Source of the DNA: Nitrospirota bacterium
Lineage (GTDB): Bacteria; JACPQY01
Direction: 5' to 3'
Assembly (NCBI GenBank): GCA_016180645.1
Contig: JACPAV010000036.1
Location: 1 to 34,015, forward strand
DNA: 34,015 bases
Shown here: positions 1-34,015 of the stretch, in pieces
Numbering within the stretch: the stretch's first letter is position 1
How the letters are laid out: each line of letters begins with the position of its first letter
The notes under the pieces: generated by a model
The model's database searches: none
What the model saw: only the letters and a program-made list of their open reading frames with translations
Told to the model about the DNA's origin: nothing
Program-made: the position numbers and the translations under genes

Positions 1-3000
1 GTTATTCGTCACGGCTACGTTCGGCGAAGGCGTGCCGTTGTAGTTGGCGTCGGTGCTGGTGGAACCTGAGAACACGATGGAGTAGGCGATGTTGCCATCC
101 TGAACCGCGTCATCCACGCCGGTGACCGTGACGGTCTGCGGACTGTTCCAGTTGAGATTCGTGAAGATGAGCGAGGCCGGGCCGACCGTGCCCTCGGTCG
201 TGTCGTTTGAACTGTAGTTGACCGTGACGTCCGCCGTGGGTGAGGAAGTCAGGGACACGGTAAAGGTGGCCGTCCCGCCCGCTTCGGTCGTGTTCCCGCT
301 GATTGTGCTCACGTTGTAGCCCGGCGTATCGTCGTCCGTGTTCGTCACGGAAACATCGACGGGATCGAGACCGTTGTAACTTGTGTCCGTGCTCGTCGCC
401 GCCCCCGTCGTGATCGTGTAGGCGATGTTCCCGTCCGCCGCGACGTCATCCACGCCGGTGACAGTCACCGTCTGAGGTGTGTTCCAGTCGGCGCTCGTGA
501 AGGTCAGGGAGACCGGGGAGACCGTGCCTTCGGTCGTATCCGTGCTGGAGAGGCCGATCGAGACGTTGGCCGTGGGTGGCGTGTTCAGGACCACCGTGAA
601 GGTCGCCGTGCCGCCCAGTTCGGTCGTGTTCCCGCTGATTGCGCCGACCGTGATTCCGGATGGGGCGATGGAGAAGTTTGCGTTCGAATCGTCAGCCGAA
701 CTGTTGCCGTAGGCGTCCGTGGCCGTGAGCCTGACGCGCACGGTGCTCGAGCTGATCGCGGGCACCGTCCACGTGTAGCTCCCATCGTTCGTTTCCCCGC
801 TCGCAATCGAGTTCAGGTAGCTGCCTCCGCTGTCCGTCGAATAGTCGAGGGCGAGGGTGAAGGCGCTCGCGTCGGTCAAGTCCGCGTTGTTCCACGTGAT
901 CGACCTACTCTGCCCTTGGGTCCACAGTTCGGCGCCATTGGGGGCGATCAGAGTGGAGATGAGAATCGATGGGGCGGCGATATCATTATTCAGAGCTGTG
1001 GGGGAGGACTGGTTCCCGACCGCGTCGGTGGCGGTGACATATAAGGAAGGGTTGGTATTGTCGCCGATGGCCGTGGCCCCGAAGGAGCCATCGGCCAGTG
1101 ATGTGACGGTCGTGATGAGTGATGTGAGAAGACCATCGGAGTAGATTTTGACGGTGGAATTGGCTTCGACGGCTCCGGCTGCTCCACCGACGGTATCATT
1201 CGTACCCGGTGTATTCTGGGTGACCGTCAGTTGCGCAGGGGCCGGCGCGGGAGGCGGAGTCGAGTCCACCGTCCACGTGTACGAGGCGGGCGACGGATCC
1301 GCGTTGCCCGCGGGGTCATTGGCCCGGACGGAGAAACTGCGAGGACCATCGGCGAGGCTACTGTACGCCTTGGGTGAGGCGCAGGTGCTGTAGGCGCCGG
1401 AATCGAGCTTGCATTCGAAAGTTGCGGCCGAATCGGGACTGTTGAAGGTGAACGACGCCGAGGTCTGATTGGTCAGGGATGAAGGCTGACCGCTGATGGA
1501 CGTTTCAGGGGCCGTCGTATCGAGCGTGACGGTTGCCGTCAGGCTTGAGGTGGCGTTGCCCAGGGAGTCGCGGAACCGGACGTAGACGGTGCGCGTTCCG
1601 TCGGCGCCGGAAGACAAGGTCCAAGGCTTGGAAGCGGAATAGGGCTCATAGGGTGAAAAGGACGTATTGTCGTTTGAGAACGCCATCTCGGGCGCGTCCG
1701 TCGCCGACAAGGTCAGCGTGACCGCCGTGGAGTTCACCGCCGCCGCCCCGGAATTGATCTTTACCGACCCGCCCGTCGGCGCGCTCGTCTTGACCGTCCA
1801 CGTGTACCCGGCGGGCGTCGGATCCACGTTGCCTGCGGCATCGGCGCCGCGGACAGTGAACGAATGAGGACCATCGGATAGGGGTCCGGAGATCGAGTGA
1901 GGAGAGGCGCAGGAGGAGGCCGGAGCAGAGTCGAGAGCGCATTGGAAAATGGCGGACGTATCCGGGGAGGTGAAAGTGAACGTCGCACTCGTCTGATTGC
2001 TGAGAGCTGATGGCTGAGAGCTGATCGCTGTATCGGGCGGCGCGGTGTCCACTGTCCACGTGAACGAAGCGGGAGTCGAGTCGATGTTTCCTGCTGCGTC
2101 CTTCGCCCGGACGTTGAAGGTGTTCGACCCTTCGACGGCGCTCAGGGTGAGCGGGGCGGTGCAGGCGGCGGCGGAAGCCGAATTCAAAGAACAGGCAAAG
2201 GAGCACCCCTCACCCCCGCCCTCTCCCCCAAGGGGCGAGGGAGAATTCTTATCGGAGCAGGAGAAAGAAAAGGTACCGGTGCCCTTGTTGCTCAGAACTG
2301 ATGGCTGAACGGTGATGGCTGTTTCGGGCGGGGTTGTGTCGACCGTCCACGTGAACAGGGCGGGAGTGAGATCCTTGTTGCCCGCCTTGTCGATGGCGGA
2401 GACGGAGAAGGTGTTCGACCCTTCGACGGCGCTCAGGGTGAGCGGGGAGGCGCAGGGCGACGGGGCGCCGGAGTTGAGGGAGCACGTGAAGGTTGATTCC
2501 GGCTCAGAACTGGTAAACTCAAAGGTCGCCGACGCCTGGTTGCTGAGAGCCGGCGGCTGAGAGCTGATCGCTGTTTCGGGCGGAGCGGAATCCTTCAGCG
2601 CCAGCTTGAACGGCACGGACAGCGGCGTGGGGTCCGTATTGCCCAGCGCGTCCGCCGCCTTCACCAGCAGGACGTGATCGCCATCGTCGGCCGCAGGAAC
2701 ATAGGACGCCGGGCAAACCCTGAAGGCTCCCCCGTCCAGCGCGCACTTGAACAGGCAGGCCGCCTTGTCGCATTTGAACACGAAGACAGAATCGGGCTTT
2801 GTCACCGTGCACGAGGTAGGGGCGGCGCCTGAACCGGTTTCCGCTCGACGTTTCGCCCCCAAGGGTGGCGCGCAGGGAGTGGAGATCAGCGTGGTGTCCG
2901 GTGGGTTCAGGTCCACTGCCTTCAGTTCGATCTTTACGTCCGCCGGCGCGGCGACGCCCGCTGCCTTGAAGTCGTCCTTCACTTTCTGATCGAGTTGAAC

Positions 3001-3981
3001 GCTCAGCGTCTCGAAAGCCACCTGCACTTGTTCATTGGTGAGCTTCTTGTTGTCCCCATTGGAGGCGGACGCAACCGCCTGCTGGAGAATGGCGGCCACC
3101 CCTCCGGGCTGGCCAGGCGATGCCGAACCCAGCGCCACCGCCACCGCCACCTCGGTCAAGGTGGACACACCGTCACCGTTCAGGTCGGGCAATTCCACTT
3201 CGTTCGTGTTGATCGTCGTCGGCTTGATGTCCAGGGTCAGAACGGGGGCGCCCGCCTTGCCGCCGGATGCCGTTGCATCGGCCTGCTGGACTTTCACCTC
3301 GACCGTGGTGGTGACACGAACATACTCCACATCCTGCCGCTGTCTCGACCGAACGCGCGTGCTGATCGCGTTCTGGCCGTCTTGCGCCGATTTCTTGGGA
3401 AGATCGAACGAGAGTTGGAAGACGAAAGCGGTCTGGCCGTCGTCCTCCACGGGCGGTTGGCCGCTTGCCTGCTTTCGCGCGGCAGCACCTCTCACGCCCC
3501 CTCTCACGCCTCCCCGAACCCCACCGCGGACGCCTGAAGCCTCGGCCCCTCTCACGCCCCCCCGCACGCCGCCTTGCTCCGATCCGCGGACCCCACCCCT
3601 GATGCCGCCCCGGATCCCGTCGGCCACAAGCTGATCGTTCACGTACACGTCGGCCACCACATCTTTGGAGTCCGCCGCCTGAATCCCGTTCAGCATCGCC
3701 GCCACCTCGGGGGAGAGCGGAATGTCCATGTCCATCGGTACCACGTCTTTTTTCGCCTCCGGCAGTTCGATTTTGCGCATGCAGGCGGGAAGGAAGGTGA
3801 GCAGTGAGCAGCAAGTGGTGAGGAGCAGGGCGAGAGTCGAGAACCGAGAACCGTGAACCGTGAACCGCGAGGAGTAGGGCGAGAGGCGCGAGGCGGGAGT
3901 CGTGAGCCGGGGAGAAACAAAAGAAGAAAAAGCAAAAGGAACGCGCGAGACTTCGCGCAGACTCAGCCCTGCCAACGACAT
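1..3981 (-). CDS. Modular surface lipoprotein A (C-terminus beyond window edge)
   Basis: The frame is open for 1327 codons from ATG 3981 to the left edge, with no stop. The lipobox LPAC puts the modified Cys at about residue 67, so the segment before it is unusually long, and a heptanucleotide array encodes part of it. The ATG at 3981 is chosen because it is the only ATG upstream of the lipobox and because a -35/-10 pair ends 6 bp before it. Next come a PLSPEVAAMLNG motif, a DQLVADG motif and G[VI]RG repeats. An EF-hand-type loop (DLNGDGVSTLTE, residues 266-277) follows, then about five Ig-like domains of the 'PDT..ATF.F...F.C.LD....C.SP....GS.TF' type. Further Ig-like modules and Calx-beta-like repeats (TVTGVDD, EGTV.P.SL.F) run to the edge. 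It is homologous in its N-terminal module to the lipoproteins at 5556 and 17050. It is probably exported and lipid-anchored; the ligand is unknown. Confidence 0.85.
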   Translation of the reverse strand, partial: MSLAGLSLREVSRVPFAFSSFVSPRLTTPASRLSPYSSRFTVHGSRFSTLALLLTTCCSLLTFLPACMRKIELPEAKKDVVPMDMDIPLSPEVAAMLNGIQAADSKDVVADVYVNDQLVADGIRGGIRGGVRGSEQGGVRGGVRGAEASGVRGGVRGGVRGGVRGAAARKQASGQPPVEDDGQTAFVFQLSFDLPKKSAQDGQNAISTRVRSRQRQDVEYVRVTTTVEVKVQQADATASGGKAGAPVLTLDIKPTTINTNEVELPDLNGDGVSTLTEVAVAVALGSASPGQPGGVAAILQQAVASASNGDNKKLTNEQVQVAFETLSVQLDQKVKDDFKAAGVAAPADVKIELKAVDLNPPDTTLISTPCAPPLGAKRRAETGSGAAPTSCTVTKPDSVFVFKCDKAACLFKCALDGGAFRVCPASYVPAADDGDHVLLVKAADALGNTDPTPLSVPFKLALKDSAPPETAISSQPPALSNQASATFEFTSSEPESTFTCSLNSGAPSPCASPLTLSAVEGSNTFSVSAIDKAGNKDLTPALFTWTVDTTPPETAITVQPSVLSNKGTGTFSFSCSDKNSPSPLGGEGGGEGCSFACSLNSASAAACTAPLTLSAVEGSNTFNVRAKDAAGNIDSTPASFTWTVDTAPPDTAISSQPSALSNQTSATFTFTSPDTSAIFQCALDSAPASSCASPHSISGPLSDGPHSFTVRGADAAGNVDPTPAGYTWTVKTSAPTGGSVKINSGAAAVNSTAVTLTLSATDAPEMAFSNDNTSFSPYEPYSASKPWTLSSGADGTRTVYVRFRDSLGNATSSLTATVTLDTTAPETSISGQPSSLTNQTSASFTFNSPDSAATFECKLDSGAYSTCASPKAYSSLADGPRSFSVRANDPAGNADPSPASYTWTVDSTPPPAPAPAQLTVTQNTPGTNDTVGGAAGAVEANSTVKIYSDGLLTSLITTVTSLADGSFGATAIGDNTNPSLYVTATDAVGNQSSPTALNNDIAAPSILISTLIAPNGAELWTQGQSRSITWNNADLTDASAFTLALDYSTDSGGSYLNSIASGETNDGSYTWTVPAISSSTVRVRLTATDAYGNSSADDSNANFSIAPSGITVGAISGNTTELGGTATFTVVLNTPPTANVSIGLSSTDTTEGTVSPVSLTFTSADWNTPQTVTVTGVDDVAADGNIAYTITTGAATSTDTSYNGLDPVDVSVTNTDDDTPGYNVSTISGNTTEAGGTATFTVSLTSSPTADVTVNYSSNDTTEGTVGPASLIFTNLNWNSPQTVTVTGVDDAVQDGNIAYSIVFSGSTSTDANYNGTPSPNVAVTNN
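1999..2033 (-). repeat. Heptanucleotide array in an Ig linker of lipoprotein A
   Basis: Units gctgaga, gctgatg, gctgaga, gctgatc and gctgtat encode the linker AISSQPSALSNQ. Related arrays occupy the same linker of neighbouring Ig domains at 2290-2324 and 2542-2576. Confidence 0.7.
2128..2156 (-). repeat. REP-like element, copy 1 in lipoprotein A
   Basis: CCCTTCGACGGCGCTCAGGG followed by TGAGCGGGG encodes LTLSAVEGS in an Ig loop. It is identical to the copy at 2419-2447. Confidence 0.65.
2205..2243 (-). repeat. REP-like element with CTCTCCC/GGGGCGAGGG arms in lipoprotein A
   Basis: CCCTCACCCC-type sequence followed by CCCTCTCCCCCAAGGGGCGA and GGGAG forms an imperfect hairpin. It encodes NSPSPLGGEGGGEG, which interrupts an Ig-like domain between FSFSCSDK and CSFACSL. 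Similar sequences are known as dispersed repeats in many proteobacteria (recalled, not searched). Confidence 0.65.
2419..2447 (-). repeat. REP-like element, copy 2 in lipoprotein A
   Basis: Identical to 2128-2156 and in the next Ig domain, so the two may have spread by domain duplication rather than by separate insertion. Confidence 0.65.
3797..3908 (-). repeat. Degenerate heptanucleotide tandem array, 16 units
   Basis: On the + strand, sixteen consecutive 7-bp units follow the pattern G-N-G-A-[GA]-N-C, for example gtgagca x2, gagaacc x2, gtgaacc x2, gagaggc and gcgaggc. The array lies inside the 5' end of lipoprotein A, just upstream of its lipobox, and is read in frame. Because 7 is not a multiple of 3, gain or loss of one unit would change the frame. 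Confidence 0.9.
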
Positions 3982-3987
3982 GCAACG

Positions 3988-4016
3988 TTTTTAGCAATCA
4001 CGCAATGTGATGTCAA
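3988..4016 (-). promoter_or_regulatory. Promoter of lipoprotein A, leaderless geometry
   Basis: On the minus strand TTGACA (4016-4011) is followed by exactly 17 bp and TAAAAA (3993-3988), then 6 bp and the ATG at 3981. The expected +1 falls on the start codon. The spacer contains an inverted repeat ATCAC-N5-GTGAT (3997-4011) that could be an operator. The -35 box is perfect; the -10 box matches 4 of 6. Confidence 0.65.
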
Positions 4017-4045
4017 GTGGTTTCTAAATATGTTTCTAATAGAAA

Positions 4046-4061
4046 TGTGATGTAGATCACA
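4046..4061. promoter_or_regulatory. CRP/FNR-family binding site (TGTGA-N6-TCACA)
   Basis: TGTGATGTAGATCACA matches both half sites of the CRP consensus. Its centre (4053.5) is 72.5 bp upstream of the predicted +1 of lipoprotein A, a position on the same helix face as class I CRP activation sites. No CRP gene is in the window; the regulator is inferred from the site alone. Confidence 0.6.
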
Positions 4062-4329
4062 ATCGGTTTTTTCCACGTATGTGCATGGACTTGGGATGTC
4101 CACATTCGGGCACCCGGCATGCGATGAAAAGTCATAAGCTGAAGCAGAGCATGAAGATTCGAGCCGGGTCCCGGACATTGACTTTGTGTCACTTCTCCGG
4201 CTCGGCGTTTCCGAGAAGCCTCCATCCTGCGCTACAAGTCCTACACGTCGGGAGTGTCGGGTTTTCTGCCCAAGGTGGTCATCGTCGGCGCCGGACATGG
4301 AGACCATGACTTACGTCAGGCGGCCTAAT
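4062..4329. other. Intergenic stretch without a recognisable gene
   Basis: No ORF here has a convincing start and ribosome site. A short + strand reading near 4272-4327 resembles a dinucleotide-binding start (VVIVGAGHG) but stops at once. The stretch lies between two CRP-like sites. Confidence 0.4.
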
Positions 4330-4351
4330 AATTGTGACGTAAATCACAATT
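4330..4351. promoter_or_regulatory. Second CRP/FNR-like site, perfect 8-bp arms
   Basis: AATTGTGA-N6-TCACAATT is a perfect inverted repeat with the CRP core TGTGA/TCACA. It lies between the end of the Ros-like gene and the upstream region of lipoprotein A, about 360 bp from the latter's start, so its target is unclear. It could serve an unrecognised small transcript in the 4062-4329 gap. Confidence 0.55.
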
Positions 4352-4444
4352 CAAATTTGTGAAGTTACTACGAGCACTTACGATGACAATGACCGGTGTC
4401 CACCAACATTGGGGGATTCCTGTGAGGAGCGCCTTGGCATGTGT

Positions 4445-5041
4445 CTATCGTTTCCGAACACGGGCATAGTCAAACCCCGCCGCGCGAATGGCTTTCTTGT
4501 AGGCTCCGAACCACTTGCGTGCCGCGTTGTAGAGGGCACTGTTCGATCGGCTGACCGCGTTGTCGTGGAGCGGAAGACCCCGCGCTTTGCATGCCCGCAG
4601 TGCTTCAACAACCTTTGAACGCGACCAAACGGGAGCCTTGCAAATCTTGTCGTAGTCGATTCCGGCCGCGCGGATGGCGGCCTTGTACGAGCCAAACCGG
4701 CCGGAAGCCGCGGCGTACAGACGACCCCCCTCAACTGTTGCGGTGAGCGCTCTCATGTTCAATGGTTGCCGCTCGCGCCATCGCTTGCGCAACTCTTCGG
4801 CAACCCGCTCCCTGGGCCAGATGGTCCGCCGTTCGGCGTCCTGGCGCCGGAGGGCTTCGGCCACGACGTGCTGCACTTCATACTCCTCCTTGTACTCTTG
4901 CGGGTCGACTTTGTGCTTGAAGTAGAGATGAGGGCTGAGATTGCGGTATCGACGTCGGCACATCAGGCACGTGACGAATTCCTCGGGCGTACGAGGCCGG
5001 GGATTGGGCAGGCCGGCATTCGAACTTCGGCGATGTTTCAC
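4445..5041 (-). CDS. Ros/MucR-type zinc-finger DNA-binding protein with two C-terminal repeats
   Basis: A 198-residue protein starting at GTG 5041, with GGAG about 12 nt upstream. Residues 25-43 read C-x2-C-x9-H-x4-H, the spacing of the prokaryotic Ros/MucR C2H2 finger, followed by a family-like PQEYKEEY. Two copies of a roughly 55-residue unit follow, each beginning with W-x-R-x-x-V and ending in FG-x-Y-K-x-A-I-R-A-A-G-[IF]-D-Y. This looks like a helical DNA-binding repeat, but I cannot name the family. Members of the Ros/MucR family are transcription regulators. The gene lies between lipoproteins A and B and could regulate them, but nothing in the sequence proves that. Confidence 0.7.
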   Translation of the reverse strand: MKHRRSSNAGLPNPRPRTPEEFVTCLMCRRRYRNLSPHLYFKHKVDPQEYKEEYEVQHVVAEALRRQDAERRTIWPRERVAEELRKRWRERQPLNMRALTATVEGGRLYAAASGRFGSYKAAIRAAGIDYDKICKAPVWSRSKVVEALRACKARGLPLHDNAVSRSNSALYNAARKWFGAYKKAIRAAGFDYARVRKR

Positions 5042-5182
5042 GGGATCACTTCTCCGTAGTCTCTAGGTCGGGGGAGAAGGCGGCGGGGGCGACGAGTCGG
5101 TCGCGGTACTCATTTTCCTCAGTATCCCGCCTGTGTCGGGTTTCGTCAACGAGCCCACGAGCTGCCGGATCGTCCCACGATC

Positions 5183-5252
5183 GGCGTGGAAAGGCTTTCT
5201 TGTGCGTCGAGCGGAGCCGCGAGGAGACGAGGGGGGAGTAGATGCGGGTCTG
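5183..5252 (-). pseudogene. Relic of the 3' end of a tyrosine recombinase gene
   Basis: The minus strand reads TRIYSPLVSSRL then RSTHKKAFPR, nearly the C-terminus of the intact recombinase at 25665-26660 (TRIYAPLVSSRL then RAAHKKAFPR), including the catalytic Tyr. The match also holds at DNA level. The stop codon of the parent is lost and homology ends at both sides, so no functional protein is expected. It is either a recombination scar or what remains of a decayed element. Confidence 0.7.
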
Positions 5253-5520
5253 GGAAATCGAACTGGCAAGGACCGGTGACCCCCGTTCGAGGCCCCGTGG
5301 CTTGCCACGGGGTATCTTTTCCTCGGCACAAGCACGGGGTAGGAAGTCCGCCGCGGCGGATGCGGGCCTCCAACGGTGTGAAATGGCGGCTAGCCGGCAC
5401 CCGGAGCCGGGGGGAGGACCACAAGCGCGACAGGCCGGCCATTGCTGGGGAGCGGGCCATCGGGAGCAGCTCGGCGATGGAACGAACACGGCTCGGCTGA
5501 CGCCCGTTCCGCTGGTCGGC
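5253..5520. other. Intergenic stretch with one strong hairpin
   Basis: No gene is supported here. CCCCGTGGC-tt-GCCACGGGG (5293-5312) is a perfect 9-bp palindrome followed by TATCTTTT. It resembles the GC-rich palindromes found elsewhere in the window more than a terminator, since no + strand gene ends before it. Confidence 0.5.
5293..5312. repeat. GC-rich palindrome (GGC-tt-GCC centre)
   Basis: Nine paired bases on each side of a 2-nt centre, with the same CTTG centre as the palindrome at 7393-7410 inside lipoprotein B. The T-rich 3' flank would also allow a rho-independent terminator on the + strand, but no transcript is known to reach it. Confidence 0.6.
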
Positions 5521-5549
5521 TTGCCCTGAACCGCCATCGCCACTAGAAT
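5521..5549 (+). promoter_or_regulatory. Promoter of lipoprotein B, leaderless geometry
   Basis: TTGCCC (5521-5526), 17 bp, TAGAAT (5544-5549), then 6 bp and ATG 5556. The predicted +1 is the A of the start codon, the same geometry as at lipoprotein A and both recombinases. No Shine-Dalgarno sequence precedes the ATG. Confidence 0.65.
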
Positions 5550-5555
5550 AGGTCC

Positions 5556-8500
5556 ATGCTTGTTCGGCGGACGCGGGACGTTCTCCTCGCGTTCGTCGTG
5601 GCCCTGTCCTCGTCCGTGCTGATCGGTTGTTCCGCGTGCGACGGCAAGAAGGGCGACAGGTCGGTCGAGCTTGAGATCGGCCTGCCGCTCACACCTGAGC
5701 AGGCCGCGGCGTTGGAGGGCATCCGGGCCGGCGTGCGGGGCATCAGCCGGGTGGACGATCTGTCGCGTGTGGATGAGCTTTCGCGTGTGGACGAACTGAG
5801 CCGGGTTGATGAGATCAGCCGGGTGGACGAGATCTCCCGTGTGGACGAGGCTCTCCGAGGGGCTGCGGCCAACCTCCTCATCGACGACCAAGCCGTGGCG
5901 GAGGGCCGGCGCGGAGAAATCGTCTCCGGCGTGCGCACCGGCGTCCGTCTGGGCCGACGCGCCGCTCCGGGCCGTAAAGTCGTGAATGGGGAAGCACGGG
6001 AGGGACGCGCTCCGTTGCGTCCGCCCGACCGTCAGGGCCACGATGGAGCGTGGCTCTTCAGGGGTCACGATCTTGCGATCTCACGCAAGCAAGCGCCGGA
6101 AGCTCCCTCCTTCTCGTTTCATATCCTCGTCTCGATTTCGGAGAAGTTCCTCCACGCCGGCGAGAGGAGGCTTCGCCTTCAGGTCTTCCCTCCCGAGGAG
6201 CCGGAACTGATTCTGATCGACGTCCAGATGCCGCTCTCGGTGGAGGAGGAGAAGGGCAGGCCCGTCATCCCGGAGCAGGAGATCCCCGCCGAGCTTATTC
6301 AACTGCCCGACGGTGACGAGGACGGGGTATCCACGCTGGTCGAGACCATCACGGCCGGACCGGATTTCGCGCGAGACCCCGGCAAGAAACCCTCGGTTGA
6401 ACTGACACGAGGCATGCTCGTCCTGCTCGGCAAGAATCTGGGGCAAACCCTCCAGGCCGAACAGGGCATCACCGTGGAGGTTTCCATCGATCCCCAGGCC
6501 ATCACGCTCGATCCGCCGGAGACGGCGGGAGCCTACGTTCCGCCCGAACCGGGGACTCCCGCCGCTCAGCTTCCCCCGGGCGTGACGATTGTCGGCATCC
6601 CCACCACTTTCACCTTCTCCTGCTCCGGTACGGCCGGGACGGCCGCGTGCAAGTACGCGTGCTCCATCGACGGCGGCCCGTATTTCGGATGCGCTTCGCC
6701 TTTCACGTGGAAGTTCGACACGCCGGGAGAGCATCGGATCCAGGTCAAATCCGCTGACAACCTCGGCAATACGGACACCTCCCCCGTCGAGTTGATCGTC
6801 AATGTCCTCACCCCGGAGGTCGCCGCTGATCCCGAAGCCGTGAAACAGTACGACCTCCCGCCCAACACGATCATCTTCCAAGAGCCGCCGGCCGTAAGCA
6901 GTGAACTTTCAGCCACGTTCACCTTCACGTCTTCCGAGGTCAACACCACGTTCGAGTGCTCGCTCGATGGCGCTCCGTGGGCGGAGTGCTCAAGTCCGCT
7001 CGTCCTGAGCCTGTCGAAGGACGGCTCGCACACTTTCCGTGTCCGTGCCATCGACTCCGCGGGGCAAGCCGACCCCACACCCGCCACATACACCTGGACC
7101 ATCGACACCACCGCACTCGAAACGACCATCACCAGCGGGCCAACCGCCACCACCGGATTTACCTCGGCAACTTTCGAGTTTTCCTCTACAAGCCCTGGCG
7201 CCACCTTCGAGTGCTCCCTCGACGGAACAGGCTTTGCCCCGTGCACTTCCCCCCACTTGATCACTGGACCACTTTCTTCGGGCACCCACACGTTCAGGGT
7301 TCGCGCAAAGGCTGTTTCAGGAATCGTCGATCCCACACCCGCCACGTACACCTGGACGGTCAACACCACTCTCCTCGACACGACGCTCGCAGGGGCGGGC
7401 TTGCCCGCCCTCCTCACCACCCAGACGACGGCCACGTTCGAGTTCACCGCATCCAATCCCGCGGCCACGTTTGAATGCGAACTGGACGGGGGCGGGTTTT
7501 CGGCCTGTTCATCACCCAAAGCCTATTCCGGGCTCACGTCCGGTTCCCATACGTTCAAAGTGCGAGCGAAAGATACCTCCGGCAACCTGGACTCCACGCC
7601 CGCTTCCTACACATGGACCGTGGACGTGACACCTCCGACTTTTGCCGGACTTGCGACCGCCACGGCCGTCTCAACGACCCAGATCGACCTCGCTTGGACG
7701 GCGGCGACTGACAACGTGAGCGCCTCAAACAAGATCATCTATGAGATTTGCCAATCGACGACCTCCGGCACCTGCGCCACAACCTTCACCGCCACGTACA
7801 CCACCACTGCCGGCGCCATTTCCTATTCCGCTCAGTCCTTAGTCCTCAGCACTCAGTACTTCTTTATGGCCCGCGCCAAAGACGAACTCGGAAACCGCGA
7901 CACCAACACCACCGAAAACTCCGCCGCCACCCTCGGTGGCCCGCTACCTCCCGGCGGGAATGTCCAGGCCGTCGCCACCCATCTCGGCGATCACACCTGT
8001 TCTCTCATCTCGGACGGGACGGTCAAGTGCTGGGGGAACAACCTTTATGGTCAGCTTGGGGACGGAACAACCACCAATCGCCCAACGCCCGCCGGCGTTC
8101 CTTCACTGCCGAATGCTATCGCCATAGCTGGAGGGAACACTCACACCTGCGCGCTCATAGTGGGCGGGACCGTCAGGTGCTGGGGAGAAAACTCTTACGG
8201 TAAGCTGGGGGACGGAACGACCACCAACAAGTGGACGCCTGTTCCAGTGGCGTCTCTTTCCAACGCGGTCGGGATAGCGGGAGGGGGCATTCACGCCTGC
8301 GCACTCTTGGCGGACGGGACGGTCAAGTGCTGGGGAAGCAATAACTATGGAAACCTCGGGGACGGAACAACAGTAGACAAGTGGACCCCTGTCCCGGTGG
8401 CGTCCCTATCCAACGCCATCGGAATGGCGGGAGGGTACTATCACACCTGCGCACTCTTGGCGGACGGGACGGTCAAGTGCTGGGGATCGAACCAGTACGG

Positions 8501-10151
8501 TCAGGCGGGAGATGGAACAAGCCCCCCACCGCCAAGCAATGAAAAGAAACTGACACCGGTGGTCGTGAGCGCTCTCTCGAACTCCGTGACCATTGGCGTG
8601 GGAGGCTATCACACCTGCGCACTCTTGGCGGACGGGACGGTCAAGTGCTGGGGACGCAATAACTACGGGCAGATCGGGGACGGAACGACCACCAACAGGT
8701 TGGCTCCTGTCGCCGTGTCCGCGTTGAGTGCGGCTGTCTCGGTGGTGGGCGCGGGTGCGCACACTTGCGCCCTCTTTTCGAACGGGACGGTTCAATGTTG
8801 GGGATACAATCTTGAAGGTGAACTTGGGGATGGGACGACCGCCAACAAGTGGACGCCTGTCCCGGTGGCGTCTCTTTCTAACGCCATCGGGACGGCAGGA
8901 GGGACCGCTCACACCTGCGCGCTCATAGCGGACGGGACGGCAAGATGCTGGGGGTGGAATCCTTCCGGTCAGCTTGGGGATGGGACGACGGTGGACAAAT
9001 CGACGCCCGTGGCCGTCACGAATCTCGGCGGCCCGCTCGGCGTGAAACTCCCCCGTCTCCACGAGTCCACCGCCTCCGGCGCGCCGTCTCGCCCCTTCCG
9101 CGAAGGGCTTACGAACCACCTCGGCTATCACACCTGTTCCCTTCTCTCCGACGGCACAGTCAAATGCTGGGGACGCAATGGCTATGGCCAGCTTGGGGAC
9201 GGGACGCTGGTGCAAAAGACGACCCCGGTTGCCGTTTCCACGCTCTCCGGCGCCGTCGCCGTCACGGGAGGTCTCTATCACACCTGCGCTCTGGCCTCCA
9301 ATGGAACGGTCAAGTGCTGGGGACGCAACCTTTACGGCCAACTGGGCGACGGGACGACCACGGATTCGCCCACTCCTGTGGCCGTGATCTCCTTGTCGAA
9401 CGGCGTCGCCGTCACGGGAGGTTACTATCACACCTGCGCACTGGCCTCCAATGGAACGGTCAAATGCTGGGGATACAACTATAGCGGCCAACTGGGCGAC
9501 GGGACGTTCGCGCAGAGGACGACCCCGGTTACCGTTTCCACGCTCTCCGGCGCCGTCGCCGTCACGGGAGGCTTCGATCACACCTGCGCGCTGGCCTCCG
9601 ATGGAACGGTCAAATGCTGGGGATCCAACGATTCCGGCCAACTGGGCGACGGGACGACCACGGATAAGACGACCCCGGTTGTCGTCTCCACGCTCTCCGG
9701 CGCCGTCGCCGTCACGGGAGGTCTCGATAACACCTGCACGCTGGCCTCCGATGGAACGGTCAAATGCTGGGGATGGAACGCTAACGGCCAACTGGGCGAC
9801 GGGACGACCACGGATAAGACGACCCCGGTTGCCGTTTCCACGCTCTCCGGCGCCGTCGCCGTCTCGGGAGGTGACGAGCACACCTGCGCGCTGGCCTCCA
9901 ATGGAACCGTGAAATGCTGGGGATGGAACGCTAACGGCCGGCTGGGCGACGGGACGACCACGCAGAGGACGACCCCGGTTGCCGTTTCCACGCTCTCCGG
10001 CGCCGTCGCCGTCTCGGGAGGGAACGAGCACACCTGCGCGCTGGCCTCCGATGGAACGGTCAAATGCTGGGGACGCAACACTTACGGCCAACTCGGCGAC
10101 GGGACGACGATCACCCGCCTCACCCCCGTCGCCGTGACGAACCTGCCGTGA
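5556..10151 (+). CDS. Modular surface lipoprotein B with 14 RCC1 blades
   Basis: A 1531-residue lipoprotein with the lipobox LIGC at Cys25. The shared N-terminal module has LPLTPEQAAALEG, then six SRVDE[LI]-type hexapeptides where the paralogues have GVRx repeats, then DQAVAEG. An EF-hand-type loop (DGDEDGVSTLVE) spans residues 252-263. About four Ig-like domains (F.C..DG....C.SP..GSHTF.VRA.D) and one fibronectin-like domain follow. From about residue 803, fourteen RCC1 units (HTCAL--DGTVKCWG-N--GQLGDGTT) run to the C-terminus. They are split 7+7 by a linker near residues 1157-1190, which suggests two seven-bladed beta-propellers. RCC1-type propellers mediate protein or ligand binding; the cargo here is unknown. 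ATG 5556 fits the lipobox and the promoter geometry. Confidence 0.9.
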   Translation: MLVRRTRDVLLAFVVALSSSVLIGCSACDGKKGDRSVELEIGLPLTPEQAAALEGIRAGVRGISRVDDLSRVDELSRVDELSRVDEISRVDEISRVDEALRGAAANLLIDDQAVAEGRRGEIVSGVRTGVRLGRRAAPGRKVVNGEAREGRAPLRPPDRQGHDGAWLFRGHDLAISRKQAPEAPSFSFHILVSISEKFLHAGERRLRLQVFPPEEPELILIDVQMPLSVEEEKGRPVIPEQEIPAELIQLPDGDEDGVSTLVETITAGPDFARDPGKKPSVELTRGMLVLLGKNLGQTLQAEQGITVEVSIDPQAITLDPPETAGAYVPPEPGTPAAQLPPGVTIVGIPTTFTFSCSGTAGTAACKYACSIDGGPYFGCASPFTWKFDTPGEHRIQVKSADNLGNTDTSPVELIVNVLTPEVAADPEAVKQYDLPPNTIIFQEPPAVSSELSATFTFTSSEVNTTFECSLDGAPWAECSSPLVLSLSKDGSHTFRVRAIDSAGQADPTPATYTWTIDTTALETTITSGPTATTGFTSATFEFSSTSPGATFECSLDGTGFAPCTSPHLITGPLSSGTHTFRVRAKAVSGIVDPTPATYTWTVNTTLLDTTLAGAGLPALLTTQTTATFEFTASNPAATFECELDGGGFSACSSPKAYSGLTSGSHTFKVRAKDTSGNLDSTPASYTWTVDVTPPTFAGLATATAVSTTQIDLAWTAATDNVSASNKIIYEICQSTTSGTCATTFTATYTTTAGAISYSAQSLVLSTQYFFMARAKDELGNRDTNTTENSAATLGGPLPPGGNVQAVATHLGDHTCSLISDGTVKCWGNNLYGQLGDGTTTNRPTPAGVPSLPNAIAIAGGNTHTCALIVGGTVRCWGENSYGKLGDGTTTNKWTPVPVASLSNAVGIAGGGIHACALLADGTVKCWGSNNYGNLGDGTTVDKWTPVPVASLSNAIGMAGGYYHTCALLADGTVKCWGSNQYGQAGDGTSPPPPSNEKKLTPVVVSALSNSVTIGVGGYHTCALLADGTVKCWGRNNYGQIGDGTTTNRLAPVAVSALSAAVSVVGAGAHTCALFSNGTVQCWGYNLEGELGDGTTANKWTPVPVASLSNAIGTAGGTAHTCALIADGTARCWGWNPSGQLGDGTTVDKSTPVAVTNLGGPLGVKLPRLHESTASGAPSRPFREGLTNHLGYHTCSLLSDGTVKCWGRNGYGQLGDGTLVQKTTPVAVSTLSGAVAVTGGLYHTCALASNGTVKCWGRNLYGQLGDGTTTDSPTPVAVISLSNGVAVTGGYYHTCALASNGTVKCWGYNYSGQLGDGTFAQRTTPVTVSTLSGAVAVTGGFDHTCALASDGTVKCWGSNDSGQLGDGTTTDKTTPVVVSTLSGAVAVTGGLDNTCTLASDGTVKCWGWNANGQLGDGTTTDKTTPVAVSTLSGAVAVSGGDEHTCALASNGTVKCWGWNANGRLGDGTTTQRTTPVAVSTLSGAVAVSGGNEHTCALASDGTVKCWGRNTYGQLGDGTTITRLTPVAVTNLP
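6996..7024 (+). repeat. REP-like element read in frame in an Ig-like domain
   Basis: The segment contains GTCCTGAGCCTGTCGAAGGA, the reverse-orientation form of the CCTTCGAC...GCTCAGG element at 2128, 2419 and 15356. It encodes VLSLSKDGS at the same Ig-loop position where those copies encode TLSAVEGS or TLSTVEGS. Confidence 0.6.
7393..7410. repeat. GC-rich palindrome in coding sequence
   Basis: GGGCGGGC-tt-GCCCGCCC encodes part of AGAGLPALL at the start of an Ig-like domain of lipoprotein B. An identical stem occurs at 15499-15516 in lipoprotein C, at the equivalent protein position (VGAGLPALL). Confidence 0.7.
7831..7865 (+). repeat. Heptanucleotide array in the fibronectin-like domain of lipoprotein B
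   Basis: Consecutive units ctcagtc, cttagtc, ctcagca, ctcagta and cttcttt encode AQSLVLSTQYFF in frame. The array belongs to the same class of degenerate 7-bp repeat seen in lipoproteins A and C. Confidence 0.6.
9190..10151 (+). repeat. 150-bp tandem repeat encoding the second RCC1 propeller
   Basis: Blades 8-14 are nearly identical at DNA level with a 150-bp period; the segment CACGCTCTCCGGCGCCGTCG recurs from 9239 at multiples of 150 bp. Blades 1-7 are much more divergent, so the second propeller looks recently amplified or homogenised. Confidence 0.8.
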
Positions 10152-10259
10152 TACCGAACAGTATTTTGAAATAGGGAAATACTTCCTGACCGCCTCGCAA
10201 GTAGTGCTGGCCACCAGAGTCATTAGGGATAGTGGGAAGGTAGATGTAAAAGTAGTATC

Positions 10260-10395
10260 GGACGCATGGGAATGCGTCCCTACCACAATTCGGCATCCGT
10301 AGGGAGCGATTCCCATCGCTCCGATTGTGCGGAGACATAGGAATGTCTCCCTACGAGAAAACTACGAAGAAAATCGCCCGATGTAAAATCGGGCG
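10260..10395. repeat. Cluster of four palindromes with different stems and a shared design
   Basis: Four perfect 8-bp hairpins lie within 136 bp of the gap between lipoprotein B and the UbiA gene. They are GGACGCAT-ggga-ATGCGTCC, GGAGCGAT-tccc-ATCGCTCC, GGAGACAT-agga-ATGTCTCC and CGCCCGAT-gtaaa-ATCGGGCG. Each stem ends in AT at the loop and most are flanked by CCTAC or CTACGA. The stems differ while pairing is kept. The rest of the 10152-10420 gap holds no gene. The convergent genes on each side may share these hairpins as terminators. Confidence 0.8.
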
Positions 10396-10420
10396 CTACG
10401 AAGAGAGGGTAAAAGATGTC

Positions 10421-11917
10421 TCACTTGAGCGTCACAAATAGAAGCACAGCCGCAGTGAGCCCATTCTGCATTAGGAGAATGGGTTTTTCCCGGTAGACCT
10501 TGGCATTGACTGCGATGAACTGAAGCGCGCCAATCGGCAGAAACGTCCAGCCCAGCCCGTTCCGACCGATTATCCAGAAAGCCGCGGCATGCGCAATCGC
10601 CACGGCGATGGCGGCAACACGCTGGGCCCTTCGAAGTCCCAAAACGGTCGGAAGATTACGGATGCCTGCTGCCTTATCCCCCTCTACGTCTTTCAGGTCG
10701 ATCAGGTAAGCACCGAGCGTGAACCACGCGAAGATCGCGCCGACGTAGCCCACCGGCGCGGAAAAGTTTCCGCTGTAGAGGGAGTAACCGACCAGGAAAG
10801 CGCTTACGCTGCTGATGCCGATGACGACCTTGGAGAGCACGCAACGTTCTTTGAGCCGTAGGGGAGGCGCCGAATAGACGAAGTAGGCCAGACCGAAAAG
10901 CAAAGTCAACATCACGACCAAGACACCGGCCGACAGCGCCAAGGCCAGCGCCGCCAGGAGCACCCACCGCGAGACCCGGACGTATCGAACCGGGTCAACG
11001 GAGCCTTTCACAAGCGGTCGATGGGGTTCGTTGACGCGATCGATCTCAATGTCGTACACGTTGTTGACCATGACCGAGTAAATCCAGATCAGCCATATGG
11101 CGCAGAACGCAAGGACGGCCCGCAGCCCTAGCTCGATCCCTTGCGCCGGCAGGGCGGCGGGCGATGCTGCCGTGCCTAGAAAAAACAAGAGCTCGTAATG
11201 GACGATTCTCAGGAAGCGCGTGTCTTTGAGTATCTCCCGCACAAATGCGGGGGCCTCGATCGTACAGACGGCCAGCGTCTCAATGCCGACCATCAGCGCG
11301 AAAATCAGGGGCATCTCCTTGAACCCCGTCGCCTCCCTGCCGGCCGGGCCGGCCAGCCAGTCCAAATAAACGGGAATCGAGACGAAGAAGAACATGAGCG
11401 TATAAGAGGCAACCATCCCTGCGATAGCTCTTGGCCACGATCGCGTCGTCGCTTGAACGTACAGGAACGTGAGCAGGCATATCAGCCCGATCTCGACGCG
11501 CATTCCCAGACTGATGCCCTTGGCCGCGAGCGGCCCGAAGAAGGTCAGATAAGCGTGCAGGAGGGCCTGAATGTCCTTGACGCGCAGGTAGTCGTAATGG
11601 GGGGTGTGGCTTGCGAAGAGGGTCGAGTCGAGAATAGGAGGCAGGAGCGTTACGATCAGACCCGCAAAGATGAGTCTCAAAAGCTTGACGACCTGCTGGC
11701 CGGTCAAAGCATGAACGATCAGGCCGAGCGCCATGGCAAGAGCGAGATAGAACAGCACATAATGAGCCAACTGGATGGCGCTCAGCGTATATCCCTCGCG
11801 ATAAACCTCCAGAAAGGTGCGGAGAAGGACGAAGAACAGGAACCCCGCAAAGGAGTAGGCCAACGGGAGCGACGACTCTGAAAATCTGGCCGTAAAGCGG
11901 CTAAGCCACTCGTTCAT
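10421..11917 (-). CDS. UbiA-family prenyltransferase with an extra N-terminal membrane domain
   Basis: A 498-residue polytopic membrane protein. The C-terminal half is UbiA-like. NNVYDIEID (about residues 284-292) is the first Asp-rich motif, followed by RVNEPHRPL, and DLKDVEGD (about 405-412) is the second. These bind the Mg-prenyl diphosphate in the family, which transfers prenyl chains to aromatic acceptors in quinone, heme or lipid synthesis. Typical members are about 300 residues; here some 220 N-terminal residues add about six hydrophobic segments that I do not recognise. ATG 11917 is preferred over a longer in-frame start at 11980 because AAGGG lies 13 nt upstream and the extension is polar and arginine-rich. 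The acceptor cannot be told, since no quinone genes are nearby. Confidence 0.8.
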   Translation of the reverse strand: MNEWLSRFTARFSESSLPLAYSFAGFLFFVLLRTFLEVYREGYTLSAIQLAHYVLFYLALAMALGLIVHALTGQQVVKLLRLIFAGLIVTLLPPILDSTLFASHTPHYDYLRVKDIQALLHAYLTFFGPLAAKGISLGMRVEIGLICLLTFLYVQATTRSWPRAIAGMVASYTLMFFFVSIPVYLDWLAGPAGREATGFKEMPLIFALMVGIETLAVCTIEAPAFVREILKDTRFLRIVHYELLFFLGTAASPAALPAQGIELGLRAVLAFCAIWLIWIYSVMVNNVYDIEIDRVNEPHRPLVKGSVDPVRYVRVSRWVLLAALALALSAGVLVVMLTLLFGLAYFVYSAPPLRLKERCVLSKVVIGISSVSAFLVGYSLYSGNFSAPVGYVGAIFAWFTLGAYLIDLKDVEGDKAAGIRNLPTVLGLRRAQRVAAIAVAIAHAAAFWIIGRNGLGWTFLPIGALQFIAVNAKVYREKPILLMQNGLTAAVLLFVTLK

Positions 11918-12004
11918 ATGCCTGATGCCCTTGCGTGCTGCTCTGAGCGTACAGGCCCGCGGGGATCCTTCACGTGTCAACGCGTGGAGGACCCTGGGGG
12001 GGTC

Positions 12005-15000
12005 TCACTGCCCGCCGGTGGTGGTCTTGAGGACGGTGCCGCTCTCGCCGACGGCGTAGCCGGTGCTTCCGTTTCCGGGAAATTGAACGCCACGAAGAAG
12101 TACGGTTGTCCCGGACGTCTGGCTTATCCAGTTCCCCCCGCCGTCCGTCGTCTTAAGAATCGTCCCACTAGCTCCCACAACGTAGCCGGTGTTCGCATTG
12201 ATGAAATAGACGCCGTAAATCGCAGACGTCGTACCGGACGTTTGCGACGACCACGCGGTGCCGCCATCGGATGTCTTCAGGATCGTGCCGCTGTCCCCGA
12301 CCACGTATCCCGTGGTCGCATCCACCGGGAAATGTATCGCCCGGAGCAGATTTGTCGTGCCCGAGGTCTGGGTCTGCCACACATTGCCGCTGTTCGTGGT
12401 CCGGATGATGGTCCCGCTTACCCCCACGGCAAAAGCCGATGTTGACGTCGCAAACTGGATGGCGTTGAGTTGATTACTGGTTCCCGAGCTTTTGCTGACC
12501 CAGCTTGCCCCGCCGTTTGTCGTCTTATAGAGCGCGCCGCTCGAACCCACGAACCAGCCGGCGGTCGTATCAAGGAAATGAACACCATAGAGGGTGTTGC
12601 TGATCGCCGGGGACTGGTCGGTCCAGCCCGTTCCTCCATCGGTCGTCTTGAGAACCTTGCCGGAAGCGCCCACGGCCCAACCTGTTGTGGTGTCAACGGG
12701 AAAGTGCATATCGTAAAGATCGGTCGTAATACCTGACGATTGCGCAGCCCATGTACCACCGCTATCCGTAGTCTTGATGATTGTCCCAGAGGCGCCCACG
12801 GCATATCCGGTTGCGCTCACGGGGAAGTGAACTGCATAGAGAATCTTTCCGGTTCCGGCTGTCTGATCCGCCCAGCTTGTGCCGCCGTTGGTGGTTTTCA
12901 GCGCCGTCCCGTCTACACCCACAATGTATCCCGTTGTCGCGTCTACAGGAAAATTCGCACTCCACAAATCGGATGTTGTGCCGGACGTCTGGGCAGCCCA
13001 AGTGGCCCCGCTGTCCGTCGTCTTGTAGATCTTTCCACCGGTCCCTGCGATGTACCCGGTTGTTGTGCCTCCCACGAATCGAACGGTATAGAAATCGGTC
13101 GTTGTGTTCGGCGAATCCTGAGCGGACCAATTCGTCCCGCCGTCCGTCGTTTTGAGGACCTTCGAGGGATTTGTGCATGCCCAGCCGCAGGAGGTAGACA
13201 AAGTCACCGCGTACCCCGTGGTTGCGTCCACGGGGAAGTGGACGGAGTAAATTGGCATTGTGGTCCCGGAGGTTTGGGCCGTCCAGGTGGCGCCGCTGTT
13301 CGTGGTCTTGAGAATCGTGCCGCTGCCACCAATGGCGTACCCCGTGGTTGCGTCCACGGGGAAATGCACGCCTTCCAGGAAGTTCGTTGTCCCGGAGGTT
13401 TGGGCCGTCCAGGTGGCGCCGCTGTTCGTGGTCTTGAGAATCGTGCCGCTGCTTCCGACCGCGTAGCCCGTCGTCGCGTCCACGGGGAAATGGACGCCGT
13501 ACAGGTTGTTTGTTACCCCGGAGGTTTGGGCCGTCCAGATGGCGCCGCTGTCCGTTGTCTTGAGAATCGTGCCGGTGTTGCCGACCGCGTAGCCCGTCGT
13601 CGCGTCCACGGGGAAATGGACAGCGTAGAGACGATTGATGGTACCGGATGCTCCGCAGGTAACCGCCCAGGTTGCGCCCCCATCCGTCGTCTTGAGGATC
13701 ATTCCCCGGTCGCCGACGCTGTAGCCGGTCAGGTTGTTCACAAAATGCGTGCCGTATAGCGTCATTCCCGTAGGCTTCCGTTGCACTTCGGCCCAGGAGC
13801 CGGCCGGGCACGTGGGAGGGGCAACGGGGGCCGCGCTGACCTGCACCGTGTTGGTTTCCACATTCCCGGCTTCGTCGACTGCCCGAACGACAAAGTAGTA
13901 GGTCGTGCCCGTTGTGAGGCTGTCCACCCCGTAACTCACGGCACCGGCCGCCGTGGTGTAGGTGGTCGTAAAGGTCGTCTGGCACGTGCCGGTGGTGGTG
14001 GATTGGCAGATTCGATAAATTATGGCTGCGCTTGCGCTCACGGCGTCGGTGGCGGCCGTCCAGGTGAGGTTGATCCGAGTGGCGGAGGCGGAGGCCGCGG
14101 ACGACGCGCCGGAGAATGTGGGAGGCGTTGTGTCTACAACTACGGTCACGCCGTTGGAGGCGGTCCATGCGGCGATCTGGCCAAGCGTATCGACGGCGCG
14201 GACGCAGTTGTAGTACGTTGTGCTGGCCACCAAGCTAAGACTCGTGGTTGTCTTCGATGTGACCAGTGCTACGTCTGTAGTGGCGACGATATTCCCCGCG
14301 CAAGCGGTTGTCGTGCTCAAATTGTAATCATACCGCTGGAGCCCGCTTCCCGCGTCGCTGAATCCGCTCCAATTGACGTTCATGGTGGTGGTGGAAGACT
14401 GCGAGGAGACATCGGCTCCCGTACCATCATTAACGGTTCCGGTAGCCGGGGCCGCGGTGTCGCAGGTTCTCGTGACCGCTACGCCTCCGCCGGTATTGCC
14501 CGCGGCATCGGTGGCGGCCATGTTGAGCGTCAAGGTTTCGCCGTTCGCGCACGCGATCGCCGTTTTGGAGCATGTACCCGAGGAAAACGCGGCCGCCGCC
14601 CACTCCGTGTCGCACGCGCCGTCCGTTGATTTGCAGTATTGGCAACTCGTGATGCTCGATCCCGAATCTGAAAAAGCCGCCGAGAGATCGAAAGAGCCGT
14701 CCACGTGGGTGGCGGTGGCCGTGTTGGCCGGGGTGACGGTTCCCGCCACCGGCGCGCCGATATCGATCGTCCACGCGGTCGAGGCGGGGGAGGCGTCCGT
14801 GTTGCCCGCGGCGTCCTTCGACCTCACCTGGAAAGTGCGGGAGCCCGCCATGAGACCGGAGTACACCTTGGGAGACGCGCACGCCGAATAGCCGCCCGAG
14901 TCGATTTCGCATTCGAACGTTGCGCCGGAATCCGGGGCGCTGAAACTGAACGACGCGGATGTGGTGTTCGTGGGGTTGGGCGGCTGGGCGGTGATCGACG

Positions 15001-17050
15001 TGTCCGGGGCGGTCAGATCCACCGTCCAAGTATGGGAGGCAGGCGTAGCGTCTGCGTTCCCGGCAGCATCGACGGCGCGCGTACTGAAGCTGTGAGACCC
15101 TTCTGCCAGCGAAGTGGGTGCTGTGAAGGGCGATGAGCAGGCGGCGTACGCGGCCGAGTCGAGCTTGCACTCGAATCTAGCTGTGGATTCCGGCGACGTG
15201 AAGGTGAACGAGGCCGTGGTGGAGTTGGTCGGGTCGGTCGGCTTGCTGGTGATGGAGGTATCCGGCGGGGTCAGATCGACGGTCCACGTGAAGGTCACGG
15301 GGGTTGGATCCTTGTTCCCGGTCTTGTCCACGGCGGCAACGGAGAAGGTGTGAGACCCTTCGACGGTGCTCAGGGTGACAGGGGACACGCAGGAGGAGAA
15401 GGCGGCAGAGTCGAGGGAGCACTGGAAGGAAACGGGCGCGGACGGATTGGAATCCGTCCCTACGAATTGGAACGTGGCGGAGGTTTGGTTGGTCAGGAGG
15501 GCGGGCAAGCCCGCCCCTACGAGGGATGTATCCGGAGGCGTCTTGTCGCAATCGGCCGGGCAGGAGGCCTCGGTCTCGCCCGCCTCGCACACCTTGTTGC
15601 CGCAGACAATGGCCGGAAGTACCGTGAATTTGATCTCCGCGGGCGTCAGGTCCTTGTTGCCGATGGCGTCAGCGGCCTGCACACGAAGCGTGTGGTCCCC
15701 AGGGCTCAGGGTTCGGGGATCAGGGGTCAGGGGAGAAGCGCAGGGGGCAAAAGAGGCGCCGTCCAGGGAGCAGCGGAAGGCGCAGAAATTTTCATTGCAC
15801 GTCAGGGTTAGGGTGATTTGTTCTCCGCTCTTGATTGACGCGCCACTCGCCACTGGCAACGCGCCACTCACCGCGCTCAGCGCGGTGTCGGGCGGCGTCA
15901 AATCGACCGGCTTCACCTCTACGAGTGTTTTCACCCCTTGATCGGCGAGCTCCTTTTGGAGATTCTGAGCGAAGGACGCGGAGACGGCCTGGGCTTGTTC
16001 CTCCGTAGGCTTCTGGGCCGGGTCCTGGGCAACCTGAAGGGCCTGTTGTATCCCTGCTTCCTTCGCGATCACGGCCAACTCCACCAATGTGGAGACTCCA
16101 TCGCCATCGACGTCGGGGAGAACCACGTCGTTCAAGGCGATAGGCGTTTCTTCGATTTCGATCTCGAAAGCAGGGGTCAGGGCTCCGGGATCAGGGGTCA
16201 GTCCGGAGTCCGGCCCGCCTTGCTGATCCCCGACCCCTGAACCCTGAACCCTTAACTTCACTGTGGTTTGGACTTCGATGAGGGTTGTGGTCGCGTCCGT
16301 CGCGGGCCGAACGCGGGTGGTCAGCGTGTACAAGCCATCGGATGCCAGGGCGATCGGCAGATAGAAAGTGATCTCCATGCCCAGCGCGAGCGCATCCTGC
16401 GCTTGCCGTTTCACGCACCCTCCGCAGCCATCCCTGGCGCTCCGGGTACGGTCAGCCGTCCTGGCACCATGATTCGTGAATCGTGAATCGTCAGGAGCGG
16501 CCGTACCTGCCGCATTGTCTTGCGCGTCACTCATCACGGACCACTCGCCACTTCTTCGGGGTGGGGCCCCCGGGAGTCCCTTTCCGCCGCCGATGGCCGC
16601 GCGGACGCCCGTCCGAACGCCGGCTCGAATCCCCGTGCGAACGCCGGCGCGCACGCCTTCGGCAACTACTTGATCGTTCCACAAGATGTCTGCCGCTAAT
16701 CCGTCTTCGACCACCGCGCGAACGCCATCCTGCTGACCGGCGCGTACCCCTTGCTCAGTCCCGGCGCGCACGCCCTGTTCTGTCTCGGCACGAATGCCGT
16801 CTGTTGCAATCGTCCGAACCCCTGCCCGCACGCCCGCACGCACGCCTTCAAGGAGCGCCGCCTGCTCCGGCGTAAGCGGAATGCCGACGATTACTTCGAT
16901 CGAATCGTCCGGAATGTGATGAGAAGATTTTTTCTTCTTGTTGGAGCAGGACGAAACAAGCAGAATCGTGAGTGAGGCGAGCAGCAACGCCCATGCGAAC
17001 CCCGAGACCCTCCACGGCCGTACGATCTGGCCCTCCATTGTAGACCTCAT
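12005..17050 (-). CDS. Modular surface lipoprotein C with 14 YCF48/BNR-like blades
   Basis: A 1681-residue lipoprotein with lipobox VSSC (Cys35). The N-terminal module has GIPLTPEQAALLEG, about twelve G[VI]R units (partly as 8-residue GVRAxxxx repeats), DQVVAEG, and a canonical EF-hand loop (DVDGDGVSTLVE, residues 313-324). Ig-like and fibronectin-like domains follow. From about residue 1087, fourteen units of the form LY-VHFPVDATTGYAVG-SGTILKTT-GG--W fill the C-terminus. The last unit stops at TTTGGQ, and its missing Trp strand seems to be supplied by PAGSWAEVQ before the first unit, a velcro-type closure. Fourteen blades suggest two seven-bladed propellers. ATG 17050 overlaps the stop of the upstream small gene as ATGA, with GGGGTGG upstream. 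GTG 17059 and ATG 17038 are alternatives. Confidence 0.9.
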   Translation of the reverse strand: MRSTMEGQIVRPWRVSGFAWALLLASLTILLVSSCSNKKKKSSHHIPDDSIEVIVGIPLTPEQAALLEGVRAGVRAGVRTIATDGIRAETEQGVRAGTEQGVRAGQQDGVRAVVEDGLAADILWNDQVVAEGVRAGVRTGIRAGVRTGVRAAIGGGKGLPGAPPRRSGEWSVMSDAQDNAAGTAAPDDSRFTNHGARTADRTRSARDGCGGCVKRQAQDALALGMEITFYLPIALASDGLYTLTTRVRPATDATTTLIEVQTTVKLRVQGSGVGDQQGGPDSGLTPDPGALTPAFEIEIEETPIALNDVVLPDVDGDGVSTLVELAVIAKEAGIQQALQVAQDPAQKPTEEQAQAVSASFAQNLQKELADQGVKTLVEVKPVDLTPPDTALSAVSGALPVASGASIKSGEQITLTLTCNENFCAFRCSLDGASFAPCASPLTPDPRTLSPGDHTLRVQAADAIGNKDLTPAEIKFTVLPAIVCGNKVCEAGETEASCPADCDKTPPDTSLVGAGLPALLTNQTSATFQFVGTDSNPSAPVSFQCSLDSAAFSSCVSPVTLSTVEGSHTFSVAAVDKTGNKDPTPVTFTWTVDLTPPDTSITSKPTDPTNSTTASFTFTSPESTARFECKLDSAAYAACSSPFTAPTSLAEGSHSFSTRAVDAAGNADATPASHTWTVDLTAPDTSITAQPPNPTNTTSASFSFSAPDSGATFECEIDSGGYSACASPKVYSGLMAGSRTFQVRSKDAAGNTDASPASTAWTIDIGAPVAGTVTPANTATATHVDGSFDLSAAFSDSGSSITSCQYCKSTDGACDTEWAAAAFSSGTCSKTAIACANGETLTLNMAATDAAGNTGGGVAVTRTCDTAAPATGTVNDGTGADVSSQSSTTTMNVNWSGFSDAGSGLQRYDYNLSTTTACAGNIVATTDVALVTSKTTTSLSLVASTTYYNCVRAVDTLGQIAAWTASNGVTVVVDTTPPTFSGASSAASASATRINLTWTAATDAVSASAAIIYRICQSTTTGTCQTTFTTTYTTAAGAVSYGVDSLTTGTTYYFVVRAVDEAGNVETNTVQVSAAPVAPPTCPAGSWAEVQRKPTGMTLYGTHFVNNLTGYSVGDRGMILKTTDGGATWAVTCGASGTINRLYAVHFPVDATTGYAVGNTGTILKTTDSGAIWTAQTSGVTNNLYGVHFPVDATTGYAVGSSGTILKTTNSGATWTAQTSGTTNFLEGVHFPVDATTGYAIGGSGTILKTTNSGATWTAQTSGTTMPIYSVHFPVDATTGYAVTLSTSCGWACTNPSKVLKTTDGGTNWSAQDSPNTTTDFYTVRFVGGTTTGYIAGTGGKIYKTTDSGATWAAQTSGTTSDLWSANFPVDATTGYIVGVDGTALKTTNGGTSWADQTAGTGKILYAVHFPVSATGYAVGASGTIIKTTDSGGTWAAQSSGITTDLYDMHFPVDTTTGWAVGASGKVLKTTDGGTGWTDQSPAISNTLYGVHFLDTTAGWFVGSSGALYKTTNGGASWVSKSSGTSNQLNAIQFATSTSAFAVGVSGTIIRTTNSGNVWQTQTSGTTNLLRAIHFPVDATTGYVVGDSGTILKTSDGGTAWSSQTSGTTSAIYGVYFINANTGYVVGASGTILKTTDGGGNWISQTSGTTVLLRGVQFPGNGSTGYAVGESGTVLKTTTGGQ
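15356..15384 (-). repeat. REP-like element in an Ig-like domain of lipoprotein C
   Basis: CCTTCGACGGTGCTCAGGG and its flank encode VTLSTVEGSHTF on the minus strand. The copies at 2128-2156 and 2419-2447 encode LTLSAVEGSNTF in lipoprotein A at the same position of the domain. Confidence 0.65.
15440..15459. repeat. Palindrome of the 10260 type, inside coding sequence
   Basis: GGACGGAT-tgga-ATCCGTCC followed by CTACGA has the same 8-bp stem, four-base loop and flank as the intergenic hairpins at 10260-10350. It encodes VGTDSNPSAP within an Ig-like domain of lipoprotein C, where neighbouring domains have short linkers such as TSSEPES. Confidence 0.75.
15499..15516. repeat. GC-rich palindrome in coding sequence of lipoprotein C
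   Basis: GGGCGGGC-aa-GCCCGCCC followed by CTACGA encodes VGAGLPALL. It is the counterpart of 7393-7410 in lipoprotein B. Confidence 0.7.
15702..15736 (-). repeat. Heptanucleotide array in lipoprotein C
   Basis: The + strand reads gggctca, gggttcg, gggatca, ggggtca and ggggaga in succession. On the minus strand it encodes LTPDPRTLSPG in frame. Confidence 0.7.
16173..16257 (-). repeat. Two heptanucleotide arrays in lipoprotein C
   Basis: The first array (16173-16214) has ggggtca, gggctcc, gggatca, ggggtca, gtccgga and gtccggc. The second (16223-16257) has ctgatcc, ccgaccc, ctgaacc x2 and cttaact. Together they encode a Gly/Pro-rich linker upstream of the EF-hand loop. Confidence 0.7.
16471..16491 (-). 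repeat. Heptanucleotide array near the N-terminus of lipoprotein C
   Basis: Units gattcgt, gaatcgt and gaatcgt encode DDSRFTNHG in frame, downstream of the GVR repeats. Confidence 0.6.
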
Positions 17051-17307
17051 ATTATCCACCCCGCCGTTAGGAAATCAAACCAGTCGCCAAGATTCGGTGC
17101 AGTGAGTCTGACGCCCGCGAAGAAGGCCATGAAGGAGTAGAGCACCAGTTTCCCGAACAAGCGTATTTGCTTCTTCGTTTCCGCGGTCTTCTCCGGGTTT
17201 TTCTCAGGATGCGCGGGGCCGCCCTGATTGTTCTCAGGCGCACCGCGGACCTTGCCCGTTCCTCGGTCGGCTGTTCGATTCTTGATTGTCTTGCTCGACT
17301 CTCCCAT
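17047..17307 (-). CDS. Small membrane protein translationally coupled to lipoprotein C
   Basis: An 86-residue protein from ATG 17307, with AAGGGC directly upstream as ribosome site. A longer in-frame start at 17421 is possible but less likely. The N-terminal 45 residues are polar (many K, E, P, G). One hydrophobic segment, LVLYSFMAFFAGVRLTA (about residues 53-69), and a short hydrophobic C-terminus, FDFLTAGWII, follow. The stop overlaps the ATG of lipoprotein C as ATGA, so the two are very likely co-translated. I do not recognise a family; an accessory or anchoring role for the lipoprotein is inference from coupling. Confidence 0.7.
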   Translation of the reverse strand: MGESSKTIKNRTADRGTGKVRGAPENNQGGPAHPEKNPEKTAETKKQIRLFGKLVLYSFMAFFAGVRLTAPNLGDWFDFLTAGWII

Positions 17308-17319
17308 GCCCTTGTTGTG

Positions 17320-17336
17320 AGCAAGGCCGGTGCCAA
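17320..17336 (-). promoter_or_regulatory. Possible sigma54 promoter (-24/-12)
   Basis: The minus strand reads TTGGCAC-CGGCC-TTGCT, with GG and GC separated by 10 bp as in the consensus. It precedes the operon of the small membrane protein and lipoprotein C and faces the gene for a sigma54-type activator. The predicted +1 falls at about 17309, only 2 nt before ATG 17307 and inside the ribosome site, so it may be a chance match or give a leaderless transcript. Confidence 0.35.
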
Positions 17337-17348
17337 CAGAGTGCCCGG

Positions 17349-17378
17349 TTGAGATCGTGTAGATTATATAGTTATATA
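17349..17378 (+). promoter_or_regulatory. Divergent promoter region (kinase gene and lipoprotein C operon)
   Basis: On the + strand TTGAGA (17349-17354), 18 bp and TATATA (17373-17378) could drive the kinase gene. On the minus strand a perfect TATAAT (17368-17363) could drive the operon starting at 17307. The AT-rich core TATATA-gt-TATATA (17365-17378) is nearly palindromic and could also be an operator. Confidence 0.4.
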
Positions 17379-17455
17379 CGATAGATGGGCATAGAGACGC
17401 ACGAATGTCCTCAATGGACAATCCAAGCAGATTGATGTAAGGTGCAGCAAGTTTG

Positions 17456-20400
17456 ATGCACGATACATCAACCCTATTGGGCCGGTTCGAAATAAGACAG
17501 GAGCTTGGCCAGGGCAGTTGCGGCAGGGTGTATCGCGCCTTCGACGCTTCTCTTGGGCGAGAGGTCGCCGTGAAAGAGTTTTTCGATTCATCGGCGACGT
17601 TTGCTCACGAACTGGAGATCCTCTCCAAGATGGACCACCCGAACTTGGTGAAAGTTTTCGACCTCGCCGTGGACGAAAAGACCGGCGTCCACTACCTGAT
17701 TGAAGAGCTGATTCCCGGGACGCCAATGGATCTTTTCCTGCGCGAATCGGACGGATCTGCGCGGCTCGATGTTTTCGCCCAGCTTCTGCGCGGTCTTGAG
17801 TATTTGCACCAACGCGGGGTGATTCACCTCGACATCAAGCCGTCGAATGTCCTGGTGACGACGGAAGACCGAAGAGCGAACGGAAAGGTGCAAGCCAAGA
17901 TTCTGGATTTCGGGATTGCGGAGGAGGTGAAAAAGTTCAAGCCGCAGGGATCGTTTTCGGGGACGTTTCCGTATGTGGCTCCGGAGATGATTCGGGGAGA
18001 CGTGATCGACGGCCGCGCGGACCTATACTCGCTCGGCATGTTGTTTCATGACGTCTGCTCGCGGGTCTCGAAGCCGCACGATTCTTTATCCACTCAGCAA
18101 TGGATAAGAGCCACGTTGGACCGCAAGGCGCCGACCGTCAACGAATTCCAGGCAGACGTGCCGCCGCCGTTGCGCGAGATCCTCATCCGACTCCTGGACC
18201 CCGACCCACAATTTCGCTTCCGTTCGGCCAACCAAGTGATCCGCATTTTGAACCGGACGATGAAAACCGCTTTCCCGGTCGAGCCCGGCCGCCTGCGGCT
18301 CCCGGATTTGCCCACGACCCTTCTCACGGGCCGGCAGGCCGACTTCTCCATCCTTCAGAGGGCATACGAGACGTTCGACGCTGGCCAACGCACGTCGTAT
18401 GTCGCCGCGCTCTTGGGCGAACGCGAGCATGGGAAGTCGGCCCTCTGCCGAGGCTTCGTCCGATGGGCCAGGATGCGCGATCTAACCGCCCTCGATCTCA
18501 CGAACCCGAACGAGGGCGTTGGTGAGCTGTTGGACCGAATGATCCCCCCGGGAGAGGAGCGGACGTTCGAAACTCAGGGGACCTTCCTAAAACAGGTTTT
18601 ACCCGAACGGTTCAAGCATGCGCCGGACTTGGAGTCTCTGGAGACCGACCCCCGGCTGGAACAATCCCGACTTCGAGACAAACTCGCGGAGACATTCGGC
18701 CGTGCCCTGCGCGGGAGAACCATTCTTCTCGTGCTCGACGACATCGAAGGGCGAGGCGAGATTACGCAATTCCTTGCGCACTACCTGCTGCACTACGGGT
18801 CAAAACCTTCGGTGGGCGCCGCGGAAGGGAGGCTGTTCATCCTGCTCTCCGCGAGGAGTCCCGTCGAGGTTCCGCACGGGATCCAAGTCGATCGTCTGAT
18901 CGATCTCAAGTCGTGGGGACCGGAGGATCTCATGCGCATTCTCCCTTCTCTTTTGTTGGTTGAAATTGTACCGGAGGAGCTGGCGCGGATAATCTGGGAG
19001 AGGACCGAAGGGGTGCCGGGCCGCGTGGTGGAGGCGTTGCGGTCCCTGACCGAAACCGTTTTTCGTCCCGACGTGGACCTTCAGGCGCAGCTTGACGCGT
19101 TGACGGGGCGTGACCTTCAGGCCATCACGGGCACGCTCACCATGGGGGCCGAGCGGCTCGCAGCACTGGACGAGTCGGAACGCCGGATTCTTCAGTGGTT
19201 GTGCGTCGCCCCTGTGGAGCTGTCGGCGGACGACTTCGGCCGATTGGACCCCATCCTGAAAATCGGGACGGCGATGGCGCTCAGGCGACTCCAGGACATG
19301 GGTTGGATCGTCCCGCTCCGCAGTGGATTTCGTCCGGCAAGTGCCGTCCGGCGGGAGGCGGTTGAATCGGACATGCGACCGGAAATCCGACGAGCCCTGC
19401 ACCTCAGGTTGGGTGAAGTGATGGAGACAAGCCATCCGCGTTCCCCCTTGGAGCGCGCGGGCGAATTTTTCAGAGCGGGCGACGCCCAGCGAGCTTTCCT
19501 TACGGCTCAGGCCGAACTCCAAACCATGCTCCGACTCAGCCAGCCGGCCAGGGTCGCGCATTTCCTCGAGTTCCATCGCTCTCACGCCGACTCGCTCCTC
19601 AAAGATCAGCGCCGGACGTTCGAGAGGCTCTTGGCCGAAGCTTATCTCGCTTCGGGTGAATTTCTCAAGGCGGCGACGATTCTGGAGGAGATCTTGAAGG
19701 AAGCATCCGGCATGGACAGCGCGGTACGAATTCTCCTCGTGCGCGCGTATCGGTACGGGGGGCGCATGGATGACGCGAAGCGAACGATCGAAGAATCCCG
19801 GGCAGGGGGAACCGCGGATGGTAAGGCGGCGGTACTCCTGGATGCCCTCCTCGCGGACGTCCTGTTGGAGCAGGGGCAGTTTGAGCAGGCGGCGGCGCTG
19901 GCCGACCGCTATCTGTCTGAGGGCTGCCGCTACGAGGCGGACGAGCAGGTCGCGTTCCGCCACGTAAAAGCGAAATCACACTTCTACCGAGGCGAAACAG
20001 ACCAGGCTATCTTGCTGTTCAAGCAAAACGCCGCGGAAACGGACAAGGCGGGCGGCAAGCTCGCCCAGCGGGCACTTTCTTTAAATTCTCTCGCCACGGC
20101 GTACCTCGACCAAGGGCGTGTAGACGAGAGTCTTCAACTCCTCCACTCCAGTGCCGAGATCGCCCAGCAGATCGGCGATCTGCGGACTCTGGCGCTTTCT
20201 CAGGTGAACCTCGGGCTCGGCTACTCCGAAAAGGGCGACACGCTTCAGGCGGCCCAATACTACGAGAAAGGACTGGCAACCCTTCGGAAGATCGGGGATC
20301 AGGCCAACGAAGCGAGGACGCTTTACAACATGGGCGTGCTCCACATCCAGAGCGGCGATCTCGTCTCGGCCGAGGACGCTTTTGAGGAAGCCCTCGAACT

Positions 20401-22648
20401 CGCCCGGACTCTGAACCTGGCCCATCTCGAAGTAACCGTTCGGTTGCAGAGGGCGGAGTGCTACCTCCGAAAAAACGCTTTGAAAAAAGCTTTGGCGGAG
20501 TGCGAGAGAGCGGAGAGTCTCGCGCGGTCCCTCGGAGCCGGGCAGGAGGCGCTGCTCGGCCGGTTCAAAAAGCTTGACATCCGATTGAGTCTGGAACCAC
20601 CGGCCGTTCTGGAACCGGATCTAAATGCTGCGGTCGAGGAAATGAGCAGAACGCCCCACCCGGAACTCGAGGCGTGGGCGCTTTATCTGCGCGGCCGGCT
20701 CCAGGAGCCATCCGGTCCGGCAGCCGCGATTCAGACATTCGAGAAGGCCCTGAAAAAATGGGGCGAGTCGGGCACGGCCGACCCGGCGCTCCGGCAAAAG
20801 ATCGAATGGCGCCTGGCGGATTTGAAGGGGGCGAAAGGCCGAGCGCCTGAGATTTCCGTGGAACCTGCCGCCCGGCGGCTGGAAGGCGAAACCAAGCGGG
20901 AGCGGATGCAGCCGGCGCAGGCCGACCCTGCCCGCGCGCAGGATGCGCAAGCGGTGCAGGCAGCGACCAGGACGGTCGACTCTTCCGATGTCGTCTCTCT
21001 TCTGGAGATTGCGAGGAAAATGAACACAGCCCTGGATACCGGCGAAGTCTTGGTGGACATCCTGGATGCGCTCCTCAAGTTTACGGACGCAGATCGAGGG
21101 TTCCTGCTCCTCCGGGAGAACGACCGGTTGCAGGTGCGCGTCTCACGCGCGCGCGGAGGGACCGAGGTGTTCGGCGCCGACCACAGCTTCAGCCTCACGG
21201 TGGCCGAGGAAGCCTTGCAAAGGGGGAAGCCCGTGATCACGTTCGATGCCTACGATGACCCCCGATTCAAAGACTCCGCCAGCATTTACCAGCTTCAGCT
21301 TCGCTCGATCCTGTGCGTGCCGCTATTTCTGAGAGGCGAGCCGCTGGGCGCTCTCTACCTGGACAGCCGCGCCCAACCCGGCCGGTTCGGAGAAAAACAT
21401 ATTCCCGTTCTCACGGCCCTGAGCGACCTGGCTGCAACGGTGATCTACAAAGCGCAGCTTATCGCACAAAACATCCAAGATCAGCGGCAGCTTCGGCGGG
21501 TGGTTCGGGAGCTGAAGGAATCGAAAGAAAACATTGAAACCTTGAACGAGGAACTCACGGCGTCCAATTCGAACTTGCAAGCCCTCCTCGCGGAGAAGGA
21601 GCAGCAAATCGAGGTGGTTCAGGAACGGTTCAGCGCGCTCATTCAGGAAGAGGAACCGAAGTACCGATACGATCGCTTGGTCGGGACCAGCCGGGTGTGG
21701 CGGAAGTTGCTTCTCGTGGTGGACCGGGCGGTGGAGAGCCGCGTGGCGGTCCTGATCCTGGGGGAAAGCGGCACGGGCAAGGAGCTCATCGCGCGAGCCA
21801 TCCATTTCAATTCGGTTCGGAAGGACAAAACCTTCGTGCCGGTCAATTGCGCCGCGATCCCGCCCGATCTGTTCGAAGCGGAACTCTTCGGTCACGTAAA
21901 GGGGGCTTTCACGGGGGCGGACCGCGACAAACCGGGGCTGTTCGAAGTCGCCCATGAGGGGACGCTCTTCTTGGACGAAATCGGGGATCTGCCGCTGCCC
22001 GTTCAGGCGAAACTTCTTCGCACCTTGCAAGACGGCGTGGTGCGGCGGCTGGGAAGCACGCGGGAGGCGAAAGTGGACGCGCGCATCCTTGCAGCCACCC
22101 ACCAGGATTTGAAGGCTCGGATCAAGGAAAAAACATTCCGGGAGGACCTATTTTTCAGACTGAATGTGTTCGAGATCACGGTGCCTCCCTTGCGCGAACG
22201 GATCGAAGACATCCCCCTGCTCGCGGGCACCTTCCTTGACCAGATCGCCGGTGAAGAGGCGAAGCCCAGGAAAGAGCTCTCCTCTCAAACGATCCGGCAA
22301 CTTCAGGGCTATTCCTGGCCCGGCAATGTGCGCGAGCTGGATAATGTCGTAAGGAGGGCCTATCTGGTCACACCGGGTCCGGAGATCAAGATTGATCTTC
22401 CGAAACAGGAGGAGAAGGCGGACGGAGGAGTAAAATCCGAACTCCAGCCAAGCGGGCGGCCCCTATGGGAAACCATGAGCCATCTGAAGAAGCGGATGAT
22501 TGAAGCCGCCTTGAAAACGACGGGCGGAAATATCTCCGCCGCGGCGAGAGAGCTTCAGGTGGATAGGACCCGGCTGGCCGCGTGGATCAAAACCTACAGG
22601 CTGAAGCCATCGGGCCAAGGTCAACGCGCCCGCAAGAGAGGCGGCTGA
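17456..22648 (+). CDS. Ser/Thr protein kinase fused to NTPase, TPR, GAF, sigma54-AAA+ and Fis-type HTH domains
   Basis: A 1730-residue one-protein signalling chain. The kinase domain (about 1-265) has GQGSCG, catalytic Lys40, HLDIKPSN (H124, D126; Leu replaces the usual Arg of HRD), DFG at 151 and APE at 175. An NTPase domain follows, with GEREHGKS (about 320) and ILLVLDDIE (about 425), as in PknK/MalT-type regulators. TPR-like helices span about 640-1130, GAF about 1178-1340, then a coiled coil. A sigma54-interaction AAA+ domain has GESGTGKE (about 1436), GAFTGA (about 1484) and a Walker B near 1506. The C-terminal HTH is GGNISAAARELQVDRTRLAAW. The intact GAFTGA predicts activation of sigma54 promoters. 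ATG 17456 is preferred over TTG 17453. It is divergent from the lipoprotein C operon. Confidence 0.92.
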   Translation: MHDTSTLLGRFEIRQELGQGSCGRVYRAFDASLGREVAVKEFFDSSATFAHELEILSKMDHPNLVKVFDLAVDEKTGVHYLIEELIPGTPMDLFLRESDGSARLDVFAQLLRGLEYLHQRGVIHLDIKPSNVLVTTEDRRANGKVQAKILDFGIAEEVKKFKPQGSFSGTFPYVAPEMIRGDVIDGRADLYSLGMLFHDVCSRVSKPHDSLSTQQWIRATLDRKAPTVNEFQADVPPPLREILIRLLDPDPQFRFRSANQVIRILNRTMKTAFPVEPGRLRLPDLPTTLLTGRQADFSILQRAYETFDAGQRTSYVAALLGEREHGKSALCRGFVRWARMRDLTALDLTNPNEGVGELLDRMIPPGEERTFETQGTFLKQVLPERFKHAPDLESLETDPRLEQSRLRDKLAETFGRALRGRTILLVLDDIEGRGEITQFLAHYLLHYGSKPSVGAAEGRLFILLSARSPVEVPHGIQVDRLIDLKSWGPEDLMRILPSLLLVEIVPEELARIIWERTEGVPGRVVEALRSLTETVFRPDVDLQAQLDALTGRDLQAITGTLTMGAERLAALDESERRILQWLCVAPVELSADDFGRLDPILKIGTAMALRRLQDMGWIVPLRSGFRPASAVRREAVESDMRPEIRRALHLRLGEVMETSHPRSPLERAGEFFRAGDAQRAFLTAQAELQTMLRLSQPARVAHFLEFHRSHADSLLKDQRRTFERLLAEAYLASGEFLKAATILEEILKEASGMDSAVRILLVRAYRYGGRMDDAKRTIEESRAGGTADGKAAVLLDALLADVLLEQGQFEQAAALADRYLSEGCRYEADEQVAFRHVKAKSHFYRGETDQAILLFKQNAAETDKAGGKLAQRALSLNSLATAYLDQGRVDESLQLLHSSAEIAQQIGDLRTLALSQVNLGLGYSEKGDTLQAAQYYEKGLATLRKIGDQANEARTLYNMGVLHIQSGDLVSAEDAFEEALELARTLNLAHLEVTVRLQRAECYLRKNALKKALAECERAESLARSLGAGQEALLGRFKKLDIRLSLEPPAVLEPDLNAAVEEMSRTPHPELEAWALYLRGRLQEPSGPAAAIQTFEKALKKWGESGTADPALRQKIEWRLADLKGAKGRAPEISVEPAARRLEGETKRERMQPAQADPARAQDAQAVQAATRTVDSSDVVSLLEIARKMNTALDTGEVLVDILDALLKFTDADRGFLLLRENDRLQVRVSRARGGTEVFGADHSFSLTVAEEALQRGKPVITFDAYDDPRFKDSASIYQLQLRSILCVPLFLRGEPLGALYLDSRAQPGRFGEKHIPVLTALSDLAATVIYKAQLIAQNIQDQRQLRRVVRELKESKENIETLNEELTASNSNLQALLAEKEQQIEVVQERFSALIQEEEPKYRYDRLVGTSRVWRKLLLVVDRAVESRVAVLILGESGTGKELIARAIHFNSVRKDKTFVPVNCAAIPPDLFEAELFGHVKGAFTGADRDKPGLFEVAHEGTLFLDEIGDLPLPVQAKLLRTLQDGVVRRLGSTREAKVDARILAATHQDLKARIKEKTFREDLFFRLNVFEITVPPLRERIEDIPLLAGTFLDQIAGEEAKPRKELSSQTIRQLQGYSWPGNVRELDNVVRRAYLVTPGPEIKIDLPKQEEKADGGVKSELQPSGRPLWETMSHLKKRMIEAALKTTGGNISAAARELQVDRTRLAAWIKTYRLKPSGQGQRARKRGG

Positions 22649-22943
22649 AATAAGGACGAATCTCCTACAATTCCGACTATCGCGCATTAGCGAAACTGCC
22701 CTGAAAGCGCACACCGACCCAGCCTGGCCGTTCCTGGCGGTCTGAAGACGATTTGACGCTCCCGCAAAAGCGTCCGAAAAGAAGATCGTCATTTTATTGA
22801 GCTTGTACCCGCCATGGATTCTCAGCGGGCTCTTACGTGGCAAGAAATGTCAATCCATCCTCGAACCGTGGCTGGTCGAATCTTCACAGAATGCTTCAGC
22901 ATTGGTTCACGGCTGCGATTGACTCGAAATTGCGTAACACTTT
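22649..22943. other. Intergenic stretch between convergent genes
   Basis: No gene is supported. GACGCT-cccgcaaa-AGCGTC (near 22753-22772) could form a hairpin but lacks a following T run, so it is at best a weak terminator for the kinase gene or the recombinase. Confidence 0.4.
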
Positions 22944-23933
22944 TCAGGCTTCGAAGACCTGTTCATGGATTTTCTTCAATCGCGCCGTGGCCAGCTTCGC
23001 GTAGATTCTTGTCGTAGCCGGCGAGGCGTGTCCGAGCAAATCCTGCGTTGCGGCAAGATCGCCGGTTTTCTCCAGCACCATCGTGGCAAATGTCGCGCGG
23101 AAACGGTGTGGCGTAATCTTTCCTTGGAGGCCGGCCTTTCTCACATACTGCCACAGCGCAAGCCTCGCTCCACGCGGGGTGAGTCTGAGCAGTTCCTTGC
23201 CGGCCGCCCGGCTGTGCTGGGCGAAGAGCGGCGTGACCTTTCCCTTGCAGATGAGTTTCAATGACTTCCTCACCTCTAGGTATTCCTCCATGGCATCCCA
23301 ACCCCGCACGTCGAAGAAGACGAGCCTTTCGCGCGAGCCTTTGCCCATCACGCGCAACGCTCGCTGCCGGGCCTGCAAGTCCTCAGCGTTACCGCCGAGG
23401 ATCTCTGAGATGCGGGTACCCGTACAACGTAGGGTCTCGATGAGAGCCACGTCTCTGCGCCAGGCGACGAATAGCCGCGGTTTCCTCGTGTTGGGACGCG
23501 CCCGGGCCGCCTTGATGATGGCTTCCATCTCGTTCGGCTGGAGTACGCGCGGCAGTTTCCGAGCGCCGCGGCGCCGGATCGCCCGGTAGGCTTCACGGAT
23601 CCTTTCCATTTCCGAGGAGAGAGAGGGGTGGAGCTTCTCGCGCGCCAGATACCGGAGCCACGACTGAAGACCCGCGAGATACACCGCCACGGAGGCAGGG
23701 TTGGCCCGATCACGCCAGCGCTCGCCCGTGAGCCAGAGCGGATAGTCCAGCAGATCTTCTACCTTGAGCGCCGTGACCCTTGCTTTCAGCGGGTCGACCG
23801 GCACCTGCTTCAGGTAGTCCTTAAAGCATTCGAGGGCGGTGGAGTAGGCGCGGGCGGTCTCCTTGGAGCGGCCGACTTGCACCTCCGCGATGAACCGGTC
23901 GATCGTGTCTTGGATGGTGCTGCTACCGGCCAC
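22944..23933 (-). CDS. Tyrosine recombinase/integrase 1 (XerC/D-like)
   Basis: A 329-residue protein with an N-terminal SAM-like core-binding domain and a complete catalytic set: Arg in TGTRISEILG, Lys in MGKGSRERLV, HRFR, His in LLGHASPATT and the Tyr nucleophile in TRIYAKL. The family cuts and rejoins DNA at short inverted sites. It is a paralogue of the recombinase at 25665-26660, with nearly the same motifs and length. It starts at GTG 23933, 6 bp after a TAGGAT box. It lies 35 bp from the PIN-like gene in the same orientation, so it may mobilise that cassette. Confidence 0.93.
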   Translation of the reverse strand: MAGSSTIQDTIDRFIAEVQVGRSKETARAYSTALECFKDYLKQVPVDPLKARVTALKVEDLLDYPLWLTGERWRDRANPASVAVYLAGLQSWLRYLAREKLHPSLSSEMERIREAYRAIRRRGARKLPRVLQPNEMEAIIKAARARPNTRKPRLFVAWRRDVALIETLRCTGTRISEILGGNAEDLQARQRALRVMGKGSRERLVFFDVRGWDAMEEYLEVRKSLKLICKGKVTPLFAQHSRAAGKELLRLTPRGARLALWQYVRKAGLQGKITPHRFRATFATMVLEKTGDLAATQDLLGHASPATTRIYAKLATARLKKIHEQVFEA

Positions 23934-23939
23934 GAGAGC

Positions 23940-23968
23940 ATCCTACCAACCTCTCACGCCCGTGTCAA
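23940..23968 (-). promoter_or_regulatory. Promoter of recombinase 1, leaderless geometry
   Basis: TTGACA (23968-23963), 17 bp, TAGGAT (23945-23940), 6 bp, GTG 23933. The segment upstream of and including -35 (GTGTCAACTACACTACC, + strand 23962-23978) resembles the one at recombinase 2. Confidence 0.7.
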
Positions 23969-24400
23969 CTACACTACCGCTAATGATGATTGTCGCCAGC
24001 GTAACCACTCTACGAGACTGCACAAGAATGGGGCGCCTGACCCAAGAATCTGCATCCAGCGGGTCTGCCAGCCGATGACTGCAAGAGCCTCGGTTTCGCC
24101 GGGATCAAGGCTTTGAAGAAAAACATCGTTGAACGATTTCTTCAGTGCTCCGATCTCGCTGGCTGTAGCGTCGACGCGTTCTATTTTTCCCTGATTGACC
24201 AACTCTTGTAGATTGATGGGCGAGGGGACTGCTGCTTGGTCGGTTGAATAGAAGAGTGCTTCGTCGTCAATTACGGTTCCTGGCACGACGATCTTATGAC
24301 GCGCTATCAGTTGTTCCCAGACAGAGATGTCGTAGGCGACAATGACAATGTTGGCGTCAGCCAGAAGCGGGGAGTTCAGTGCAGAAGGTTTGGCTGGCAT
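23969..24400 (-). CDS. PIN-like nuclease, probable toxin or effector
   Basis: A 143-residue protein. LLADANIVIV near the N-terminus carries the first acidic residue of a PIN fold, VIDDEALFY offers further acids, and DPGETEALAVI matches the conserved central motif of VapC-like nucleases. PIN proteins cleave RNA. The gene overlaps the end of the XRE-ImmA/IrrE gene by 44 bp, an arrangement typical of paired toxin/regulator modules. The C-terminus after GETEALAVI does not look like a normal PIN end and finishes against the promoter of recombinase 1, so it may be truncated. No Shine-Dalgarno sequence is seen; translational coupling is likely. Confidence 0.6.
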   Translation of the reverse strand: MPAKPSALNSPLLADANIVIVAYDISVWEQLIARHKIVVPGTVIDDEALFYSTDQAAVPSPINLQELVNQGKIERVDATASEIGALKKSFNDVFLQSLDPGETEALAVIGWQTRWMQILGSGAPFLCSLVEWLRWRQSSLAVV

Positions 24401-25487
24401 CTAGACCGTATTGCTGCAGAAAGGCAGGGAGGTCAAGAAGGCTTGTCTCGAGCAAGTGCGCAATCTTTGCCCGGGAAATGCTCGCTCGTTGGTAGGCAAG
24501 TACTGCGAGCCTTACATACTTTTCGGGGAACTTCGGTGGTTGGAACCATTTGCCTCGCATACTTACGCGGTCCAGAGTCCTGAAGTCTTCATCGGCCAAC
24601 AAGTGTTCCACGTCGTTCTGCTCAACTCTGCGCAGGCCTACCAGTCTCCACAGAAGCGCTTCGGTTGAGATTTCAAACCGTCGCGCAAAATCGATCAGGT
24701 CGACAACCTTGATTTTCCCATTCGTTAGTCGCCTTTCGAATTCAGCAATGACTAAATCTGCCGGTAGGAGCACGGCTGCGGCGAAGGCATTAGCGAGTTT
24801 CTCCACAAGCGTCCAGCGATTCTCATTGCCAATGAGCGTGCTTGGAGGGATGCTCTTCCATGTCACGAGATGAAAAAGTTCGTGTGCGAAATTGAAGTTC
24901 CGGCGCCAAGGCGCTTCTTGCAGATTCATCAAGATTGCGGGACCAAACGATCCGATCGTGCAGGCTGCTGATCCATCCATGCCTAAGTCGGCGTGCCAGA
25001 TCTTCACGTTATATTTTTCTTCAAGTACTTTCGCGAGGGCGACCGCAGGTTGGGACCCGAGGTTAAATTCCTGGCCGACCGAGAGTGCGAGCTCAGCTGC
25101 CCGTGAGTAAGGTGACTTCTCGAGATCGACATCTTGTTCTGGGAAGGAATGACTCCGAGTCTGACCGCTGATGTCCTCGAGGAGCTTATACTGTTGGCAC
25201 TTCAGAAGAAAGTCCGCCTCTATGCGCCTTGCATCCTCAGGTCGCTTTCGCCAGAGTATCGGAGGTCTATCCGGTTCAGTCTCCTGGAGGAGGTCAGATA
25301 CCGTCACAGAAAGCGCTTTGGCGATCTTGGTGAGTTCAGATGCACGTACTTCCCGATTGCAGCGCTCAATGTCAGAAATTGTCTGGAACGCAGTAATTCC
25401 GATTGCGGCGGCGAGATCGTCTTGGGACATACCCAGACGTTCACGATATCCTCGGATACGGTCAGCAAGCTCTTTCTTCGGGTTCAT
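24357..25487 (-). CDS. XRE-family regulator with ImmA/IrrE metallopeptidase domain
   Basis: A 376-residue protein. Residues 1-70 are a Cro/CI-type HTH (RIRGYRERLGMSQDDLAAAI, then TISDIERCNREV and LTKIAKALSV). The central domain contains NFAHELFHLV, the HEXXH zinc motif of the ImmA/IrrE (COG2856) family, with a downstream NAFAAAVLLP typical of the family. Such proteins can act as antitoxins or derepressing proteases; which applies here is unknown. GGAGG lies 3 nt before ATG 25487. The gene looks lower in GC than its neighbours by eye, consistent with transfer together with the flanking recombinases. Confidence 0.88.
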   Translation of the reverse strand: MNPKKELADRIRGYRERLGMSQDDLAAAIGITAFQTISDIERCNREVRASELTKIAKALSVTVSDLLQETEPDRPPILWRKRPEDARRIEADFLLKCQQYKLLEDISGQTRSHSFPEQDVDLEKSPYSRAAELALSVGQEFNLGSQPAVALAKVLEEKYNVKIWHADLGMDGSAACTIGSFGPAILMNLQEAPWRRNFNFAHELFHLVTWKSIPPSTLIGNENRWTLVEKLANAFAAAVLLPADLVIAEFERRLTNGKIKVVDLIDFARRFEISTEALLWRLVGLRRVEQNDVEHLLADEDFRTLDRVSMRGKWFQPPKFPEKYVRLAVLAYQRASISRAKIAHLLETSLLDLPAFLQQYGLDASQTFCTELPASG

Positions 25488-25518
25488 CCACCTCCGGAGT
25501 TTCTTGAGTCCACGAAGT

Positions 25519-25547
25519 ATTGTCGCACTTATCGGCTAGATTTTCAA
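25519..25547 (-). promoter_or_regulatory. Promoter of the XRE-ImmA/PIN pair
   Basis: TTGAAA (25547-25542), 17 bp, GACAAT (25524-25519), 31 bp before ATG 25487, with a ribosome site in the leader. Unlike the recombinase promoters it is not leaderless. The XRE domain may autoregulate here. Confidence 0.5.
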
Positions 25548-25664
25548 GAAGAATCTGAAAACACCGCCATGCGTTTGGAATGCGAAGGGGATTCACAGCA
25601 TTGGACATTGGATTCTCAAGCGCATTCCACACATTAAATGCCAGCCAAAAGGCTCGGTGAGCGC

Positions 25665-26660
25665 CTACCGGGGGAAAGCCTTCTTGTGCGCCGCACGGAG
25701 GCGGGATGAGACGAGGGGGGCGTAGATGCGGGTTGTGGTGGGGGAGGCGTGGCCGAGGAGGTCTTGCGTCGCCGCGAGGTCGCCGGTTGCCTCCAGGATT
25801 TTGAAGCCATAGGTATGCCTCAGCCGATGGGGAGTCACCTTTTCGCGAATGCCGGCCGCCTTGACGTAGCCCCACAGCATCTTCCGAGCCCCGTGGGAAC
25901 TGAGACGGCGGAGTATCCGACCGGCACGTCGCCCATGCTGGGCGAAAAGGGGTGTGGATTTGCCCCGAACCGTGAGTCTGAGTGCTTGGCGCGCATCAAG
26001 GTACGCCTTCAGCGCCCGCCAGGCGGTTGAGTCGAACATCACGATTCGTTCCTTCGAGCCTTTGCCCGTGACGCGAAGTGTCTTGTCCCTCACGTCAAGC
26101 GCCTCCACGTCCGCCCCCAGGATTTCCGAGATCCTTGCGCCTGTGCTCCGGAGTGCCTCGACCAGGGCGATGTCGCGGAGCCTGGCCGCTTGGAGCCTGG
26201 GGGATTTCCCCGGGTGGGCGGTTCGGATCGTTTTCAAAATCTTGTCGATCACGTCGTCCCGGAGCGTTCGGGGGAGGCGTCTGCCTCGGGGCCTCGCGTC
26301 CTTATAGGCGTGCCGGATCCGTTCCATGTTCGAAGCGATGTCCGGCGCGAGCTGTTCCCGCTGGAGGTACCTGAGCCACGCCGTCACGACCGCGATGTAG
26401 GTTCCGACGGTGTACGGGTTTGCGCGGTTCTTGAAGTGGTCTGACGCCAGCCAAGACGGATACCGGACGACCACGCCGGCCGTGAGGCCCGAGGCCGGTG
26501 TCTTCCTGGGGTCGATCCTCGCGTCCTTGAGATACCGGAGCCAGTTGTTGAGGGCGTATCCGTACGTCGCGCCCGTGCGGGCGTGCCGGGCCTGCACTTC
26601 GGCTACGAACGCGTCAACGGTCTCCTGGAGGGTGGGGCTTTCTGCCCGGTCGTCCGCCAT
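25665..26660 (-). CDS. Tyrosine recombinase/integrase 2 (XerC/D-like)
   Basis: A 331-residue paralogue of recombinase 1 with the full catalytic set: Arg in TGARISEILG, Lys in TGKGSKERIV, HRLRH, His in LLGHASPTTT and Tyr in TRIYAPL. The N-terminal half has the core-binding domain (NWLRYLKDARIDPRKTPASG). A copy of the last 70 bp of this gene lies at 5183-5252. ATG 26660 stands 6 bp after a TATCCT box, and no ribosome site is visible. Together with recombinase 1 it brackets the XRE-ImmA/PIN pair in the same orientation. Confidence 0.93.
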   Translation of the reverse strand: MADDRAESPTLQETVDAFVAEVQARHARTGATYGYALNNWLRYLKDARIDPRKTPASGLTAGVVVRYPSWLASDHFKNRANPYTVGTYIAVVTAWLRYLQREQLAPDIASNMERIRHAYKDARPRGRRLPRTLRDDVIDKILKTIRTAHPGKSPRLQAARLRDIALVEALRSTGARISEILGADVEALDVRDKTLRVTGKGSKERIVMFDSTAWRALKAYLDARQALRLTVRGKSTPLFAQHGRRAGRILRRLSSHGARKMLWGYVKAAGIREKVTPHRLRHTYGFKILEATGDLAATQDLLGHASPTTTRIYAPLVSSRLRAAHKKAFPR

Positions 26661-26666
26661 GGTCCG

Positions 26667-26695
26667 AGGATAGCGCGGCCCACGGCCGGTGTCAA
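26667..26695 (-). promoter_or_regulatory. Promoter of recombinase 2, leaderless geometry
   Basis: TTGACA (26695-26690), 17 bp, TATCCT (26672-26667), 6 bp, ATG 26660. The + strand segment GTGTCAATCTACAGTTACC (26689-26707) resembles that at recombinase 1. Confidence 0.7.
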
Positions 26696-26773
26696 TCTAC
26701 AGTTACCTATAGAATCATTTGGGTAATCATTAGAGAGAATGCCGTAACCCCCCAGGGCTTGCCGGGGCGACTT

Positions 26774-27120
26774 CTACTCCTTCCGCCGGAGGCTGAGCGA
26801 GACGCGGCCGAGGCGGATGGAGTCGCTGTCCATGAGAAGCTGGGGTTTGTGGATGGGCTCGGTGCCGTTCCGTATGTACGTGCCGTCGCGGTAATCCAGT
26901 CGCGCATGGAGAGTAGATACGGACGGATCCTCGATCTGCACTGCGTTCTCCTTGCCGCGTCCGATCGCAAACGACTCTCCGACCATGACCTATTCTTTCG
27001 GCCGGCCGCCGTTGGCATCGCGTAGCGAGAGCGACAAGGCTTGTAGTCGGGCTCGGTGCCCGCCGATGGAAGAAGCCATCGTGATCTTGGAATCCGGTGC
27101 GCCTTCCGTGTTCCGGTCGG
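26774..27120 (-). pseudogene. Decayed FHA-domain gene (amber stop plus in-frame deletion)
   Basis: The minus strand aligns with the C-terminus of the intact FHA protein at 31137-32981: SSIGGHRARLQALSLS, then GGRPKE, stop, VMVGESFAIGRGKEN, then VSTLHARLDY, then TYIRNG and IRLGRVSLSLRRKE. The intact copy has EWVMV where this one has E-stop-VMV (TAG at 26990-26992, consistent with TGG changed to TAG). Twelve codons carrying the DLGSRNG loop, which contacts phosphothreonine peptides, are deleted in frame. The upstream parts (TPR, membrane domain, first FHA) are missing. The flanks to 27390 hold nothing else I can support. Confidence 0.8.
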
Positions 27121-27390
27121 TCTGACCTCCTGAAGACAGTGAACATGTCATATTGGCGCGGCAGGGGGCCACCAGCAACCCCCGTTTTTTGATGCTCTCC
27201 TCCCTCTGTGCGCCTGCATATCCTGAATGTTTTCTGTCGGCCTGACTCCCCAGCGGAACGGGATCGTGAAATCCGTCTTGCCATACGACATCCTTCCGTG
27301 GGAGGATCGCCGCATGGTCGGCGCTTAGGCGGAAAATGGGATCCGGACGTTTACCATCTTGACGAAATACAAAATAGGGAAGATCTGATC

Positions 27391-27657
27391 ATGTCGGACG
27401 AACATACCCAACTGCCGATTGTTGCCTACATTCATCGGGATTCGGATGCAAAGGACACAGAACTGGTCGGTCTGATGAGCCAGTTCGAGAAGGATCCGAA
27501 AAACGTGGACACCGTCTGCAAGATTGCCCGGAAACGAGTCCAGCAAGGTGATGTCAAGTTGGCTCGGATGTGGCTGGAGTACGCTCTGGCAATCTGTGAA
27601 AAGGATCTGAAACACGAGATCGAGAAGGAGATTCGGGAGTTGCGCCGTAGCGATTGA
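27391..27657 (+). CDS. Small helical protein of unknown function
   Basis: An 88-residue protein from ATG 27391, with AGGGA about 10 nt upstream. A longer in-frame start at 27208 lacks support. It is mostly charged helix; VQQGDVKLARMWLEYALAI resembles a single TPR unit. No signal peptide or membrane segment is seen. It is followed 31 bp later by a frameshifted Cys-rich gene and then ftsK, all on the same strand. No family is recognised. Confidence 0.6.
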   Translation: MSDEHTQLPIVAYIHRDSDAKDTELVGLMSQFEKDPKNVDTVCKIARKRVQQGDVKLARMWLEYALAICEKDLKHEIEKEIRELRRSD

Positions 27658-27688
27658 CTGGAGGACGCCATGATGACGGATATCGATC

Positions 27689-27911
27689 ATGCATCCATTC
27701 AACCTTCCACCGGGGAACTATGGGTTCCTTGAAATGGTCTGCAACGAGACCGGCTGCAACTGTCGGCGTGTTTTCTTTTGCGTCGTCTGCTCATTCCGTC
27801 GGGAGGTCCAGGCGGTTGTGGGGTTGGGAAAGTCGGAACTTCCTCACGAAATGGATGAGGAGTGGCGATGCCCGTGGAGAGAAGGTAACAACAGCCATCC
27901 ATGTTGCGTAG
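27689..27911 (+). pseudogene. Frameshifted small Cys-rich protein gene
   Basis: The first frame reads PPGNYGFLEMVCNETGCNCR then RVFFCVVCS and REVQAVV. The continuation that fits, LWGWESRNFLTKWMRSGD, is in another frame, implying one extra base near 27813-27825. The C-x4-C-x-C-R-R-V pattern and a WGWE-x-x-x-F-x-x-KWM tail resemble a family of small bacterial proteins that I recall but cannot name securely. GGAGG upstream leads into ATG 27670 in yet another frame, so a second lesion is possible. A sequencing error is the alternative. The reading ends 11 nt inside the start of the translocase gene. Confidence 0.45.
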
Positions 27912-29880
27912 CACGAAGCGTCGTGTTGCCGGGATCGTTCTTCTGGCCCTTGCGGCGCTCACAGGCGCGACCCTCTTTTCATACCGGCATCAAGATCCAA
28001 TCTTCATCGAGCTGCTACCGCTTGAGCTGCACCTGGAATACGAGCGCGCGGATAACCTGGCCGGGATGGTTGGCGCGACATGGGCCCGGCTGCTTGTCGA
28101 GACGTTCGGTGCCACGTCATTTCTCTTTCCGCTCCTGTTCCTTGCCGCGGGTTTGGGGAAACTTCGCTCTTCGCGCGCCACCCTCAGCATAACGCGAAAG
28201 ATCGCCATTGCAGGAGGTCTCCTCGCGCTCTCGGGTCTATCCCTTTTCTACGATCCAATGGAGAAAGTCGGATTTTCCAGGATCAAGGAACCGGCAGGGA
28301 TCGTGGGAAAGCATATCGGATCGGGTCTCGCGGACTCTCTGAATGAGAGTGGCGCGATCGCCGTCCTGTGTGGCGTTTTCCTTCTTTCTGTTGTGCTTGC
28401 TCTCCGAATCTCATTCAAGCAGACAACAAGGAGCGTCAAGTCTATGGTGCAGATCATTTTCCTGCCGGTTGGTTTCGTTCGAAAGGGACTCGCCACTGTC
28501 GGAATATCCGCCCGTGGAGGCGTGCGGGCCGAGGCACATCCCACCCACCGCGACAAGACTCCAATAAGCCGTCGCGAGCAAGAATTACCGATGTCCGCAC
28601 GGACGGGACCGGAGAAGGCCGCCGGCGCGGGGGCCAGGGACATTGCAGACCTACCCCTGCTCACCTCACCCGCCGAATACTCACCACCGTCAATAGCGCT
28701 GCTCAGCACGCCGGCAAAACCGGACCAGGCGACAAAGCAGAAGGAAATTCGAGACACTTCAGGTTCGATAGAGGCAAAGCTCATGGAGTTTGGCGTAAAG
28801 GGAAAGGTTGAGAATGTCGAGGTAGGCCCTGTCGTTTCTCTTTTCGAATTTGCGCCCGCGCCGGGCGTCAAGATATCCAGGATCACCACTCTGGCCGACG
28901 ACTTGGCAATGGCTCTCGGCTCGAAGCACATCCGGATTGTCGCGCCTCTCCCTGGAAAGAGTGCCGTTGGTGTAGAGGTGCCGAACCGGCAAAGGGACAT
29001 CATACGACTGGCGACAGTGTTGGGCTCCGAGGCTTTTCGAGCTTCAAGCTCCCCCTTAACCGTTGCGCTAGGCGAGGAAGGAACTGGAACCCCGCTCACT
29101 GCCGACATTGCCAGGATGCCTCATCTGCTTGTGGCTGGCTCAACGGGTTCCGGCAAGAGTGTGGCGCTCAACACCATCATCGTCAGTCTATTGTTCAAGG
29201 CCTCACCTGACCAAGTTAGACTCATCCTGATAGATCCAAAAGCCGTGGAGTTCACCGGCTATGATGCCCTTCCCCACCTCCTAACGCCGCCCATATCCGA
29301 TGTGCAAAAAGCGCGAATCGCCCTTGGCTGGGCTGTCCGGGAAACCGAACGCCGAAACAAGTTCCTCGCAGAGCATTCAGCCCGGAACATCGTGGCCTAC
29401 AACAAAAAGGCCGGGAGAAGGAACAATAAAGGGGAACCTGTGTCCGCTGGGTCCGGCAAGAGAGTCAAGACCCTTCCACACATCGTGATCATTATTGATG
29501 AACTGGCCGACCTAATGATGGTTTCCGCTGATGAAGTCGAGGGACACATCACCCGGCTCTCACAGATGGCCAGGGCGGCAGGGATCCATCTCATCCTTGC
29601 TACGCAACGACCCTCCGTTGACGTTGTGACCGGTGTTATCAAGGCCAACCTGCCCGTGCGAATTGCCCTGAAGGTCTCGACGCAAGTGGACTCGCGAGTC
29701 ATCCTCGACACCGGCGGCGCAGAACGCCTTCTCGGCCACGGAGATATGCTCTTCATCCCACCTGGTTCACCTGAACCCCTTCGGGCCCACGGGGCCTTCG
29801 TCACAGATGAAGAAATCGAGAGGGTCGGCAGTTTTGTGAGGAGGCAGGGAAGGACCTCTTATCTGGGTGAGTTAGCCTGA
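27901..29880 (+). CDS. ftsK: FtsK/SpoIIIE-family DNA translocase lacking the gamma domain
   Basis: A 659-residue protein. Residues 8-180 hold four to five membrane segments of the FtsK_4TM type. A short linker follows, rather than the long proline-rich one of E. coli. The alpha domain starts near 290 (VGPVVSLFEFAPAPGVKISR). The RecA-like beta domain has Walker A GSTGSGKS (about 413-420), LILIDPKAVEF and Walker B IVIIIDELADLM (about 528). The protein ends at FVRRQGRTSYLGELA, directly after the motor. The winged-helix gamma domain that reads KOPS/SRS polarity signals and contacts XerD is absent. It pumps double-stranded DNA through a hexamer at septa. DPKAVEFTGY departs from the usual DPK-x-[VL]EL and marks a divergent member. 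The ribosome site is weak. Confidence 0.9.
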   Translation: MLRSTKRRVAGIVLLALAALTGATLFSYRHQDPIFIELLPLELHLEYERADNLAGMVGATWARLLVETFGATSFLFPLLFLAAGLGKLRSSRATLSITRKIAIAGGLLALSGLSLFYDPMEKVGFSRIKEPAGIVGKHIGSGLADSLNESGAIAVLCGVFLLSVVLALRISFKQTTRSVKSMVQIIFLPVGFVRKGLATVGISARGGVRAEAHPTHRDKTPISRREQELPMSARTGPEKAAGAGARDIADLPLLTSPAEYSPPSIALLSTPAKPDQATKQKEIRDTSGSIEAKLMEFGVKGKVENVEVGPVVSLFEFAPAPGVKISRITTLADDLAMALGSKHIRIVAPLPGKSAVGVEVPNRQRDIIRLATVLGSEAFRASSSPLTVALGEEGTGTPLTADIARMPHLLVAGSTGSGKSVALNTIIVSLLFKASPDQVRLILIDPKAVEFTGYDALPHLLTPPISDVQKARIALGWAVRETERRNKFLAEHSARNIVAYNKKAGRRNNKGEPVSAGSGKRVKTLPHIVIIIDELADLMMVSADEVEGHITRLSQMARAAGIHLILATQRPSVDVVTGVIKANLPVRIALKVSTQVDSRVILDTGGAERLLGHGDMLFIPPGSPEPLRAHGAFVTDEEIERVGSFVRRQGRTSYLGELA

Positions 29881-30002
29881 GTAACGCCCTCGACCGCCTT
29901 CGGTCAGTCCAATCTTGATTCCGATGTTGCCATTCCCACTCCCAAGCCGGTTCTGGATTCCCAAACCCCAAAACGGGGTAGAGAAGTGCTGATGAAGAGA
30001 TT

Positions 30003-30103
30003 TCAATGTTTGCACCTGAGGGTAAGTGCGACACGACCGAGGCGGATGCGGTCACCGTCCATGAGGAGTTGGGGTTCGTGGATGGGATCGATCTCGTCCA
30101 CGC
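30003..30103 (-). pseudogene. Tail-only relic of an FHA-domain gene
   Basis: The minus strand reads DEIDPIHEPQLLMDGDRIRL then GRVALTLRCKH and a stop. This matches the last 33 codons of the intact FHA protein (RIQEPQRLMGGDHIRLGR) and of the decayed copy at 26774. Nothing upstream of it belongs to the gene. The rest of 29881-30002 holds only short hairpins (GACCG-cctt-CGGTC at 29892-29905, a possible end of the ftsK transcript). Confidence 0.75.
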
Positions 30104-31075
30104 CTAGCGACTCTTGTCAGCCGCGATAATTCGGAGGGAGTCGCCCTTGGCAACAATTTCGAAGGAACGTTTTGCCTGCATGGGTTGCGGGCCAAAGGAA
30201 ACTAGGATCCGGCCTTCTTCCGTCTGCTGATCCCAGTAATAGGGCCAAGCGATCGGAATCTCGTCCGACGTGACACTGCTTATCTTTTTTCCCCTGGAGA
30301 CGTAGATCGTGTAGTCAATATCGGTGATGAACAAATCGCGCACCGCAATGTCTTCCACAACGGCAATGCACAACGGGGTCTTGCCGGTCCCGACTTGATA
30401 GATCCCGTTCACGACTCTGGCGTGCATCGATAGATCTACTAGCTTCTCAGGACGTATGCTACCGCTGTACTCGAATTCGAGAAGTGCGCTCTGGCTTCGA
30501 ATCTTGAGGGCCGATCCAAGGGCCACGCACCCCGGCGGTATGGTTGCGCTGAAGGGATGCTGCTGAGGAGGCGCAGTCCGAGACTGAATCACCGGCCCAG
30601 TCACACAACCACCCTCGTAAACGCACGCGCGGAGGCAGACTTTGGCCAGAGGGGATCCTTCCTCATCATGTTCCATCGTGGTTGAGACCAACTGCATTCC
30701 TGCAAGAAAATCGGGGTCCGCCTCACGGATCGATACATGGAATTGGAGAGATGATTCTCCGCTCGCGGTCGCCGAGTCGACCATCTCCACGGAATACCTC
30801 GACTCTATTACCTTTTCCACTGCATCCAGAAGAGCCATCTTCTTGGATAGCTCATTCGCTGCTTCTGCCCCCACGCCACGCGTGTCGGCAGCTCCGTATG
30901 CGCATCTTTCAACGAAGTCACCTGACTGAATGGACGGTTCGAGTCGCCTGGGGTGCTCCTCTGCGGAATCGGCGCCGGACGATGACCCGAGGTAACACGC
31001 CCAGGGTAGTATGAATGCGTAGCGAACCTTTCCTGCGGCCTTCGCCAGACGGAGACGCAGGTATTCAATAACCAT
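30104..31075 (-). CDS. Probable exported protein of unknown function
   Basis: A 323-residue protein from ATG 31075, with GGGAGG 9 nt upstream. A short hydrophobic stretch, YAFILPWACYLG (about residues 19-30), may be part of a signal or non-canonical lipoprotein signal. Residues 57-100 (CAYGAADTRGVGAEAANELS then KKMALLDAVEKVIES) weakly resemble the LPP20/FlgT N-terminal type of periplasmic domain. The rest looks all-beta, ending in SFEIVAKGDSLRIIAADKSR. It starts 61 bp after the FHA protein gene in the same orientation and is likely co-transcribed. It may be the periplasmic partner of that protein, but this is inference. Confidence 0.6.
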   Translation of the reverse strand: MVIEYLRLRLAKAAGKVRYAFILPWACYLGSSSGADSAEEHPRRLEPSIQSGDFVERCAYGAADTRGVGAEAANELSKKMALLDAVEKVIESRYSVEMVDSATASGESSLQFHVSIREADPDFLAGMQLVSTTMEHDEEGSPLAKVCLRACVYEGGCVTGPVIQSRTAPPQQHPFSATIPPGCVALGSALKIRSQSALLEFEYSGSIRPEKLVDLSMHARVVNGIYQVGTGKTPLCIAVVEDIAVRDLFITDIDYTIYVSRGKKISSVTSDEIPIAWPYYWDQQTEEGRILVSFGPQPMQAKRSFEIVAKGDSLRIIAADKSR

Positions 31076-31136
31076 ATTGGCTTTCCTCCCTTCAACGGGA
31101 AAACGGTTCAGTTCACATTCTTTCGTGCCATGATAG

Positions 31137-32981
31137 TCATGCTCTCCGTTTCAAGTGAAATGAAATCCTACCTAGGCGGATGTGGTCACCGCCCATGAGG
31201 CGTTGGGGCTCCTGGATGCGTTCAGGGCCGGTCCTCACATAGGTGCCGTTGCGGCTGCCGAGATCCTGAATCCAAAAATGACCGTCCTGGTAGTCGATGC
31301 GGGCGTGATGTTCCGAAACGGACGAATCGGCGAGCACGATACCATTGTCCTTGCCGCGGCCGATGGTGAAGGAACTGGCGACCATAACCCATTCTCGGAA
31401 AGGTTTTCGTCCCCCCTCCTTCTCCGATAGAGCGAGAGCTTGAAGCTTCGTCTGTCGCCCGCCAATGGTTGACGTCGTCGTGACGCTCGAGACAACGTCG
31501 GACTCTGTGAGGATTCTGACCGAGAGCTTGAAGTTCGTGCCGAACAGGATTTCGCCGGAATGGGACAGGACAGTGGGAGATTCAATCTTCGCCCCTTCGA
31601 AATACGTGCCGAATGTGCTGGATAGATCAATCAGTCGATACAGGCCATCCGTGAATTCGATCTTCGCATGCCGGCGTGATAAATAGGTATCTTTGGAATC
31701 CTCGGGATCAAAGATATCGTTCTCCTCTGCGCGGCCGATCGTGACCGCGTTCTTCGCCAGGAGAACAACTTCCCTCCCTCCCTCCCACTCCAGGATTGCC
31801 GCCTTCATCGGAGCACTCATGCCGGTCAATTCCTTGTATAGGTTTTGGCCCTCCCGATGTTCCGGGAAAGCGGACAAGGCGGCGTTGACGGCCTCGACGG
31901 CCTCATCGATCTTCCACTCGGCCTTCAGGACGCGGGTCTTGCGGACCAGATCTTCCGCTTCGGCTTTCCGCCGATCTATCTCGCCAAGAAGGCGCTCCGC
32001 ATCCATCTTTCGGTTTCCCTCAAGCAAGGGCAATACGGATCGCAAGTCCTTGGCAGCGGTATCCAGCCGCCCGTTCTCCAGAGCAGTCTGGGCCGTTTCA
32101 AAATGGGACAGTGCCCGCCGGGCCTCGTGGACCCGGTCGAGTCCATCACGCGCGGGCTGATTCTCCGCATCGATGTCCAAGGCCTTTGAAAACTCGATTT
32201 CGGCTTCCCCGAGCATGCCCCTCTCCAATTTCCTTACGCCTCTCTTGATGTAGGACTGCACCCGGCGCGAGAAAATCCTTTGCCGAAGCTCGATGGCCTC
32301 CACATGATTCGGGGACTGCTGGATCACCTGCTCCACCATGGCAAGGGCCTGGTCTAAATTCTCTCTTTCTTCAAATCGTTCCGCCGCGCGCATTTTGGCC
32401 TGCTCGGCGCGGCCGGAGAAATAGAAACGCCCGCCCACCGCGCAGGCAAGCGCCAAGAGGAGGAGGCCGCAGACTGTTGGGATCGGGCCGACGATTACCG
32501 ACTTCGCGGAGGCAATCAGGGTACCTCCTTTCAGGGGCCTCAGCTCGGCGATGACGTTCGTATTCCCGAAGGCCGGGTAACTCGAAATGTCCGCAACAAG
32601 TTCCGGCGCCCTGAGCTTCGGATCTTCGCGAGTCTCCTCGTCGACTGTGTCCCTTTCGTACCGGTACCGTAACTTCTCCAGACTCTCGACCATTTCTGGA
32701 GCCGAGACGACTTCGAAACGGCTGTTGAGAGGCGGAATTGTTAGCTCGTGCTCGAGCATCCGCTTGAGAGTCTTGAGAAATGCTTCGTCGTGCTGATGCT
32801 GGTCTGTCTCAAGGTGGACGACCGCCACCCTCATAGCCCCTTCCCAATGGGCTTGCTTGCCGAATTGGCGCGCAAGGTCGGTAGCCGCCCCAGACTCTGA
32901 GAATGAGCACGCTGAAAACATAAGTGTTGCCAGCAAGGCGACCATCAGTATCCTTTCCTCAAGAGAAAAACGGACCACCAT
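31137..32981 (-). CDS. Membrane protein with periplasmic domain, TPR repeats and two FHA domains
   Basis: A 614-residue protein from ATG 32981. This start puts MVALLATLMFSACS as an N-terminal signal with a possible lipobox; ATG 33083 is an in-frame alternative without a ribosome site. Residues 48-150 (MRVAVVHLETDQHQHDEAFL) resemble LpoB/FlgO-type periplasmic domains. A membrane segment, TVCGLLLLALACAVGG, lies at about 165-185, and TPR-like helices at about 190-385. FHA1 (about 395-490) has TIGRAEEND and LSRRHAKI, but STFGTY replaces the usual S-x-NGTY. FHA2 (about 529-612) has TIGRGKDN, VSEHHARI and SRNGTY. FHA domains bind phosphothreonine peptides, so this is a candidate reader for Ser/Thr kinases such as the one at 17456. 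Confidence 0.85.
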   Translation of the reverse strand: MVVRFSLEERILMVALLATLMFSACSFSESGAATDLARQFGKQAHWEGAMRVAVVHLETDQHQHDEAFLKTLKRMLEHELTIPPLNSRFEVVSAPEMVESLEKLRYRYERDTVDEETREDPKLRAPELVADISSYPAFGNTNVIAELRPLKGGTLIASAKSVIVGPIPTVCGLLLLALACAVGGRFYFSGRAEQAKMRAAERFEERENLDQALAMVEQVIQQSPNHVEAIELRQRIFSRRVQSYIKRGVRKLERGMLGEAEIEFSKALDIDAENQPARDGLDRVHEARRALSHFETAQTALENGRLDTAAKDLRSVLPLLEGNRKMDAERLLGEIDRRKAEAEDLVRKTRVLKAEWKIDEAVEAVNAALSAFPEHREGQNLYKELTGMSAPMKAAILEWEGGREVVLLAKNAVTIGRAEENDIFDPEDSKDTYLSRRHAKIEFTDGLYRLIDLSSTFGTYFEGAKIESPTVLSHSGEILFGTNFKLSVRILTESDVVSSVTTTSTIGGRQTKLQALALSEKEGGRKPFREWVMVASSFTIGRGKDNGIVLADSSVSEHHARIDYQDGHFWIQDLGSRNGTYVRTGPERIQEPQRLMGGDHIRLGRISFHLKRRA

Positions 32982-33138
32982 GGGGAGTTTTTCCACGCGG
33001 GGTGCCAGCCAAATGAAACACTCATGTGCCCGCCATACGGCGGGGGGTGCGGAATCGGGTCTGTGCCTACCGTCTATCTCCATCTAAATTTCGAAGAACC
33101 AAAGTGTAAAAGGACAAAGGGTAAAAGGGTAAGAGAAT

Positions 33139-34015
33139 TCATGACCCCGTCCTCGCACAACGGAAGCCGTACTGGGCGTGCCTGCCCGAGGGAACGCTGT
33201 TGATACGAAAGGAGGAACGCACGTACTCCGTGAGGCTGCCCCAGTCGCCGCCACGAACCACGCGGCGGTATTGCCCAGACGAAGATCCCTTCGGGTTCCG
33301 CGAGGGCGAGCCGGAGTAGTACGTCTCCCCATACCAATCGCTCACCCACTCGTCTACGTTCCCCGCCATGTCCAGCGCCCCGTATGGACTCGCTCCTTCC
33401 GCCTTGCTCCCCACCGGCCACGTGCGAGTCTCCCCGCAACCATTGCCCCCGTCCCACATCACTGCATACCGGCACGATGCCTGTGCGTTCCCCCACGGAT
33501 ACTTCCTCCCATCACCCCCCCGCGCCGCCTTCTCCCACTCCGCCTCCGTGGGCAGCCGCTTACCCGCCCAAGCACAATACTTGCGGTCCCCTTCCCAAGT
33601 AACGCAATTCATGGGGTGGTTCCCTCGGCCATCGGGATGACCATAGTTGCAGAAGCGACTCAAATCTCCCAAGGAACGATCGACGTACCGATACTCATTG
33701 TGTTCACCTGCGCACGCACCCGCATTCACGCACTTCCGGTAGGCGTCCACCGTCACCTCCGTCTTGTCGATGGAAAAGGCATCCAGGTAAACCTTGTGAT
33801 AGGGCCTCTCGTCATTGCCGCACTCATTGTCCACGCTCTCGTTGCACCCCATCCAGAATTCCCCGGCGGGGACGAGGACCATATCCGATGGGACGGCCGC
33901 CTCGACCCACGCCTGCCGCTCTCGTTCGATGTTCTGCCGGTTCTGGGACCAGAACCAGTACCCGCCTCCGGCGAGGAGGAGAACCAAAGCCGCCACAGCC
34001 GCCCACACCGCGCGA
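33139..34015 (-). CDS. Membrane-anchored FGE/SUMF1-like domain protein (N-terminus beyond window edge)
   Basis: The frame is open to the right edge. A membrane segment, AAVAALVLLLAGGGYWFW, is followed by a complete formylglycine-generating-enzyme-like domain: MVLVPAGEFWMGC, IDKTEVTVDAY, PMNCVTWEGDRKYCAWAGKR, LPTEAEWEKAARGG, YPWGN, DMAGNVDEWVSDWY, RVVRGGDWGS and GFRCAR. The catalytic Cys pair of true FGE, expected in the YVRSSFRIN segment, is absent, so it probably binds rather than oxidises. In many bacteria this domain follows a membrane-anchored Ser/Thr kinase, which would lie outside the window. It is upstream of and in the same orientation as the FHA protein. Confidence 0.85.
   Translation of the reverse strand, partial: RAVWAAVAALVLLLAGGGYWFWSQNRQNIERERQAWVEAAVPSDMVLVPAGEFWMGCNESVDNECGNDERPYHKVYLDAFSIDKTEVTVDAYRKCVNAGACAGEHNEYRYVDRSLGDLSRFCNYGHPDGRGNHPMNCVTWEGDRKYCAWAGKRLPTEAEWEKAARGGDGRKYPWGNAQASCRYAVMWDGGNGCGETRTWPVGSKAEGASPYGALDMAGNVDEWVSDWYGETYYSGSPSRNPKGSSSGQYRRVVRGGDWGSLTEYVRSSFRINSVPSGRHAQYGFRCARTGS

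Follow-up and report, generated by a model that had tools for sequence, protein, structure and literature searches.

Predicted lipoproteins with one shared N-terminal module and evolutionarily interchanged beta-propeller heads in Candidatus Figaniota

Bacterial beta-propellers, RCC1 and VCBS types among them, are commonly amplified, as described for the RCC1/BLIP-II and FG-GAP/VCBS groups (PMC9218822). In fungi, the HNWD/NLR receptors, e.g., het-d/het-e of Podospora, combine a constant part with a domain of near-identical repeats or propeller blades; a few codons on the binding face are hypervariable and positively selected, and the domains are assorted combinatorially (PMC4986451, PMC12222747). 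The plant photoreceptor UVR8 has the RCC1 fold, with R286, D96, D107 and R146 acting as salt-bridge or dimer-interface residues (PMC5091643). Polymorphic toxins join a shared constant N-terminus to an exchangeable C-terminus (PMC3482391), and surface proteins of Leptospira feature OmpL47-type Ig domains (NF047446). The locus described here comes from Candidatus Figaniota (JACPQY01), a groundwater lineage represented by two genomes of 3.29-4.72 Mb and 60.8-64.6% GC (PMC11382960).

The window, i.e., the whole stretch of DNA that was analysed (34,015 nt), is contig C36 of a genome (G000) of 4.72 Mb in 65 contigs with a completeness of 97%. Three long open reading frames encode the predicted lipoproteins A, B and C, which share the N-terminal order of the original prediction: lipobox, PL[TS]PE-x-AA, DQ-x-VA-[ED]-G, a beta-rich part and LPD-x-[DN]-x-DGVSTL-x-E. 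They probably belong to an expanded family of outer-membrane lipoproteins displaying interchangeable, diversifying binding heads. The features of the three genes are as follows.

1..3981, minus strand: lipoprotein A, 1327+ aa, with signal peptide, Cys67, N-module, Ig-like stalk and Calx-beta-like repeats; open at the contig end
2887..3783, minus strand: N-module of A, from the lipobox Cys to DLNPPDT
3487..3618, minus strand: G[VI]RG repeat of A, a region predicted disordered in two homologues
3151..3192, minus strand: EF-hand/TSP3-like loop LPDLNGDGVSTLTE of A
5556..10151, plus strand: lipoprotein B, 1531 aa, with N-module, Ig-like stalk and RCC1 head
5628..6533, plus strand: N-module of B
5748..5849, plus strand: hexapeptide repeat of the RVDELS type within the module of B
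6303..6344, plus strand: EF-hand/TSP3-like loop LPDGDEDGVSTLVE of B
7959..10148, plus strand: RCC1 head of B, 14 blades, interpreted as two 7-bladed propellers
9030..9110, plus strand: conserved linker GVKLPRLHESTASGAP-RPFREGL joining the two RCC1 propellers of B, also present in L044, L054, L056 and L071
12005..17059, minus strand: lipoprotein C, 1684 aa, with N-module, Ig-like stalk, fn3-like domain and YCF48 head
15875..16948, minus strand: N-module of C, subject of the first AlphaFold2 model
16079..16120, minus strand: EF-hand/TSP3-like loop LPDVDGDGVSTLVE of C
12008..13807, minus strand: YCF48/Asp-box head of C, 14 repeat units

The alignment of the N-terminal segments extends beyond their low-complexity parts. 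B and C match with a BLASTP E-value of 1.8e-26 with or without SEG masking, and A and C with 5e-26 (1.8e-13 after masking); A and B reach 1.5e-9, of which masking leaves short motifs only. The module was originally said to belong to no named family, and this holds in Pfam and NCBIfam, where no model covers the N-modules of A, B and C. Likewise, a Pfam search with 33 members returned no credible match, only low-complexity or sub-threshold ones. The module comprises approximately 200-250 ordered residues plus a disordered Arg/Gly-rich insert. A confident AlphaFold2 model of a short member (pLDDT 86.9, pTM 0.85) features strands, helices and a disordered insert holding the G[VI]RG repeat. A Foldseek search of the PDB with an N-module model gave nothing at E<=0.001, the matches being weak and of a generic Ig-like kind. 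Besides, the linkers and leaders of the modules (window 2887-3783 and others) contain the strings SRFTVHGSRF, GEGGGEG and GASSDAGIKPA, which resemble translated intergenic repeat elements inserted into genes.

The loop LPD-x-[DN]-x-DGVSTL-x-E is near invariant among the members and lost in L049, L052 and L056. It follows the EF-hand/TSP3 pattern (D-x-[DN]-x-D-G-x6, with Glu at position 12) in most members and possibly holds Ca2+. Of the calcium module that had been proposed, the EF-hand/TSP3-like loop stands, and the putative Ca2+ role is read from this loop, which some members have lost. A hydrophobic stretch precedes the cysteine in all 36 members, 26 of which comply with the strict lipobox pattern. 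In E. coli, Asp at position +2 of lipoproteins causes retention in the inner membrane; this residue occurs there in only 2/36 members. Exposure on the surface of the outer membrane is presumed, the lipobox-like cysteine being silent on outward orientation. The Ig-like stalk scores above the cut-off of NF047446 and far below the cut-off of the OmpL47 equivalog.

A profile built from A, B and C, followed by fetching of the full regions, revealed 25 N-module genes with a lipobox-like cysteine in the genome of the window, beside 2 further diverged genes on contig C41. The sole other genome of the same family (G001) holds 11 N-module genes and a truncated one. The family thus counts 36 genes in two genomes (25 + 11), excluding the diverged pair and the truncated gene. 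No N-module was found outside the phylum: 288 further genomes gave none, and a profile scan of contigs matched only contig JACPQY010000057.1 of G001, a groundwater metagenome-assembled genome. The anchor module, previously uncharacterised, is widespread within a phylum represented by two genomes. The expectation of one constant N-module with many different C-termini is borne out by these 36 genes, which carry at least five families of heads.

C-terminal heads are readable in 28 of the 36 genes, and all 28 are beta-propellers: 16 RCC1, 5 Kelch, 5 FG-GAP, 1 NHL and 1 YCF48, with representatives assigned by Pfam, other RCC1 heads by motif counts, and L087 (FG-GAP), L089:15711 and L092 (both Kelch) by motif. 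L048 combines NHL and Kelch. As for the other genes, A, L040, L045 and L091 are cut at contig ends and the remainder stop early with no propeller. The 14 RCC1 units expected in B were recovered by Pfam (418 bits, above the curated cut-off), the best solved relative being UVR8 (E 9e-59), and complete RCC1 heads are mostly interpreted as two propellers with the conserved linker between them. Similarly, Pfam PSII_BNR (186.6 bits vs a cut-off of 27) and the unit count confirmed 14 YCF48 units in C; an assignment to YCF48 proper, the photosystem II assembly factor, was rejected at 193.7 bits for NF010237 vs 326 for the equivalog. The Calx-beta ending proposed for A was dropped, as Pfam found no Calx-beta in A or in the tail of a paralogue and the reading frame is broken by the contig end. 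This frame runs open to window base 1, and the C-terminus of A is hence absent from the assembly. RCC1 heads were also found on lipoproteins with unrelated CarboxypepD_reg N-termini, and thus heads move independently of the N-module. In addition, L062 (10420-17001) encodes a subtilase (S8) that resembles a lipoprotein and contains RCC1-like units besides PKD and Ig domains, placing propeller units near an enzyme too.

The tree of the modules was built from 187 structured module columns, and many of its inner branches are weak. Head type changes 11 times on this tree (minimum 4; mean after shuffling 11.2), and the starred branches alone call for at least 3 changes each for RCC1, Kelch and FG-GAP. 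The hypothesis that a head type arose only once is rejected by AU tests for Kelch (p 0.0023), FG-GAP (3e-48) and RCC1 (8e-55). After removal of the longest rows, 8 changes remain and 6/200 shuffles are equally low, which indicates some clustering of head type. The clearest swap is that between the sister modules L046 (NHL) and L047 (RCC1), supported at 100/100; their DNA is 70.6% identical over 1091 nt, beyond which the similarity fades through the stalk and the heads differ. L049 (Kelch) and L087 (FG-GAP) are sister modules as well (support 98/96). The tree changes, the AU tests and the L046/L047 pair together demonstrate that the interchange of heads is real over evolutionary time. As shown by phylogeny, unrelated families of predicted propellers replaced each other many times on one module. 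The cassette system envisaged at first is retained in so far as heads were swapped in evolution, uncoupled from the phylogeny of the module; a mechanism of active switching was not found.

The RCC1 blades arose by recent amplification of near-identical units, and their framework is conserved. In B, framework codons differ synonymously only, and the positions marked in GG[X][X]HTC and CWG[X]N[X][X]G almost solely non-synonymously. Across 265 blades of 32 open reading frames, blade positions 3, 4, 20, 22 and 23 reach an entropy of 3.1-3.6 bits and favour Tyr, Ser, Asn, Asp, Gly, Arg and Trp. Among blade pairs of 85-90% identity, pN is 0.54 at the variable positions vs a pS of 0.15 in the remaining blade. 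With the positions picked on B only and then applied elsewhere, the ratio lies above 1 in 11 of the 12 genes that had no part in this choice. Moreover, codon positions 1 and 2 of the five sites differ at 0.57-0.61, compared with 0.09 for framework third positions. Kelch and YCF48 heads follow the same pN/pS pattern in small samples, strong gene-by-gene evidence being confined to RCC1. The variable positions align with W285/R286, W233/R234, W337/R338, D96 and R146 of UVR8, with D107 in the adjoining loop, an alignment that places them on the dimer face of UVR8. As a separate observation, the third base of the variable codons in the genome of the window is near-fixed (NNC or NNT) with bases 1 and 2 near random, a pattern resembling targeted mutagenesis.

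The same positions also vary in a control set of 106 RCC1 blades from other phyla (L099-L126), with a similar Tyr/Ser/Asp/Asn/Gly-rich composition. This variability is therefore not special to the N-module family, and the variable face appears to be a surface that varies in predicted bacterial RCC1 propellers in general. The strength of selection is poorly comparable across phyla, as most of the other sets have few or no close pairs. Both the control and the frequency of propeller amplification in bacteria (PMC9218822) are compatible with ordinary domain accretion, by which repeat-rich lipoproteins acquire readily amplified propellers with no role in recognition. Nevertheless, such accretion is unlikely: a single fold class occupies all readable heads despite five sequence families, the excess of changes at codon positions 1 and 2 over framework third positions is unlike drift or relaxed constraint, and the variable sites coincide with the interface known from UVR8.

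The propellers might alternatively serve as outer-membrane receptors for solute capture, like surface lipoproteins feeding TonB transporters, instead of recognising other cells, and BtuG, a surface propeller lipoprotein for vitamin B12 uptake, provides a precedent. Diversification at a protein-protein face better suits macromolecular partners, however, and no partner transporter turned up in the window, which renders this function improbable.

Even less weight is given to targeted hypermutation by a diversity-generating retroelement or a similar system, despite the third bases near C or T (position 4: 55% T vs 14% T gene-wide) and the near-random bases 1 and 2 that it would explain. A search for reverse transcriptase (PF00078) found none in the 97%-complete genome and gave matches in three control genomes, while framework adenines beside the variable codons (Asn21, His5) stay fixed; the heads were accordingly rejected as targets of a diversity-generating retroelement. 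Furthermore, Trp, Gln and Lys codons occur at the variable sites, and third bases change there 2.4 times faster than framework ones.

The surroundings of the lipoprotein genes feature regulators and recombinases:

17453..22648, plus strand: Ser/Thr kinase-AAA-TPR-GAF-sigma54 fusion regulator, divergent neighbour of C
17321..17335, minus strand: perfect sigma-54 -24/-12 match upstream of C, weak on its own
22944-23933 and 25665-26660: two tyrosine recombinases flanking a gene with HTH and Peptidase_M78 (ImmA/IrrE-like)

The fusion regulator has 6 full-length paralogues in the genome, at least 4 of them near N-module genes. A family-wide sigma-54 promoter was rejected, as the site is perfect only at C and most others score like shuffled sequence. 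The recombinase pair with the HTH/Peptidase_M78 gene is possibly a mobile element beside the lipoprotein cluster. At L041 (6212-13561), an upstream serine recombinase gene runs stop-free and in frame into the lipoprotein reading frame. The 281-nt leader and signal peptide of L041 are 94% identical to those of L047; a common promoter/leader cassette was dismissed, since this leader occurs in two genes only, with short matches elsewhere. Recombinases close by and the layout of a constant N-terminus with swapped C-termini recall polymorphic toxins (PMC3482391), yet a system of exchangeable toxic C-termini is scarcely credible here, as the heads consist of propellers, the readable C-termini that were scanned gave no toxin domain and the scanned neighbours showed no immunity-gene pattern.

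The favoured interpretation is thus a lipoprotein family with interchangeable, diversifying binding heads. The N-module would anchor the stalk at the outer membrane and space it, and the propeller face with the five variable positions would bind partners, which could be proteins or glycans carried by other cells, by phages or by particles. The recognition target may in turn drive the diversification of the heads. Adhesion, kin or prey recognition and a function as phage decoy are possible roles. Such a family offers a natural platform with five propeller families as interchangeable heads on one uncharacterised anchor module. It also allows a connection between surface recognition and the recent amplification of propellers, which is an open question in protein evolution, to be tested: the variable residues are identified, lie on an interface face that is already known and are found again among RCC1 proteins of other phyla. 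More tentatively, and with somewhat less than even confidence, the genes might form a bacterial variable-receptor repertoire that recognises other cells or phages. It would comprise dozens of constant-anchor surface lipoproteins, with propeller heads passing from gene to gene and strong positive selection diversifying the contact residues.

In comparison with known systems, the Leptospira OmpL47-type Ig domains resemble the stalk only, the N-module and heads being unrelated. Polymorphic toxins share the constant N-terminus and exchangeable C-terminus, which here carries binding folds and no toxin domain. UVR8 resembles the head of B and its dimer face aligns with the variable positions, but it is a eukaryotic photoreceptor that has no lipoprotein anchor. 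The amplified bacterial propellers involve the same families and the same blade amplification; in contrast to these, many head families are found here on one new anchor in one genome, uncoupled from the phylogeny of the anchor. The fungal HNWD/NLR proteins are intracellular STAND receptors with WD40/TPR/ANK repeats, whereas the family of the window consists of predicted lipoproteins with Ig stalks, five propeller families and no signalling domain. The logic of a variable-receptor repertoire would be like that of fungal NLR repeats or of vertebrate variable receptors and, if true, would represent a bacterial counterpart to the hypervariable repeat receptors of fungi.

Follow-up and report, generated by a model that had tools for sequence, protein, structure and literature searches.

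The window analysed here (the whole stretch of 34,015 nucleotides, positions 1 to 34015) is contig C36 of the 4.7 Mb host genome, G000. A cluster of REPs occupies a 269 bp gap between two convergent genes, which encode an RCC1-repeat protein and a UbiA prenyltransferase, and a further REP lies within a coding sequence. These features are as follows:

5556..10151, plus strand: RCC1-repeat protein gene, 1531 aa, ending 107 bp upstream of the first REP
10259..10283, minus strand: REP copy 1, stem code CGC/GCG; head GTAG at 10280-10283, hairpin GGACGCAT-ggga-ATGCGTCC at 10260-10279
10299..10323, plus strand: REP copy 2, stem code GCG/CGC; head GTAG at 10299-10302, hairpin GGAGCGAT-tccc-ATCGCTCC at 10303-10322
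10330..10354, minus strand: REP copy 3, stem code GAC/GTC; head GTAG at 10351-10354, hairpin GGAGACAT-agga-ATGTCTCC at 10331-10350
10299..10354, no strand: REP copies 2 and 3 as an inverted dimer with outward-facing heads (BIME/REPIN-type unit), 56 nt
10373..10399, minus strand: single REP of a second family, GTAG-CGCCCGAT-tttac-ATCGGGCG; hairpin CGCCCGAT-gtaaa-ATCGGGCG at 10375-10395
10421..11980, minus strand: UbiA prenyltransferase gene, convergent with the RCC1-repeat gene
15439..15463, minus strand: fifth hairpin, an intragenic REP of the first family; hairpin GGACGGAT-tgga-ATCCGTCC at 15440-15459

Two other kinds of hairpin were noted in the window. Just inside the end of the predicted UbiA frame (10460-10488), CCCATTCT-8-AGAATGGG is followed by TTTTT and resembles a terminator on the plus strand. 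Two identical hairpins, CCCCGTGG-6-CCACGGGG, lie 126 bp apart in YCF48 repeats (13214-13235 and 13340-13361) and are probably explained by the tandem protein repeats.

The original prediction, of four hairpins at 10260-10395 and a fifth at 15440-15459, was borne out at every position. Perfect hairpins (stem of at least 8, loop of 3-8) numbered 12 in the window; 50 dinucleotide shuffles averaged 3.66 (range 0-8), so hairpins of this kind are more frequent than in shuffled sequence. Three hairpins within 136 bp occurred in 0 of 50 shuffles, and the window has four. REP copy 1 was predicted to fold as one hairpin (-9 kcal/mol, z -4.45); for the dimer at 10299-10354 the prediction was two separate hairpins (-16 kcal/mol, z -5.80). 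All five hairpins carry CTAC/GTAG at the foot, in agreement with the GT(A/G)G of GTAG REPs. A common flank had been proposed for them; CTAC (GTAG on the REP strand) is constant, but on one side only, and the GA that follows it varies.

Hairpins 1, 3 and 5 and the reverse complement of hairpin 2 share the form CGGA-NNN-AT-NGGA-AT-N'N'N'-TCC-CTAC, with the second hairpin being the same element in the opposite orientation. Read from the other strand, the unit is GTAG followed by the palindrome GGANNNAT-TCCN-ATN'N'N'TCC. It comprises 25 nt with an 8 bp stem and a 4-base loop, within the 20-40 bp range of short near-perfect palindromes. The family consensus is GTAGGGA-NNN-AT-loop-AT-N'N'N'-TCCG, in which head, foot and loop-closing AT are fixed and the three middle pairs covary. 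The idea of one design with changing stems was therefore correct in outline and needed narrowing in two respects: only three of the eight base pairs vary rather than the whole stem, and the fourth hairpin, which has a 5-base loop, belongs to another family, with seven further matches in G000.

Copies of the first family were sought in G000 and in a relative from another genus of the same family (G001, Nitrospirae bacterium NC_groundwater_665, a groundwater MAG with contigs JACPQY01, 84 % complete). A strict template gave 4 copies in G000, 16 in G001 and 0 in 39 other genomes, with 0 for a reversed-pattern control; GTAG is present in all 20 of these matches by construction, and a wider search includes a few decayed heads. 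A scan of an 84,980-species collection returned 16 stretches matching the template, and the variable triplets were complementary in 15 of 15 matches from Nitrospirae bacterium NC_groundwater_665 and in 0 of 5 from other organisms. In G000 a covariance model (E < 0.01) found 4 matches, none of them outside the window contig; in G001 it found 45, dispersed across many contigs. The exact pattern GTAGGG...CCCTAC was uninformative in number (9 places, 11 in the reversed control), and most of the nine are real palindromes of other families.

Covariation was tested on 17 of the 20 strict copies, leaving out two exact duplicates and one non-duplicate copy (L048, plus strand); all 20 are fully paired. 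The covariation value was 0.385 against 0.087 for shuffled data, and the signal was lost when the arms were slid against each other. Among 16 distinct rows, 128 of 128 pair cells were paired and two-sided changes occupied 18 cells; shuffling the columns gave 6.2, and none of 500 shuffles reached 18. With five of the eight pairs invariant and the other three changing only as pairs, the structural constraint proposed for the stems is supported. The wider collection of 60 rows, less five matches in unrelated genomes, left 55 elements, of which 42 were fully paired, 5 had one mismatch and 8 had more. Pairing is therefore not absolute, since 13 of 55 elements are imperfect. Seven stem codes occurred among the 42 (CCG 14, CGC 10, CGG 8, GCG 5, TCG 3, GAC 1 and GGC 1).

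REP pairs among the copies in hand were arranged head-outward in nine cases, as in inverted dimers or BIMEs, and tail-to-tail in five. Avoidance of identical stems, as a means of preventing long hairpins, was considered for these dimers and is also discussed by Di Nocera et al. (PMC3733652, in part). All nine head-outward pairs were heterodimers, with 1.65 identical pairs expected, a difference that is not significant (P=0.14).

All four first-family copies of G000 lie within 5.2 kb on the window contig, which is odd for an actively dispersing element. Misbinning of this contig is unlikely, as it shares REPs letter for letter with other G000 contigs, although one of these families is present in G001 too. 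Comparison of the 12.5 kb stretch around the REPs with G001 gave partial matches only, the longest 67 % identical.

The hairpins had also been proposed to be a mobile element served by a REP-associated tyrosine transposase (RAYT). PF01797 matches numbered seven in G000 and eight in G001. Two in G000 are short RAYTs (L008, 156 aa; L009, 157 aa) that pass the 80-bit cut-off of NF047646 REP_Tyr_transpos with 100.5 and 88.0 bits; two longer Y1 proteins fell below it at 76.3 and 71.8 bits (4 of the 15 PF01797 matches were scored). L008 and L009 also match the TnpA-REP structure PDB 4er8. Each is surrounded by REPs, GTAG-GGGAGCATC and GGGAGGGTC/GGGCGGATC at L008 and CGCAGGC/CGCGGGC/CGCACCC at L009, so that two other families of G000 have a cognate RAYT with its own REP. 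No REP of the window family was found within 1.5 kb of a RAYT at any of the seven G000 or eight G001 matches (the latter genome being 84 % complete). A flanking RAYT is usual for GTAG families, though not defining, and families lacking one are known. The host genome therefore has machinery for REP mobilization, but no transposase belonging to the window family was found among the 15 matches. The proposed class of element is thus upheld by the GTAG head, the inverted dimers and the RAYT genes in the genome, and the link to a particular RAYT is not, as none was found with the window family at its flanks in either genome.

Comparison with described systems places the window family closest to GTAG REP families and BIMEs (PMC3733652, PMC2817692, as far as the cited sections go). 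Shared features are the GTAG head, a short stem-loop, head-outward heterodimers and complementary stem changes, together with sites between convergent genes and some intragenic copies; REP heterodimers with different stems and intragenic REPs are among the cases given by Di Nocera et al. in 2013 (PMC3733652). Variation of REP stems with pairing kept is already published. The GTAG phyla listed there are Proteobacteria, Cyanobacteria, Chloroflexi and PVC, and the string 'nitrospir' is absent from the main text (PMC3733652); the window hairpins are new GTAG REP families in a lineage outside that list. REPINs of Pseudomonas fluorescens SBW25 (Bertels and Rainey 2011, PMC3116915, in part) are likewise units of an inverted REP doublet with compensatory changes noted, but their two REPs pair in one long hairpin, whereas here the stems differ and 10299-10354 forms two hairpins. 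The two short G000 proteins match the TnpA-REP kind known from E. coli, S. maltophilia and Marinomonas (PMC8266576, in part); unlike in those systems, no cognate RAYT was found for the window family among the PF01797 matches. Rickettsia palindromic elements (RPE), as described in PMC3733652, are also palindromic repeats translated in frame within proteins. They differ in having a CGTC tag (RPE-4/RPE-6-type) where GTAG is found here, and the proteins in which they are described are numerous and unrelated; here the sites are two fixed loops in a single domain.

The fixed design with changing stems would follow if the enzyme reads head, foot and loop but senses only pairing in the mid-stem. RAYTs, which are of the HUH type, would recognize short non-autonomous REPs as folded single-stranded hairpins (PMC8266576, in part, and general background). 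The GTAG head, the GGA/TCC foot, the AT pair that closes the loop and the greater part of the loop itself are constant, while the three middle pairs, which would be sensed as a helix and not by their letters, could drift in matched pairs and so give at least seven stem codes. Nunvar et al. (2010) noted, in the section cited, that REPs remain palindromic after modification, 'suggesting selection for complementary mutations' (PMC2817692). An E. coli REP whose upper stem was swapped to its complement kept binding and cleavage (PMC8266576, 2021, in part), a tolerance that would explain free letters in the mid-stem.

One original suggestion was that the arms are rewritten when the element moves, but the paired changes may as well have arisen by compensatory mutation under selection, by hairpin-templated correction or by radiation of sub-lineages through single-pair steps. 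Quasi-palindrome correction by template switching turns a one-sided change into a two-sided one, and the stem changes would be purely mutational if a stalled polymerase copied one hairpin arm onto the other. The stem codes do form a network of single-base-pair steps, only one G-T intermediate (CTG/CGG, L114) occurs among copies with all fixed positions intact, and pairing is perfect in 42 of 55 copies. Such correction should nevertheless also produce two-sided changes in the outer GGA/TCC and AT pairs, and none occurred in the 16 distinct rows (a weak point, as the row pattern fixes these positions); imperfect copies also persist (13 of 55). We regard this origin as possible but somewhat unlikely. 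It is quite improbable that the hairpins are RNA or DNA regulators, either transcription terminators or stabilizers of mRNA 3-prime ends, with mobility incidental. Their position between convergent genes, where REPs are common (PMC3733652, in part), would suit such a role, but copies are also intragenic (15440), the stems are followed by CTAC with no T run, and the window has no Rfam family at gathering scores.

The intragenic REP at 15439..15463 lies in one of many Ig-like domains. The features of these domains in the window are as follows:

12005..17059, minus strand: host gene of the fifth REP, 1684 aa, with YCF48 (PSII_BNR) repeats and Ig-like domains
15275..15547, minus strand: Ig-like (Big_13-type) domain with both intragenic REPs (HMM of 237 domain copies)
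15498..15520, minus strand: REP of a different type (GTAGGGGCGGGCTTGCCCGCCC) that codes VGAGLPALL in frame, within the A-B loop of the domain at 15275..15547
7392..7410, plus strand: palindrome GGGGCGGGCTTGCCCGCCC in the RCC1-repeat gene, with GCAG replacing the GTAG head, within the A-B loop of an Ig-like domain
2219..2241, minus strand: repeated palindrome of CCCTCNCCCCTTGNGGGAGAGGG type that lacks GTAG, located in the B-C loop of another Ig-like domain

The fifth REP codes for VGTDSNPS in the frame of its gene and forms part of the B-C loop, which we take to be the position of antibody CDR1. An AlphaFold model of the window domain (72 aligned copies) had a pLDDT of 85.6 and placed both REP-coded stretches mainly in loops between strands 6-9, 23-31 and 40-45. 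The nearest solved folds by Foldseek were FnIII-like and PKD-like beta sandwiches. In a domain of L171 that contains a REP dimer, the predicted fold was kept (pLDDT 83.3) and insert residues 34-47 scored below 50, which would suggest a flexible loop.

Over a hundred copies of this Ig-like domain are present in giant RCC1/YCF48/Ig proteins of G000, which are of surface or secreted type. The domain search gave 124 matches in G000 and 52 in G001, and the set examined, 237 copies, consists of the HMM matches in 52 fetched regions of these genomes and the window. The 29 copies without a resolved B-C loop were kept in the REP scan and left out of the loop-length count, in which the loop had 8 residues in 115 of 208 copies; longer loops often hold repeats. 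Six whole REP dimers of the L009 family code 26-residue B-C loops (SCSDPVAAPFTGASSDAGVKPAATCT and similar), and L008-type REPs lie inside a 65-residue B-C loop. Other repeats in this loop are GTAGGGGCG palindromes, the CGCCCGGT family (in G001), the window family and a palindrome lacking GTAG, CCCTCTCCCCTTGCGGGAGAGGG.

GTAG-hairpins in the 237 copies numbered 36, with 23 in the GTAG orientation and 13 in the CTAC orientation, compared with 1.1 and 2.85 in shuffles, which break codon structure and make these expected numbers approximate. The 23 were concentrated at model state 10 in the A-B loop (n=7) and at states 27-32 in the B-C loop (n=15), with one elsewhere, and 20 of 23 were read in the frame GTA-G. 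Of the CTAC-orientation hairpins, seven are second halves of dimers in the B-C loop, one lies in the A-B loop and five are scattered (states 35, 44, 63, 76 and 83), near the chance level. GTAG REPs of at least five families, in two genera, were found in one or other loop of 19 of the 237 copies, and two copies, including the window domain, have them in both loops. None of 67 copies from two unrelated genomes, which may be REP-free, had them (Fisher P=0.0099). The loop P values are optimistic because copies related by duplication are not independent, and several A-B cases share flanks. A scan for stems of at least 7 additionally detected hairpins elsewhere than in these two loops, but hardly any of them had GTAG. 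GTAG-footed hairpins in 64 Ig-type open frames numbered 65, and 46 of these are not in the B-C loop: some are in A-B loops, others in further parts of the frames and some perhaps in untranslated ends. REPs are thus frequent in the giant genes as a whole, and it is only inside the domains that they follow the two-loop pattern.

REPs were also seen in other coding contexts. In two proteins (L183 on the minus strand near 3229 and L226 on the plus strand near 1713; G000 contigs C5 and C15), an L009-family dimer occurs in frame at one and the same position, after the motif CDG-DNDCD-LVDED, which we take to be MopE-like. At six loci (L015, L210, L216, L224, L231 and L235), REP dimers are nested in another palindromic repeat, which would read PSPARGEG...PSPSKGEG, forming composite repeats.

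The loop repeats could reflect insertion, duplication of domains that already carried them, or neither. That they are chance palindromes in the codons of a conserved loop motif, and not REPs, is scarcely credible. The sequence VGTDSNPSAP presumably resembles an ordinary loop of such domains, but at least five palindrome families fill the same loop, among them complete REP dimers of 56 nt, a pattern with 42 strict copies in G000; the domain DNA has 36 hairpins where shuffling predicts about 4, and 0 of 67 copies in the two other, possibly REP-free, genomes had them. Moreover, repeat identity among the six loops of this dimer family (family A) was 0.89-0.98, compared with 0.48-0.77 for their flanks, bar one pair. 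In that pair (L164/L171) the left flank was 0.93 identical and the right 0.63, with the left similarity beginning about 93 bases upstream, near the domain start. At least once, therefore, a half-domain seems, from these identities, to have been joined at the repeat. Alternatively, each REP family may have inserted only once, in an ancestor, into each loop that it occupies, all later spread being due to duplication and recombination of the domains; to this possibility we give somewhat more weight than to the mutational origin of the stems, though we do not favour it. It would fit the A-B loop copies, which share VGAGLPALL and similar flanks, and the contrast between the half-domains of L164/L171, as if recombined at the repeat. 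Against it, family-A repeats are far more alike than their flanks, which indicates that they are younger than, or were exchanged independently of, their domains; separate insertions are in any case needed where different families occupy one loop. Five of the 35 family-A places in hand (one of the 35 in G001) are in the Ig loops, although the loops examined total only 6.5 kb.

Taken as a whole, the hairpins are very probably GTAG-tagged REPs whose mid-stem is read as pairing, with in-frame copies in two loops of an Ig-like domain. REPs landing at other sites of the domain would be lost, the flexible A-B and B-C loops would tolerate them, and duplication of the domains, with recombination, would then multiply them. 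Tolerance and domain shuffling most likely explain the loop REPs, and a beneficial diversification of the loops by REPs may contribute. A bolder proposal, which we hold only tentatively and consider unlikely, is that RAYT-mobilized REPs land in, or are shuffled among, the A-B and B-C loops of more than 100 Ig-like domains of giant surface-type proteins, in a translatable frame, so that selfish repeats diversify exposed loops and act as joints for half-domain recombination.

As a REP family, the window elements have an ordinary design, and they provide a clean natural dataset for separating positions read as sequence from those read only as a paired helix. The loop insertions are the more important part. 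What was unexpected is the in-frame occupation of the A-B and B-C loops by several REP families; a literature search for earlier reports of REPs in loops of Ig-like domains found none. REPs are termed extragenic, and the in-frame cases in the literature cited are scattered over varied, unrelated proteins, whereas the REPs described here, of many families, have two loops of a single repeated domain in common. The presence of several families at these two loops, in two genera, makes it testable whether selfish repeats feed the evolution of loops or mark the places where a domain tolerates them.
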